Part shown: positions 1-64,000 of the stretch, one piece after another | Layout: each line of letters starts with the position of its first letter | Numbering within the stretch: position 1 is the first letter of the stretch | Assembly (NCBI RefSeq): GCF_009765865.1 | Contig: NZ_LMUQ01000003.1 | Location: 1-64,000 of the forward strand | Reading direction: 5' to 3' | DNA length: 64,000 bases | Source of the DNA: Acidisoma sp. L85 | GTDB taxonomy: Bacteria; Pseudomonadota; Alphaproteobacteria; Acetobacterales; Acetobacteraceae | Translations under genes and position numbers: made by a program | Notes under the pieces: model-generated | The model's database searches: none | What the model was told of the DNA's origin: nothing | What the model saw: the letters and a program-made list of their open reading frames with translations, nothing else

Positions 1-76
1 GAGCAGAAACAGTTTGTCCATGACGGTATCCTCCCGCCATCTCCAGAATCACAATGCGCCGAGCCGAAGCAAGCAA

Positions 77-715
77 TTAATGGGTCCTGACCCTAGGGTT
101 GCCGGTCGTGCCCGAAGTGTAATTCAGCGCGATCGGCTCGAATTCATCGGCAGGAAGCAGCGGCGCGAAATCGGGGGTTCCCTCCAGAAGGAATGCCTCA
201 TAATCCATCGCGCCGAGTAGCGCCCCGTCATGCGCCAATGGGTCGTCGATATCGATAATCAGCATTTGCCGCTCCAGCAAGCTCAACGCGCGCTTGACGA
301 TCGGGCTGAATTCGCGGTCGGTGATGAGGACCTTCGCCTCACCGTGCGTGAGCTGAAATGCGATTGCCTCCGCGTCGAGGCGGATATTTAGCGTGTTCAG
401 CACCGCCCCTGTCATCGGCACCCCGAAATGCGCCTCGTAAATCGCGGGAATGTTGGGCGCCAGCACGGCGACTGTGTCGCCCGGTCCCACGCCGCGGCGA
501 GCCAAAGCCGAGGCCAGGCGGCGACAGCGGATGTAGGTCTCAGCCCAGGTGCTGCACCATGCGCCGTGGACGAGCGCAATCCGGTGCGGGTGGATCGCCG
601 CCGCTTTCGGCAGAAAGCTCAGCGGCGAGAGCGGAACATAATTGGCCGCCATCTTGCCGTGCAGGTCGCGATAGGGACCGACTCGCTTGGCTCCGACTTC
701 GCTTGCTACGTCCAT
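77..715 (-). pseudogene. acyl-CoA synthetase (AMP-binding), N-terminal remnant
   Basis: The 212-residue product matches the N-terminal part of medium/long-chain acyl-CoA synthetases, which activate fatty acids with ATP and CoA. It carries the family's alternative-fatty-acid start, the APNIPA and GAVLNTLNIRLD segments, and the beginning of the AMP-binding P-loop (YTSGTTGNP) at about residues 198-206. Right after GNP the reading frame departs from the family and stops, so some 330 C-terminal residues, including the rest of the catalytic core, are missing. The break falls at CCTAGG next to an inverted repeat (GGGTCCTGACCC, near 82-93), which suggests insertion or deletion at a mobile-element end. 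It lies 69 bp downstream of the MaoC gene on the same strand, so both were probably one lipid-metabolism operon. Confidence 0.75.
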
Positions 716-784
716 TGTGCGCTCCCATGGCGTGACCGCCTTTTTCTTGATTCCACGCAGTTTCGCTCGGAAGCCCGTCTGGCG

Positions 785-1255
785 TCACGCCGCAACAGGT
801 TGCCCTGACGGATGTAGTGCTGCCGAGGACGCTGCGCCCGAAAGCTTCACCAGCGCCTCGCCAGAGATCACGGTCACGCCACGCACGGTGCAATCCGTTC
901 TGAGAAGTACGTGCCGCTTTTCCGGCGTGATCTGCTTGACCTCAACTGTGGCATGGACCGTATCGCCAGGCCGGACCGGGGCCATGAACCGCAGGTTCTG
1001 AGACAAGTAAATGCTGCCAGGACCTGGTAGCTTGTTGGCGATCGCCGCGGAAATGATGCTCGCCGACAGCATTCCGTGGGCGATTCGGCTTTTGAAAATC
1101 GTGGTTGCGGCGAACTCCGCATTGGTGTGAATAGCGTTGTTGTCGCCGGATACGGCGGCGAAAAGGACGATGTCGGCTTCGGTGATTGTCTTGGCGAAAC
1201 TGGCGGACATTCCGACCGTGAGATCATCCAGCCCATAACCGCCGATTTCGTTCAT
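785..1255 (-). CDS. MaoC-family (R)-specific enoyl-CoA hydratase
   Basis: A 156-residue single hot-dog domain protein of the MaoC/PhaJ type, which hydrates trans-2-enoyl-CoA to (R)-3-hydroxyacyl-CoA, linking beta-oxidation to polyhydroxyalkanoate or other acyl-CoA routes. The catalytic D-x3-H pair is visible as SGDNNAIH (about residues 36-43), followed by the conserved FKSRIAHGMLSAS helix. The length is normal for the single-domain family. It is the first gene of a short minus-strand unit with the truncated acyl-CoA synthetase. A copy of the recurrent 17-bp motif lies about 130 bp upstream. The exact substrate cannot be told from the sequence. Confidence 0.85.
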   Translation of the reverse strand: MNEIGGYGLDDLTVGMSASFAKTITEADIVLFAAVSGDNNAIHTNAEFAATTIFKSRIAHGMLSASIISAAIANKLPGPGSIYLSQNLRFMAPVRPGDTVHATVEVKQITPEKRHVLLRTDCTVRGVTVISGEALVKLSGAASSAALHPSGQPVAA

Positions 1256-1383
1256 TTGGCCGAAACCGTCTTGGGGCGGTCCATAAAAATCGTTCTCCCA
1301 GAGTTGCTGACCCGCAGACGGCGCTGAACTCGCGCAAACCGAAAGCCAAACAGACGATAGTCACAGAGTAATCCGCCGCGGCA

Positions 1384-1400
1384 GCCTCGGAAACTACCTA
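1384..1400 (-). promoter_or_regulatory. 17-bp island motif, upstream of MaoC gene
   Basis: Reads TAGGTAGTTTCCGAGGC on the minus strand, 129 bp before the MaoC start codon and pointing toward it. One of 18 oriented copies in the window. Confidence 0.75.
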
Positions 1401-2523
1401 TCCCGCTCGGAACCGTCTTCACGCTCAGGACCGCACCAGTTCCAGTTTCGGTAGGGCTGTGACGCCAGTTACCCAGGGGCACGAATGCAACGGATAACGC
1501 AGGACGGCGTCCGTAGCGATACCGTGATGTTGCATCGGGTCAGAAGCTGATCTAGTTAAATGCAACCCGGAGTTGTAAGAGCGGAAAGTCACTTCGCTAG
1601 CATCGGCCAGCAGGTGCAACCCTTGCTGGGGCGGGGTGCCCATATCCAGCCTGGCACAGCTCCCTGGATAGCGAGGCGGCGTCAAGGCCGCTCACCCCTC
1701 TATGCCTTTGGCGCCTGCGTGTAACCTTCCTGCATTCAGGCGCCAAACCCTTCAGCTCCATTCTCGCTTCCGGCAGAGCCTGACGGGCATCGCTGAGGCG
1801 ATGGACGAGGTCCAGGGGCACGCCACCGGGTCAGGCGGAACGTGATGCGCCGTAACCAGGTACAAGGGCGCTTGACCGAACAGGAACTCGCACTCCCGAT
1901 CGCGCGCTACATCGAGGACTGGAATTGCATGGCCGAGCGCGTCGGCGCGGAGAAGGCCGATCTCGGCGCCCTAACAGACCGCGCCAGACGCGGCCTGATA
2001 GCGATTGTGAAACGCAACAAGTGGCTGAGTGCGTTCTCCCAAATCGAAGAGAGCGCATGGGCACGCGGTAAGCTGAAGCGGGATTGGACCTTTGTTTGGA
2101 TCCTTGAGAACCACCATGTGTTGTGGCGGTTCGGCGGTTGACCTTTCGCATGGCGCGCTGGAAGCTCTGGACGCCGATGCCCGCCAACCAACTGTCCCGG
2201 TAACTATTGCGGTGAGATTATCGGAGTTCACCGACATGGCCGATCTGACGATCGCGATCGCTGGAGAGCCGCTGGATCAGCGCCTCTATTATATCCGGGT
2301 GGGAAAAACGGGCGCTCGGCGAAGTTGCTGGATGAGGTGCCTCTTTTCGGAGTGACGGTGTCATTGAACGGGCGGCAGGTTAGCCTGCTCCAAGATCCCG
2401 TGGGGCAGCACGTTTGCTTTTCGCCGCCGCGCGCGATCGGCCAAAATGACCGCTGCGACGAGGCGCTGCCACTAAGGCTAGCCGCGTCCAAATCTCGCCC
2501 CGGGTTCTCCGCGCGAACGCCCC

Positions 2524-2540
2524 TGAGTAGATTCCGAGGC
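2524..2540 (+). promoter_or_regulatory. 17-bp island motif, upstream of P-type ATPase
   Basis: Reads TGAGTAGATTCCGAGGC on the plus strand, 242 bp before the ATPase start codon, in the orientation shared by all copies. Confidence 0.75.
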
Positions 2541-2782
2541 TGGGCGTCATGCCGAGCAAATGTACTTGTCGGAGCTTCGGCTGCGAAGGCTCTCGCCTGC
2601 GTTGACAGCGCTGGTGGCTTCTTGGGCGACCGTTCGGCGCGCCGTCCTGGCCCAAATGCTCCGGTGCCGCGGCATTCCGGGTATTTGGGCATCGTTTGCC
2701 AGGAGGGCGCCGGACTTTGCGTGCCCATCAGCCGGCGACGCCTCGATTCCGCTCGAGCGCCTAGGAAAAGGAAGGACCCGCT

Positions 2783-5299
2783 ATGAATGTCAAGATCAAC
2801 CCGCTCAGCGTGTCGGATGCCAGCCTGGAATCGGAAGCGAAGGCAAAAACTTCGCCGAGTGCTGCACCTGCGCTGGAACCGGCGTCTAAAATGCGCTTGG
2901 CAACGCATGAGCTCAACCGAGCCGGGACACAGCCGAGCAAGTTCTCGAGCGGCGCCTCTCCAGACACCTTAACAGCTTCCCCCGGTTCCGCTTCAAAAGC
3001 TGGCTTGACAAGCGAAGAAGCCCGCCGCCGGCTCGTCAAATGCGGACCCAACGCCATGCCGGACACGAGCGTGAATCCCTTGCGCACGGCCTTGAAGAAG
3101 TTCTGGGCGCCTGTGCCGTGGATGCTAGAGGCTGCGATCGTGCTTGAGTTGATGCTTGGCAAGTTTGTCGAAGCCGCGATCATTGCCCTTCTGCTGGTAT
3201 TCAATGCCGCGCTCGGACTTTTCCAGGAAAGTCGTGCCCAGGCGACGCTCACCGCGCTGAAATCGCGGCTCGCACTAACCGTCTCTGTCCGACGTGATGG
3301 CATTTGGAAGACGGTGGCCGCCGCAGAGTTAGTGCCGGGCGACATTGTGAAGCTCTCGCTTGGCGGCGTAGTTGCGGCGGATGTGAAGCTCACTGCCGGT
3401 GATGTTCTACTTGACCAGTCTATGCTCACGGGCGAATCCGTACCCATCGAAGCCGGCGCCGGGGTTGAGACCTATGCAGGGGCGTTGATCCGGCGCGGCG
3501 AGGCGGAAGCGGAGGTCATCGCGACCGGCGCGCGGACCAAGTTCGGTCGTACGGCTGAACTCATTCGTACTGCCCACGTTGTCAGTACTCAACAAAGGGC
3601 CGTGCTGCGGGTGGTGCGCAATCTCGCCGGCTTCAATGGCATCGTCATCATACTGCTGGTGGCCTATGCATGGTATCTGAAGATGCCGGTCGCCGACATC
3701 GTACCTCTCATCCTGACAGCGATCCTGGCATCGATACCCGTCGCGCTGCCGGCCACTTTTACCCTTGCGTCGGCGCTCGGCGCGCGGGCTCTGGCGAAGT
3801 TAGGCGTCCTTCCGACTCGGCTCTCGGCGGTGGATGAAGCGGCGTCGATGGTCGTCCTGTGTGCCGACAAGACGGGCACATTGACCCAAAATGCGCTGAC
3901 GGTGACGACCGTCCACTCTATGCCGGGATACGATGACGCGCACGTGTTGGCACTGGCTGCAGTCGCGAGTTCGGATGGCGGGCAAGACCCAGTTGACGGC
4001 GCGATACGCGCGGCGGCCGCAAGCAGAACTCTACCCGACGCTCCGAAGCTTATCAACTTTGCCGCTTTTGATCCGACCAAGAAAATGTCCGAAGCAACCG
4101 CGACGGATCCGACGGGTGAGACACAGCGAATTTTGAAGGGCGCCTTCACCATCATTGTCGGACTTTCCCAGCCTGCGCCGACAGCGGCGGCCGCAGCCAA
4201 GGAGCTTGAGGATAAGGGTTTCCGCGTGCTGGCGGTCGCCGCCGGACCTGCGGCGGGGATCAAGCTCGCCGGACTGATTGCACTCAGCGACCCGCCTCGC
4301 GCTGATTCGGCGGCGCTCGTCGGCGAATTGCGCGGCCTCGGTGTCCGGACCGTGATGGTGACGGGCGACGCCCCCGCAACGGCAGCCATCGTCGCGAAAG
4401 CGGTGGGGCTTGATGGTGCGATCTGCCCGCCTGGGCCCATCCCCGACGCCGTCCACCCCGAGCAATACGCGATTTTCGCTGGCGTCCTGCCTGAAGACAA
4501 ATACAAGCTCGTCAAAGCTTTCCAGCGAGGCAGCCAAACCGTTGGCATGTGCGGCGACGGTGCCAATGATGCGCCGGCATTGCGTCAGGCCCAAATTGGA
4601 ATAGCGGTCTCTACGGCGACCGATGTCGCCAAATCTGCGGCCGGCATGGTGCTGACCGAGCCCGGACTGGCCGGCATCGTTGCCGCGGTCAAGGAAGGCC
4701 GAATCACATTTCAGCGCATCCTCAGCTACACGCTGAACTCCATTACGAAGAAAACCTTCCAGGTGCTGTTTCTGGGGATCGGCCTGCTCATGACCGGGCA
4801 TGCGATACTGACCCCATTGCTCATGGTTCTTATCATGGTCACCGGCGACTTCCTCGGCATGTCATTGACGACCGATAAAGTCCGGCCGTCGCCCGCTCCG
4901 AACGCGTGGCGGATCGGCCATTTGACGATCGCCGGCGTTATCATGGGCATGGGCGAATTGCTCTTCTGCACAGCTGTCCTCGCCTTCGGCGCTTACCGGT
5001 TGGGATTCACGATAAGCGCTCTGCAGACCCTGGCCTTCGTTGTTATCGTGTTCGGTAACCAGGCTACGACCTATACCAATCGTGAGCGTCGTCATCTGTG
5101 GTCGTCCCGCCCCAGTATCTGGCTCCTCCTCTCGTCCGTCGCCGATCTCCTTATAGCTTCGACACTGGCGATAGGAGGCATCGCAATGACACCTTTGCCG
5201 GCATGGGTGGTGGCCGGCACGCTCGCCGCTGCCGTTGCTTTCGCAATTCTCCTGGATTTCGTGAAGGTTCCGGTTTTCCGACGTCTCAGGATTACCTAG
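2783..5299 (+). CDS. P-type (P3A-like) proton/cation-exporting ATPase
   Basis: An 838-residue P-type ATPase of the plasma-membrane H+-ATPase type, which would pump protons out of the cytoplasm using ATP. After an unusual roughly 70-residue Ala/Ser-rich N-terminal tail comes the cation-ATPase N domain (EEARRRLVKCGPNAMP). Then follow the actuator loop LTGESVPIE (TGES at residues 216-219), the phosphorylation site DKTGTLT (Asp362) and the hinge motif GDGANDAP (residues 591-598). The membrane segments lie around 105-145, 270-330 and 655-835. No heavy-metal-binding CxxC is present, which argues against a copper or zinc exporter; H+ is inferred from overall similarity to plant/archaeal P3A pumps, and another monovalent cation remains possible. 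It is a single-gene unit with the 17-bp motif upstream and a purine-rich GGAAAAGGAAGGA before the ATG. It fits an acid- or energy-stress role. Confidence 0.88.
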   Translation: MNVKINPLSVSDASLESEAKAKTSPSAAPALEPASKMRLATHELNRAGTQPSKFSSGASPDTLTASPGSASKAGLTSEEARRRLVKCGPNAMPDTSVNPLRTALKKFWAPVPWMLEAAIVLELMLGKFVEAAIIALLLVFNAALGLFQESRAQATLTALKSRLALTVSVRRDGIWKTVAAAELVPGDIVKLSLGGVVAADVKLTAGDVLLDQSMLTGESVPIEAGAGVETYAGALIRRGEAEAEVIATGARTKFGRTAELIRTAHVVSTQQRAVLRVVRNLAGFNGIVIILLVAYAWYLKMPVADIVPLILTAILASIPVALPATFTLASALGARALAKLGVLPTRLSAVDEAASMVVLCADKTGTLTQNALTVTTVHSMPGYDDAHVLALAAVASSDGGQDPVDGAIRAAAASRTLPDAPKLINFAAFDPTKKMSEATATDPTGETQRILKGAFTIIVGLSQPAPTAAAAAKELEDKGFRVLAVAAGPAAGIKLAGLIALSDPPRADSAALVGELRGLGVRTVMVTGDAPATAAIVAKAVGLDGAICPPGPIPDAVHPEQYAIFAGVLPEDKYKLVKAFQRGSQTVGMCGDGANDAPALRQAQIGIAVSTATDVAKSAAGMVLTEPGLAGIVAAVKEGRITFQRILSYTLNSITKKTFQVLFLGIGLLMTGHAILTPLLMVLIMVTGDFLGMSLTTDKVRPSPAPNAWRIGHLTIAGVIMGMGELLFCTAVLAFGAYRLGFTISALQTLAFVVIVFGNQATTYTNRERRHLWSSRPSIWLLLSSVADLLIASTLAIGGIAMTPLPAWVVAGTLAAAVAFAILLDFVKVPVFRRLRIT

Positions 5300-5509
5300 G
5301 CTGCGGCCTAGCCGGTGAAAAGAATGACCATGAAGATCAGGGCAAGGCCCCTGGATAGAGGAGGGCCACGAGTTTCGGCTAACGAAATTGGCCCAAGGGC
5401 ATGCGGCTTCTCGGCCAGTGATCCACGGGTCACGATTGGCCCTTTCTTCGGTTCCGCGCAACCCGCTGCTCGTGCAATTCACGCTTCTTTTTGAGACGAT
5501 AGCCCCTTC

Positions 5510-6133
5510 TTATTTCGTCCCAGATCCAGTTTTGCAGATGCCGGGATCATCATGCTCAATTCGCACAATTTCTCGCGCGATATCCTCGGGTGAAAGGACA
5601 AAATCAATACATCCCGTCGCGATCGCGCTCTCAGGCATATCGGGGTGCTTGGCTGTCTCAAGCTTTTGCGCAATGGTAATTCCTCCCGCCTCCTTTATGC
5701 CGCACAGCGCTGCTGCCCCGTCACCGTCGTAGCCGGAGACGATCACCGCGATAATCTTGCCTCTCCAATGCCGCGCCAGCGAATGCAGAAAAACGGTGAT
5801 GACGTCCGGCCATCCCCGCGGCTTGGAAATCGGCTTTAGACGAAATGCACCGCCGAGGACGTGAAGATCGCGCTGTGCAGGGATGATGAACACATGGTTG
5901 GGGCGGAGGGTCAAACCGTCCGTGATTAGCTCGACCGGCATTTCGGTGTAGCGCGGGAGGATCTCGTGGAGCTGGGTGGCCACGATTCTCAAGTGGTTAA
6001 CGATGACAATCGCAACGCCCGTATCAGCCGGCAGGCGCCGTAGTAGCCGCGTGTAGGCGTCAAGACCACCAGCCGAACCACCTACGCACACGACAGGAAA
6101 GTCGGTTGAACAGCGATTAGAGCTCATGGACAT
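5510..6133 (-). CDS. stand-alone CheB-type methylesterase domain protein
   Basis: A 207-residue protein consisting only of the CheB catalytic domain, which removes methyl groups from chemoreceptor glutamates. The Ser-His-Asp elements are present: GGSAGG near residues 18-23, VNH near 45, and the GYDGDG loop near 136. There is no receiver domain, no CheR and no chemoreceptor nearby, so control by phosphorylation is absent. Such lone CheB domains often occur with CheB/CheR-PAS hybrid kinases, and this island has one (41268-45749). A role in stress signalling rather than flagellar chemotaxis is therefore more likely (inference). Two ATG codons lie at 6133 and 6127, and either could be the start. 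The 17-bp motif is about 260 bp upstream. Confidence 0.8.
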   Translation of the reverse strand: MSMSSNRCSTDFPVVCVGGSAGGLDAYTRLLRRLPADTGVAIVIVNHLRIVATQLHEILPRYTEMPVELITDGLTLRPNHVFIIPAQRDLHVLGGAFRLKPISKPRGWPDVITVFLHSLARHWRGKIIAVIVSGYDGDGAAALCGIKEAGGITIAQKLETAKHPDMPESAIATGCIDFVLSPEDIAREIVRIEHDDPGICKTGSGTK

Positions 6134-6371
6134 CTACTAAGCTCCGACGCTGCCACGTCTGGGCCGCGAGGCTCCCGCAACTTCTTGCTGCATGCTGGTT
6201 ATCCCTCGAGAGGTGGAGTTGACGCCTTGCGGAGGCGGCGCGGGACAAGGCGGTCCGACGGCGCACCGAGCAAAAGCTAGAGCCGACCTCAATAGCACTA
6301 TCGCCCAAAAGGATGATCAGAGTAGTGGTCATAGGTTCTTTTGAATAAAGATCGGTGAACGCAACCATCAT

Positions 6372-6976
6372 ACGGTCGCGCTAAGGTCGCTAACCTCGGA
6401 ATCTACCTACGATATCCTCTTACTCGATCTTGGGTCACAAAACCGACGGATAAGGAGGTGTGGTGATGTATGAGAGATGAGGGGAGGCTCCTCCAGGTCG
6501 GCGGTCAGGTGCAGGCCTTAAATTGCCGCAAGCTGCGGACGTCAAGAGCGGCCTTGGCGCGAATTACAGAAAAGCCGGGATTTGATTTTCGGCAGGCATG
6601 AATCGGAGCGCGAGTCATACCGTCGATGATTGAACCGCACTAACTGATGCCGAAACCGGGGTAGGCGCTTCTTCCAGGACAATCGCGGGGACAGACCTGG
6701 AAGCTGCCTTAGCGGCAGCCGGGCGGTTAGGCGGTGCGGAACCAGACGGGCCCTTGTATGGAAGAGTCAGCTCGGTCCTCCAATGCGAAGGGAGATGAAC
6801 AAGTGGCAAAATCCTGAGGGACGGGACTAGCGACGCGCGAAATTGCGGCGGTCTGTAGTGGGGAGAAAAGTTCTGTTGTGGGCCTACCCGCTTTGCAATA
6901 TCCGGACCTATCACTGAGTCCCTGTCGGATGACGAAGCCATCAAAGCCTATAACGACATAGAAAATTGGCAGCCAG
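6372..6976. other. 0.6-kb intergenic stretch with motif and a lone ribosome binding site
   Basis: Contains the 17-bp motif at 6393-6409. Farther along the plus strand a very strong Shine-Dalgarno sequence (TAAGGAGGTG, 6451-6460) is followed by ATG at 6466, but the frame stops after four codons (Met-Tyr-Glu-Arg). A minus-strand frame at 6615-6944 (109 codons) resembles nothing I know. A minus-strand frame at 6117-6371 overlapping the CheB start is also possible but unsupported. Confidence 0.45.
6393..6409 (-). promoter_or_regulatory. 17-bp island motif, upstream of CheB-domain gene
   Basis: Reads TAGGTAGATTCCGAGGT on the minus strand, pointing to the CheB-domain gene, 260 bp before its start. 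Confidence 0.7.
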
Positions 6977-7684
6977 CTAGGGATTAGGTCCGAATGACGC
7001 TATCAACGGTTCTTTGAATACGACACGATCCTCAACAGAGACTACGCCAGAGACGGTTTCTGCCGCGACACGAAGTGCGCCCCGCGCTTGTGGGTCATGG
7101 ATGGTCCCGTGGAGCGTGACCACACCGGCTTGTACCTGTAGGGTCACGCGACTATTCTCCAAGCAGGACATATCATGAAATTTAGTGTAGATCTGAGCTT
7201 CAATTTCCTGATCGCTTCCTCCTAACATCGGAATTTCGGCAAGCTTCCGACCAAGCGCAGTAACGAGATCAGCACGACTCACGATACCCGTAAGGCGTCC
7301 GCCTTGGACGACCGGAACGCGCCGGATGCGGTGCTTCTCCATGAGTCTCACGACTTCCTCGAGCAGGGTCTCATCCGCCACAGTGACGACCTTACGGGTC
7401 ATAAGGTCGTCGACGCGTCGGCTGTGTGTGCGCACGTACTCCTCCGCCGCGTGCCGATGGCCGACTAGCAGTTCAAGGAAACCCGGACGATGACAATCGC
7501 TCGTGCCGGTCTCGACTCTCCGCAACAAATCGCCCTGTGTCAGGATACCGACTAACTTGCCACCGCTTGAGATCACGGGGACGCCGCTGACGCGACTCAC
7601 CACCATGATTCTTATCGCCATATCAATCTTAGCAAACGGTCCTACCGTCAGCACCTCTTTCGTCATGATATCGCCAGCTTTCAT
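6977..7684 (-). CDS. CBS-pair plus BON domain protein
   Basis: A 235-residue cytoplasmic protein. Two CBS repeats occupy about residues 1-140 (MKAGDIMTKEVLTV and DDLMTRKVVTV mark the starts of each half) and form a Bateman module that usually senses adenine nucleotides such as AMP/ATP. A BON domain follows at about 160-225, a fold often linked to membrane or phospholipid contact. CBS-BON proteins are common in stress and dormancy loci; the exact partner is unknown. The gene stands alone on the minus strand, with the 17-bp motif 282 bp upstream and a GGAGGG-type ribosome site before the ATG. Related CBS and BON proteins occur at 26565 and 27348. Confidence 0.88.
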   Translation of the reverse strand: MKAGDIMTKEVLTVGPFAKIDMAIRIMVVSRVSGVPVISSGGKLVGILTQGDLLRRVETGTSDCHRPGFLELLVGHRHAAEEYVRTHSRRVDDLMTRKVVTVADETLLEEVVRLMEKHRIRRVPVVQGGRLTGIVSRADLVTALGRKLAEIPMLGGSDQEIEAQIYTKFHDMSCLENSRVTLQVQAGVVTLHGTIHDPQARGALRVAAETVSGVVSVEDRVVFKEPLIASFGPNP

Positions 7685-7965
7685 AAACCCTCCTTTGATC
7701 CACTATGGTCGGCGCCGCACGGGACGTGCAGGGCGAATTCCGGATGCCTTCCGGATGTGCTAACTGCCAACGTATTCAAATTGCGTTCGATCGGAGTTCA
7801 CGCATTGCAGCCTCGATCGGCCTGGCGTTTGTAGACCTATCCATCCGGAGCCGTGTCACAGTTTTTGAAGAACTGCGAAGGCGGCATCTTGATCCGAACC
7901 TCCCAGGATCCGCCAAGACTGAGGACGTTCGGGAAAGAAATAGGATTTAGCAGCAGGAGTCGCCA

Positions 7966-7982
7966 CCCTCGGAATATACCTA
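7966..7982 (-). promoter_or_regulatory. 17-bp island motif, upstream of CBS-BON gene
   Basis: Reads TAGGTATATTCCGAGGG on the minus strand, 282 bp before the CBS-BON start and pointing toward it. Confidence 0.72.
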
Positions 7983-8516
7983 TGCAGGAGAGGAAGGCCT
8001 ACAATCGACCGTGCGAAGCCCGCACGGCAGCAGCATCGCTCGGTGATGCATGGCTAAACCTTGTCGGGCTATAAATCGATAGCCATAGGTTCGCGTTGGC
8101 GCGCAACGGCCCGCTTCCAGGGGGGAATGACCAGCAACCGTGAACCTGCGGAACACCCTTGGGCCGGACGTCACTAACAGGCACCGCTGTCTTCAGCCAA
8201 GCCTCGTGGCACTATCAAGTTGAGAAGGTCTACGCCACGCTGCTCACCGGCGTGGACGGCTTGCGGTTACGCTCTCCGCGCTATTGAACCCGGACAGGCG
8301 GCCTTGACTAGGGCTTGCACCGATCACTCGGTCAGCGCCGCCTGGGTAAATTTCTGACCCTACCCGAGATGAAGGCTACGACGTCTCGGAAGTAACTCCG
8401 GTGCGCCGAACGCGATATGGCCGTCTTGCGTTGCCTCGCACCGGCCTTGACCAGCCCTACCAGGCTCCACGCACCAGCGTCCAACGACCCCATCGAATGC
8501 CCCGCCGGCGCTCGCG

Positions 8517-8533
8517 TGAGTAGATTCCGAGCC
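8517..8533 (+). promoter_or_regulatory. 17-bp island motif, upstream of the decarboxylase operon
   Basis: Reads TGAGTAGATTCCGAGCC on the plus strand, 84 bp before the decarboxylase ATG. It is the only copy before the six-gene operon 8618-17602, and its position argues against the longer reading frame that opens at 8417. Confidence 0.78.
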
Positions 8534-8617
8534 TACCAGCCCGTGCTGTTGGACCGTATTAAAAGTCCCGGCCCACACATCCCGACGCTTTCAACAAACC
8601 TAAAAACGAGGCATGAC

Positions 8618-10402
8618 ATGGACGCACTACCCCCAAAAGTCGCGGCGACCAAACACGCCACGTCAAAGGCTTATGAGAGCCACTTCAAAGCCGATGGCGC
8701 TGCTCACGACAAGGCGCCGAAATGGGCGAAGTACCGCACGGAGATGACTGGCGAGTTTCCGCTCCCGTATCGTGGCGGCAAGGATCCGCTGGCCGAGCAA
8801 ATCGGCAAATTCGTCGGCAAGCTCGACATGCTCCGGCCGGAGAAGGGCGGTCCTGCCTATCTCGGTGACAGCGGCGCACTCACCTGGACCTACCCCGAAG
8901 TCAAGGATGTGAAAATTGCCCGTGAGATGGGCACCCTTGAGGGCGTTCTCGATGAGGTCGTGGGGATGTTCCAGGGCCTCGGCAATTGGGGCAGTCCGCT
9001 GACGATGTGCAACGTGCTGCCGCAGGGCAACACTGCGGCGATCATGGCATCTATGATGGCGCAGGTGTTCGCGCCCAGTCTGATCGAGGGCGAATACTCC
9101 TGGAACGTGCAACGTGCCGAGCTCGAGACGGCGGGCATGCTTGGTAACCTGATCGGCTGGGACCCACTCAACACCGGTGCGATCTTCACGTGGGGCGGCA
9201 GCGGGTGTTGGACCTACGGCCTTAAATACGGGCTTACGCGCGTGCTGCCGCATTCGCGCGAGAAGGGCATCCGCACTGACGCCAAGGTCATCTGCTCGCA
9301 GCAGGCCCACTACGTGCAGGAGAACGCCAGCGACTGGACCGGGATCGGCATGGACAACGTCGTTCGTGTACAGACCGATGTTGTCACCAACCAGATGGAT
9401 GTCGTCGACCTCGAGCGCATCCTCAAGGAACTTACGGCGTCGAAGACGCCGGTTGCGGCCATCGTCTGCACGATGGGCACGACAGACTCCAGTGCCTTCG
9501 ACCCCATCGCCAAAGTGCGTGCGCTGCTCGATCGCTACCCGAATCCCGAAGGCTTCGGCAAGGCGATCCTCTACGCGGACGCCGTGGTCGGATGGTCATG
9601 GATTTACTTTAAGGACTATGACTTCGCCACAAATCCGCTCGGTTTCTCCGATCGCGTTCTGCCGATTCTGCGGCAGAACGGCGAGATGATGAAGGAGATC
9701 GAGCACGCGGACTGCGTGGGTATCGACTTCCACAAGGTCGGTTTCGCGCCATACGTTAGTAGCTGTTTCCTCTACAAGGACGCCGCCGCGTTTGAATCCC
9801 TGCACCGCCGTGGCAAAGACGCATATCTTCAAGTCCGCACGCCATATAATCCGATGTATTATACGCTGGAAGTGTCGCGGACCTGCTCCGGCGCGCTCGC
9901 TGGCTGGGCGACGCTGAAATACTTCGGTCTTGAGGGCATGCAGGCGATCCTCGGCGGAATCCTGGAGACCAAGTACTACCTCGAGGATCTCGTCGACACA
10001 CAACCCGATATGGTATGCGTCAATCCTGAAGACACCGGCCTCATCACGTTGTTTCGCGTCTATCCTAAGGGCACGAACGCGAAGGCGCAGTTCACTAAGG
10101 AACTGACCGAACCCGCAGGGCGCGCAGACCTCATCAAGAACAATCAGTTGACCGAAGCCGTCGGCAACAAGCTGTTCGAGTGGTTCCGCGCCGGCAAGAA
10201 GCTCGACGGCAAATACACGCCGTGGATGAGTTTCAGCACTGGCTTCCGGGTCGCTGACTACAACCGGGATGAGCAGGATTCAGAAGAAGTCGTGTTCGCG
10301 CTGAAATCCTTCCCGATGAATGTTTTCGTCACGCCGGAAACCATGAAATGGGCTGTCCACTGCGTGCATGCTGCCCGCGACGAAGTGCTCAAGGACGCCT
10401 GA
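8618..10402 (+). CDS. group II PLP-dependent amino-acid decarboxylase (glutamate decarboxylase-like)
   Basis: A 594-residue pyridoxal-phosphate decarboxylase. The PLP lysine is in GIDFHKVGFAPY (Lys373), preceded by the ADAVVGWSW segment that carries the cofactor-ring aspartate. It probably converts glutamate (possibly another acidic amino acid) to the amine plus CO2, consuming one cytoplasmic proton. The call of glutamate rests mainly on the adjacent GadC-like antiporter; the protein is longer than and different from classical GadB (about 466 residues), so the substrate is open. I chose the ATG at 8618, after an ACGAGG ribosome site. The frame is open back to 8417, but that part is Pro/Arg-rich and contains the regulatory motif. 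First gene of an acid-resistance-type operon. Confidence 0.82.
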   Translation: MDALPPKVAATKHATSKAYESHFKADGAAHDKAPKWAKYRTEMTGEFPLPYRGGKDPLAEQIGKFVGKLDMLRPEKGGPAYLGDSGALTWTYPEVKDVKIAREMGTLEGVLDEVVGMFQGLGNWGSPLTMCNVLPQGNTAAIMASMMAQVFAPSLIEGEYSWNVQRAELETAGMLGNLIGWDPLNTGAIFTWGGSGCWTYGLKYGLTRVLPHSREKGIRTDAKVICSQQAHYVQENASDWTGIGMDNVVRVQTDVVTNQMDVVDLERILKELTASKTPVAAIVCTMGTTDSSAFDPIAKVRALLDRYPNPEGFGKAILYADAVVGWSWIYFKDYDFATNPLGFSDRVLPILRQNGEMMKEIEHADCVGIDFHKVGFAPYVSSCFLYKDAAAFESLHRRGKDAYLQVRTPYNPMYYTLEVSRTCSGALAGWATLKYFGLEGMQAILGGILETKYYLEDLVDTQPDMVCVNPEDTGLITLFRVYPKGTNAKAQFTKELTEPAGRADLIKNNQLTEAVGNKLFEWFRAGKKLDGKYTPWMSFSTGFRVADYNRDEQDSEEVVFALKSFPMNVFVTPETMKWAVHCVHAARDEVLKDA

Positions 10403-10421
10403 TCTTCGTCGGTTGATCCAG

Positions 10422-10445
10422 ACGGTCGGCCATTAGGCCGACCGT
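10422..10445 (+). terminator. strong hairpin between decarboxylase and antiporter genes
   Basis: A perfect 10-bp inverted repeat, ACGGTCGGCC (10422-10431) and GGCCGACCGT (10436-10445), with an ATTA loop. No T-run follows, so it may be a partial terminator, attenuator or mRNA-stabilising stem that sets the ratio of enzyme to transporter rather than a full stop. Confidence 0.6.
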
Positions 10446-10467
10446 TGCCTTGAACGATGGGGTTATC

Positions 10468-12060
10468 ATGCCACCGCAGGACACAGCCGCCGGCCTGAAT
10501 CCCGTGCTTCCCCTGGGCACCGGCACTCACCGCACCGGAAAGAAAACCGTCGTCATCGGCGTGATGGCCTTCGCCATCATGAATTTCACAACGGTTGTCA
10601 GCCTGCGCGGCCTTCCCGCCGAGGCGGAATATGGTTTGGTGTCGATCTTCTACTTCGTGTTCGCCGCCATCGTGGCGCTGATACCGGTAGCGCTCATCGC
10701 GGCCGAACTGGCGGCGACGTTTCCGCAGAACGGCGGCATCTTCCGCTGGGTTGGCGAAGCGTTCGGACCCCGCTGGGGGTTTGCCGCAGTCTACTGGCAG
10801 TGGCAGGCGTGGATGCTTTGGTTGCCGACCGTACTGATCTTCGGCTCGTCGGCCGTCGCTTTCATTTGGTGGCCGCAGCATTTCGATTCCGCGCTCGCCG
10901 GCAACAAGCTCTATACGATCGCCATGCTGCTCGTGGTCTTCTGGGCAACGACGTTGTTCACCTTTCGCGGCATGGGGGCTTCGGTCAGGCTGAGCACGCT
11001 CGGCGGGCTGTTCGGCACCATCATTCCCGGCGGTATCCTGATCGCCCTGGCGGCGCTCTACGTCGCGATGGGGAAACACATCCAAATGCCGCTGAACACC
11101 GGCTTCTTTCCAGATTTCGGTAACGCCGGGAACATGGTTCTCGCCGCAAGCATCTTCCTGTTCTACGCCGGTATGGAGACGCAGGCGGTCCATGTGCGGA
11201 ACCTAAAGAATCCGACGCGCGATTATCCGCTGGCGATCCTGCTGGCGACAGTCCTTACGGTCGTGATTTTCGTGCTCGGCACGCTCGCGGTCGGCGTGAT
11301 CATCCCGCACAAGGACATCAACCTCGCGCAGAGCCTTTTGACCGCCTATCGCCAGCTTTGGGCGTCGATCGGGCTGCCTTGGCTGGGCAACGTCATGGCC
11401 GCCATGGTTGCGTTCGGCGTCCTCGGCCAGGTGAGCGTCGTCGTCGCCGGTCCCTCGGTCGGACTGCTAAGCGTCGCCAAGGCCGGGTATCTGCCGCACG
11501 TTCTGCAACGCACAAATTCGCACGGAATCCCTGTGGCAATCTTACTTCTTCAAGGCGTAATCGGCACCGCGCTTTGTTTGGCCTTTACAGTGCTGCCATC
11601 GGTGGAATCGACCTTCGAGATCCTCGGCCAGCTGTCAAATATTATGTTTCTTACGATGTATCTTGTCATGTTCGTTGCGGCGATCCGGCTACGCTACACG
11701 CAACCCGACAAGCCGCGTCCGTTCAAGATCCCCGGCGGCAACTACGGCATGTGGATCGTCGGCGTGATAGGATTGCTCGGCTCATTGATCGCCGGCTTCC
11801 TGAGCTTCCTGCCGCCGCGGCAGATCGCGACAGGAAGTCCGGAGATCTATATTGGCTTGCTGCTTGCCGGCACCCTGCTCGAGATCGCTATCCCATTCGT
11901 CATCTTCGCCTTCCACAAGAAAGGCTGGAAAGCGCCGGACTCCGATTTCGAGCCGTTTGACTGGCAGACTGAGGGGCGCAGTGCCGGTCAAGTTTCGAAG
12001 GGGCGCCCGCTCGTGCCCGGACTAGCGATTGCCATTCCGCCTGTGGCCGTGGCAAAGTGA
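10468..12060 (+). CDS. gadC: GadC-like amino-acid antiporter (APC family)
   Basis: A 530-residue APC-superfamily permease with about twelve membrane segments. Landmarks are the first-helix region GKKTVVIGVMAFAIMNFTT, the FPQNGGIFRWVGEAFG loop typical of the glutamate/GABA antiporter group, and a polar C-terminal tail of about 45 residues. It most likely exchanges external glutamate (or glutamine) for the decarboxylation product made by the upstream enzyme, exporting proton equivalents and building membrane potential. I use the ATG at 10468, preceded by GATGGGG; an in-frame TTG at 10450 is the alternative. It begins 65 bp after the decarboxylase, just past a hairpin, and its stop overlaps the GTG start of the next gene. 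Substrate is inferred from context. Confidence 0.82.
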   Translation: MPPQDTAAGLNPVLPLGTGTHRTGKKTVVIGVMAFAIMNFTTVVSLRGLPAEAEYGLVSIFYFVFAAIVALIPVALIAAELAATFPQNGGIFRWVGEAFGPRWGFAAVYWQWQAWMLWLPTVLIFGSSAVAFIWWPQHFDSALAGNKLYTIAMLLVVFWATTLFTFRGMGASVRLSTLGGLFGTIIPGGILIALAALYVAMGKHIQMPLNTGFFPDFGNAGNMVLAASIFLFYAGMETQAVHVRNLKNPTRDYPLAILLATVLTVVIFVLGTLAVGVIIPHKDINLAQSLLTAYRQLWASIGLPWLGNVMAAMVAFGVLGQVSVVVAGPSVGLLSVAKAGYLPHVLQRTNSHGIPVAILLLQGVIGTALCLAFTVLPSVESTFEILGQLSNIMFLTMYLVMFVAAIRLRYTQPDKPRPFKIPGGNYGMWIVGVIGLLGSLIAGFLSFLPPRQIATGSPEIYIGLLLAGTLLEIAIPFVIFAFHKKGWKAPDSDFEPFDWQTEGRSAGQVSKGRPLVPGLAIAIPPVAVAK

Positions 12061-13052
12061 CCCAGGCAACCCGAATGCGGTGGGACAGACGCCTCGCCGA
12101 GAGCGCCGCGATTGGCTGTTTGACCGCCGCCATAGCCGGCACTTCGGCGTATGCGCAGCAACCGGATAGCGCGACCCAGTCGCAATGGTTCACCGGACCG
12201 CTCGTGGCACCCTCTCCCGCGCTGTCGGCAGCAGGTGACTTCGAGACCGAGCCTTACGCCGTGTACACCGGCAACACCGGCAGCTACGCCGGCAACTGGA
12301 GCCATCGCTCGGTCACGACCGATCTGAGCGAGGCGCAGTCAGAAACGTTGCTCGAGTACGGCATCACCGACCGATTGAGCATACAGGCTGTGCCTTCCTT
12401 CGGCGCTCTGTGGACAGGTAGAAACTCGTCGTTTGGCGCGGGCGATCTCCCAGTGGAACTGAAATATCGGTTCAACGACCAGAACGTCGCAACCGGTGCA
12501 CCATCGATGACAGCGTTTCTCGGCATGAGCTTCCCGTTGGGCGGATATGATCGGCTGACGACTCCAAGCATTGGCCAGGGCAGCGGCGCCTTCACGATCA
12601 AGGAAGGCGTATTGCTGCAATCGCTGTTCGATACCCCGGGCAACCATCCGCTGCGGCTGCGGCTCTACGCTGACGCGTTCGAGCCGTTCGCGGCGGCGTC
12701 GGTTAGCGACATCAGCGTGTACGGGACGGCACAAGGATTTCATGGCCACGTAACCCCGGGCTTTGCCACCGACACTGGCCTCGGCGTCGAGTATGGATTG
12801 AGCCAGCGCTGGGTGCTGGCACTCGACCTGGTGCAGGACTACGCAAATACGACGCTGGTTAGCGGGGCGATCGGCGCGGCGGCAGTTACGACATTGAAAA
12901 GCCCTGCTAGCATCGCGATCTCGGTCGCGCCCGCAGTCGAATATAACTTCTCTGGCAATGTGGGAATGATCGCCGGCGTGCAGCTCTCCGTTGCCGGGCG
13001 CAATACCGCCTCGTACGTAGCGCCGCAGATAGCTCTGAGCGCTTCCTTCTAG
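12057..13052 (+). CDS. outer-membrane beta-barrel protein of unknown substrate
   Basis: A 331-residue exported protein. The N-terminus has a signal peptide ending near TSAYAQQ (about residue 33), and the rest is rich in alternating polar and aromatic strands ending in Phe (ALSASF), as expected of an outer-membrane barrel. It resembles the transporter/porin-like barrel proteins found beside catabolic genes. The GTG start overlaps the antiporter stop (GTGA), so translation is coupled. In this operon it may let amino acids cross the outer membrane, but that is inference; no specific family could be assigned. Confidence 0.7.
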   Translation: MTQATRMRWDRRLAESAAIGCLTAAIAGTSAYAQQPDSATQSQWFTGPLVAPSPALSAAGDFETEPYAVYTGNTGSYAGNWSHRSVTTDLSEAQSETLLEYGITDRLSIQAVPSFGALWTGRNSSFGAGDLPVELKYRFNDQNVATGAPSMTAFLGMSFPLGGYDRLTTPSIGQGSGAFTIKEGVLLQSLFDTPGNHPLRLRLYADAFEPFAAASVSDISVYGTAQGFHGHVTPGFATDTGLGVEYGLSQRWVLALDLVQDYANTTLVSGAIGAAAVTTLKSPASIAISVAPAVEYNFSGNVGMIAGVQLSVAGRNTASYVAPQIALSASF

Positions 13053-13089
13053 CATGATATCCGCAACCCGCCCCGTGCAGAGGAGTCTA

Positions 13090-14175
13090 ATGGCTATAAA
13101 TTCGCCGCTGGCTACACAAGTCTTAATGATCAGCCTCGTTTTCGCGAGCACTCTTCCCGCTGCCGGGTGGTGCGCTGAGTCAGTTAAGCCTAACGTCTTC
13201 ATCGCCGCGACAGGCGGGACGATCGCCGGGACGCAAGCAAATGTCGAGCAGCACGGCTACACTGCGGGGCAGCTTGGAGTTGCGTCATTGATCGCTGCGG
13301 TGCCGCAACTCAAGGACATTGCGGCAGTCACTGGCGAGCAGGTCATGAACATACCGAGCCAGGACATGAACGATGCTGCCTGGCTGAAGCTCGCGAGGCG
13401 GCTCGAGGAACTCGAGCATTCGGCTGGGCTGGACGGGATTGTCGTCACGCACGGCACCGACACGATGGAGGAGACGTCAATGTTCGTGGCGCTGACCGTC
13501 GATACACCCAAACCGATCGTGTTCACGGGGTCGATGCGCCCCGCCACGGCCGTCAGTGCGGACGGTCCGATGAACCTGTACAACGCGGTGGCCGTAGCCG
13601 GCAGTGCCGCGGCTAGATCGTGCGGCGTTATGGTCGCCTTCAACGACCAGATCCATTCGGCGCGATACGTCTACAAAACGAATACAACGAGGCCGGATGC
13701 GTTTCAGTCGGTCGACAGAGGCCCGATCGGCACGGTTGATACCGGGCAGGTCGACATCTTCGGCGTCTGCGCTGCCGGGACCGCGTCCCCGGCGCCCAAG
13801 GTCCCGATTGCCGACATCCACGAGCTACCTAAAGTTGAGATCATCTACGCCTATGCGGGGATGGGGCGGGATCTCATCGACGCAGCGGTCCACGCGGGCG
13901 CGAAGGGCCTTGTAATCGCCGGCGTCGGGGATGGAAACATCACCAATGAGGCGCTCGCTGGCCTGCGCGACGCGCGGGCGAAGGGAACGGTCATTGTTCG
14001 CAGCACCCGTGTCGTTAGCGGCTTCACGCTCCGAAATGCCGAGGTCAACGACGATACTGAGGGCTTTGTGGCGTCATCCGAGTTCAAGCCCTCGAAGGCG
14101 CGCGTGGTGCTACAGATCGCCTTGTTGAAGACGTCGTCGCTCAGCGAAATCCAGAAATATTTCGACACTTGGTGA
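13090..14175 (+). CDS. ansB: periplasmic type II L-asparaginase
   Basis: A 361-residue asparaginase/glutaminase, hydrolysing asparagine to aspartate and ammonia. The two catalytic threonine motifs are intact: ATGGTIAG (Thr44) and THGTDTMEET (Thr123-Asp124). A signal peptide covers about residues 1-30 (LVFASTLPAAGWCAE), so the enzyme acts in the periplasm. I prefer the ATG at 13090, which follows AGAGGAG at a proper distance; an upstream ATG at 13054 is in frame but lacks a ribosome site. In this operon it would supply aspartate to AspT and the aspartate decarboxylase, while the ammonia released buffers the periplasm against acid (inference). Confidence 0.88.
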   Translation: MAINSPLATQVLMISLVFASTLPAAGWCAESVKPNVFIAATGGTIAGTQANVEQHGYTAGQLGVASLIAAVPQLKDIAAVTGEQVMNIPSQDMNDAAWLKLARRLEELEHSAGLDGIVVTHGTDTMEETSMFVALTVDTPKPIVFTGSMRPATAVSADGPMNLYNAVAVAGSAAARSCGVMVAFNDQIHSARYVYKTNTTRPDAFQSVDRGPIGTVDTGQVDIFGVCAAGTASPAPKVPIADIHELPKVEIIYAYAGMGRDLIDAAVHAGAKGLVIAGVGDGNITNEALAGLRDARAKGTVIVRSTRVVSGFTLRNAEVNDDTEGFVASSEFKPSKARVVLQIALLKTSSLSEIQKYFDTW

Positions 14176-15849
<1,674 letters not shown>

Positions 15850-15898
15850 CCGGACCAGCGTCAGAATCTCGTTTGCCCACACCCAAGGAGTTGCATCA

Positions 15899-17602
15899 AT
15901 GCTGAGCACGGTTCTGACCGCCCGCCCCGAGCTCGCGCTGTTTGCCGCTTTGGTGATCGGTTACGGGGTGGGCTCAATCAAGATCGGCCCCTTCAAGCTT
16001 GGTGGCGTCGCCGGCACCCTTCTCGCCGCTTTGCTGATTGGGCAGATCGGCATCCATGTCGATGCTGACCTTCAGCGCTTCATGTTCACACTGTTCGTCT
16101 TTGCGCTGGGCTTTTCGGTGGCACCAACATTTTTCGCCAGCATCGACAAGACGACCTGGACGTGGGGACTGCTTGTCGTCATCGAGATCGTCCTGATCAT
16201 CGTCGTGGCTTTCGTTGCAACTTGGCTGTTTAAATTGGACGTAGGGACGGCAAGCGGACTGCTCGCAGGCGCGGCGACAGAATCCGCTATGGTCGGCACA
16301 GCCAGTGAGGCAATCGGGAAGCTTGGGCTGGCCGCTGCCGACATGAAGGCCCAGCAGGCGAATGTCGCGACTTCCTATGCCCTTGCCTACGTCTTCAGCC
16401 TGATCACGATCGTCATGTTCTCCAGCCAGATCGCGCCCAGGCTACTTGGAATCGACCTGCGGAAGGAGGCGGGTAAAACTATGGCGAGGTTAGGGGGAGC
16501 CGATTCCAATTTGGACTCAGACCAGGGCAAGGCGTTTCCCACGCTGGTCAGTCGCGGCTTTGGCGTCGTAGCTGCTGCAGGCAAGACCGTTGAGGCCGTG
16601 GAACTGGCTCTCGGCGGAAATGCGACCATCGAGGGGCTCCGGCGCCACGCCGCCGATGTCAAGGTGACCGGCGACTGCAGGTTCGAGACCGGCGATGAGG
16701 TGGCGGTCGCCGGTTTGCGCACGGCTCTAATTGACGCGGCTCGCGTGATCGGCCCCGAGGTCGGCGACCCTTCCGAGGTGGCCTTCACCGTTGAGACACG
16801 GGACGTGGTGCTAACGCGCTGGCCCGAGCATCGCGCCGCGGTAGCTTCGATCGTCGAGTTCCTACGTGCCTCCGCCATCCACGGCGTCTACCTGGCCGGA
16901 ATCACGCGCGACGATCGCAAATTACCGGCGCTGCCAGGCGCCACCGTCCGCCGTGGCGACGTGCTGCAGCTGTTCGGCAAGCCCGAGGACGTAGCGCGGG
17001 CGGCGCACGTCTTGGGCAGTGCTGAAATCCCTGGTCCGATGACGGATTTTGTCTATCTCGGCAGCGGATTGATCGTCGGTATTCTGATCGGAATGATCAC
17101 AGTCCCCGTTGCCGGTGCAGCGTTGTCGCTCGGAAGTGCGGGGGCGCTGCTGTCCGGCCTCGGATTCGGCTGGCTGCGCGCGCGGCGGCCGACCTTCGGG
17201 GCGTTCCCGGTGGCAGCAACTCGGGTTCTGAAGGATCTCGGCCTTGCGATCTTCATTGCGTCCGTCGGCCTGAGCGCCGGGCCGAGCGTGCTGGCATTAC
17301 TGGGCGCGCGTGGGTGGGAACTGCCGATCGCGGCCGTTCTCATCTCTTTGGTCCCAACGGTGGCTTCGCTCTATATCGGCCGCTATCTGCTGCACATGGA
17401 ACCAGCGATCCTCTGCGGCGCGATTGCTGGACAGCAGGCGAGCACACCGGCCATCAACGCCACCGAGGCCGTCGCAGGGAATCCCGTGCCAGTCATCGGC
17501 TACACCGTGACTTACGCCCTCGCTAACGTCGTGCTGCCCCTCTTGGGGCCGATCTTCGTCGCAGTCTTCACCGCGATCTACGGGCACCCCGTCATACCTT
17601 GA
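15899..17602 (+). CDS. aspT: aspartate:alanine antiporter AspT
   Basis: A 567-residue AAE-family transporter. The N-terminal five to six membrane helices (residues 8-185), a central cytoplasmic part with two TrkA-C/RCK-like domains (about 200-375) and a C-terminal helical bundle (380-565) reproduce the AspT architecture. The helix GLLAGAATESAMVGTASEA and its C-terminal counterpart CGAIAGQQASTPAINATEA are the paired substrate-path repeats. AspT exchanges aspartate in for alanine out; with intracellular decarboxylation this is electrogenic and creates proton-motive force. A good ribosome site (AAGGAG) precedes the ATG. It is the last gene of the operon. Confidence 0.92.
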   Translation: MLSTVLTARPELALFAALVIGYGVGSIKIGPFKLGGVAGTLLAALLIGQIGIHVDADLQRFMFTLFVFALGFSVAPTFFASIDKTTWTWGLLVVIEIVLIIVVAFVATWLFKLDVGTASGLLAGAATESAMVGTASEAIGKLGLAAADMKAQQANVATSYALAYVFSLITIVMFSSQIAPRLLGIDLRKEAGKTMARLGGADSNLDSDQGKAFPTLVSRGFGVVAAAGKTVEAVELALGGNATIEGLRRHAADVKVTGDCRFETGDEVAVAGLRTALIDAARVIGPEVGDPSEVAFTVETRDVVLTRWPEHRAAVASIVEFLRASAIHGVYLAGITRDDRKLPALPGATVRRGDVLQLFGKPEDVARAAHVLGSAEIPGPMTDFVYLGSGLIVGILIGMITVPVAGAALSLGSAGALLSGLGFGWLRARRPTFGAFPVAATRVLKDLGLAIFIASVGLSAGPSVLALLGARGWELPIAAVLISLVPTVASLYIGRYLLHMEPAILCGAIAGQQASTPAINATEAVAGNPVPVIGYTVTYALANVVLPLLGPIFVAVFTAIYGHPVIP

Positions 17603-18086
17603 TCGCACCAGCCTCTGGTGTCCCTGCGCCCATTTCGTGATCCGCAGTCTGCGCTTGGCCTCCCGATCAGTTCGGCCCCCTTAGTGGCGCCAACCAAGGC
17701 GCCCTTTCCACCCACATCTCCTTGCGAGTGATCCAGAGCCAGCGACGGCGTTCCAGGCGGCTCCCTGTGTTAGGACCGTAAACGAAATCTATGAACAATC
17801 CGCATCGTGAATTCTAAGCGCAGACAGTTGAGCTCGCCAAGGTCGACGTCCATGGACCGTCATCCAGCGGCCGCTCTTGTCTAGCTGCGTGCAGCAGCGT
17901 CGCCAGAGACGCAGAAGAGGCGATGAAGATCGACGTCTCCGTTGAAATAGAGCAGCATGGGGCGTGAAAAGGGTTGATGATCAATCCGTTTGATCACCCC
18001 CATATGCCTGCGGGTACCGGATGATGGGACAGTGCCGATCAAGGGAAGCACCAAGACTGCAGGTCTGCTTGGCGGATCGATCCCAC
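17603..18086. other. intergenic region between converging aspT and USP genes
   Basis: No supported gene. Two short inverted repeats near the aspT end (CACCAG/CTGGTG around 17606-17620 and GGCGCC twice around 17686-17703) could end transcription of the decarboxylase operon, but neither has a T-run. A minus-strand frame at 17881-18108 is not recognisable. Confidence 0.4.
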
Positions 18087-18917
18087 TCAGTGAGATAGCA
18101 GCGTACAACGTTCCGAGCGCAGAAGAAGATCTTTCGTCACGCCCCCAACTAGCGCCTCCCGGATTTGACTGTGTCCGTATGCCCCAGCGACGATCAGGTC
18201 TGCCTGATAGACGTCCGCAATTGCCGCGAGACCGCCAACATCGTTCCCAGCGGCAGGTTCTACCATAGGATCCGCCGCGATACCGTGGTGCCCCAGCCAG
18301 GCGGCGACATCCGCGATACGTGTCGTCGCGGCCACCAAATCGGACGGGTTGGCGATTTCGACTACGGTGACTTGGCCCGCCAATTTCAAGAGAGGGAGAG
18401 CATCAGCCACGGCCCTGCGTGTTTCCCGCTTGTCCTTCCAGGCGACGACCACACGCCGGACCTTTAACCGATCTATCTCCTCAGGGACCACGAGCAATGG
18501 ACGCCCGCTTTGCATCAAAAGGCTGCCTATATCGGCGTATCGTGGCCGATATAGCGGTGAGTGAATCGTATCTGGCCCTGACAGGACGAGGTCAGCAGCT
18601 CTCGCCTCGTGCGCGAGATACTCGGACAGTGGCGCAATCGTCACTGCTGAGCGCCACTGCAAACTCTTGGCCCGACCGCTAAGTGCGGTTCGAAATTCGG
18701 CTTCGGCCGCCTCTATATCGTTGTTTGTCGCTCGAAGATCCCGATCGAGGATATCGATAGTGCTAAAACCGCTGTCGTCGATGAGCTGGAGCGGCTGGCG
18801 GGCAGCGATGCCGATCACGGAGGCGTCGAACCGCTCCGCAAGTTCACCTGAGACCCTTAAAATCGAAGCATTTTGCTCCCCGGCCTTCAAGTGAACCATC
18901 AAAGTTTTGTAAGTCAT
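18087..18917 (-). CDS. universal stress protein, tandem-domain type (paralogue 1)
   Basis: A 276-residue protein with two USP domains. The C-terminal domain keeps the nucleotide-binding signature LIVAGAYGHSQIREALVGG near residues 240-258; the N-terminal one is degenerate (LVLSGPDTIHSPL). Such proteins accumulate under oxygen limitation, starvation and acid stress. It is about 80% identical by eye to the protein at 23411-24241, so the two arose by duplication. I chose the ATG at 18917 because it aligns with the start of the paralogue and has GGAAGGGAG at the right distance; a GTG three codons upstream is possible. Unlike its paralogue I could not find a clear 17-bp motif in front of it. Confidence 0.9.
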   Translation of the reverse strand: MTYKTLMVHLKAGEQNASILRVSGELAERFDASVIGIAARQPLQLIDDSGFSTIDILDRDLRATNNDIEAAEAEFRTALSGRAKSLQWRSAVTIAPLSEYLAHEARAADLVLSGPDTIHSPLYRPRYADIGSLLMQSGRPLLVVPEEIDRLKVRRVVVAWKDKRETRRAVADALPLLKLAGQVTVVEIANPSDLVAATTRIADVAAWLGHHGIAADPMVEPAAGNDVGGLAAIADVYQADLIVAGAYGHSQIREALVGGVTKDLLLRSERCTLLSH

Positions 18918-19150
18918 GACGTTCACTCCCTTCCGGCGTTCGGACTGCCATGGATGGCAGGCAGTTCTCCTTCACTTGAAAACGACCCTACGCCATCGCG
19001 CGCAGTCCCGTGCGACACCATGAGATCAAAATGGACGGTATGATAACGGAAAGGTAAGATACGCGTAGCGAGCTCCGTGATCAAAGCTGGTTTTCACTGA
19101 GTGATAGACTCCCCGTAGCAGCGACGTTCCCCTGCACGATGCCCGCCCAC

Positions 19151-19399
19151 TCAGACGTCCCCTCCAGATAGTGTACCCAAAAGAGTACCCGGCTCAACGA
19201 CGCTGTTTGCGGCGGCAATAGTGGTCAAGGTTCCGCTGCCCGGGGAGACGATTTCGTGTAGCGCGTCTTCTATCCGAATTTCTGCAATTGGTTCACCGCG
19301 CGAGACGATAGCACCCGTCGTCTGAAACCATCTCTCCAAGATACCTTCCGGCATCATGCTAGATGCCCACAGTGCTTCATCGACCTTGATGTCCAACAT
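19151..19399 (-). CDS. small lipoyl/biotinyl-like domain protein lacking the modified lysine
   Basis: An 82-residue protein made of one biotinyl/lipoyl-attachment fold, similar to the first part of dihydrolipoamide acyltransferases. The hairpin that normally presents lysine (ETDKA or EAMKM) reads here RIEDALHEIVSPGSGTL, with Asp where the lysine should be, so covalent attachment of lipoate or biotin is unlikely. The rest of the fold is well conserved (GPIxRW-like start, PGTLLGTL end). It might be a carrier-like adaptor or a degenerate gene. It is monocistronic on the minus strand, with the 17-bp motif 261 bp upstream, meaning it shares the island's control. GGAGAAG precedes the ATG. Confidence 0.75.
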   Translation of the reverse strand: MLDIKVDEALWASSMMPEGILERWFQTTGAIVSRGEPIAEIRIEDALHEIVSPGSGTLTTIAAANSVVEPGTLLGTLSGGDV

Positions 19400-19821
19400 C
19401 GTCTTCTCCAGGCAGGGTTCATTTTATCAGCGGACGCAGCGGGGCGTGGAGGGGCCTCCTGCAAGATACTCAAAAAGCGCCTCCCGATACGACGGCCTTC
19501 GCAAATAAGAACGCATAAAGAGGAGACGATACAACTTCAGGGCAAAACCGACCGCGTAAGAGTGGCGATCCACCGAAGTGGATATCCGTTCCAACTTCTC
19601 TTTACGGCTGTGTAAACAGCCTAGAATTGCAGGCTACCAAAAAAAGATCGTCGAGAGGAGCCTCGGAAACTACTCAGAGCCGCTCGTCGCGTCCCAATCT
19701 GCCCTTTCAGTCCAGCGCGATAGAGTCTGCTCGTTGCACAAACGTTTGCGTCTAGACTTAGCACCTGCGGTTGCTCGACTAGTAGGTGATTGAGGAGCTG
19801 GGCCGGCTGGGGACGCTGAAC
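19400..19821. other. intergenic region with motif
   Basis: Holds the 17-bp motif for the lipoyl-like gene and no supported coding sequence. It includes the 3' side of the HAD-ATPase gene, which ends at 19822. Confidence 0.45.
19660..19676 (-). promoter_or_regulatory. 17-bp island motif, upstream of lipoyl-like gene
   Basis: Reads TGAGTAGTTTCCGAGGC on the minus strand, 261 bp before the lipoyl-like start and pointing toward it. Confidence 0.75.
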
Positions 19822-21540
19822 TCAGGAGGGAGCTGCATAGCGGCCGTAGACGGCATCCCTTATGCGAGCCCGGCTTTCGCGGGAATCAAGCAAACGATCC
19901 CTTTCGATTGCAGCGGCCGCTTGGGCGAGACCTTCATCTCGGATGACGTGCCGAAACCACGCGGAATAGTCGCCGGCCCGCAGATGTCGCTCCCAAGTCT
20001 CGTCATCCACTCGCTCTGCAACCTCCACAAACACAAAAAGGTTTTTTGCTCCCACTGAGTGGGATCCGCTAGGGCTTGTGAAGTAGAAGCTACGACCTAC
20101 CCCGACATCACCCTCGGCATACTTTCCTTCGTGCCGTTTGTGTCTCTGAGCGGGCGGAGTGACCCGGACCAGAGACGGCGGCTTATCGGAGCGCCAAGTC
20201 CAGTAGAGCGCTTCGTCACTGGAGGGCTGAGGAATTTCGGTGGGAGTCGATGTTCCCACCGCCTCCGCGAACTCAGCAAGCGCCTCGAACGGCTGTCTGC
20301 CCAAAATAATGACCGTCTCGACTGCCTGAAGTGCGTCAACAGAAAGCAAGCCGGATGAAATTGTCACCAGAACCATGGCGGGAAGCTCGCTAGTTCCTGT
20401 ACGTGGGAGCCCGCGATGTCCTTTTGGGAAAACTTCGTGAGCCTCGTCAACCAATAGCCAATGCGGACGTCCGGTCTGGCACCTTAGATAGGCCGTCTGA
20501 TCGAGTATCATGGCGAAATGGGCTCGACGGTTCGCCAAAAGTAAGGCCTGCGTATTGATCACGACGTTGACGGTCGAGTCTCGAATAAGCTTGACGATGT
20601 CTGCTGTAGAGGGGGGCATTCGTGGACCTCCGAGGCAAACGGTATGCTGCAGATCGACGTAATCGCCTTCCGGATCGATGACTACGAACTCGTAATGTTG
20701 CGCAACCATACGTTCCGTCAGGGCGGTGGCAATCGTCGTTTTGCCACTTCTCGAGGGGCCTACAATCAATACGCTACCGCGACTCGGGTCCAGATTTACT
20801 TTGTTTCCTTCGCAGTCAACGCCGACCGAAATACCGTGTCGCTCTGTCGGGAGAATGCGCGCGTCGTCCCGCAACAACTTATCGATCAGCTCGACTACAC
20901 CGTCGCCCTGGCCTTTCATGAGCTGGATGTCGACGATTGCTTTGAGGGCCGGCAACGCGTTCGAGACAGCGGCAGAGCAGCCACAAATGCTGAGGAAGGC
21001 GTGGTCATTCTCGGCATCGCCAACCGCAACAACATTATGGGCCGAGAGGTCCAGGGTGCCGAGGGCGGCCAACAGTCCGCTTGACTTCGTGACTCCCGAA
21101 GGGAGAATCATGATGGCGCCCTTGTTGAAGGTGATCTGGCGCTCCAGGCCGAGCTCGCGAACAATTTCGATGACTTTGCCCTGGTTGGGTTCCCAGGTGG
21201 CAACGATGGAACGTCCGATGGACAGAGGCTCAACCTTCATCTCGCGAAGTCGTTCGACGAGGCGCGGCGGCGGAGGAGCGGCGAGCAAACGTTGATTTTG
21301 CGTCGCCGGATCGTAAAGAAGCGCGCCATTCTCTGCAACGACGCTGTCGAACATGACTAGCTCCGGAAAACTCTTGATCAAATCCGGCAACTCCCTTCCG
21401 GTTACCAGGATAAGCCGCCGCCCGCTTTCCTTGAGGCGCCGCAGGGCGTCGATGGTTTCCTGCTTGACGACGCCGTCGCGAGCGATTGTCCCATCAAAAT
21501 CCGTGGCGAGGGCTAGAAAATACACCGGTCCACTCCGCAA
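19822..21540 (-). CDS. HAD phosphatase fused to HerA/DUF87-like ATPase
   Basis: A 572-residue fusion. Residues 5-225 form a HAD-IIB (Cof-like) phosphatase: nucleophile motif DFDGT (Asp14, Asp16), TGR motif near 47, and the VVAVGDAENDHAFL acid motif near 170. Residues 240-440 form a P-loop ATPase of the HerA/VirB4-like kind with Walker A GPSRSGKTT (261-269) and Walker B WLLVDEAHE (361-369). The last 100 residues include a stretch (YFTSPSGSHSV to WFRHVIRDEGLA) resembling the small DUF5752-type module. Substrate unknown; sugar-phosphate or phosphoglycolate hydrolysis is plausible for the HAD part. It is monocistronic and converges on no neighbour; no clear 17-bp motif precedes it. The combination is unusual and could couple phosphatase output to ATPase state. 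Confidence 0.8.
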   Translation of the reverse strand: MRSGPVYFLALATDFDGTIARDGVVKQETIDALRRLKESGRRLILVTGRELPDLIKSFPELVMFDSVVAENGALLYDPATQNQRLLAAPPPPRLVERLREMKVEPLSIGRSIVATWEPNQGKVIEIVRELGLERQITFNKGAIMILPSGVTKSSGLLAALGTLDLSAHNVVAVGDAENDHAFLSICGCSAAVSNALPALKAIVDIQLMKGQGDGVVELIDKLLRDDARILPTERHGISVGVDCEGNKVNLDPSRGSVLIVGPSRSGKTTIATALTERMVAQHYEFVVIDPEGDYVDLQHTVCLGGPRMPPSTADIVKLIRDSTVNVVINTQALLLANRRAHFAMILDQTAYLRCQTGRPHWLLVDEAHEVFPKGHRGLPRTGTSELPAMVLVTISSGLLSVDALQAVETVIILGRQPFEALAEFAEAVGTSTPTEIPQPSSDEALYWTWRSDKPPSLVRVTPPAQRHKRHEGKYAEGDVGVGRSFYFTSPSGSHSVGAKNLFVFVEVAERVDDETWERHLRAGDYSAWFRHVIRDEGLAQAAAAIERDRLLDSRESRARIRDAVYGRYAAPS

Positions 21541-22177
21541 TTTAGTGTAGGACGACTAGGTCCTGAAACTAACCGCGGCGCCTGAGGTCCTGATCAAGTT
21601 GGAAATCCACGAGACGCCGTTGCCGAGATATGATCGCGGTCTTCAATACGCCATCCCGCTGGAGACTGAAAGGGCCGTCAATCTTTCCGAGACTATCCAG
21701 CGCGACGCAATTTAGAGAGGGGTCGGAGTTCGGGATGATGGCTTGCTCATCGCTTTAGCTAGCACCAGTTATTTGACGTCGGAGCAGAAGGTTTTGACTG
21801 GCAGTGCAGAGCTCAATTGGTTCAGACCGAAGGGAGCGACGACCAACCGACACGCGCCCCTGAACCGCCGGAATCTTCCGGAATTTTTTTAGAGCGCACA
21901 ACTCTTACCCCGCGGCGATGCTGCCAACGAGGTCGTCATCCCTGGGCGCAGCACCACCTGAGTAGTTTCCGAGGCTAGCGCTGCAACTGCCGAGCGACTA
22001 GACGTACCGCGGCAGATTTTCTCATGTTCCGAAGACTGTATCGCAAAACGGCACCCGAAGCGGGGACGGCATGGTGTGGTTGCGGGCCTTAGTTGGCTTG
22101 GGCGGCAGCGTAGGATCTCAGACAACCACTTCGAGCGGAGCCGTGAGGCGTGCAAAGTTCCTAATGAGAGAACGTAG
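21541..22177. other. divergent intergenic region with possible gene remnant
   Basis: Between the HAD-ATPase (minus) and the binding-protein gene (plus). It holds the 17-bp motif at 21959-21975. A plus-strand frame at about 21558-21716 reads like a protein C-terminus (LPRYDRGLQYAIPLETE) but has no start codon or recognised family, so it may be a gene fragment. Confidence 0.4.
21959..21975 (+). promoter_or_regulatory. 17-bp island motif, upstream of periplasmic binding protein
   Basis: Reads TGAGTAGTTTCCGAGGC on the plus strand, 202 bp before the binding-protein ATG and pointing toward it. Confidence 0.75.
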
Positions 22178-23179
22178 ATGAAAAAGCTAGGTTGCAATCT
22201 TATCCGGTACCTCGGTTTAGGTGTTTGCTGCGCGGCAGGTGCGGCCGCTGCCAGCTCCCTCTGCGGTTCGCAGGCGGAAGCGCAACAAACCACAATAGGA
22301 TTCGTGCCTAGCATCGCATCCGATCCGTTTTTCGTGTCAATGCAGTATGGCGCGCAGGAGGAGGCGAGGCAGCTCGGCGTCAAGCTGGTGTGGCAGGGAG
22401 CGATGGGCGTCTACTCACCCACGGCACAGCTACCCTTTGTCAACGCCGTGCTCAATCAGAAGCCCGACGCTTTCGTGTTCGTGCCCACTGATAGCAACGC
22501 GCTCATGCCGTCGGTCAATCGCGCGGTCAATTTGAGAATCCCTGTGGTCACCGCCGACACCAGCGTGGCGGACACCACCAATATCGCGGGTGCCGTGACA
22601 GGCGACAATATTGGGGGCGGGGCACTGGCGGCCGATCTGCTCGACGAGGCGCTGGGCGGCAAAGGGCAGGTCTATCTCATGACCGGTCTTCCTGGCGTGA
22701 GTACAGACGAGTTGCGCAAGCGGGGCTTTGAAGACAAGCTGAAGAGCTATCGCGGCCTCACCTATCTCGGTTTTCAGTTCAGCAGTGACCAACCAAGCCA
22801 CGCGGCAGAGGTGATCCGCGATCTGCTGCTGCGGTATCCCCATCTCGCGGCCGTCTTCTGCATCGATGACGAGACTGCCATCGGCGTCATCCAGGGCCTT
22901 CGCAATGCCGGAAAATTGGGCCAGGTGAAGGTTGTCGCATATGACGCGGAGCCGGGAGAAGTGGCTGCGTTGAAAGCCGGGGATCTCATCGGCCTGGTCG
23001 CGCAGCAACCGGTATTGGAAGGCCAGATGGCGGTAAAGATGGCCTACGAAGCGACAAAGGGCATCAAGCCGGCGGTGAAGAACAACATTTTGCCGGACAT
23101 CCTGATTAGGCGAGAGACGATGGACGAGCAGTCACAATATTTCTACCGTAGGGGCGGCAGAGAGTGGCGCCCGCTGTGA
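22178..23179 (+). CDS. orphan periplasmic sugar-binding protein (ribose-type SBP)
   Basis: A 333-residue type I periplasmic binding protein of the peripla_BP_4/RbsB group. A signal peptide covers about residues 1-36 (GSQAEAQQ). Landmarks are the first lobe TTIGFVPSIASDPFF, the DAFVFVPTDSNAL segment and the hinge-proximal AVFCIDDETAIGVIQGL. It would bind a sugar or sugar-like ligand in the periplasm. No permease or ATPase gene lies next to it, so it either serves a transporter elsewhere or acts as the sensing subunit of a receptor (inference). It has its own 17-bp motif upstream and ends 230 bp from the end of the converging second USP gene. Confidence 0.85.
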   Translation: MKKLGCNLIRYLGLGVCCAAGAAAASSLCGSQAEAQQTTIGFVPSIASDPFFVSMQYGAQEEARQLGVKLVWQGAMGVYSPTAQLPFVNAVLNQKPDAFVFVPTDSNALMPSVNRAVNLRIPVVTADTSVADTTNIAGAVTGDNIGGGALAADLLDEALGGKGQVYLMTGLPGVSTDELRKRGFEDKLKSYRGLTYLGFQFSSDQPSHAAEVIRDLLLRYPHLAAVFCIDDETAIGVIQGLRNAGKLGQVKVVAYDAEPGEVAALKAGDLIGLVAQQPVLEGQMAVKMAYEATKGIKPAVKNNILPDILIRRETMDEQSQYFYRRGGREWRPL

Positions 23180-23410
23180 GCGTCTGTAAGTTCTCCTGCC
23201 GGAGCCAAGACTTGGGTGCTTGGAAGCTAAGTCTTTTGGCGCGGACTTCGGACTATCGCCCATTGTGGTGAGCTGAAAGCGGCTGTAGATCCTCAGCTCG
23301 CGCACAGCGGGGGCAGAGGGTTTCAACGCGAATGGGCTGCTGTCTTAGGGCAGCGCGTATCGTCGTAGCACCATTGTCTAGCGCCCCGGACCGCCTTCGG
23401 ATTGCGGTTC

Positions 23411-24241
23411 CTAGTGTGACAAGAATGCGCATCGGTCTGAGCGCAGCAGAAGATCTCGCGTCACCCCCCCAAGCAGTGCCTCCCGCAGTTGACTGTGTCC
23501 GTACGCTCCAGCGACGATCAAGTCTGCCTGATAGTCGTCCGCAAGGGCTGCAAGGCGGTTTGCATCGTCTTCAGCAGCGGGCACCGCCATAGGCTCCGCC
23601 GCGATACCGTGCCGCCCAAGCCAAGAGGCGACATCAGCAACACGGGTCGTCGCTGCCGCCATATCAAGTTTATTTGCGATCTCGACGACACTGACCTGGC
23701 CCGCTAAGTTCAAGAGAGGCAGAGCGTCGGCCACGGCCCTGCGCGCCTCCCGCTTGTCCTTCCAGGCGACAACCATACGTCGGACCTTCAACCTATCTAT
23801 CTCCTCAGGAACGATGAGCAATGGCCGCCCGCTTAGCATCAAAAAACGACCCAAATCTGCGTATCTTGGGTGATAAAGCGGTGAGTGCGCTGAATTTGGT
23901 CCTGAAAGGACGAGGTCAGCAGCCCGCGCCTGATGCGCGAGATATTCGAATAACGGTGCGATTGTGATGGACGAGCGCCACTCCAAACTCTTAGCGCGGC
24001 CATGAAGCGCGACTTGGAATTCGGCTTCGGCCGCCTCCAAAGCCTTTTGGATCTCCCGGAAATCCTGACCTATCACGTCGGTGGTGCTAAAGCCGTTGTC
24101 GTAGAGGAGTTGCAGCGGCTGGCGGGCGGCGATGCCTATCACGTTGGCGTCGAACCGCTCAGCGAGTTCACCCGAGACCCTTAAGAGCCCGGCATTCGGC
24201 TCTCCGGCCTTCAAGTGAACCATCAAAGTTGCGTAGGTCAT
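23411..24241 (-). CDS. universal stress protein, tandem-domain type (paralogue 2)
   Basis: A 276-residue two-domain USP, a close duplicate of the protein at 18087-18917. The C-terminal nucleotide-binding signature DLIVAGAYGHSQLREALLGG is intact; the first domain is degenerate (LVLSGPNSAHSPLYHPRYADLG). The ATG at 24241 follows CAGGAGAAG. The gene is alone on the minus strand with a perfect copy of the 17-bp motif 187 bp upstream, in contrast to paralogue 1. A difference in control between the two copies is therefore likely (inference). USP proteins of this type are typical members of hypoxia and dormancy regulons. Confidence 0.9.
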   Translation of the reverse strand: MTYATLMVHLKAGEPNAGLLRVSGELAERFDANVIGIAARQPLQLLYDNGFSTTDVIGQDFREIQKALEAAEAEFQVALHGRAKSLEWRSSITIAPLFEYLAHQARAADLVLSGPNSAHSPLYHPRYADLGRFLMLSGRPLLIVPEEIDRLKVRRMVVAWKDKREARRAVADALPLLNLAGQVSVVEIANKLDMAAATTRVADVASWLGRHGIAAEPMAVPAAEDDANRLAALADDYQADLIVAGAYGHSQLREALLGGVTRDLLLRSDRCAFLSH

Positions 24242-24427
24242 GACGGTCTTCTCCTGTCCGCAACGCGGCTGTTCGGGGGTAGCGCTCGCTCCTCGCAGCC
24301 GACAACATCTCCAAGCTGAAGCTCGAGGCCACCCTAGCTGTCGCGCAGAAGCCGCCGCACGGCGGGGCGCGGCTTTGGGCAAAGGTCGGCTTGCTGCAGC
24401 ATAGCTTGCCGGAGATCGGCAAGGACA

Positions 24428-24444
24428 GCCTCGGAAACTACTCA
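24428..24444 (-). promoter_or_regulatory. 17-bp island motif, upstream of USP paralogue 2
   Basis: Reads TGAGTAGTTTCCGAGGC on the minus strand, 187 bp before the USP start and pointing toward it. Confidence 0.78.
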
Positions 24445-24641
24445 GAGTGAGTCTGGTCATCAGTTGAACCATCACGGCGAGGGCCGCGACCTAGTTCAAG
24501 CATTGGGCGAGGGTGTCTGAGCGGAAGCGGGCAAGGCTAGATTTCCGTTGCGGCCCACTCGCGAGATCTATCAGCAGGATCGTGCAACCCGCTGCCGAGC
24601 ATGCTTCGACGGTTTGAGCTGACGAGCGGAACGCTGCGATC

Positions 24642-24658
24642 TAGGTAATTTCCGACCC
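24642..24658 (+). promoter_or_regulatory. 17-bp island motif, upstream of CoA-transferase
   Basis: Reads TAGGTAATTTCCGACCC on the plus strand, 112 bp before the CoA-transferase ATG. Confidence 0.72.
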
Positions 24659-24671
24659 TGGGTGACTTTGA

Positions 24672-26288
<1,617 letters not shown>

Positions 26289-26564
26289 CCCATGGGCGCA
26301 TCCGAACCTGCTCGCCCCATCTGGCTGCGAACTTTCCGGATGACCAACCTAAGAGGTGATACGCGAGCGCTCGGGTGTTTACATTATGCAGCTCACAACG
26401 TCTAAGAATCTCACCCACGTCGAGCAACTGACAGCGTATGCCTTGAATCCTTGACGGCGTGACGCGGCTGGATTTGACCACACCCAAACTGTCCAAAGGT
26501 TAGAGCCTATCAACGCTCAGGATTCTTGGCAGCAGTAATCCGATTGGAATGAAGGATAAAGGCG

Positions 26565-27059
26565 ATGTTGGACCTCTATGCTAGCGACTTGATGACTAAA
26601 GTCGTATACACGGTCTCGCCCGACGACACAGTATCCGAGGTAGCCAAAATCCTGGCGAAGAACGACATCAGCGCGGCACCTGTGTGCGATGATGGGGGGC
26701 AGCTTATCGGCATGGTCAGTGAGGGTGATCTTATGCAACCCTTCACTTCCAGAAATGAAAGTCATCGCGCCTGGTGGCTGACTCTCTTGGCCGAAGGAAC
26801 CGAACTGGCCCCAAATTTCCTGGAGGATATAAAACGGGGGCAATGGCATGTCCGCAATCTTATGAGCAGCCCAGTCATCACTGTGACGGAGGGTACCACT
26901 CTCGCGCAGATAGCCGACCTGTTTGTTAGCCATCGAGTTAAGCGCGTGCCTGTCCTGCGAGACAACAGGATCGTCGGAATTGTAAGCAGAAGTGATATTA
27001 TCCGTGCGCTGGCGTCCCAGGGCGCCGCGACATCCAAGCTTCGTCGGACACTTGATTGA
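26565..27059 (+). CDS. CBS-pair protein
   Basis: A 164-residue cytoplasmic protein with two CBS repeats forming one Bateman module (LYASDLMTKVVYTV near residue 3, VRNLMSSPVITVTEG near residue 91, each followed by the hydrophobic strand and helix of the fold). It likely senses adenylates or another small ligand; nothing else is attached. It resembles the CBS part of the CBS-BON protein at 6977-7684, but lacks the BON domain, which here may be supplied by the triple-BON protein encoded next on the opposite strand. AAGGA precedes the ATG. I found no clear 17-bp motif before it, only a weak partial match (GAACTTTCCGGATG) near 26330. Confidence 0.85.
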   Translation: MLDLYASDLMTKVVYTVSPDDTVSEVAKILAKNDISAAPVCDDGGQLIGMVSEGDLMQPFTSRNESHRAWWLTLLAEGTELAPNFLEDIKRGQWHVRNLMSSPVITVTEGTTLAQIADLFVSHRVKRVPVLRDNRIVGIVSRSDIIRALASQGAATSKLRRTLD

Positions 27060-27347
27060 CTTTTCGGGTCAGGTAGTCAGGTAGTCTGGAAGCGGTTGCG
27101 GCATAGTGTATCGCGCTGACGGTGGCCGGGATCGACAGCCAGACCGGCTCTGCGCGAAATTCCAGGTGACTGAGAGGCATCGTCTCACAGTGCCAGCGAG
27201 GGAATGGGGCCTGCTCTGAAATGCTCGGGGCGGCGCCTACCCAGGCGCGCGACGTCTGGTTCTCGTAACGGAAGCTTTGCCGCACCACCCGGGTTTTAGG
27301 ACAGCTGTGCCGCGGCATTCGCTCGAGTGCAGTTGGCTCAGCATCAG

Positions 27348-27995
27348 TCAGACAATGATGATGTCATTCTCGACGTCGGTCGTGCCACGCGCCGACCAGG
27401 CTGTGTCACCAGCTATCTGCCGTTCGTGCCAGGAGTGCGCGGTCCCGGTGAGTTTGACGTCTCCGCCCTGCGCCCGAACGGTGATCGTCTTGGGGTCTAG
27501 CCACGACCGGTGCAGAGCGCGCGTGATCTCGTTGCCAATGTCCACTGCGTTCACCTGCGCCCTGATCGTGATCTGGTTCGAGAGGCCGACGACACCCATC
27601 AGGTGTCTGATATCTTGCTCGGCCGCGTCCTTCTGGAAGTGCCAGTCGACCTCACCGGTCAGAGTAATCCAGCCATTGTCTGCCTTTACGACGACGCTGT
27701 CGCGAGGGACAGATGTGTCCCAGGCGAGACGGTCGATCGCAGCTAGCGCGATGTCGCCGTCGTCTCTCTTCATCTCGAACGGCAGATTAACTTCCAATTC
27801 TTCGGCCAACGCCTTCACGCCCTTGACACGACTCGCCGCGGACTCCGCCGCGCGCTTCTGGGCGAAGGTGCCGACCTGACCACTGAGGGTAACGACGCCC
27901 TGATTGGCTGTAACTCCTATATGAGCAGCGACGACGCTCGGCTCCCAGCTAAGTTCCGCGAGAACCGCCTCTTGCAGCTGACTGTCGGGGGTCAT
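27348..27995 (-). CDS. triple BON-domain protein
   Basis: A 215-residue protein composed of three BON domains (about residues 5-70, 77-145 and 150-215), each showing the GVVTLSGQV or NGWITLTGEV strand and the A-x7-GV helix-turn. BON proteins of the OsmY type protect the envelope during osmotic and other stress, but this one has no signal peptide in the chosen frame, so it would be cytoplasmic. I start at the ATG at 27995, which follows AATATGGAGAAGAC; the frame is open to 28037. The 17-bp motif lies 82 bp upstream. It converges on the CBS gene, and the two may act together (inference). Confidence 0.87.
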   Translation of the reverse strand: MTPDSQLQEAVLAELSWEPSVVAAHIGVTANQGVVTLSGQVGTFAQKRAAESAASRVKGVKALAEELEVNLPFEMKRDDGDIALAAIDRLAWDTSVPRDSVVVKADNGWITLTGEVDWHFQKDAAEQDIRHLMGVVGLSNQITIRAQVNAVDIGNEITRALHRSWLDPKTITVRAQGGDVKLTGTAHSWHERQIAGDTAWSARGTTDVENDIIIV

Positions 27996-28076
27996 GTCTT
28001 CTCCATATTTTAAGAACTGGAGGCGGTGAGGGCCCACCTCTCAATCAAAAATAAGCAGACCGGGCCAGGCCGTGCA

Positions 28077-28093
28077 GGATCGGAATCTACTCA
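28077..28093 (-). promoter_or_regulatory. 17-bp island motif, upstream of triple-BON gene
   Basis: Reads TGAGTAGATTCCGATCC on the minus strand, 82 bp before the BON start, a spacing like that before the decarboxylase operon. Confidence 0.72.
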
Positions 28094-28159
28094 GTCCCGA
28101 CGTACGGGCGCATGCAACTACGCTTGTTGGCATCACTTCCAGGCTTTCGTTCGTTGCAA

Positions 28160-29014
28160 TCAGTCCTGATTTAGCCGGCTTGCCGTTTCACCGGCCGCGA
28201 GCTCGATGATCTCTTCCGTAATGTCTTCCTGACGTACGAGACGCTGCGTCGTCTGCAAGGCCGTGAGCTGCCGCGTGATTTGGTTCCCTGCCGCCGCCAT
28301 CGTCTGCATGCGAGCCTCGTTCTCGGCCGCGAAGGCGTGAAGTGCCGCCTCGCAAAGCTGAGCGTGCAGGTAGTCCGCCGTCAGATCGGCGAGCAGCCGT
28401 GACGGTGTCAGATTCAGCAGAGGTGGGTTAATACCCGCCGGCGGGTCGAGCGCGGTTGTGTCGAGCGGGAAAAGGTGTCGGCGCTCTACATGGACACCCT
28501 GTCCCGGCGTCCATTGCGTGAAGACGGCGTCTAGCCCGTCGATTTGGCCCGTTGCGATCCGGGCATAAAGCGCGTCGACAATGCGATCCGCTAGCTTGGG
28601 AATTCCCAGGGAGTGAGAAGGCATCGCACCCTTCCAGCTCACCCGGGCGTTATGTTCGGCCATAGCCGCACTGCCTCGAGTTCCGACGATAAAGAGTTCG
28701 CAGAGCAAGAGGTCGGGTCCAACCGCTTGGAGGATACGTTCGCTGAAGGCGCCCGCGAAACCCTGCTCCGCGCAGAATAGAACCAGTGCGATTCTGGTCG
28801 AACGACGTTTGACATCGGGATGGGGGGCGGGGATCAACGCGAGCGCTTGCTGGATGGCGGCGGCAATTGCCGAAGCATAGCGGTCAACCGCGGCAAGTTG
28901 GTTGCGCGCCTGTTGAACCCGCGCCGCCGCTATGCCGCGCATGGCATTCACAACCGCTCCCAGCTGGTTAATGCCCTCTATGCGGGCTTCGACGGCCGCT
29001 AAGCGTTCGGTCAT
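28160..29014 (-). CDS. atpG: N-ATPase gamma subunit
   Basis: A 284-residue F-type ATPase gamma subunit, the rotating central shaft. The N-terminal helix ([34 protein letters not shown]) and the C-terminal helix ([19 protein letters not shown]) are the coiled shaft; the middle is the usual Rossmann-like part. It overlaps atpA by 4 bp (ATGA) and is the last gene of the operon. The sequence is divergent from housekeeping gamma subunits, as expected for the alternative N-ATPase. No obvious terminator follows. Confidence 0.88.
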
Positions 29015-30576
29015 GTCGCCGGGGTCTTCGACTCGGGCGCTCTTTGTTGCGCCGCTCTGGGGGTGACGGCCTGAACGTGGCGCCGAAGCGTCTCCTCGAT
29101 TGCTTCCTTTTGCGCATCGTCGAGCGAGCCGGATTCCTGGATTGCGTGCACGGCGTCTGCGGCACCTTGGTCGAGTGCGCCAGGCAAGCCCTGCCGGAAC
29201 CCGACCACGGCCGCAAGCGGGAGCGTATCAAGCAAGCCAGTTTGAACGGCCATGATCAATGCCACCTCATCCGCGAGCCGCAACGGCGCGTGCTGGGGCT
29301 GGTCCAGGATTGCCCGGATACGCGCGCCGCGGGTCAGTTGATCTCGGACCCTTGTGTCGGGCATGCCGCCGAAGCGAGTGAAGGTCTCCAATTCCAAGAA
29401 TTGCGCGTAGTCGAGGCGCAGCGTTTTCGCGGCGTCACGTAGCACATGGGCTTGGGTCTTGCCGCCGACCCTGCTGACACTATTCCCAACATCAAGGGCT
29501 GGCTTCTGCCCCTGGTAGAAAAGCTTCGCATCGAGCACAAGCTGGCCGTCCGTGATCGAAATCAGATTGGTCGGGATATAGGCGCTGAGGTTCCCCGCAT
29601 CGGTTTCCGCGATCGGCAAAGCCGTCAACGAGCCACTGCCTTTCTCCTTCGACAGCTTGGCAGCGCGTTCAAGAAGCCGCGCATGGACGTAGAATACATC
29701 ACCCGGATAGGCCTCGCGCCCGGGGGACTGGCGTGTCAGCAGCGCGATTTCCCGATGGGTAGCGGCGTGTTTCGTGAGATCGTCGATCACCACCAGTGCG
29801 TGCTGGCCGCGATCACGAAAATACTCCGCCATGGTGAAGCCAGCGAAGGGGGCGATCCATTGTAACCCAGGCGAACTCGCCGCACCGGCGACGACGATTA
29901 TGCAACGCTCCGCTGCCCCTTTGCCGTGGATGGCTTCGATCGCCCGTTGGACGCTCGAACTCTTTTGCCCGACCGCGATATACACGCAGATGATGTCGCT
30001 CGTCTTCTGATTGATGATTGTATCGATTCCGATTGTGGTCTTGCCTATGGCGCGGTCACCGATGATGAGTTCGCGCTGGCCGCGTCCTATAGCAAAGAGC
30101 GTGTCCACGACGAGGAGGCCGGTTTGGACGGGCTGGACCACAAGGTCCCGGTCGATGATGGCTGGTGCCGGGCGTTCGACGGGTAGCAATGTGTCGGCTG
30201 CTACAGGTCCCTTGCCATCGAGTGGTCGACCGAGTGGATCGACAATACGCCCAAGCAGTGCCGGGCCCACCGGAACGCGTACGACGTCGCCCGTACCCCG
30301 CACGGAGTCGCCTGCTTCCACCCCGTCAATATCGTCTAGAAGCACGCAGCCAATCCGGTCATGTTCAAGGACCTGCGCAAAGCCGGACTGTCCCCTACTG
30401 AACCGAAACAACTCATCAAGCCGCGCATTGGGCAGACCCGAAATTAGGGCGACGCCGTCGCCCACTTCCTCCACCCGGCCGATCTGCTCGGCCATGGGAC
30501 CGAGAGCGGCCGAGCCGAGCTTGAGGCGGGCACCCTCGAGCCAGGCGTCGGCTCGGATATTAGTCTCGGTTACCAT
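29011..30576 (-). CDS. atpA: N-ATPase alpha subunit
   Basis: A 521-residue F1 alpha subunit, forming the non-catalytic nucleotide sites of the hexamer. The P-loop is GDRAIGKTT (around residue 173), with the [20 protein letters not shown] and [14 protein letters not shown] segments typical of alpha, the latter near the arginine finger. It overlaps the atpF stop by 17 bp, indicating translational coupling. Together with atpD it identifies a full second ATPase, distinct from the expected housekeeping enzyme. Confidence 0.93.
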
Positions 30577-31303
30577 GCCTGATGTCCGCGAGGATTTGGG
30601 CGAGATCGGCCCGCCAGCTGTTGTTCACTGTGAAGTGCGGTCCGTGCAACTCGAGCCCCGCGATGAGTGCGGGATCAACCTTGAAGACAATGCGAGGGCA
30701 CACCCCGAACGCCTTTCCGATCAGCGCGCTGTAGCGCTCCTGCTCGGCCGGCTCAAGTGTTGTCGCACTGACGGCTTCGAGCGCCGTACCGGCTGCCGCC
30801 GCGGCTCGCCGCTCAGCCTCTGGCAGACTTCGTATCTCGGCGAGAAGCCAGTCTAGGAAGGCCGCCCGCACGGATGTTTCGTTCAGGCGCCTTGCCAGAC
30901 GCGCAGCTATTTCAATCGCGAGCTGGCCGGAGCGCTCTGCCCACTCTTTCTCGGTCACAGCACTTTCTTTTTCGATCGCCGCTTTGGCAGTTGCGACGAG
31001 CTTCGCCGCATCCGTCTCCGCTTGGGCGAGACGCACCGAGCGCGCCTGCTCTCCAGCGCAGTGCGCGGCGGCCATAACTTTTTCCCCTTCCTGCGTTAAG
31101 CCAGCGCGCGTTTTCTCAATCTCCGCGAGGGCGGCTGTCGCCTGCTTGCGCTTTTCATCAGCTTCCGCAAGAGTTTTCTGAGTCGTAGCGCGACGCTGCC
31201 CGATCATCGTCGCGACCGGTTGCCAAAAGAACCGTTTGAGCAGCCAGACGAGGATGGCGACATTGACAGTCTGGATGCCAAGAGTCCACCAGTCGATCTT
31301 CAT
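30560..31303 (-). CDS. atpF: N-ATPase b subunit with delta-like C-terminus
   Basis: A 247-residue subunit longer than a usual b (about 160). It has one N-terminal membrane helix ([19 protein letters not shown]), a long charged coiled-coil stalk (about 30-165), and a C-terminal part (about 165-247) resembling the delta subunit. No separate delta gene is present, so this fused form probably provides the whole peripheral stalk, a known trait of N-ATPases. It starts 4 bp after atpE. Confidence 0.87.
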
Positions 31304-31307
31304 GACG

Positions 31308-31553
31308 TCATTTCAACAGAGGGTTCGCGAACAGCAAAAGCAGCGCAATGACCAGGCAATAGATCGCCATCGTCTCGATCATGGCGAGCCCAACAAAGAG
31401 TGTCCGAGAAATGGTGTTCGCGGATTCTGGCTGCCGAGCAATCGCGTCCATCGCTGCCGCCACCGCTCTTCCTTCGGCAAGCGCCGGGCCAATTGCACCG
31501 AAGGATACGGCCATGGCGGCCGAAATGATGCTGACGAGGGCTAACCAGTTCAT
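31308..31553 (-). CDS. atpE: N-ATPase c subunit with Na+-type binding residues
   Basis: An 81-residue two-helix proteolipid that forms the rotor ring. Helix 1 contains AEGRA with Glu27 at the place of the Na+-ligand glutamine of Ilyobacter c; helix 2 reads MIETMAIY, giving Glu60, Thr61 and Tyr65. This set of residues matches the published Na+-binding signature of N-ATPases (Dibrova and co-workers), so Na+ rather than H+ is the probable coupling ion. The longer open frame to 31976 is an artefact; the ATG at 31553 overlaps the atpB stop (ATGA) and follows GGACGG. Confidence 0.93.
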   Translation of the reverse strand: MNWLALVSIISAAMAVSFGAIGPALAEGRAVAAAMDAIARQPESANTISRTLFVGLAMIETMAIYCLVIALLLLFANPLLK

Positions 31554-32248
31554 GGTGCCGTCCTTTCGCTGGTAATATCCGATGCCGGCTTCGCTCCGCC
31601 AACCGCGCCGGCAATGAAGACCATCGCCAGGATTGCAAAGATATAGGCTTGGACCGCCCCTGTCAGAAGGTCGAGGGCCATCAAAGGAATTGGAACCAAA
31701 AGGCCGGCGAGGGAAAGCACGATGCCGATGACGAAGACCCCGCTCATGACGTTGCCGAACAGGCGAACAAGCAGCGAGAAAGTGCGCGTTATGCTCTCGA
31801 TAAAGTTGAGCGGGATCATGATCGGGCTCGGTGTGGCGAAGGTCGCGAGGTAGCCGCGAACACCACCTGCCCGTAACCCGAACCAGATCACCGCTAGGAA
31901 CACCAGCAATGCGAGTGCGGCGTCTGTTTCGAGGTGGGCCGTCGGCGGCTGAACGCCCGGGACCAGAGAGGACCAATTGGAGACGAAGATAAAAGCGAAG
32001 AGTGTGCCGATGAAGGCGCGATAGCGGGCGGGCTCAACCTCCATTGTATCACGGATTTGGCCGTCGACCGTGTCAACGATGAGCTCGAAGGTCGCCTGGG
32101 TTGGCGACGGCACGAGCGACAATCGGCGGGTTATGAGAAGGCCGCCCAAGAGCATCACCGCCATGATCACCCAAGTCGTTACTACGCCCGCAGTAATCGG
32201 CACCGGACCTAAATGGAAAAGCGCGACGCTGATGAGGGGCGACTTCAT
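31550..32248 (-). CDS. atpB: N-ATPase a subunit
   Basis: A 232-residue F0 a subunit with about five membrane helices, forming the ion path next to the c ring. The essential arginine lies in TFSLLVRLFGNVMSG, and FIESITRT precedes it. The C-terminal helix region is AYIFAILAMVFIAGAVG. I begin at the ATG at 32248, after GAGGGGCGC; the frame runs open to 32599, but that part overlaps atpR and is not protein-like. It starts 2 bp after atpR and overlaps atpE by 4 bp. Confidence 0.9.
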   Translation of the reverse strand: MKSPLISVALFHLGPVPITAGVVTTWVIMAVMLLGGLLITRRLSLVPSPTQATFELIVDTVDGQIRDTMEVEPARYRAFIGTLFAFIFVSNWSSLVPGVQPPTAHLETDAALALLVFLAVIWFGLRAGGVRGYLATFATPSPIMIPLNFIESITRTFSLLVRLFGNVMSGVFVIGIVLSLAGLLVPIPLMALDLLTGAVQAYIFAILAMVFIAGAVGGAKPASDITSERTAP

Positions 32249-32250
32249 AG

Positions 32251-32550
32251 TTAAGCGCCCCTCATTCGCCGCATCACACCGGCGCGAGCAAACAGGATAC
32301 CGAGTGCCATCGCGAGTAACGGCGGCGCACCTTCTAGACTTGCCAGCATCAAGCAGCCGGCGAGGAGCATGAAGCGGCCGATCATGAAGGCGATGCCTGC
32401 CGACAGATGCCTTGACCCGGCAAATAGCCGTGCGTTCCACCAGAGGCCGCGGAAGTAGAGCATACCGAGCGCGATGCCGGCGGCGAGGTATGCAATAAGG
32501 CTGAGGATCAGCGCCCAGAGCGGCTGACCGGCAAAAGCTGGGAAGTTCAT
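32251..32550 (-). CDS. atpR: N-ATPase accessory membrane protein AtpR
   Basis: A 99-residue hydrophobic protein with three predicted membrane helices (LWALILSLIAYLAAGIALGML, GIAFMIGRFMLLAGCLM, PPLLAMALGILFAR). AtpR is found only in N-ATPase operons, between atpQ and atpB, and is thought to help assemble or seal the c ring. The ATG at 32550 forms an ATGA overlap with the atpQ stop, the pattern used elsewhere in this operon; an in-frame ATG at 32565 is the alternative. Confidence 0.85.
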   Translation of the reverse strand: MNFPAFAGQPLWALILSLIAYLAAGIALGMLYFRGLWWNARLFAGSRHLSAGIAFMIGRFMLLAGCLMLASLEGAPPLLAMALGILFARAGVMRRMRGA

Positions 32551-32833
32551 GAGCGTTGCATCCATTTCCAGGCGGACCAGCAGCCCAATGCCGCTCCAAG
32601 CATGAGAAGTGGTGCGGTGCAGAACAATCCGGAATGAAAGCTTCTATCTAGCCATCGACCGGCGAAAACGCCTATCAACATTGGCACGACGATGATCCAT
32701 CCGAGCACGCCGATCTGGGCGAGACGTTGCACAACGGGAGATTCGCCTTCCCGCAACCAATTCTGGTTGCGCTTTCCCCGTTGGCGAACGACTTTCACGA
32801 GCGGATCTTCGTCAGGTGTGAGCTTCGGCGTCG

Positions 32834-32837
<4 letters not shown>
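32547..32837 (-). CDS. atpQ: N-ATPase accessory membrane protein AtpQ (AtpI-like)
   Basis: A 96-residue protein with a charged N-terminus and two membrane helices (GVLGWIIVVPMLIGVFAGRWLD and APLLMLGAALGCWSAWKWM). It resembles AtpI, the assembly factor for c rings. Its place after atpC is diagnostic of N-ATPase operons. The start overlaps the atpC stop by 4 bp. Confidence 0.87.
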
Positions 32838-35092
<2,255 letters not shown>

Positions 35093-36094
35093 CTAGGGGC
35101 AGCGGGCGCCAGAAGCCGGCGCATCCACCGCGTCTACTGCGACGCGGTCGCGTCCGCCCCGTTTAGCGGCATACATAGCGGCGTCGGCGCGCTCCATCAG
35201 GTGTGCCAGGTCATCGCCCGTGCCGAAGGCGGCCACCCCGATACTGACGGTCGCAGACACTAGCCCCGACGGAGTTTCGAAAGGTATAGACGCCACAGCA
35301 CAGCGTAGTCGCTCTGCAAGAAGCTTTGCCTCCGGGAGTGAAACCGAGGGCATACAGACAGCAAATTCCTCTCCGCCAATGCGGCCCAGCATGTCCGATC
35401 TGCGTACGTTCTCCGCCAATCGGTCGGCTACGCCGAAGAGCACCGCGTCACCGTTCGCGTGACCCAGCCTGTCATTTACTGCCTTGAAGCCATCCACGTC
35501 GATGAACGCGAGGCAAGGCCCATTTCTGTGAATATTAAGGCTGACCCGAGCTAGAGAAACGTTGATCTCGGCTTCCGTCAACCGCATCAAGGAGCGACGG
35601 TTGGGGATTCCGGTCAGCGTGTCGCGGTCAGCCAGAAATTCCAACTCATCCAGGCGCCGCTTGTCCAGCGTTACGTCACGTTCGATCGCCGCGAAATGAG
35701 TGATTGCTCCGCCGGCGTCTCTCAGCGCTACGATCCTAAGATCGAGCCAGTAGGGCGCACCGTTCTTTGCGAAGTTCAAAATCTTCTCGTGCACCGGGCC
35801 GCCGGAGCTCAGTGAGCTGCGGATGTCCTTCAGTGTAGCACGGCTCGTGCCTGGCCCTTGCAAGATGCGTGGCGTCAAGCCGATGGCCTCGCCGGCGCTG
35901 TATCCCGTCAGCCGCGTGAAAGCCGGGTTCACATAGATGATCGTCGGCCCCGGTGGGTCAATGTCGGGGGTCGTGACGATGATGATGTCATTTGCCGTCT
36001 CAGCAATCTTGAAGAATGAGATATCGCCATGGGGTCGTTCCCGACCGAGATTTACGGGGGACTCGATTCTCTCGACGGGCTTTTGATTGGTCAT
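35093..36094 (-). CDS. PAS-GGDEF diguanylate cyclase
   Basis: A 333-residue cytoplasmic protein. A PAS-PAC sensor domain covers about residues 25-150 (NPAFTRLTGYSAGEAIGLTPRILQG); it has the LOV-like overall pattern but lacks the flavin-binding cysteine. A GGDEF domain follows (about 160-325) with active motif GGEEF and an intact inhibitory site RRSD five residues before it. It should make cyclic di-GMP and be subject to product inhibition. It is monocistronic, and its end faces the N-ATPase promoter region. No clear 17-bp motif precedes it, so it may be under different control. Confidence 0.9.
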   Translation of the reverse strand: MTNQKPVERIESPVNLGRERPHGDISFFKIAETANDIIIVTTPDIDPPGPTIIYVNPAFTRLTGYSAGEAIGLTPRILQGPGTSRATLKDIRSSLSSGGPVHEKILNFAKNGAPYWLDLRIVALRDAGGAITHFAAIERDVTLDKRRLDELEFLADRDTLTGIPNRRSLMRLTEAEINVSLARVSLNIHRNGPCLAFIDVDGFKAVNDRLGHANGDAVLFGVADRLAENVRRSDMLGRIGGEEFAVCMPSVSLPEAKLLAERLRCAVASIPFETPSGLVSATVSIGVAAFGTGDDLAHLMERADAAMYAAKRGGRDRVAVDAVDAPASGARCP

Positions 36095-36517
36095 AGTGAA
36101 CTCACCACGTTGGGAATATTATCAATTTCAAAGCCGTGTGCATGCTTGATCAAGGCGTCCGGAAAATTTCTTGCCACCGTTGAGCTAAAGGAGGGGTGGC
36201 TCCGATCCTACAGGGCAGTTAGGGCACCTTGAGCGCAGACATATCCGCATCGAGGAAAATCAATAACCCGGACGTGCCGAGAAACCAAGGCTATCGTCCA
36301 TGCGCGCCATCAGGCGCTCCTCTACCAATCTGCTCTATTTGCTCCAGCGGACCCCCTTATCCGGCGCGCGATTGTAGGTCCAAATTCAGCCTAAGCCGCA
36401 GAAGCCGCGAGCAAACAAAAGATTAGATTGCCAGTGGACGATGCAATTCGTAGTGCGACCCTCCCCATGATGCGCCGCCGGTATCGCGGTTCACAACGGT
36501 CCCGATGACATCGAAGC
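36095..36517. other. intergenic stretch, nothing recognised
   Basis: Between the diguanylate cyclase start and the MFS remnant. No supported gene, repeat or motif copy was seen. Confidence 0.4.
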
Positions 36518-36790
36518 TCAGAGTGGAGTCGACAGCCGGTCGGATCTTGCCAGTTCTGTGTCAGCCTCCGTACGGCCGGGGGTCTTCATCAGCAAACGCG
36601 GTGATTTGCGTGACACCAGTGCGACCGCGAACAAGAGGACGCCCGGTACGGCTGCCGCACCTAACATGAGATAACCTCGTGCACCCGAGGCGCTCCACAA
36701 AATGCGTCCTGTTTCAACGAGGGAACATCGCTCATTCCTTGCTGCTAAAATCACTGGTCCGGTCCGGCTCGCGCCAAAGAGTATCCCATC
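36518..36790 (-). pseudogene. MFS sugar-porter remnant
   Basis: A minus-strand frame whose end resembles the second cytoplasmic region of sugar-porter MFS transporters: GARGYLMLGAAAVPGVLL then SRKSPRLLMKTPGRTEAD, matching the family pattern WRWMLGxxAVPAxLL and PESPRWLMxxGRxxEA. The first part (GDGILFGAS) resembles helix 1. Everything between and after is missing, so this is an internal-deletion relic of an approximately 450-residue transporter. A 17-bp motif still stands in front of it at 36809-36825, so the intact gene was probably part of the same regulon. Confidence 0.55.
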
Positions 36791-36808
36791 ACCGGAGCAA
36801 GAGGGCGA

Positions 36809-36825
36809 GACTCGGAAAGTACTCA
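36809..36825 (-). promoter_or_regulatory. 17-bp island motif, in front of decayed MFS gene
   Basis: Reads TGAGTACTTTCCGAGTC on the minus strand, pointing to the MFS remnant just downstream. Confidence 0.65.
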
Positions 36826-36976
36826 GAGACCCTTGGCACCGGTCAGCCTGAAATTGCGGCAGAGGCCGACTTGCCGGCGTCAAAGAGTGCGGGCGTCGGG
36901 CCTAGCGGGCCGTAATCAATCGAATAGCTGCCTGTTTCAACGTCCGCCCTGCCTGTTTCGGTGGCGGGCGCCGGTA

Positions 36977-36993
36977 TGAGTAGTTTCCGAGGC
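36977..36993 (+). promoter_or_regulatory. 17-bp island motif, upstream of phosphoketolase
   Basis: Reads TGAGTAGTTTCCGAGGC on the plus strand, 210 bp before the phosphoketolase ATG. Confidence 0.78.
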
Positions 36994-37203
36994 TGCTCCC
37001 GTAGCGCTTTGCGGTCCTATGGTCGGACCAGGCGGTGCTGGTAGGGCACCTTGATCGATGCCCGTGTTCCATTCCGCCACAGGTCCTGCTGTCTCAGGCG
37101 GCGGAGCCCGGTCACTGCCGCAGCCAGGCGGCGCAACAGCCAATCATAGCACGCCGCGGACGAGCCAACGGCCCAATGAGACACATACGAGGAGTCGTAA
37201 CCA

Positions 37204-39633
37204 ATGGACTTGATAACTTCAAAGTTCGATGAATCGACAGTACACCCAGATGAGGCGTTGGCCCCTCGGGAGGCGACGCTCGCGACTGACGAGCTTCTCC
37301 TAATGGACGCCTACTGGCGGGCTGCCAACTATCTGTCGGTCGGGCAGATCTATTTGTATGATAATCCGCTTCTTCGAGAACCGCTTAAACTTGCCCATGT
37401 GAAGCCGCTGGTGGTCGGCCACTGGGGCACCACTCCCGGCCAGAATTTTATTTATGTTCATTTGAACCGGGTCATTAAGAGATATGATCTGGATATGATA
37501 TATGTCGCCGGCCCCGGCCATGGCGGTCCGGCACTGGTCGGCAATACGTATCTTGAAGGCAGCTATAGCGAGGTTTATCCGAACGTCACTCAGGACGAGA
37601 GCGGGCTAAAGAAGCTCTTCACGCAGTTCTCATTTCCTGGAGGCATTTCTAGTCATGTCGCCCCAACAACCCCCGGCTCCATTCATGAGGGTGGCGAACT
37701 CGGCTATTCTCTCAGCCACGCCTTCGGCGCGGCGTTTGACAATCCCGACCTGATTGTCGCCTGTGTCGTCGGCGATGGCGAAGCTGAAACGGGTCCCCTG
37801 GCAACGGCTTGGCACTCCAACAAGTTTCTCGATCCTAAGACAGACGGCGCCGTGTTGCCCATCCTGCATCTGAATGGATTCAAAATCAGCAACCCGACAA
37901 TCCTCGCCCGCGTAGAGCGTGAGGAGCTGGACCAATTCTTCCGGGGCTGCGGCTGGACCCCCTATTATGTCGAAGGTGATGAGCCAGAGGCCATGCACGA
38001 GCTCATGGCCTCCGTCCTGCAAAAGGCGGTTGAAGATATTCGGCGCTTTCAAGACACGGCGAGAACCACCCGTGGTGCGACGCGGCCGCGCTGGCCCATG
38101 ATTGTTCTTCGGTCGCCCAAAGGCTGGACCGGCCCGAAGACGGTGGATGGACTGAAAATCGAGGGCACTTTTCGTGCACATCAGGTCCCGTTGGTTGTGG
38201 ATCCTGAACACCCGGAGCATGTCGCACAGCTCGAAGCCTGGATGAGGAGTTATCGAGCCGAGGAATTGTTCGGTCCGAACGGCCGGCTAAGAGAGGAATT
38301 AGCCGATCTTGCGCCGAAGGGTGACCGTAGGATGGGTTCCAATCCGCACGCTAACGGTGGGCTCCTGCTGCGCGATCTGCAAATGCCGGACTTTAGAGAT
38401 CACGCGGTCAACGTGCCTTCGCCGGGGGCTGTCGAAGCCCAGGATACCCTTGTACTGGGCACATTCCTGCGCGATGTGATTAAATTGAACGAAGTGGAGC
38501 GGAATTTCCGAATTTTTGGTCCCGATGAGACGCTTTCGAACCTCCTCGGCGCCGTTTTCGAAGGCACTAGCCGCCAGTGGGAAGCTAGGGAGGTCGACGA
38601 CGACGAGTTCTTGGCGCCCACGGGTCGCGTGCTCGACGCTATGCTGAGCGAGCACCAGTGCGAGGGATGGTTAGAAGGATACCTGCTGACCGGTCGTCAT
38701 GGGTTATTCAATAGCTACGAAGCCTTTATCCGCATCGTCGACTCGATGTTCAGCCAGCACGCCAAGTGGCTGAAAGTCACGTCGGAGCTGCCCTGGCGAC
38801 GGAAGATAGCCTCTTTGAACTATCTTCTTGCGTCACACGTCTGGCAGCAGGATCACAACGGGTTCACACATCAGGATCCGGGATTCCTAGACCATGTGAT
38901 CAATAAGAAGGCGGATATCGTAAGGGTCTATCTGCCGCCTGATGCGAATTGCCTGCTATCCACCTTTGATCACTGCCTCCGCAGCCGCCATTACGTCAAC
39001 GTGGTTGTCGCCGGCAAACACGCTCTACCTCAATGGCTAAGCATGGAAGCTGCGGTCGTCCACTGCACGGAGGGCCTTGGCATCTGGCAGTGGGCGAGCA
39101 ACGATCAAGATGCCGAGCCCGACGTGATTATGGCCTGCTGTGGGGACACCCCGACGCTAGAGGTTCTCGCGGCTGTGTCGATCCTTCGCAAGCACTTACC
39201 CAACCTGAAAATCCGCGTCATCAACGTCGTTGATCTCATGAAACTGCAATCTGAGAGCGAGCACCCGCACGGCCTAAGCGAGCTCGACTATGACGCGCTT
39301 TTCACGACGGACAAGCACATCATATTTGGCTTTCACGGTTATCCGTCGCTGGTGCATCGGCTGACCTACCGTCGGACGAACCGCAACCTTCACGTGCGCG
39401 GGTACAAGGAGGAGGGGACCATCACAACGGCATTTGATATGCGAGTGCAAAACGATCTTGATCGCTTTCATTTGGTCCAAGACGTTGTGGATCGCTTGCC
39501 CGGGCTCGGGAGCAAGGGGTCCTATTTGAAACAGATGGTCAAGGACAAGCTGATCGAGCACAAGCATTACATCGATAAGCACGGACAGGATTTGCCAGAG
39601 ATCCGGAACTGGAAGTGGGGCGACTCACCATGA
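37204..39633 (+). CDS. xfp: xylulose-5-phosphate/fructose-6-phosphate phosphoketolase
   Basis: An 809-residue thiamine-diphosphate enzyme that cleaves xylulose 5-phosphate and/or fructose 6-phosphate with phosphate to acetyl phosphate and glyceraldehyde 3-phosphate or erythrose 4-phosphate. The N-terminal [18 protein letters not shown], the cofactor-binding [19 protein letters not shown] (residues 190-208) with [12 protein letters not shown], and the C-terminal [17 protein letters not shown] regions are all conserved, and the length is typical (790-825). AGGAG lies before the ATG. No acetate kinase or phosphotransacetylase gene is adjacent. It carries the 17-bp motif; phosphoketolase within a hypoxia-type stress island points to substrate-level ATP supply under oxygen limitation (inference). 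Confidence 0.95.
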
Positions 39634-39778
39634 ATGCAAAAGGGCTTTGGCGCCTGGGCATTTGTTAGTCGTCTACGCGAAGCTTGCTGAAGAGGAACGA
39701 AAGCGGTTAGCCGGCTATGCGCGGTTCGAGAAGTGGACCGCGCTCGCTGTTGCCGCCAGCAGGAACCAACGGCCCGTA

Positions 39779-40425
39779 GCCATAGCTTAGTAATATCCCC
39801 AAATCACCGCGTTCCATGCCCCGAAAAAATTCCAATAGGAGCAAGCTGAGTAGAGCAGGATGATAGGCGGCTGGACAAAAATCCCGATCAGCAGGAAGCT
39901 CTGTGTCGCGAGATGATGGGCCTGGCACAAGGTTAGACAGTGCGGCAAGATCAGCGGAAACAGGCAGATGGCAATCCGAAGATAGCAGATTACGAACAGC
40001 AATTTGCGCTGCGAGTAGGGCTTTGTCTCCGGCTGCGTGGATCCGAGCGCTTGCCACACCTGGCAAGGCGAGAACTGAGACGATTGGGACCGGAGCAACA
40101 AGGGCGATGTTCGGCCAACCGAAACAACGCGCGGCGGTATCTGCGTGGGCTTAGGGTGTCCACACACTCACCATGAGGGCAGGTGTCGCTACACCGATGA
40201 GGCAGAGGCGACCGCCTCTTTGTCAGCCTGTGAAGAACGGTCCGTCCAGAGTATCAACCGGCCGGCGCCTAGCGGGCCGTATCCGAAGAGCAGCGCGACG
40301 CCGGTTGATACGCTGAAGGGCGTGAGCAATCGAAGGAACCGCCCGTGAAGACGTAGCCGTCCGTCTGAAACCCTGGAATGAAGGACCCGAAAATAGCGCC
40401 TTGGACTAAGTTGGCGACAATTGTT
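39779..40425 (-). pseudogene. cytochrome bd oxidase subunit II (cydB/cioB) remnant
   Basis: Reading the minus strand across several frames recovers pieces of CydB in the right order. First comes VANLVQGAIFGSFIPGFQ plus TDGYVFTGGSFD near 40420-40340, then FLRLLTPFSVSTGVALLFGY and GPLGAGRLILWTD near 40340-40250, then the C-terminal LFPLILPHCLTLCQAHHLA with QSFLLIGIFVQPPIILLYSA and SYWNFFG near 40000-39790. At least two frameshifts and an internal loss separate these. The subunit would have belonged to a high-affinity quinol oxidase. No cydA was found nearby, so the operon is lost. About 145 bp between phosphoketolase and this remnant, and 170 bp beyond it, hold nothing recognised. Confidence 0.72.
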
Positions 40426-40599
40426 GGTCTCGACTCCCTTCATTCTGGATACGGATGTTCTCGGTCGCCTAGGCGGCGGCGGGCCCGCTCACCTTCGCCA
40501 TCATCATCTTAGCTGATTTCTTCGATAGTCATAGGGCGGCTCCTGCATGCGGCTGCTATGCTCGGGCGCTACCTAGAGTCGGTGCGTAGTATGATCTCG

Positions 40600-40950
40600 C
40601 TACATAGCGAGCGCGCGGCCGATCGCCTCGACGAGATCGGGCTCGCGAAACGGCTTTCGAAGCACAACGGAGGTTGGAAAACTTGGATCGCGGCGGCTGC
40701 TGCCCGTGATGAAGAGGTGGGGAATTCGTTCTGACTTCAAGATAGTCTGAACGGCAGAGCCTCCATTGCCTTCGCGTAGCTGTCGGTCAACAATCATCAG
40801 CCCAGGACGGTGCCGCGCCGCGGCCGCGACCGCATCTGCCTCATTCGTTTCGAGCGCGCAAACCTCATGGCCCATGGCCACAAGCATCTCGGCGATCAGT
40901 ATTCCGACAATGGCGTCGTCCTCGACGACTAGAATGCGGAGGCCCTTCAC
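40600..40950 (-). CDS. single-domain response regulator
   Basis: A receiver-only protein of about 116 residues: acidic pair VVEDDA near residue 8, phospho-acceptor aspartate in LMIVDRQL, and the conserved lysine in VLRKPF. There is no output domain, so it probably passes phosphate or sequesters a partner, as FixJ/DivK-like receivers do. The GTG at 40950 fits the start of the domain; a GTG at 41058 in the same frame would add about 36 unusual residues. It is divergent from the giant CheB/CheR hybrid kinase at 41268, which is its likely partner (inference), and has a 17-bp motif upstream. Confidence 0.82.
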   Translation of the reverse strand: MKGLRILVVEDDAIVGILIAEMLVAMGHEVCALETNEADAVAAAARHRPGLMIVDRQLREGNGGSAVQTILKSERIPHLFITGSSRRDPSFPTSVVLRKPFREPDLVEAIGRALAM

Positions 40951-41138
40951 GAGACTATAGTCCCAATAATCGTGCGCCTTGGCTGGCAGGCTAAGATGCC
41001 ACGCGTGGCCGGCATGGTCAGTTCTCCAATCTGGGTCGCCATCGGCGCCGATCTCCACATACGGTGCTCACGCCAAACATCTGTCGGCCAGCTCAGCCAG
41101 CCTTACATCCTTGTCCCCACGAAAACAAAAAGAGGGTA

Positions 41139-41155
41139 GGTTCGGAAATTACCTA
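41139..41155 (-). promoter_or_regulatory. 17-bp island motif, upstream of receiver gene
   Basis: Reads TAGGTAATTTCCGAACC on the minus strand, pointing to the receiver gene. It is also within 130 bp of the hybrid-kinase start, but in the opposite orientation to that gene. Confidence 0.72.
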
Positions 41156-41174
41156 GGCGACGGTCTGGCTCGCT

Positions 41175-41192
41175 AAACCGAGGCCTCGGTTT
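41175..41192. promoter_or_regulatory. perfect 18-bp palindrome between receiver and hybrid-kinase genes
   Basis: AAACCGAGGCCTCGGTTT is a perfect dyad, 76 bp before the hybrid-kinase ATG in a 317-bp divergent promoter region. Each half carries CCGAGGC, the same word found at the end of most motif copies, so it may be a symmetric form of the same operator or an autoregulatory site. A hairpin function is the alternative. Confidence 0.5.
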
Positions 41193-41267
41193 CCGTCGCC
41201 GTCACGCCTTATAAGAATTTGAGAAGAAGAGCGCCGCCCACCCACAGAGCCGTGATAGAGAGCCGGT

Positions 41268-44200
41268 ATGATCCTCATTCCGCCAGCTGCAGTCCCCGGT
41301 ACACTCTCGGGGAAGCGCGTCCCAGACGAGGATCACCGGCAATCAAATCACGGTGCCTCGCCGGTCGCTGAGACCGACGGCAGCCCGGTCGGTCTCGTGG
41401 TCGGAGTTGGAGCTTCGGCGGGAGGTCTTGAGGCCTTCACAAAGTTGCTGGATGCTCTCCCCGGCCAGAGCGGCATGGGGTTCATCGTCATTCAGCATCT
41501 CGATCCCACCCATGAGAGCCTGATGGTAGAGCTACTTTCAGCCCATACCCCGATGCCGGTTCTGCAAGCGACCAGTGGGATGATCATCGAGCGTGACCAC
41601 GTCTATGTCATCCCGCCAGGTCGCTACCTTTCCGTCGCCCAAGGCGTGTTACAGCTTTCGCGACCTGTGGCGCCTCGAGGCGCGCGGTTGCCTTTTGACT
41701 TCCTCCTGCGTTCGCTAGCCGAGGAATTTGGCAGTCGCGCCATCAGCGTGATCCTTTCGGGAACCGGTGCCGACGGAAGTCTTGGGTCGCAGACGATCCG
41801 GCTTAGAGGCGGTCATACCATCGCTCAGCAGCCTGACGAGGCCGCTTATGACGGTATGCCGCGGAGCGCGATCGCCGCCGGCGTTGTCGACGTCGTGCTT
41901 CCGATTATTGATATTCCGGCCGCCTTGATCCAATATGCCGGACAGAGATCACTCCGAATCATTGCCGAGGGGGTTACCCCAGTCCGTTTGCCGCGCGACT
42001 GCGTGAATGAAATCATCGAACTTATACGCGCTAGGACTGTTTATGATTTCACGCTTTACAAGCCGGGAACCTTGAAGCGTCGCATCGAGCGACGCATGGC
42101 GATGGCGTCTATCCCAGCCGCGGACATGGGACGGTATCTCGCGACCCTTGGCAATGACACGGCGGAGGTCGATCTCCTTGCGATGGACCTACTGATCAAC
42201 GTGACAAGTTTCTTTCGAGATCGCAAGGTGTTCGAGGTTCTGTCGGAAAGGATCGTACCGGAATTGGTGCGTGCCCATGCCGACAATCAGCCGATCCGCA
42301 TCTGGATCGTTGGATGCAGCACGGGGCAAGAGACCTATTCCTTAGCCATGCTGTTCCACGAACAGGTGGCAGCGGCAAAGTTGGATATGAGGCTGCAATT
42401 CTTTGCGTCTGATGTCGATCCGGAGGCCATAGCGACCGCTCGGGAAGGGCTCTATCCGGCCGCTATCGAGGCCGAAGTCTCTCCGGCGCGTTTGGTGCGG
42501 TTCTTTTCGAAGGAAGATCACGGTTACAGGGTTTCGGCTGAACTACGCGGCATGGTGGTCTTCACGGTCCAAAATGTACTGGCTGATCCGCCATTCTCGC
42601 GTCTCGATTTGATATCCTGTCGGAATCTTCTCATCTATCTAAGCCCAGAGGCCCAAGCGAAGGTCATATCCGTCGTTCAATTCGCACTCCGCGAAAATGG
42701 CGTACTTCTCCTTGGCACCTCTGAAACGATCGAAGAGGCCGATAATCGCTTTTCTGTGATTTCGAAGCCCGAGCGGCTCTATAGACGTGTGGGTCGCGAT
42801 TTTCCGATGGATGCCGCGTATGCCTCATCAGTCAGTGAAGCCGGCAGGTTTCATCCAAGGCCAGGCCCGGGACCGAAGCTTGCTCGTCAAGTCTCACTCG
42901 CTGACTTCGGACGGCGGCTCGTCCTAGAGAAATACGCTCCGGCATCGATCTTGATCAACTACAAGCACGATTGTCTATTTTCCGTAGGGCCCACCGATCG
43001 CTATCTACGCGCAACTCCCGAGGAACCAACGCAAGATCTTTTCGCGATGGCGCGGCCGGAAATACGCTCCAAGCTCAAGTCGGCGGTTGATCGAGCCATC
43101 CGAGAGAAAACCCGCGTGATCGAGGCGGGCGGACGAGGGAAAGGCAACGACGGTTCGACTTCCTTCAACATCGACGTGCAACCCGTGACGAACGCGGGCG
43201 AGGAATTTCTACTCGTTTCATTCGTCAGTGGTCCGTCGCCAGAGGAAAGCCGTCGCGGCGTTCCGTCGCCGCACATGAGTGCGTCAACGGTAGACGACCA
43301 GCAGGAACTGGAGAGCACGAAGGCTGAACTGCAGACCGCGTTGCGTGACCTAGAGATCATGGTTGAAGAGCATAAGGCCATTAATGAGGAGGCATTGTCC
43401 GCTAACGAGGAGTATCAGTCGACGAACGAAGAGTTACTAGCGTCAAAGGAGGAACTACAATCACTCAACGAGGAGCTGACGGCCTTAAATCATCAATTGC
43501 AAGAAGCACTGAGCCGACAGCGCGTAACATCGGACGACCTTCAAAACGTTCTTTATAGTACTGACGTCGCAACCATATTTCTCGACGCCAATCTTAAAAT
43601 CCGATTCTTCACGCCAGCGACGCGAGCATTGTTTAGCGTTATCCCCAGCGATATCGGACGACCCTTGGCGGACCTCGCATCGCTTGCTCCCGAGGCTTCC
43701 ATCACGATCGATGCCCAAACGGTCTTGACTAGCGAGACGCTTGTGGAGAGGGAGATCGAAGGGGAGGGAGGCACGTGGTATCGGCGCCGGATATCGCCTT
43801 ATAGAGCGCATGACGCTAAAGTGGAAGGCGTCGTCATCACCTTCACCGATATAACGAAGCGTATTTATGCCGGAAGGGAACTTGAGGCAGCCAAACAACA
43901 AGCCGAATTGGCTAACGTCACGAAGTCGCGCTTCCTCGCCGCCGCAAGCCACGACCTTCGGCAGCCGCTTCAAACGCTCACCCTGCTTCAGGGTCTTTTG
44001 GCGCAGAGTATAGAGGGGGAGAAAGCTCAGACGCTTGTCGCCCGTTTAGACGAAACCCTTGCAGCCATGTCTGGCATGTTGAACACCTTGCTCGACATCA
44101 ACCAGATCGACGCTGGGACGGTTTGCCCGGAAATCGTGACATTTCCAATCAACGATTTGCTCACGCGGCTAAGAGACGAATTTTCCTATCACGCCCAAGC

Positions 44201-45749
44201 CCGAGGCCTTTCTCTAAGCGTCGTCTCTTGTGGGTTGGCCGTTGAAAGCGACCCCCATTTGCTCGAGCAGATAATCCGGAACTTGCTATCGAACGCAATC
44301 AAATACACTAAGCACGGCAAGGTGTTGCTCGGCTGCAGACGGCACGCCACCGGCCTGACCGTTGAAGTTTGGGACACTGGGATCGGAGTGTCCCCAGGCG
44401 AGCTTCAGTCGATTTTTCAGGAATATTATCAGGTTGACAATGCAGCGCGAGAGAGAAGCCGGGGGCTTGGTCTCGGCCTCTCCATTGTCAAGCGCCTGGC
44501 TGACCTACTCGGTGGCCCCATCCGCGTCCATTCTTCACCCGGGAGAGGGTCAGTTTTTAAGCTGGATGTAGCATTTCCCGCACGTGAACTTGCCGCTACT
44601 CCCGTCCGCCATGGCGAGATCGGAGCAAAGGAGCGGGCGGCTGTTCGCCAACTCAGCGGTTCAGTTCTGGTCGTGGAAGACGACACAGAGGTGAGGGAAC
44701 TCCTCGCGCTTGTATTGCGCGAACAGGGACATCATCCCACAACAGCGTCCGACGGGGTTTTCGCACTTGATCTGGTGACGAGGCAGTTGTCTAAACCGGA
44801 TCTGCTGATCAGCGACTACAACCTTCCCGGCGGCATGAATGGACTCGAGGTCATCAGACGCCTTCGGGATGTGATCGGTCGTGAGATACCGGCGATTGTC
44901 TTGACCGGGGACACTTCGAGCGAGACCTCGAACAGCGTGGCCAGCCAGCGTAGCGTTCAGCTGAATAAGCCGGTAAGGACGGATGAGCTGACGAAGGTCA
45001 TACAACACCTTCTCAGAGCGTCCCCGATATCCCCAGCCGCGCCGCTCATGCGGGCCGCCGGCAAGCTCGCTCAGCGCGTCTCCCCAATCGTTTTTGTCGT
45101 TGACGACGATAGTCATGTGCGTGATGCGATACGTGAAGTGTTGGAGGAGGACGGCCGGATCGCCGAAGCTTTCGCGAGCGGCGAGGAGTTCCTCGCAACC
45201 TACCGGCCCGGACGGGAAGCCTGTCTCCTCGTTGACGCTTCCCTTCCAGAGATGAGCGGTCTTGAGTTGTTGCGCCACTTGCGCCGCGGAGGCGACGAGA
45301 TGCCGGCGATAATGATTACTGGCAACGGCGACGTGCCGATGGCCGTCGAAGCGATGAAAGCGGGGGCATCGGACTTCATAGAGAAGCCGATCGGTCCCAA
45401 GGAGCTTTTGGCCAGCGTTGCGCGCGCGCTTGAGGAGGCCGGGGATTCCCATAAACTAATCGCCTCGCGCGCGGCCGCGGCGTCGCAAGTCGCAGGCCTC
45501 ACTCCGCGGCAGCGCCAGATCATGGCGCTCGTCTTGGCCGGTCATCCCAGCAAGAATATCGCAAGCGACCTCGGCATCAGCCAGCGCACTGTCGAGAACC
45601 ATCGCGCCTCGATAATGGAGAAGACTGGTGCGACGTCGCTGCCCGCACTGGCACGGCTGGCCCTTGCCGCAGCGCGAACCAAACAGCCGGGGTTTGGAGA
45701 CGGAAGCGAACAAGAAGCAACGATAACTTGTCTGCCAATCGCTAAGTAG
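41268..45749 (+). CDS. CheB-CheR-PAS-histidine kinase-REC-REC-LuxR hybrid regulator
   Basis: A 1493-residue one-protein signalling chain. In order: CheB methylesterase (GVGASAGG, Ser50), CheR methyltransferase (about 245-500, SAM motif GCSTGQETYS at 349-358), a Glu-rich coiled coil (about 680-750) with EEYQSTNEEL repeats, PAS (about 755-870), histidine kinase (ASHDLRQP, His895) with ATPase domain (EQIIRNLLSNAIKYT). Then a first receiver (Asp1183), a second receiver (VVDDDSHVRD, acceptor Asp1323), and a C-terminal LuxR/FixJ helix-turn-helix (from about 1410, ISQRTVENHRASIMEKTGA). The last two parts together look like a complete FixJ/NarL-type regulator. The fusion would bind DNA directly after phosphorelay. 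It is the only DNA-binding regulator in the island, making it the best candidate to act at the 17-bp motif. The ATG has weak GAGAGCCGG before it. Confidence 0.9.
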   Translation: MILIPPAAVPGTLSGKRVPDEDHRQSNHGASPVAETDGSPVGLVVGVGASAGGLEAFTKLLDALPGQSGMGFIVIQHLDPTHESLMVELLSAHTPMPVLQATSGMIIERDHVYVIPPGRYLSVAQGVLQLSRPVAPRGARLPFDFLLRSLAEEFGSRAISVILSGTGADGSLGSQTIRLRGGHTIAQQPDEAAYDGMPRSAIAAGVVDVVLPIIDIPAALIQYAGQRSLRIIAEGVTPVRLPRDCVNEIIELIRARTVYDFTLYKPGTLKRRIERRMAMASIPAADMGRYLATLGNDTAEVDLLAMDLLINVTSFFRDRKVFEVLSERIVPELVRAHADNQPIRIWIVGCSTGQETYSLAMLFHEQVAAAKLDMRLQFFASDVDPEAIATAREGLYPAAIEAEVSPARLVRFFSKEDHGYRVSAELRGMVVFTVQNVLADPPFSRLDLISCRNLLIYLSPEAQAKVISVVQFALRENGVLLLGTSETIEEADNRFSVISKPERLYRRVGRDFPMDAAYASSVSEAGRFHPRPGPGPKLARQVSLADFGRRLVLEKYAPASILINYKHDCLFSVGPTDRYLRATPEEPTQDLFAMARPEIRSKLKSAVDRAIREKTRVIEAGGRGKGNDGSTSFNIDVQPVTNAGEEFLLVSFVSGPSPEESRRGVPSPHMSASTVDDQQELESTKAELQTALRDLEIMVEEHKAINEEALSANEEYQSTNEELLASKEELQSLNEELTALNHQLQEALSRQRVTSDDLQNVLYSTDVATIFLDANLKIRFFTPATRALFSVIPSDIGRPLADLASLAPEASITIDAQTVLTSETLVEREIEGEGGTWYRRRISPYRAHDAKVEGVVITFTDITKRIYAGRELEAAKQQAELANVTKSRFLAAASHDLRQPLQTLTLLQGLLAQSIEGEKAQTLVARLDETLAAMSGMLNTLLDINQIDAGTVCPEIVTFPINDLLTRLRDEFSYHAQARGLSLSVVSCGLAVESDPHLLEQIIRNLLSNAIKYTKHGKVLLGCRRHATGLTVEVWDTGIGVSPGELQSIFQEYYQVDNAARERSRGLGLGLSIVKRLADLLGGPIRVHSSPGRGSVFKLDVAFPARELAATPVRHGEIGAKERAAVRQLSGSVLVVEDDTEVRELLALVLREQGHHPTTASDGVFALDLVTRQLSKPDLLISDYNLPGGMNGLEVIRRLRDVIGREIPAIVLTGDTSSETSNSVASQRSVQLNKPVRTDELTKVIQHLLRASPISPAAPLMRAAGKLAQRVSPIVFVVDDDSHVRDAIREVLEEDGRIAEAFASGEEFLATYRPGREACLLVDASLPEMSGLELLRHLRRGGDEMPAIMITGNGDVPMAVEAMKAGASDFIEKPIGPKELLASVARALEEAGDSHKLIASRAAAASQVAGLTPRQRQIMALVLAGHPSKNIASDLGISQRTVENHRASIMEKTGATSLPALARLALAAARTKQPGFGDGSEQEATITCLPIAK

Positions 45750-45911
45750 TGTCGATGGCGGTGAGGGCCATTTTCTTGATCAACATGCAACGATTGAAGT
45801 GGGTTGATGGTCGGGCCAGATGTGATCCTAGACGAGGGTTCGAAGCCCCTGTCAAAAACCTCATGTGGATCCGGCCACCCGGAGTGCAGCATAGCCGCGC
45901 AGGGCTGCACT

Positions 45912-46060
45912 CGGGAAGTGACCTGACCAATGGCGAAAGGACGATCCTGGAACCATTCCTGCCGCCGCCGCGCCCTCGCGGCCGGAAGCGGAAGTGGTCG
46001 ATGCGGCAGATCGTGAACGCGATCCTCCACATGCTCCGGCCGTGCCTGAGTGGATTGCAG
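45912..46060 (+). pseudogene. IS5-family transposase N-terminal fragment
   Basis: A plus-strand frame encoding DLTNGERTILEPFLPPPRPR and RKWSMRQIVNAILHMLR, which matches the N-terminal DUF4096-type start of IS5-family transposases (LTDAEWxxIEPxLPP ... REILNAIxYxLRTG). The catalytic domain is absent, so it is a dead fragment. It lies just after the hybrid regulator. Confidence 0.65.
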
Positions 46061-46683
46061 CGGCCGGGCTGGCCTCGCGGCCAACGCAATCGCGGTCCCG
46101 CTTGAGTAGGCGGTGATGACCGTATCCTAGTTATTGCGGAATCGGCGGCAGGAAGCTGTCGGGCATTGCCTCGAAATCTTTTGCCCATAGGCGATGCGCC
46201 GCGCGGGCCGCCCGCTTCCGTTGTTTTCACACTCGAGTGTCGCTTCAGCCGAAGCCTTCCTCTACGCCGCTTTCTCTGCGCTACTGCTGAGCGGGCTGTG
46301 CCGTTGTTGATCAGTCTCGGAATGGAATCTAAGTCTTTTGAGCAGAGAAGAGACAGGGTTTGACATGGCTCTGCCCGACGGCAGGTAGCCGTAGCAGAGG
46401 TTGCAGTGCGGGCGCCTGCTGCGCTGACCCATCTTTCGGGGCCTGTAGCCCCCAGTGCACAACCCTCGAAAAGCCTGCATACTGCGAGATGGGTCACCCC
46501 TCCTCAGGCGAACATTTGGTCTAGGTATTTTCCGAGCCTCCTCCAATGCCCCGCATTCGACTACGTTGAGTGAAAGAACGACCGAAGGCGAGATGATTTG
46601 AGTTTTCTTCTTGGCGTTGTTTGGCCGCCGAAACCATGGCTTAGCTTTGATCGTGAGAACTGGATTCATATCTTGAGGTACAA
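46061..46683. other. region between the IS5 fragment and the glucan synthase
   Basis: No supported gene. It contains the 17-bp motif at 46522-46538 in front of the glucan synthase. Confidence 0.45.
46522..46538 (+). promoter_or_regulatory. 17-bp island motif, upstream of glucan synthase operon
   Basis: Reads TAGGTATTTTCCGAGCC on the plus strand, 145 bp before the TTG start of the glucan synthase. Confidence 0.76.
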
Positions 46684-47448
46684 TTGACAAGTTTCTTTCT
46701 CCGCGCCTTTGGACGGGCGCGCGCTGCGTCATTATGGGACAGCCAGGCTACGATCCGCGAAGAGCTTTTCAGCGTCGAGCGTCTGGAGGACCACGGGCGG
46801 AGCCTAGCCGCAACTCAATCGATTACTCCGAACCACACCAGAGGTTTTCCGCTCCAGCGGAGACTTGCCGATAATGGGGCGACGCTCCTCGGCGCCTATC
46901 GCAGCATGTTAGCAAGTATTGATGACGGGCGTGCCATCACGCCCGCGGCGGAGTGGTTGATCGACAACTATTATCTTGTTGAAAGGCAAATCCGGGACAT
47001 TCGCTCGGACTTGCCCTCCGGCTATTATCGTCAGCTACCCAAATTAGCGGCCGGCCCCTTCGCCGGCTATCCGCGCATATTCGGCATTGCCTGGGCATTT
47101 GTCGCTCACACGGACAGCGCCTTTGACCTTGAAATTTTGCGCCATTACCTGCGGGCGTACCAGCAGGTTCAGCCGCTCACAATTGGCGAACTCTGGGCAG
47201 TGTCTGTCACGCTCCGGATCATCTTGATTGAGAACTTGGGGCGTCTGGCACGTCAGATCGTGGATAACCGTGCGTCGCGGCAAGAGGCGGATAGTCTCGC
47301 AGATCGTCTGCTCGGAATAGGTCGTCGCGCCATGGAACCTGTATCGGAGATTCTGGGAGCCAGAGGCAAGGAGCGCTCGCCGAGGCCTTCGCCGTTCAGT
47401 TCGTGCATAGGCTGCGCGACCAGGACCCTAAGGTTAGCCCGGCCTTGA
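46684..47448 (+). CDS. ndvB: cyclic beta-1,2-glucan synthase, N-terminal piece (frameshifted)
   Basis: A 254-residue frame covering the start of an NdvB-type glucan synthase (LADNGATLLGAYRSM, AAEWLIDNYYLVERQIRDIR, the LPSGYYRQLPKL motif and the FDLEILRHYLRAYQQVQPLTIGELWA region). It begins with TTG after GAGG. From about 47371 the family sequence continues in another frame: restoring one G within AAGGAGCGCTCGCC would join it to the frame of the next entry. The last 25 residues here are therefore out-of-frame. Either the gene has a frameshift mutation, the ribosome shifts, or the base is a sequencing error. Confidence 0.8.
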   Translation: MTSFFLRAFGRARAASLWDSQATIREELFSVERLEDHGRSLAATQSITPNHTRGFPLQRRLADNGATLLGAYRSMLASIDDGRAITPAAEWLIDNYYLVERQIRDIRSDLPSGYYRQLPKLAAGPFAGYPRIFGIAWAFVAHTDSAFDLEILRHYLRAYQQVQPLTIGELWAVSVTLRIILIENLGRLARQIVDNRASRQEADSLADRLLGIGRRAMEPVSEILGARGKERSPRPSPFSSCIGCATRTLRLARP

Positions 47449-50400
47449 CTTGGCTAGACGCCCGCCTGTCCGCGCAGGGAGTGACGGCCGATCTTGTGGT
47501 GAGAGACGTTCACAGGGTTCAGAGCGCAACCAACGTCACCGTCCGTAACATCATCACCAGTCTTCGTCTTGTTTCTGATGTTGATTGGAACGATGCGATC
47601 GAGCAGGTCAGTCTCGTCGATGATGTATTGGCTGAAGAGAGTGCCTTCAGAGAGATGGACTTTCCGACCCGGAATCTCTATCGCACGGCCGTCGAGGAGT
47701 TGGCCCGCGGTGCGGATCACACGGAGACCGATATTGCGCGCATAGCCGTTCTTAAGGCCCGGGCGGCAAATCGGCCATGCTCTGCCGGAGCGAACGCTCG
47801 CTTAGCGGATCCGGGATATTATCTCTTTGCGGGGGGTCGTCGCGCGTTCGAGACGGAGATCGGCTTTCATCGGCCGTTGCATAAATGGGCGGCTCGTCTC
47901 AATCGTAGTGTTGGGATTGCCGGTTACGGCACTGCCGTCGCAGCATTTACCGTCGTTCTCCTCGCGATGCCGCTTTTGGCTCTCTCGAGGGCCGGCGTCA
48001 GTGGAGCGGGGCTGAGCTTGTTTGGTTTCCTCGGCTTGATCCCGGCCGTGGATGCGGCGGTTTCACTGGTCAATCGTGCCGTCAGCTTTGGTGTCAGTGC
48101 AACGCTCCTACCCGGCCTCGAACTCCGTGATGGCGTTCCGTCGGACCTACGCACCCTTGTTGCAATCCCGACGCTTCTCACCACGCTGAAGGCGGTCGAG
48201 GAGCAGATCAACCGGCTAGAAATCCACCATCTTGCAAGTCTCGGCGGCGATCTGCATTTCGCGCTTGTTTCCGATTGGGTTGACGCGCTCACCGAGCATG
48301 CGGAAGCAGACGGGGCGCTCCTGGCAGCGGCCGCGGATGGCATCGCCCGTCTCAATCGGCAGTATGGACCGGCGCCAGGGGGCACCCGCTTCCTATTGTT
48401 CCACCGTCGGCGGGTCTGGAACGGAGGAGAAGCTCGCTGGATTGGTTGGGAGCGAAAGCGCGGCAAACTTCACGAGTTGAACCGTCTTCTCCGTGCTGCA
48501 ACTGATACCAATTTCCTGGAGATAGATGGACGACCATTGCTCGCACCGCGGGATGTTCGCTACGTCGTAACACTGGACGCGGACACGCGATTGCCGCGCG
48601 ACACCGTTCGCAGGTTGATCGGGAAGATGGCCCATCCGCTCAACCGTCCTCGCGTCGATGCGGCGAAAAGTCGTGTGATTGAAGGCTATGGGGTCCTGCA
48701 GCCGCGCGTTACGCCGTCTCTGCCGGTTGGACGCGAGGGGTCATTATTTCAGCGCATTTTCTCCAGTTCGAGTGGGATCGATTCATATTCCGCGGCGGTT
48801 TCCGACGTCTATCAGGATTTGTTTGGCGAGGGATCCTACGCCGGCAAGGGGATCTACGACATCGACGCCTTTGAGGCGTCTTTGGCCGGTCGGGTACCCG
48901 AATCGTCCCTCCTCAGCCATGACTTGTTCGAAGGTGTCTTCGCGCGCGCGGGCCTCGCCTCTGATATTGAGGTCATTGAGGAATTTCCTTCGCGCTATGA
49001 CATAAGCGCTCTTCGCCATCATCGTTGGGCGCGCGGCGACTGGCAGCTCCTGCCCTGGATCTTGGGACGTGGGCCAATGGCCGTTCGCGCAGCTCGGATG
49101 TTCGGCGCCATGCCGCCCATCGGTCGCTGCAAGATGCTGGATAATCTGCGCCGCACCCTTTCGGCCCCTGTGGCTATGGTTGCCTTACTCGCCGGTTGGA
49201 CCCTGACCCTGAACCAAGCTGTAACGTGGACGGTCTTTATCCTTGCAACGATCATCGTGCCGGCAGCTATACCGGTTATCGTCTCAATCCGTCCGCGCGG
49301 CCCGGGGATCACTGTCGGGAGCCATCTTCGTGCTCTCGGTCGGGATTCCCGTCTAGCAAGCACGCTCTTTGCGTTCACCATCATGTTTTTGGCCCATCAA
49401 GCTTGGTTGATGGGTGACGCGATCGCGCGCACGTTGTGGCGCCTCTTCGTCGTTCGCCGTCATCTGCTGGAATGGGTTCCCGCCGCTCAAGCGAACCTCT
49501 GTCCCCGTCTCGATGTCTTCGGCTCCTACCGTAAAATGGTTGCCGCGCCGTTGATTGGCGGCGCTGCTATACTACTATCTGTAATCTTCGGGCGCGGAAC
49601 TTGGCCGCTGGTCGCCCCATTTGCCGTGCTCTGGGCATTCTCTCCGGCTGGCGCGCGCTGGGTGAGCCGCTCGCCGCGAGTTGCCATTCGGCCCTCGAGA
49701 TCGGATCCCCGCACGAGCGTGTTGAGGTTGACCGCGCGCCGCACCTGGCGGTTTTTTGAGACCTTCGTAACGTCGGCCGACCACATGTTGCCGCCCGACA
49801 ATTTCCAGGAGACGCCAACGCCGACCGTGGCGCATAGAACGTCACCGACGAATATCGGACTCTATCTCCTCTCGGTGGCCAGCGCACGGGATCTTGGCTG
49901 GATCGGACTCGTCGAGGCGACCGAGCGGCTTGAGGCAACGCTTGCCACCTTGCACGGCTTGCCACGCTTCAGGGGTCATTTCTACAACTGGTATGGCACG
50001 CTTGATCTACGACCGCTCGACCCGGTCTACATCTCGTCCGTCGATAGCGGGAACTTGGCGGGACATCTCATCGCTCTCGCCAACGTTTGTAGAGACTGGA
50101 AGACGAATTCTTTTGATGCTGCCGGCCGCCTTGGCGGCATCGCCGACGCCATCGCCCTCACTCATGAGGAGGCGCGACGCTTCCGTGACCTACCCCGAAC
50201 GCAGACGGTGACGTGGCGCGAGCTTGATGGGGCACTCGCCAACCTTGCAATCATGTCTGAGCGACCATTGAGCACCCCAGACGAGCTTTCACAACGTTTG
50301 GCTGGCCTCGCGGGTCAAGCTGAGACGATAGCGGATATGGCGCGGGCGTTTGCCGAAGAACGCGGTCCCGATGTGGGCAAAGATATGGTGTTTTGGGCCG

Positions 50401-53400
50401 AGGCGAGCCTAAACACGATAGCGACGCACTGCCGCGATCTTGGGCTGACGGCCGCGGCAGACGACGCGATTAAGGTGCGCCTCTCTGCGATCGAGAGTGT
50501 CGCCCGTTCGTTGGCCCTCGGGATGGATTTCGGCTTCCTTTTCGACGAAAAGCGTAGGCTTTTGTCAATTGGCTACCTCCTATCCGATAACACTTTGGAT
50601 TCGAACTGCTACGACCTCCTGGCGTCCGAGGCGCGGCTCGCGAGTTTCTTTGCAATTGCGAAGGGCGATGTTCCCGCGCGCCACTGGTTCCGTTTGGGCC
50701 GCTCGGTCACTCCCGTCGCGCGTGGCGCGGCACTCATCTCCTGGTCAGGCTCAATGTTCGAGTATCTGATGCCATCGCTGATCATGCGCGCGCCCGGGGG
50801 AAGCCTTTTCGAGCAGACGAGCCGCCTCATTGTGCGTCGGCAGATCGATTACGCTTCGGGCCTGGACTTGCCATGGGGCATTTCGGAGTCTGCCTATAAC
50901 GTCCGCGATCTGGAGTTTACCTATCAGTATTCGAACTTTGGCGTCCCTGGCCTCGGCCTGAAGCGAGGCCTCGGCGAAAATCGGGTGATAGCGCCCTATG
51001 CCACCGCCCTCGCGACAATGGTCGATCTGCATGCCGCGTCCAGGAATCTTACCCGGCTTGCCGCGATCGGCGGCCTTGGACGCTACGGTTTCTACGAGGC
51101 GCTGGACTACACGCCTGCTCGCGTGCCGGTCGGCGAACGGGTCGCTATCGTGCAGGCCTTCATGGCTCACCATCAAGGGATGACCATCGCCGCCATCGCA
51201 GATGCTCTCTTGGACGGCGTAATGCGGTCGCGGTTCCATGCCGAGCCGATCATTCAGGCAACGGAGCTGCTGTTACAGGAGCGTCCGCCTCGCGAGATTG
51301 CCGTCGCGCGTCCTTGGGCGGCGGACGCAACATCATCCAGATCCCACGATATGGAGGCACCTGGAGGACGTCGGTTTGCGTCAGCTCATCAAGTGACGCC
51401 CGCCACCCATCTTCTCTCAAACGGGCGCTATGCCCTTATGCTCACGGCGGCAGGCTCGGGCTACAGCCGCTGGGGAGATCTTGCCGTGACTCGCTGGCGG
51501 GAAGACGCCACCTGCGACGACCGCGGCTCCTATGTATATCTCAGGGATGTCAGGAGCGGGCAGGTGTGGTCGGCAACGTTTCAGCCGACGGCCATTGAGC
51601 CGCAGGAATACCATGTTGTCTTCAACGAGGATCGAGCCGAGTTCACCCGTCGCGATGGAACATTGACAACGATTATGGATGCGCTCGTTTCGGTCGAGGA
51701 TGACGCCGAAGTGAGGCGCGTCACCATCACCAACACTGGCAATCGCCCACGCGAAGTCGAGGTGACATCCTATGCCGAGCTCGTGCTCGCCCCTCAGGCC
51801 GCCGATGTTTCCCATCCGGCCTTCTCGAAGCTTTTCGTCCAGACAGAATTCCTCCCCGAAGTTGGCGCCATTCTAGCCACGCGCCGAAGACGGACGCCGG
51901 AGGAGCCCGAGATTTGGGCGGCTCATTTGGCCGTCGTTGATGGTGAAGCCGTAGGGGGCATCGAGATTGAGACCGACCGGGCGCGGTTTCTCGGCCGTGG
52001 GCGCGACCCGAGAACGCCAATCGCGATGACAGATGCCCGGCCTCTTTCAAACACCATCGGCACGGTGCTCGATCCGGTGTTCGCGTTGCGCCGAAAGGTT
52101 CGGGTCGCCGCGGGATCGACCGCGACGGTCGCTTTCTGGACAATCGTTGCTTCAACCAGGAAAGCTCTACTGGATGATGTCGACAAGCATAGAGACACGG
52201 CAGCCTTCGCGCGGGCGGGAACGCTTGCTTGGACACAGGCGCAGGTCCAGCTAAATCATTTCGGTATCACCGCTGCTGAGGCCGGCCTTTTTCAGCGTCT
52301 CGCTGGCTATGTCATCTATGCGACGCGAACGTTGCGACCGTCGTCGGATTCCTTAATTCGAGGCGCCGGCCCACAATCAGGGTTATGGGCACAGGGGATC
52401 TCCGGGGACTTGCCCATTGTGCTCTTACGGATCAGCGATATCGAGAACCTCGATATCGCGCGCCAGCTATCGCAGGCGCATGAGTATTGGCGGATGAAGC
52501 AGCTCGCTGTCGACTTGGTAATCCTCAACGAGCGGCAATCTTCCTATGTCCAAGACCTCCAAGTCGCGATCGACGCGCAGGTCCGTACGAGCCAATCCCG
52601 GTGGCGAACGGGAGCGAAGGGGCCGTCCGGGCGCGTCTTTGTGCTGCGGGCCGACCTTATCCCGCCCGAAACAAAGGCCCTTCTTGGTTCCGCGGCGCGC
52701 GTTGTGTTCGTCGCACAGCGAGGAAGCCTCTTCGATCAGCTCGACAGGATTGCCGAAACGGGCAATGCGGCCAGAGCGCCCACACAGATAGCACCTCCTA
52801 GAGTAGAAGCGGTTTTGGCGCCCGTGTCGCCAAAGCTCGAGTTCTTCAATGGCCTCGGCGGTTTCGCGGATGGTGGGAAGGAGTATGTGACCATCCTCGG
52901 CCCCGGCTTGTCGACGCCGGCGCCCTGGATCAACGTCATCGCCAATCCCACCTTCGGCTTCCAGGTCGCGGCGGACGGCGGCGGCTATACCTGGTCCGCA
53001 AACAGCCGCGAGTACCAGCTGACACCTTGGTCGAACGACCCCGTGACCGATCCTTCGGGAGAGGTTTTATACCTCCGCGATGATGAGAGTGGAGATGTGT
53101 GGACGCCCACCGCACTTCCCATGCGCGACGAAGGCGCAACCTATATCGCGCATCATGGACGCGGCTATACTCGCTTCAAAAATTCAGCGCATGGCGTTGA
53201 TGTCGAACTTCTCCAGTATGTGCCGATCGACGCGCCGGTTAAGATTTCGCGCCTTATCCTCCACAACCGTTCGAGGAAGGCTCGGCGCCTTAGTGTAACG
53301 GCCTATGTCGAGTGGGTTCTCGCCCCGTCGCGGTCGTCTTCGCTGCCGTTTGTTACGACGGAGATCGATCCCTCTACAGGTGCGATTTTTGCTCGAAATC

Positions 53401-55313
53401 CTTGGAACATGGCGTTTCCGTCTCGCGTTGCTTTTGCAGATCTGCGCGGAGGTCACACGAGTTGGACCGGCGACCGCCGTGAGTTCATCGGCCGCAACGG
53501 CACGCTCGCGAATCCTGCCGCGCTCAGCAGCGCGGCGCCGCTTTCCAAAACTGTTGGCGCAGGTTTAGATCCATGCGGCGCGTTGCGGAGAAAAGTCGAG
53601 GTCCCGGCGAACGGCAGTGTCGAGATCGCCTTTTTCCTGGGCGACGCGGCAAGCGTTGATGAGGCGCGGAACTTGATCACGCATTATCGTACAGCCGATC
53701 TGGGTGCAGTCCTCGCGGCCGCGATAGGTTACTGGGACGACGCCCTGGGCAAGATCGAAATAAAGACGCCCGACCGATCGATGGATATCATGACGAATGG
53801 CTGGCTCCTTTACCAGACACTCGCCTGTCGCGTCTGGGCGCGGTCTGCCTTCTACCAGGCCAGCGGTGCCTATGGCTTCCGCGATCAACTCCAGGACGGT
53901 ATGGCGCTGGCGGTCTCACGCCCGGCACTCACGCGTGAGCACTTGTTGCGAGCTGCCGCGCGGCAATTTGTCGAGGGCGACGTCCAGCATTGGTGGCTAC
54001 CGCATTCGGGTCAGGGTGTTCGGACCCGGATATCGGATGATCGCGCCTGGCTTGCCTACGCGGTCGGCCACTACCTCAGTGTTACCGCCGAATTCGCGGT
54101 TCTTGACGAGCCGGTAGCCTTCTTGGAAGGCCAGGCGTTGAGGGCGGATGAGCACGATGCCTTCTTCCTGCCGGCAGCTTCCGATCAGACAGCCAGCTTG
54201 TTCGAGCATTGCGCCCTGGCTCTCGATCACAGCCTCGCGGTCGGCGACCTCGGGCTTCCGCTGATGGGCACAGGAGATTGGAATGATGGCATGAACCGCG
54301 TCGGAGAGGGAGGAAAGGGGCAGAGCGTTTGGCTCGGCTGGTTTCTCCACGCCGCGCTGACGGCGTTCATTCCGATTGCGCGCAACCGGGGGGAGAAGGA
54401 GCGGGCTGTGGCATGGGAGACACATGCTGTTGCCCTGCAGGCGTCGCTAGAGCGCGAAGCATGGGATGGCGATTGGTATCGGCGCGGCTTCTTCGATGAC
54501 GGCACCGCGCTAGGATCGGCCGGGAGCCTAGAATGCCAGATCGACTCCATAGCGCAGTCCTGGGCGGTGCTCTCCGGAGCGTCAAAGGCCGACCGAGCGA
54601 GCCACGCAATGGCATTCGTCAAGCGGGACCTGATTCGGCCCCAGGACGGCCTGGCGCTGCTGTTTGCGCCGCCATTCGACAAGACGCCGCTCGATCCCGG
54701 CTATATCAAAGGTTATCCGCCAGGTATCCGAGAGAACGGAGGCCAGTATACTCACGCCGCTCTCTGGTCGGTCATGGCCTTTGCGGCCCTAGGCGATGGT
54801 GACGAGGCGGCCAGCCTGTTTGCACTTCTGAACCCGATCAATCACTCGCATACACGCGCTGACGTCTATCGCTACAAGGTCGAACCCTACGTGGTCTCGG
54901 CCGATGTCTACGCCATGCCACCCCATGTCGGGCGGGGCGGTTGGACCTGGTACACGGGCTCCGCCGGCTGGATGTACCGCGCCGCTACCGAAAGCATTCT
55001 CGGCCTGCATCTGCTTGGGGAGATCCTGCATCTCGAACCTTGCATCCCGAAATCATGGCCAGGCTTCGAGATACGGCTCCGACATGGCTCCGCGAGTTAC
55101 GAGATCCGCGTCGAGAATCCTGCCGGGGCCGGGCAAGGTATCGTATCCGCATCGATCGATGGAAAGGCGATCCTCGAACGACCTTTCCGCCTAAAGCTCG
55201 TGGATGACGGGGCCATCCATCGGGTTCAGGTCGGGCTTGGGGCGATGATTCGAGACCGGCCGGCATCGAGCGACGTCCTTTTAGGAAAAGAGACAGATGA
55301 GCCAGCGGGTTAG
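47403..55313 (+). CDS. ndvB: cyclic beta-1,2-glucan synthase, main part (GT84 and GH94)
   Basis: A 2636-residue frame, giving about 2876 residues when joined to the preceding piece, close to the 2830-2870 of NdvB/Cgs proteins. It includes membrane helices near residues 180-240 and 580-680, the GT84 glycosyltransferase with TLDADT (Asp392/Asp394) and HHRWARGDWQL, two carbohydrate-binding GH94-associated regions, and the C-terminal GH94 phosphorylase with catalytic GDWNDGMN (Asp2295 by this frame's numbering). Such proteins make and size-control periplasmic cyclic glucans from UDP-glucose; the GH94 domain releases glucose 1-phosphate. The next gene, phosphoglucomutase, overlaps its end by 17 bp and connects that product to glucose 6-phosphate. 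The GTG at 47403 is not a convincing independent start. Confidence 0.88.
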   Translation: MHRLRDQDPKVSPALTWLDARLSAQGVTADLVVRDVHRVQSATNVTVRNIITSLRLVSDVDWNDAIEQVSLVDDVLAEESAFREMDFPTRNLYRTAVEELARGADHTETDIARIAVLKARAANRPCSAGANARLADPGYYLFAGGRRAFETEIGFHRPLHKWAARLNRSVGIAGYGTAVAAFTVVLLAMPLLALSRAGVSGAGLSLFGFLGLIPAVDAAVSLVNRAVSFGVSATLLPGLELRDGVPSDLRTLVAIPTLLTTLKAVEEQINRLEIHHLASLGGDLHFALVSDWVDALTEHAEADGALLAAAADGIARLNRQYGPAPGGTRFLLFHRRRVWNGGEARWIGWERKRGKLHELNRLLRAATDTNFLEIDGRPLLAPRDVRYVVTLDADTRLPRDTVRRLIGKMAHPLNRPRVDAAKSRVIEGYGVLQPRVTPSLPVGREGSLFQRIFSSSSGIDSYSAAVSDVYQDLFGEGSYAGKGIYDIDAFEASLAGRVPESSLLSHDLFEGVFARAGLASDIEVIEEFPSRYDISALRHHRWARGDWQLLPWILGRGPMAVRAARMFGAMPPIGRCKMLDNLRRTLSAPVAMVALLAGWTLTLNQAVTWTVFILATIIVPAAIPVIVSIRPRGPGITVGSHLRALGRDSRLASTLFAFTIMFLAHQAWLMGDAIARTLWRLFVVRRHLLEWVPAAQANLCPRLDVFGSYRKMVAAPLIGGAAILLSVIFGRGTWPLVAPFAVLWAFSPAGARWVSRSPRVAIRPSRSDPRTSVLRLTARRTWRFFETFVTSADHMLPPDNFQETPTPTVAHRTSPTNIGLYLLSVASARDLGWIGLVEATERLEATLATLHGLPRFRGHFYNWYGTLDLRPLDPVYISSVDSGNLAGHLIALANVCRDWKTNSFDAAGRLGGIADAIALTHEEARRFRDLPRTQTVTWRELDGALANLAIMSERPLSTPDELSQRLAGLAGQAETIADMARAFAEERGPDVGKDMVFWAEASLNTIATHCRDLGLTAAADDAIKVRLSAIESVARSLALGMDFGFLFDEKRRLLSIGYLLSDNTLDSNCYDLLASEARLASFFAIAKGDVPARHWFRLGRSVTPVARGAALISWSGSMFEYLMPSLIMRAPGGSLFEQTSRLIVRRQIDYASGLDLPWGISESAYNVRDLEFTYQYSNFGVPGLGLKRGLGENRVIAPYATALATMVDLHAASRNLTRLAAIGGLGRYGFYEALDYTPARVPVGERVAIVQAFMAHHQGMTIAAIADALLDGVMRSRFHAEPIIQATELLLQERPPREIAVARPWAADATSSRSHDMEAPGGRRFASAHQVTPATHLLSNGRYALMLTAAGSGYSRWGDLAVTRWREDATCDDRGSYVYLRDVRSGQVWSATFQPTAIEPQEYHVVFNEDRAEFTRRDGTLTTIMDALVSVEDDAEVRRVTITNTGNRPREVEVTSYAELVLAPQAADVSHPAFSKLFVQTEFLPEVGAILATRRRRTPEEPEIWAAHLAVVDGEAVGGIEIETDRARFLGRGRDPRTPIAMTDARPLSNTIGTVLDPVFALRRKVRVAAGSTATVAFWTIVASTRKALLDDVDKHRDTAAFARAGTLAWTQAQVQLNHFGITAAEAGLFQRLAGYVIYATRTLRPSSDSLIRGAGPQSGLWAQGISGDLPIVLLRISDIENLDIARQLSQAHEYWRMKQLAVDLVILNERQSSYVQDLQVAIDAQVRTSQSRWRTGAKGPSGRVFVLRADLIPPETKALLGSAARVVFVAQRGSLFDQLDRIAETGNAARAPTQIAPPRVEAVLAPVSPKLEFFNGLGGFADGGKEYVTILGPGLSTPAPWINVIANPTFGFQVAADGGGYTWSANSREYQLTPWSNDPVTDPSGEVLYLRDDESGDVWTPTALPMRDEGATYIAHHGRGYTRFKNSAHGVDVELLQYVPIDAPVKISRLILHNRSRKARRLSVTAYVEWVLAPSRSSSLPFVTTEIDPSTGAIFARNPWNMAFPSRVAFADLRGGHTSWTGDRREFIGRNGTLANPAALSSAAPLSKTVGAGLDPCGALRRKVEVPANGSVEIAFFLGDAASVDEARNLITHYRTADLGAVLAAAIGYWDDALGKIEIKTPDRSMDIMTNGWLLYQTLACRVWARSAFYQASGAYGFRDQLQDGMALAVSRPALTREHLLRAAARQFVEGDVQHWWLPHSGQGVRTRISDDRAWLAYAVGHYLSVTAEFAVLDEPVAFLEGQALRADEHDAFFLPAASDQTASLFEHCALALDHSLAVGDLGLPLMGTGDWNDGMNRVGEGGKGQSVWLGWFLHAALTAFIPIARNRGEKERAVAWETHAVALQASLEREAWDGDWYRRGFFDDGTALGSAGSLECQIDSIAQSWAVLSGASKADRASHAMAFVKRDLIRPQDGLALLFAPPFDKTPLDPGYIKGYPPGIRENGGQYTHAALWSVMAFAALGDGDEAASLFALLNPINHSHTRADVYRYKVEPYVVSADVYAMPPHVGRGGWTWYTGSAGWMYRAATESILGLHLLGEILHLEPCIPKSWPGFEIRLRHGSASYEIRVENPAGAGQGIVSASIDGKAILERPFRLKLVDDGAIHRVQVGLGAMIRDRPASSDVLLGKETDEPAG

Positions 55314-56964
55314 CCCTTTTGCCGGGAAGACAGCCGATCCCTCCCGGCTCATCAATGTGCCTCGGCTGATAACTGCGTATTTTACCGGTAGACCGGACCC
55401 GACCATTCCCTCGCAACGGGTCTCCTTTGGCACCTCGGGACACCGAGGATCCGCCTTCGAGAACTCCTTCAACGAAGCTCATATCCTCGCCATCAGTCAG
55501 GCGATTTGCCATCATCGCGTAACCCAACGAATCGACGGCCCCTTGTTCATCGGGATTGATACACACGCACTGTCCGAGCCGGCATTGGCAAGTGCACTAG
55601 AAGTATTTGTCGCCAACGAGGTGAATGTGATGTTCGACGCGAACAGCGGTTATACACCGACGCCGGTCATTTCTCACGCCATTCTGACTTACAACAGGAA
55701 CCGCAAGAGCGGTCTGGCCGATGGGATTGTGATTACGCCGTCTCACAATCCGCCAGAGGACGGAGGCTTTAAGTACAATCCGCCGACGGGCGGCCCTGCG
55801 GACACCCAGGACACGGGCAAAATCGCGCAGCTCGCGAACAGGAGCCTGGAGGACAAGCTCGAGGGTGTAAAACGCATTCCGTACGATCGTGCTCTCAAAT
55901 CATCCTGGGTCCACAAGCACGATTACGTTGGCTCCTATGTCGCCGATCTAGCCAACGTCGTTGACATGGAAATGATCCGCGCCTCCGGTGTAGAAATAGG
56001 GATCGATCCACTAGGAGGCGCCAGCGTCCACTACTGGCAACCCATAATCGAGACATACGGCATCGCGGCGACGGTCGTGAATGAAGTGATAGACCCGACG
56101 TTTCGGTTCATGCCCGTCGACTGGGATGGAAAGATACGGATGGATTGCTCTTCCCCCTACGCCATGACGGGCCTGATCGCTATGCGTGACAGATTCGATG
56201 TCGCCTTCGCGACCGACACAGATGCTGACCGACACGGCATCGTCAACCGGTCGGGCGGCTTGATGGAGCCGAACCAGTTTCTCGCGACGGCGATAGCCTA
56301 CCTTTTTGCGAACCGACCCGGCTGGAGTGAGCGTTGCTGCATTGGCAAGACGATTGTCAGCAGCAGTATCATCGACCGCGCCGCCAAAATGTTGAACCGG
56401 AACGTTGTAGAAGTCCCGGTAGGATTCAAATGGTTCGTTGGCGGATTAGCCGATGGGCTGCTCGGCTTTGCAGGTGAGGAAAGCGCGGGGGCATCGTTCC
56501 TGCGCTGCGACGGAACGGCGTGGACGACTGACAAGGACGGCTTAATCCTCGGCCTACTTGCTGCGGAAATCACTGCGTGCACAAAGCATGATCCGGGTAT
56601 TTTCTACCAGGCGCTTGGCCAAAAGCTGGGGACGTCCTTCTACGAAAGAACCGACGCGCCCGCGACCTCGGAACAGAAGGCGCTCCTGGCAGCGATGTCG
56701 CCGGATGAGTTTGGCATGACAGAGCTCGCCGGCGAGCCGATACGGGCGAAGCTAACGACCGCCCCTGGGAACGGTTCTCCAATCGGAGGCCTTAAGGTTG
56801 TCGCTCAAAATGGATGGTTCGCCGCGAGGCCCTCAGGGACGGAAGATATTTACAAGATTTATGCCGAAAGCTTCCAGGGCGAAGAGCATCTTCGGCAGAT
56901 CCAGCGGGAGGCGCAAGAGGCTCTCGACGAGGTATTCAAGGGTGCTGGACTGTCCGAGGCGTAA
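55297..56964 (+). CDS. pgm: phosphoglucomutase (alpha-D-glucose phosphate-specific)
   Basis: A 555-residue alpha-D-phosphohexomutase interconverting glucose 1-phosphate and glucose 6-phosphate. The phosphoserine loop is ITPSHNPP (Ser149), the Mg loop DTDADRHG (Asp307, Asp309, Asp311), the sugar loop GEESAG, and the phosphate-binding loop ARPSGTEDIYK near residue 512. Its length agrees with bacterial Pgm. The ATG overlaps the glucan synthase stop by 17 bp, so the two are translationally coupled. It could either supply precursor for UDP-glucose or recover glucose 1-phosphate released by the GH94 domain (inference). A hairpin follows the stop. Confidence 0.94.
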   Translation: MSQRVSPFAGKTADPSRLINVPRLITAYFTGRPDPTIPSQRVSFGTSGHRGSAFENSFNEAHILAISQAICHHRVTQRIDGPLFIGIDTHALSEPALASALEVFVANEVNVMFDANSGYTPTPVISHAILTYNRNRKSGLADGIVITPSHNPPEDGGFKYNPPTGGPADTQDTGKIAQLANRSLEDKLEGVKRIPYDRALKSSWVHKHDYVGSYVADLANVVDMEMIRASGVEIGIDPLGGASVHYWQPIIETYGIAATVVNEVIDPTFRFMPVDWDGKIRMDCSSPYAMTGLIAMRDRFDVAFATDTDADRHGIVNRSGGLMEPNQFLATAIAYLFANRPGWSERCCIGKTIVSSSIIDRAAKMLNRNVVEVPVGFKWFVGGLADGLLGFAGEESAGASFLRCDGTAWTTDKDGLILGLLAAEITACTKHDPGIFYQALGQKLGTSFYERTDAPATSEQKALLAAMSPDEFGMTELAGEPIRAKLTTAPGNGSPIGGLKVVAQNGWFAARPSGTEDIYKIYAESFQGEEHLRQIQREAQEALDEVFKGAGLSEA

Positions 56965-56988
56965 GGGATGTCCGAGTCGCCATCCCTT
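56963..56988 (+). terminator. hairpin after phosphoglucomutase
   Basis: Inverted repeat AAGGGATG (56963-56970) and CATCCCTT (56981-56988) with a 10-base loop, directly at the stop codon of pgm. No T-run follows, so termination strength is uncertain. Confidence 0.5.
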
Positions 56989-57012
56989 GGATCAGGATGA
57001 ATATCGTCCTCC

Positions 57013-57029
57013 TAGGTATTTTCCGAGTC
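57013..57029 (+). promoter_or_regulatory. 17-bp island motif, upstream of small ORF
   Basis: Reads TAGGTATTTTCCGAGTC on the plus strand, 83 bp before the ATG of the 66-residue protein. Confidence 0.72.
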
Positions 57030-57112
57030 TACCTATTCGGCTTGCGCCACATTAACTCCTCGAGGCGATAGGTCGCTCACCTATCACCCCAACAAGAGCT
57101 GTAGGAGATACC

Positions 57113-57313
57113 ATGGCGAATGATGCGACTCTTCCGATCATGCGCGTGAATACGGCGAAGCCTATGCAGGCAGAAAGAGACCGAAGCGCAATGGACATGC
57201 AAGTGTCATCGGAGGATCAGTCCGCGGTTTCGGCACAAGAGACACAAGCGCTCAAATCAGGCCAGCCAACCCAGCTTACGGCGCCGGGACGCAAGCCCCT
57301 ATTCCGAACCTGA
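57113..57313 (+). CDS. small hydrophilic protein of unknown function
   Basis: A 66-residue, low-complexity, Gln/Ser/Ala-rich polar protein with no membrane segment or known domain. Support comes from an AGGAG ribosome site 6 bases before the ATG and from the 17-bp motif 83 bp upstream, the same spacing as before other regulated genes. It may be a small stress-induced protein. The stop TGA lies directly before a cytochrome c' relic. Confidence 0.5.
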   Translation: MANDATLPIMRVNTAKPMQAERDRSAMDMQVSSEDQSAVSAQETQALKSGQPTQLTAPGRKPLFRT

Positions 57314-57628
57314 TGTGGCTCGGCTCCTTGCACCGCAGCGTATAGTAGAAGCTGGAGCGCCGCAGCTACGGAGGAGTCCGCACATGATCTGGTCTCATGG
57401 TCACGGCGGCTGGGTGAGTTGTTCCCTCCTGGTGAGGCGACAGCGGAATACGTGGATATGAGCCCAGAGCGACTGAGGGGTGCCCCTGCCGCAATGAGAG
57501 AGACGTCCGAAATGCTGCTGGCGGCGGTGCAAAATGGTAACCGCGCGGACATTGGGAGCCAGCTCGCTAACACCGAGAAAAATGGTTGTGGCTTTTGTCA
57601 CCTCAATACGAACACCAGCATCAGATGA
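57314..57628 (+). pseudogene. cytochrome c'-like C-terminal remnant
   Basis: An open frame without a start codon whose product matches the second half of class II cytochromes c': WSRRLGELFPPGEA, then METSEM-like helix (MRETSEMLLAAVQNGNRADIG), and the C-terminal haem site CGFCH. The signal peptide and first helices are missing. It probably lost its 5' part when neighbouring DNA rearranged. Cytochrome c' proteins bind NO or O2-like ligands in the periplasm, fitting the island's theme. Confidence 0.55.
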
Positions 57629-57647
57629 CGCAACCAAATTCTGGATC

Positions 57648-58611
57648 CTAGGTGTTTAGTCCCCGCCTTTGGTGGGGCGGGTTTGAGGCGAACCGCTCTG
57701 GCTCGTTTTGCCAGGTTCGGCAGAGAAATTCGTATGGTGTGAGACCGTTGAGCGTCTTCAGTCGGCGGCCGAAGTTGTAGGCGCTGACGAACTGCTCGAG
57801 ATGGCGACGAAGCTGCTCGTGGTCGTCGTAATGGTACCGCTGGACGGTCGCTTCCTTGATGGTCGGTTCATCCTCTCGACCTGACCATTGGTCCAGGGAT
57901 GATTGATTTTGGTGAAGCGATGCTCGATGTCGTTCTCGCGGCAACGCATCTCGAACATGTGGGTGATGAACCGCGCTGTTGGTCCATTGGCATAGCGTTG
58001 TGGAAGCCGGAACTGGATGCCGTTGTCGGTCAGCACCGTGTGGATGCGATAGGGCACGGCCTTGATAGTGCGACCAGGAAAGCCGACGCCGTGACGCGAT
58101 TGGCTTTCTCCACCAGCTGCGCGAAAGCGAACTTGCTAGTGCGGTCGATGGCAACGAAGAGATACAGCTTGCCTTCCGCGGTCTGCACCTCCGCGATATC
58201 GACGTGAAAGAAGCCGATCGGATAGGCTTTGAACTTCTTCTTCGGCGCCTTGTCGCCCTCGACGTCCGGCAGACGCCCGATGCCGTGACGAGCGAGGCAG
58301 CGGTGCAGCGACGAGCGCGTGAGATGCGGGATGGTGGCCTGCAGTGCGTAGAGGCAATCATCGAGCGGGAGCAGTGTGTGCCTGCGAAACGCGACGACGA
58401 TAGCCTCATCGGTGACCGAGAGGCTGGTTGAACGCGGCTCCCGCGGCCCCGTCGGCAGGTCAGCGACAGAGGTTCGGCGCTTCCACTTGGCAACCGTCTT
58501 CTGGTTGATGCCATAGCGCTTAGCGAGCGCCCTCAGGCTCGCTTGACTATGCTGTATCGCGCGACGGACCGCCGCAGTCGTGGTGGCGCTCCCGTGGAGA
58601 ACCTGGCCCAT
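57648..58611 (-). pseudogene. IS481-family transposase, broken by two frameshifts
   Basis: The N-terminal helix-turn-helix (ALAKRYGINQKTVAKWKRR) and the first DDE aspartate (FHVDIAEVQTAEGKLYLFVAID) lie in the first frame up to about 58064. Then LTDNGIQF to KINHPWTNGQVERMN continues in a second frame, and TIKEATVQRYHYDDHEQL to the end RGLNT in a third, entered near 57868. Each shift can be mended by adding one base. The transposase is therefore not functional. Confidence 0.85.
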
Positions 58612-58667
58612 AGCGCTTCCTTCCACTCACGGGTAAAGAATGCACCATCAAAACGCGGGACGATACA
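57653..58667 (-). mobile_element. IS481-family insertion sequence with CCTAGG target duplication
   Basis: About 1015 bp bounded by imperfect inverted ends TGTTTAGTCCCCGC (57653-57666) and, on the other strand, TGTATCGTCCCGC (58655-58667). Both sides are flanked by CCTAGG (57647-57652 and 58668-58673), a 6-bp duplication of the NCTAGN type known for IS481 elements. Confidence 0.75.
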
Positions 58668-58673
58668 CCTAGG

Positions 58674-59284
58674 TGGGGAAAGAGATTTGGAGGTCCACGG
58701 AGGGTTTACACCACCGATGGCCTATCTGGTCTGTTACGCCGACGACGCCGGAAAGCCGGTGCATAAGCGCCTTCGTTCAAGCCACCGGCGGAGACGCCGT
58801 CCTTACGACAACGGGTTCACTGAAAGCGTCACCAGCGGTCGCGACGAGGAAGGGCGTCTGACTCGGAATGTCGGTCATGTGGAGCCCCGAGCAGACGGCT
58901 CGCCTTGCCTGCGAATCGCTTTCGGTAAAGGCCACCAACGTGTTAACGCTAGCGAAGTCGCTTTTTGGCTTCAAGTGGCTCCGTCGGCGGCTCGTCGAGC
59001 CACCCCGTCCACCTGGCATCCTAGCTCCGGGAAGAATCTTTCGTCGGCAACCGCTCCGGCCAGCAAGGAGATTGAAATGAAATCCCATTACCCTCTAGCC
59101 TCCCCGAGGCAAAGACCCTGTAGAGTACTTCAGCCTCACGATGACCTCACGGTGACTTGCCCTCCGCATTGATGTCCGGATATCGAGAGAATGGTGGCGC
59201 GCTTCATTCAAACGCTATCGCTGTGCTCAACGCGATGGCGTCAAATGACGCGACAGAGAGCGTGACGCAAGAAAGCGCGACGTC
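58674..59284. other. 0.6-kb region without a supported gene
   Basis: Beyond the IS481 element. Overlapping plus-strand frames are open (58543-59172, 58868-59080), but their products are low-complexity and Arg-rich and change frame, as expected of decayed coding DNA. No family recognised. Confidence 0.4.
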
Positions 59285-59911
59285 CTATCCGAGTCGTGCG
59301 AGCTGCGCAGTTTCATTCACACTACGTATCTTCCACGCGTCCTTGCGGTGGAGGATTACACTGACACCGCAGGGGGCTAATTCCATCGTTCCATAGCGTG
59401 CAAGAGGAAGTCCGAGAACGTGGAGCAAGATGAGTTGAATGATACTATCATGGCTAACTAGTATGATCGTCGATCCCTCCTTGCGCACAAGCGCCCTTCC
59501 AAGCGCGTTGACAGCTCGATCGGCCGCTTTCTGAAGGCTTTCCCCACCCGGCAGCAGGACGGTTTCAGGCGCCGTCATCCAGGCGTCGAAAAGTTGAGGA
59601 TCCCGCTGTCTGACTTCCTGATGCGTTTCGCCTTGCCATTGCCCGTAGTCAATATCGTTTAGCTCTTGGGCCGCTTCTAGCAAGAGACCTTGAGGGCCTG
59701 CGATGATCTCTGCCGTGGTCTGACAACGGTTCAGCGGACTGGCAAAAAGCGCAGTCGCGGTGCCGAGATTAAGAAGATAGTCTCTTGTGAGCTCGGCTTG
59801 ACGGACACCACGGGGTGTAAGCAGAAGATCCTCGCGCCCTCGAAAAGTTGGAGGCTCGATTCCATCGACCTCACCGTGCCTGACCAGGATGATGCGTGTA
59901 GAGGATCTCAC
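59285..59911 (-). CDS. histidine phosphatase (phosphoglycerate mutase-like)
   Basis: A 208-residue histidine phosphatase. The catalytic RHG is in ILVRHGEVDG (His12), the second histidine in LVSHDSIIQ (near 152), and the GREDLLLTPRGVRQAE and ELNDIDYGQWQG segments are typical of the GpmB/CobC group. It dephosphorylates an unidentified small substrate (sugar phosphate, phosphoglycerate or cobalamin-pathway intermediate). Monocistronic; no clear 17-bp motif upstream. Confidence 0.82.
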   Translation of the reverse strand: MRSSTRIILVRHGEVDGIEPPTFRGREDLLLTPRGVRQAELTRDYLLNLGTATALFASPLNRCQTTAEIIAGPQGLLLEAAQELNDIDYGQWQGETHQEVRQRDPQLFDAWMTAPETVLLPGGESLQKAADRAVNALGRALVRKEGSTIILVSHDSIIQLILLHVLGLPLARYGTMELAPCGVSVILHRKDAWKIRSVNETAQLARLG

Positions 59912-60297
59912 GGCCTATGAACCCATGAAAATTATGAGGAACGCTCGGTCGATGTCGCAGACCTCGTGACGATACGACGTGGCCGGCGAACAGCGCAGTC
60001 GATAGCCGGGAAGGTTCCTTGGGCTTCGCTTTGAAAGGAGGTAAGCATCATCCAAGCCCTCTTCCGCGCTGAAACTCGGGCAAAAGGAAGCGAATAAGCC
60101 GAGCCATGTGAGAATGTCGCTCTGATTGTGACACAGACAGCGCTGTCAATGAGCAAGTTGCGGTTGGCAACGACCTGCATCATCCAACACTGCACGGCGC
60201 TATCGAGATCCAGGATCGAAGGCGACGGTTTGTCTCGGGTATGAGTAGAGTTTGGTCGCGACACATCGCGCCGTCGATTGCCGATCTGCCGCAAGAA
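59912..60297. other. intergenic region, nothing recognised
   Basis: A minus-strand frame (59932-60294) is open but its product is not protein-like. No motif copy was seen. Confidence 0.4.
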
Positions 60298-60858
60298 CTA
60301 GGCACCGGCGTGAATTGGGTGAAAGGGAGGCTCCGTGATATTTGGAACCGCATGCAGCTGGAGTCGGTTTGGCTGAGCCGTGCTTAAAATGGCCTCGGCG
60401 CGCTCCATTTCTTCCGCGGTGCCGTGTGCCATGACAAGGAAGCTGTTCGCTTTGACGTCGGCCTCATATTCGATCACGCTATCCCGCGGTATGCCCATGC
60501 CGTACAGTGCCGCGCCGAAAGCACTAAATCCGCCGACCACTACGGCGCTCTCAATCGCGGAAATCGCTGTGACCGCGAGATATCCAAGCACGATAACATG
60601 GCCCACCACGGGAATTGTGAGGAAAAGACCACCGAAGAACAGCCCCCATAGGCCTCCCCAAAAGGCGCCTCGGCTGCCCCAAAACTTTACTCGATCCTCC
60701 ATGTTGTAGAAGCCGATGACCTTCTCGTCGGTATGATAGCCCTTACCGACGACGCTTAGGTTCCTTACATCAAAGCCACCAGCGCTAAGCCGCTTTATCG
60801 CATCCTCGGCTTTTTGGTGATCGTCGAAGACCGCAATAGCTGACTCGATTGTTTTCAT
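60298..60858 (-). CDS. general stress protein (GSP17M/YflT-like domain, membrane)
   Basis: A 186-residue protein. The N-terminal part (SAIAVFDDHQKAEDAIKRLSAGGFDVRNLSVVGKGY) is the general-stress fold of the YflT/GSP17M type; a Gly-rich membrane hairpin follows (FWGGLWGLFFGGLFLTIPVVGHVIVLGYLAVTAI and AVVVGGFSAFGAALYGMG); the end is a second small domain (FLVMAHGTAEEMERAEAIL). The ATG at 60858 begins the conserved part; one at 60882 is in frame. A degenerate form of the island motif lies about 80 bp upstream. Confidence 0.75.
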   Translation of the reverse strand: MKTIESAIAVFDDHQKAEDAIKRLSAGGFDVRNLSVVGKGYHTDEKVIGFYNMEDRVKFWGSRGAFWGGLWGLFFGGLFLTIPVVGHVIVLGYLAVTAISAIESAVVVGGFSAFGAALYGMGIPRDSVIEYEADVKANSFLVMAHGTAEEMERAEAILSTAQPNRLQLHAVPNITEPPFHPIHAGA

Positions 60859-60936
60859 GGCTTTGTCTTTCGTGGCAAGCATTGTTGGCGACGGTCACCC
60901 GCATTGCGCGGTGTGGGCCGCACGGATCGGGGGGTA

Positions 60937-60953
60937 GGTTCGAAAACCTCTCG
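60937..60953 (-). promoter_or_regulatory. degenerate island motif, upstream of general stress protein
   Basis: CCGAGAGGTTTTCGAACC on the minus strand (about 60937-60954) resembles the 17-bp motif with one base missing (AGGT-TTTCGAACC). It has the expected orientation and spacing, but is not counted among the 18 clear copies. Confidence 0.35.
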
Positions 60954-61009
60954 GATGGGCCACCCTTGCTCTTAGGGTAAGCGCGGATCTCCGCTCCTTG
61001 CCATAACGA

Positions 61010-61396
61010 TCATTGGAACGGAATCGTTATTGTGACCCGGCGACTTTCAAGAGACGTTCCGACGAAGGCTGTTGACCCATTCGATGTCTGATGAATGCGA
61101 GCGGCAGGAACTCCATCTGCGGTTAGTTGATCAACCACCACCTGGGCTCGGGTGGCCGACAATAGCGCGCCCGCGCGAGGCGACCCCGTCGTATCCGCAA
61201 AGCCAGTAACTAGCAGAGTGCCGGCGCCACGCTTGCTAGCCATGCCCGCGGCGTCGCGGACAGCTTCAGCAGCAGGCTTGTCGATCCTCGCGGACCATTT
61301 GGTAAAAAATATAACGACATTGCGACTCTCTGCGCTAGCCACACAGGGTAGTGCCACCAAACTAGAAAGGATTAGAATTCCGAGTGTCTTTCCCAT
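61010..61396 (-). CDS. periplasmic OmpA-like domain protein
   Basis: A 128-residue exported protein: signal peptide (about residues 1-22, LVALPCVASAES) followed by a single OmpA/MotB peptidoglycan-binding domain (VTGFADTTGSPRAGALLSATRAQVVVDQL). There is no beta-barrel or lipobox, so it is probably soluble in the periplasm and binds the cell wall. The key TGFADTTG and LSATRA elements are conserved, while the second arginine helix is shortened (GTSLESRRVTITI). It has the 17-bp motif 217 bp upstream. Confidence 0.82.
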   Translation of the reverse strand: MGKTLGILILSSLVALPCVASAESRNVVIFFTKWSARIDKPAAEAVRDAAGMASKRGAGTLLVTGFADTTGSPRAGALLSATRAQVVVDQLTADGVPAARIHQTSNGSTAFVGTSLESRRVTITIPFQ

Positions 61397-61612
61397 CGCT
61401 ACGTCAACCCTCTAGATGTTCGAAAGAATGTTGATACCTTGGCGTGCAGCCCACCTGGCCGCCCTCAACTCGTTCAAGTACCTACGCAAATTCGCTGACT
61501 TAGGCACAAACTGATGGAACCGGAGCAGGACTCATTTTGTGGACAACCTCTCAGCACATATTCGGCAAGTTAATGTCCAGAGCACGTTAGCTTAGCGAAT
61601 CGTCCCTTGGTA

Positions 61613-61629
61613 GGTTCGGAAACTACTCA
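61613..61629 (-). promoter_or_regulatory. 17-bp island motif, upstream of OmpA-like gene
   Basis: Reads TGAGTAGTTTCCGAACC on the minus strand, 217 bp before the OmpA-like start and pointing toward it. Confidence 0.74.
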
Positions 61630-62070
61630 GAGAAACGGGTTCGCTGACGGGCTGGTCTGACTCCCTCATTGTGAAATGAGCAACAATGCTGATCCGGCGC
61701 TGACGATGTTGCTCACGGATTCGGGTGGACTCCCAGATCTCGCGGCGCCGCCGCGCAATGGCGACCCATCTTATAGCGGTTCGTCTATAAATGCGACCAC
61801 GTCCTCTTCTTCAGGAAGATACTGCGAGGTCGACGCGGGTCGGCTTGACGCGTGTCTGTTATCGACGGATGAATCGGTTCACGACCCTTTACTCGGGACG
61901 CCATCGCGAAATCCATGACAATCAAATGCTTAGGGAGCTCGTGCTAGCGCTCTCAGTCCCATGGCGAACGAGCAAGGCGGGGCTTCCACTTAGCGGCTAA
62001 ATGACGACCGCTCTCGAAATGCACACGGCCGCATTCCCAGCGTCAAATGAATGCCCTGTGTCAGTGGTTC

Positions 62071-62087
62071 TAGGTATTTTCCGAGCC
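62071..62087 (+). promoter_or_regulatory. 17-bp island motif, upstream of PRC-barrel gene
   Basis: Reads TAGGTATTTTCCGAGCC on the plus strand, 202 bp before the PRC-barrel ATG. Confidence 0.75.
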
Positions 62088-62288
62088 TTTCGCGTCCTCT
62101 CCGTGCCGAGATATACCCATGTGTCAGTGTTTGACGACGAAGCAAACTGATTGTGCTTCAGGGCGGCTTTCATCGTCGGACCCACGCAGATCATGCACTT
62201 CGACCGTTCGCCATCAAGTGGGACATGCCTCCCGGGCTCCTAGATGATAGCGCCCTAACAAGCGTGCCGCTCATAAGGGAATCGAACT

Positions 62289-63206
62289 ATGTTGCTCGTC
62301 GCATCCGCGCTCAAAGGCTACGCCATAGAGGCTCAAGACGGTAGGATAGGCATCGTCGACGACTTCTTGTTCGACGATGAGACCTGGAGGGTGCGTTGGC
62401 TGGTTGTTGATACCGGAACTTGGCTGAGCGACCGCAAGGTCCTCGTCCATCCGTCGGCTATCGGACAAGCTGACTATGAGCGCCGCGAAATTCCCGTCAC
62501 GTTAACCAAGGCGCAGGTCGAGGCAAGTCCCAACATCCTACATCACGAGCCGGTCTCGCAGCAGATGGAGATGAACCTTTACGACTATTATCATTGGAGT
62601 CCCCTCTGGGCTGGTGGCGGATATCTTGGGACGGGCCTAGGAATTGGGGCAGGGTCGATTTCTGCCCCCTTATCATCATTGCCCTTCCTGGCGGGCCCTT
62701 CGTTGCACGCGTCCTCAAACGGCGAGCTGATCAAGGACAAGCAGGACCCGCACCTCCGTAGCATGATCGCGGTCACGGGTTACCATATCCGCGCCACAGA
62801 CGGCGCAATCGGCCACATCGAGAATTTATTGATAGAGGATAAAAATTGGGAAATTCGTTATTTCATTGTTGACACCCGGAACTGGTGGCCTGGCCAACAT
62901 GTGCTTGTGTCGCCCTATGCCTTGACCGCGATCGATTGGGGTAGCCGGGAGGTTCAACTCAACATCACCCAGGAGAAGGTGAGAAGTAGCCCGCCCTGGG
63001 ACCCGACGGAAATGATCAACAAAGCCGGGGAGTCGCCTGCGTCGGGGGGATGCGCAGAGCCTCCCTCCAAGACCCCAGGATTGGAAATACAGGTAACACC
63101 GACAGCGCCACCACGGCCTGGGCGTCCCAGTCCGGCTCGGTCGTCGAAAGCGCCTTCACAAGGAGGGTTACGCTTCGTTGCAACTCCGATGCGGGTGGGG
63201 TGCTAG
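62289..63206 (+). CDS. tandem PRC-barrel domain protein
   Basis: A 305-residue protein with two PRC-barrel domains (about residues 5-80 and 158-235), each showing the pattern AxDGxIGxVxDFLxDDxxWxIRYLVVDTGxWLxGRKVLV. The family is found in stress proteins and in photosynthetic reaction-centre H subunits; the role here is unknown. After DPTEMINK (about residue 243) the expected ending of the family (a Tyr/His-rich tail) is replaced by 60 Pro/Ser/Arg-rich residues, suggesting a 3' frameshift or replaced C-terminus. The gene starts just after AAGGGAATC and carries the 17-bp motif upstream. Confidence 0.82.
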   Translation: MLLVASALKGYAIEAQDGRIGIVDDFLFDDETWRVRWLVVDTGTWLSDRKVLVHPSAIGQADYERREIPVTLTKAQVEASPNILHHEPVSQQMEMNLYDYYHWSPLWAGGGYLGTGLGIGAGSISAPLSSLPFLAGPSLHASSNGELIKDKQDPHLRSMIAVTGYHIRATDGAIGHIENLLIEDKNWEIRYFIVDTRNWWPGQHVLVSPYALTAIDWGSREVQLNITQEKVRSSPPWDPTEMINKAGESPASGGCAEPPSKTPGLEIQVTPTAPPRPGRPSPARSSKAPSQGGLRFVATPMRVGC

Positions 63207-63243
63207 TCTGCAGCATCGCTTCCTGCTCGCGGTGGAGGGCACG

Positions 63244-63426
63244 ATGAGCCCGAGCATTCAGGTAGTTCTAAACTTCGTTGCGGGCCTCTTGTCTGATTTC
63301 TTCGGTCTAGGCGAGCGCCACCAGGGTGAATATCCCAGTCGCCATGGAATTCTCCTCGCTCTCGTCTTCCTCGTGATACTCGGAGTCGTTGGGCTCATAA
63401 TCTGCGGCGGGCTCGCTTACCGTTAG
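63244..63426 (+). CDS. small membrane protein of unknown function
   Basis: A 60-residue protein with a moderately hydrophobic N-terminus (SIQVVLNFVAGLL) and one clear membrane helix (GILLALVFLVILGVVGLIICGGLAYR). GGAGGG lies properly before the ATG. A minus-strand frame across the same DNA (63307-63525) also encodes a hydrophobic helix, so the choice of strand is not certain. Confidence 0.4.
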   Translation: MSPSIQVVLNFVAGLLSDFFGLGERHQGEYPSRHGILLALVFLVILGVVGLIICGGLAYR

Positions 63427-63617
63427 TAGTCTCGGGAGCCGGGCGGCGAGGATCGCGCCGATGATGCCCGCGAAGGCGGTGACCAGCACGAGCATCGACC
63501 TCATGACCAGAACTTCCGGTGTCATGCCGACCCCAATGGCGATAAACAGCAGTGATGCTGCCGTGAGAACTCACCACAGCAGCATGACTACGTGGCGCCC
63601 ATGGGTAAACTTACACG

Positions 63618-64000
63618 CTACCCAACGGTGAACGACGCCATCATCCCGGAGTCCTCATGCTCCAGGATATGGCAGTGCGCCATGTAGGGCGCGTCCGGAC
63701 CGGCGGGGTGTGGAAAGCGCAGCAGGATTTCGCTGTCACTACCCCCCGAGATCGGTGCGGTATCCTTCCAACCAGCGCGATACGCTTCCGGCGGCTGTCC
63801 TCGCTGCGACACGATGCGGAACTGGCAGCCGTGAATGTGGACCGGATGCGGCATGCGATCGTCGCCTTCGGAAATCCGCCAGCGAAGCAGCTGGCCGAGA
63901 GGCGCGGCAAAGTCGAGTTTGTCCAGCGCGAATGGTCTGCCATTGATGCCGTTGGCGGCAAGCTGCTCCGCTCTGGGCATTGAAGGCTGGCCCTCGATCA
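63618..64000 (-). CDS. multicopper oxidase, C-terminal part (runs off window)
   Basis: The final 127 codons of a multicopper oxidase, open through the window edge. It contains the paired copper motifs HPVHIHG and HCHILEHEDSGMM of the last cupredoxin domain, which hold the trinuclear centre and the type 1 copper (with its axial Met). Such enzymes oxidise Cu+, Fe2+ or phenols using O2. The in-frame ATG at 63980 is internal to the family. Substrate cannot be assigned from this part. Confidence 0.88.
   Translation of the reverse strand, partial: IEGQPSMPRAEQLAANGINGRPFALDKLDFAAPLGQLLRWRISEGDDRMPHPVHIHGCQFRIVSQRGQPPEAYRAGWKDTAPISGGSDSEILLRFPHPAGPDAPYMAHCHILEHEDSGMMASFTVG

Follow-up and report, generated by a model that had tools for sequence, protein, structure and literature searches.

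Eighteen copies of one strictly conserved DNA site, spread over a single island, are very probably the promoter elements of one FixJ-type transcription activator that the island itself encodes (positions 41268–45749). This reading was reached from sequence, by analysing a window of 64,000 nucleotides (the whole stretch of DNA under study) together with the rest of its genome and other genomes. The site, its spacing, its orientation, its confinement to the island and the association of the DNA-binding HTH with the motif across genomes were computed directly. The initial annotation had read the sites as an island-wide stress regulon. Motif density, orientation, the fixed −10 spacing, the near-absence of the motif from the rest of the genome and its recurrence in genomes that bear one HTH family strongly support the prediction that a single promoter code unites the island.

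A strict motif confined to one island

The initial annotation described 18 copies of a 17-bp motif where about 0.01 would be expected by chance. An exact search of the window for the 14-base core, TRRGTANWTTCCGA, recovered all 18 at the places given (the minus-strand coordinates of that annotation include three trailing N) against an expectation of 0.01, and the most copies found in any of 100 shuffles of the window was one. The ten positions said never to vary are invariant in all 18 copies. Positions 2–3 were said to be always AG or GA; this is so in the window, with nine copies of each, but not at the 213 distinct sites near regulator homologues elsewhere, 37 of which have AA or GG. The extent of 17 bp proved too short, as CT follows the core two bases later: T occupies offset 17 in 18/18 window sites and C occupies offset 16 in 16/18, and CT is found at offsets 16–17 in 199 of the 213 distinct sites around homologues elsewhere.

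A scan of the whole genome (6,376,414 bases in 85 contigs) returned the same 18 exact copies of the 14-mer and no further one; all fall inside 62 kb, and the backwards control of the 14-mer occurs once in the genome. With up to one mismatch, the 18-mer TRRGTANWTTCCGANNCT is found at 19 genomic places, 18 on the window's contig and one outside it. When up to two mismatches are allowed, the 14-mer has 24 matches in the window against a shuffle mean of 4.5, so the six near misses beyond the exact 18 are at about chance level and the set of exact sites is unusually strict. Because every exact site in the genome lies on the island, the predicted targets all lie there as well.

According to our own simple gene finder, which supplied the gene calls in the window, all 18 copies are intergenic, as first described. 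Each had also been placed 80–280 bp before the gene it serves; for 16 of the 18, a same-strand gene start lies 97–381 bp downstream. The copy at 36825 (minus strand) is 731 bp from its gene, and that at 57013 (plus strand) has no such gene close by.

Predicted targets along the island

Site 1 (1383–1400, minus) precedes a MaoC-like gene (785–1255) and site 2 (2524–2541, plus) a P-type ATPase (2783–5299). Site 3 (6392–6409, minus), in which T17 is kept and C16 is changed to T, stands before a stand-alone CheB (5510–6133); site 4 (7965–7982, minus), in which C16 is changed to G, stands before a CBS-BON gene (6977–7684). Behind site 5 (8517–8534, plus) a same-strand run of genes (8618–17602) comprises a PLP decarboxylase, an amino acid permease, an asparaginase, an aspartate 4-decarboxylase and AspT. 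Site 6 (19659–19676, minus) is followed by a biotin/lipoyl-like gene (19151–19399) and then a USP (18087–18917), site 7 (21959–21976, plus) by a periplasmic sugar-binding protein (starting at 22178 or 22340 and ending at 23179), site 8 (24427–24444, minus) by a second USP (23411–24241) and site 9 (24642–24659, plus) by a succinyl-CoA:acetate CoA-transferase (24771–26288). Site 10 (28076–28093, minus) precedes a triple-BON gene (27348–27995), and site 11 (34991–35008, minus), which contains the dyad TAGGTAG-N9-CTACCTA, precedes the genes of an F1F0-type ATPase (28160–34722).

The target of site 12 (36808–36825, minus) is the least certain, since a long gap of 731 bp separates the site from a PAS-GGDEF gene (35093–36094). 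Site 13 (36977–36994, plus) lies before a phosphoketolase (37204–39633). Site 14 (41138–41155, minus) lies between the proposed regulator and a divergent gene for a receiver-domain protein (40600–41058, minus), 97 bp upstream of the latter and aimed at it. Site 15 (46522–46539, plus) precedes a gene at 46684–47448, then a 2636-aa frame (47403–55313), putatively NdvB-like (a glucan synthase in the initial annotation), and a phosphoglucomutase (55297–56964). Site 16 (57013–57030, plus) faces a broken cytochrome-c-like frame (57060–57700) and has no called same-strand gene close by; a transposase remnant with an rve domain (57648–58514) lies beside that frame. Site 17 (61612–61629, minus) precedes an OmpA gene (61010–61396), followed by YflT-like and histidine phosphatase genes, and site 18 (62071–62088, plus) a PRC-barrel gene (62289–63206).

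The aspartate 4-decarboxylase, the aspartate–alanine antiporter, the succinyl-CoA:acetate CoA-transferase and the type II asparaginase score above the NCBIfam cut-off. Below it are the P-type ATPase at 2783–5299, for which the best model is of the proton-efflux type, and an alternate F1F0-ATPase; for the first decarboxylase of the site 5 run, no NCBIfam model scores above cut-off. The gene content suggests a regulon for acid and energy stress, perhaps also for low oxygen: aspartate decarboxylation with AspT, the ATPases, the CoA-transferase, the phosphoketolase and the USP, BON, CBS, PRC and OmpA proteins make acid and energy stress the likeliest theme.

Promoter layout

At 131 of the 213 distinct sites near regulator homologues elsewhere, a −10-like TANNNT starts at offset 39–41, compared with 4, 4, 2 and 2 of the 213 at four control triplets. 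In the window, only 8 of the 18 sites have an exact TANNNT at this offset. A site that covers the −35 position at a fixed distance from the −10 is the class II activator layout, and the fixed −10 at offset 39–41 points to an activator that replaces the −35 element. In the usual promoter numbering, the centre of the site would presumably fall near −41, in place of that element. The site flanks have little in common beyond the −10.

Offset 11 is the centre of a partial dyad symmetry in the consensus; the symmetry is fullest at the site ending at 35008. Across the 213 sites, pairing between the arms of the dyad does not exceed what column composition predicts, and the arms show no co-variation, so the symmetry is visible in the consensus and in single sites only.

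A candidate regulator in one chain

The regulator of the 18 sites is most likely the 1493-aa protein encoded at 41268–45749 (plus), a candidate identified from its Pfam domains, its homologues and a structure match to FixJ. The Pfam domains run in the order CheB, CheR, PAS, HisKA/HATPase, REC, REC and a LuxR/FixJ-type HTH (45477–45674, plus). The end of the chain, a receiver domain followed by a LuxR/FixJ HTH (Pfam REC + GerE), has the make-up of a FixJ-type response regulator. The best PDB match of the last 200 residues is FixJ (5xso; E = 9.4e-38 over 195 residues), and DevR/DosR (3c3w) matches the C-terminal part with E = 1.3e-13. All 29 of 29 candidates were scored against the regulator HTH, and at E ≤ 1e-14 the genome contains no match to it but the regulator itself. 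A second FixJ-like regulator, 39% identical, is encoded on the same contig 9 kb past the window (L191; G000:C52:73171–73752), and the stretch around it contains no exact motif.

The HTH and the motif recur together

In an even sample of 384 other alphaproteobacterial genomes (the class sample), the 18-base motif is present in 15 of the 16 genomes with an HTH at least 70% identical, a line drawn after the first table, and in 10 of the 368 non-carriers (Fisher, 1.5e-19). The sixteenth carrier, G038, contains three copies of the 14-mer. Only a single motif copy is found in 6 of the 15 motif-bearing carriers and in 7 of the 10 motif-bearing non-carriers; as the backwards pattern gave five hits in this sample, several of the ten non-carrier motifs may be due to chance. 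Grouped by long homologues (E ≤ 1e-200) instead, the 18-mer occurs in 13 of 15 genomes with such a homologue and in 12 of 369 without. Eight of the nine genomes whose best HTH is only 50–60% identical lack the motif.

A second sample consisted of 298 genomes from the family of a Paraburkholderia genome (G408), with the centre genome left out. Here the motif is present in all four HTH carriers, with two to seven copies each, and in 2 of the 294 others, with one each (4.7e-8); the backwards pattern gave three hits. The association is looser in the 39 nearest relatives: the 14-mer occurs in 8 of 10 HTH carriers and in 6 of 29 non-carriers, and two or more copies occur in 7 of the 10 carriers and in 2 of the 29 non-carriers (G008 and G023). 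The set of relatives and the class sample overlap in 16 genomes (G024–G039), and the family and class names of sampled genomes were taken by inference from named homologue records. Conservation in relatives was a check proposed by the initial annotation; the motif recurs with the HTH in other genomes, with exceptions in both directions.

Among the motif-bearing exceptions, G008 (four copies) and G023 (three copies) are both fragmented assemblies. G366 and G089 of the class sample have two copies each and no HTH match at E ≤ 1e-14, G089 having a 52% REC-HTH match, and G083 has four copies although its HTH is only 56% identical. The occurrence of two to four motifs with no HTH match at E ≤ 1e-14 in G008, G023 and G366 may be due either to fragmentation of the assemblies or to a second protein that reads the site. 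Conversely, G058 (HTH 60% identical) has no motif, a Skermanella genome with a full-length homologue (L104/G413) has zero copies of the 18-mer, and among the carriers in the set of relatives, G009 and G016 have no 14-mer and G011 has one. We considered a specificity residue in the recognition helix for these three carriers, which have A (G009), A (G016) and E (G011) after HRA, as if residue and motif co-varied. Many loci with ENHRAA bear the motif, however, so this reading fails. The homologue in G009 (L050, about 60% identical) has VVDGE for VVDDD in the last receiver and a changed recognition helix, and its genome is free of the motif. It is possibly a decayed regulator, and a single case of one.

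Islands and plasmids in other genomes

Around 80 homologue loci, 215 exact motifs were found in 1.55 Mb, compared with zero matches to the reversed string; nine of the 80 loci are free of the motif in the sequence examined. After five motifs were dropped at contig edges, 175 of the remaining 210 have a same-strand gene start within 400 bp downstream, 9 face a gene end and 26 have no called gene within 400 bp; by the simple finder, 21 of the 210 lie inside genes. Random intergenic points face a same-strand gene start in 1445 of 3125 cases and a gene end in 1048. In orientation and in position, the motifs are far from what chance would give. Proteins encoded first behind a motif (172 of the 175) include 24 with receiver domains, 12 PRC, 9 BON, 9 ferritin-like, 7 CsbD and 7 DUF3309 proteins. 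In 48 of 77 loci the 600 bp upstream of the regulator contain a motif directed away from it, and in one locus a motif directed toward it.

The near relative G003 has 31 exact copies, 30 of them in two islands that each contain one copy of the regulator. These islands share with the window, in a different order, a phosphoketolase (82% identical), CheB, the giant 2636-aa gene and PRC, BON and receiver homologues. A same-strand motif lies 95–678 bp ahead of the phosphoketolase, CheB, three PRC genes, one BON gene and one receiver gene, and ahead of one copy of the giant gene, of which there are two; for 4 of the 30 motifs the next gene is on the opposite strand, and 3 of the 30 lie within called genes. 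Gene-by-gene footprinting over the 80 loci gave no significant difference between homologues of motif-first window genes (32 of 73 motif-first) and homologues of other window genes (3 of 10; p = 0.51), against a background of 179 of 1212.

In motif-bearing genomes that lack the long protein, our domain reading identified shorter HTH proteins of 881, 640, 610 and 144 aa. Motifs lie about 0.1 and 0.8 kb away from the start of the 881-aa protein, the 640-aa protein has a degraded kinase part and one motif at its end, and the nearest motif in the stretch to the 610-aa protein is almost 8 kb off. The 144-aa protein (L198:5821–6255, G285), which contains little beyond the HTH, is flanked by two motifs and is possibly a stand-alone reader of the same code. 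A 369-aa protein (G074) has no motif within the 8 kb examined.

Homologues are borne on plasmids of Methylocystis, Caballeronia, Phyllobacterium, Acidiphilium and others. A plasmid search returned 246 records at E ≤ 1e-100, 21 of which cover 80% or more, and the three plasmid stretches that were read contain 3, 6 and 2 exact 14-mers. The protein-and-site pair recurs in other alpha- and betaproteobacteria and on plasmids. Caballeronia sordidicola PAMC 26633 has three regulator loci (L125, L151 and L153) and 46 copies of the 18-mer, the most of the genomes examined. The genome of Rhodoblastus acidophilus DSM 142 (L132), another carrier, has 14 copies of the 18-mer. Locus L098, a contig titled Mycobacterium sp. 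KBS0706, encodes a regulator of 63% identity and bears three motifs; mislabelling or contamination of the record is possible.

Proposed mechanism and alternatives

In the mechanism that we favour, a single polypeptide combines presumed sensing modules (CheB, CheR and PAS), a histidine kinase, two receivers and the DNA-binding HTH. A stress signal would lead the kinase to phosphorylate the last receiver, and an HTH dimer would bind T-RR-GTAG-WTTCCGA-NN-CT, with its centre some 41 bp ahead of the transcription start. The bound activator would recruit sigma70 polymerase, substituting for a −35 element, with the −10 TANNNT about 22 bp beyond the site. The divergent receiver gene (40600–41058), itself a predicted target, may provide feedback.

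Three observations argue against a different reader of the sites: in each of two separate samples the motif goes with a close HTH, eight of the nine genomes with a best HTH of 50–60% identity lack the motif, and the 144-aa, near-HTH-only protein sits between two motifs. Such a reader, for instance another FixJ-like response regulator with the giant protein as a linked sensor only, is improbable in our judgement, even though the genome encodes other FixJ-like proteins (one, 39% identical, 9 kb past the window), 76 of 77 loci have no site within 600 bp upstream that is aimed at the gene of the giant protein, and the several motifs without an HTH match in G008, G023 and G366 would fit it.

We give considerably less credence to the motif as the −35 part of a promoter for an alternative (ECF-type) sigma factor. 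The usual spacing for a −10 at offset 40 implies a −35 at about offset 17–22, whereas the conserved block occupies offsets 0–17; moreover, the −10 is of the ordinary TANNNT type, the conserved protein linked to the motif carries an HTH of the FixJ type and the motif sequence agrees with that of a FixJ site. The strict single direction of the motif, its fixed distance to a −10-like element and the few sigma-factor-like target genes elsewhere would fit a promoter of that kind. Least plausible of all is a non-regulatory origin of the sites as a repeat or a mobile-element relic that duplication has spread. The window does contain a transposase remnant, and one homologous plasmid locus is crowded with transposases, but flanks that share little beyond the −10, an orientation and placement far from random and the same core in alpha- and betaproteobacteria all speak against such an origin.

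A broader proposal, which we are as ready to doubt as to hold, is that of a transferable regulon: an all-in-one signalling factor, together with operons under a strict FixJ-derived code, would move as islands or plasmids between alpha- and betaproteobacteria and depend on the host for little more than sigma70 polymerase. While the code stayed fixed, the HTH would have been re-used with varied sensor halves (CheB-CheR-PAS, PAS-PAS or nearly none), and chemotaxis methyl-transfer enzymes would be wired into a transcription phosphorelay.

Stress islands are annotated gene by gene; the analysis makes of them predicted regulons that have a candidate regulator and a sequence-readable promoter code. 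The function of CheB-CheR-kinase fusions becomes open to direct testing, and the island is an example of a regulon that seemingly travels as a unit. If confirmed, FixJ-type DNA recognition would reach well beyond nitrogen fixation.

Comparison with known systems

The initial annotation compared the island with DosR. In mycobacteria, DosR/DevR is one LuxR/NarL-type response regulator that controls many stress operons, USP genes included, and the comparison holds in kind: a single regulator with an HTH of this type would govern many stress operons on the island, with USPs among them. However, FixJ is the nearer relative (9.4e-38 versus 1.3e-13), the candidate is not a DosR/DevR orthologue by this measure, and the DosR box, a palindrome, probably differs from the island site. 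The PhyR/EcfG general stress response has overlapping kinds of target (CsbD, PRC, ferritin-like and DUF3309), but its regulator differs, as probably does the EcfG promoter element from the island motif.

The lxa locus of Burkholderia cenocepacia is a clustered 50-gene stress locus with six USPs that is induced by low oxygen (PMC9733578, PMC6127331). The likeness, in kinds of genes alone, is that of a clustered stress locus with USPs; these two papers mention no DNA motif (0 occurrences of 'motif'). A search of open-licence papers for the motif letters, CheB/CheR-kinase fusions and the island gene set returned no description of the motif or the regulator; the search by motif letters was narrow, as the FixJ site in PMC4999443 holds such letters within a longer word.

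FixJ is the closest known system. A published account of FixJ cites the SELEX sites GTAGTTTCCC and GTAMGTAG and, for S. meliloti, the fixK site TAAGTAATTTCCCTTA, and reports that four genes in Rhizobiales are preceded by FixJ sites (PMC4999443). The fixK site conforms to the island consensus TRRGTANWTTCC over its first 12 positions, and GTAGTTTCC is common to the island site and the SELEX class GTAGTTTCCC; by contrast, after TTCC the island has GA-NN-CT where the FixJ site has CTTA, and positions 2–3 are AA in the fixK site and AG or GA in the window's own sites (PMC4999443). The island also has 18 strict sites, compared with the four genes described for Rhizobiales (PMC4999443). The REC-HTH output part resembles FixJ, with 5xso as its best structure match. 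Unlike FixLJ proper, with its separate FixL and FixJ proteins, the kinase, receivers and HTH share one 1493-aa frame with CheB and CheR. As the first 12 positions fit the fixK site and the remainder differs, the candidate is, as far as its sequence and sites can tell, a regulator of the FixJ type whose code is a variant, whose signalling would run within one chain and whose predicted regulon spans the island.
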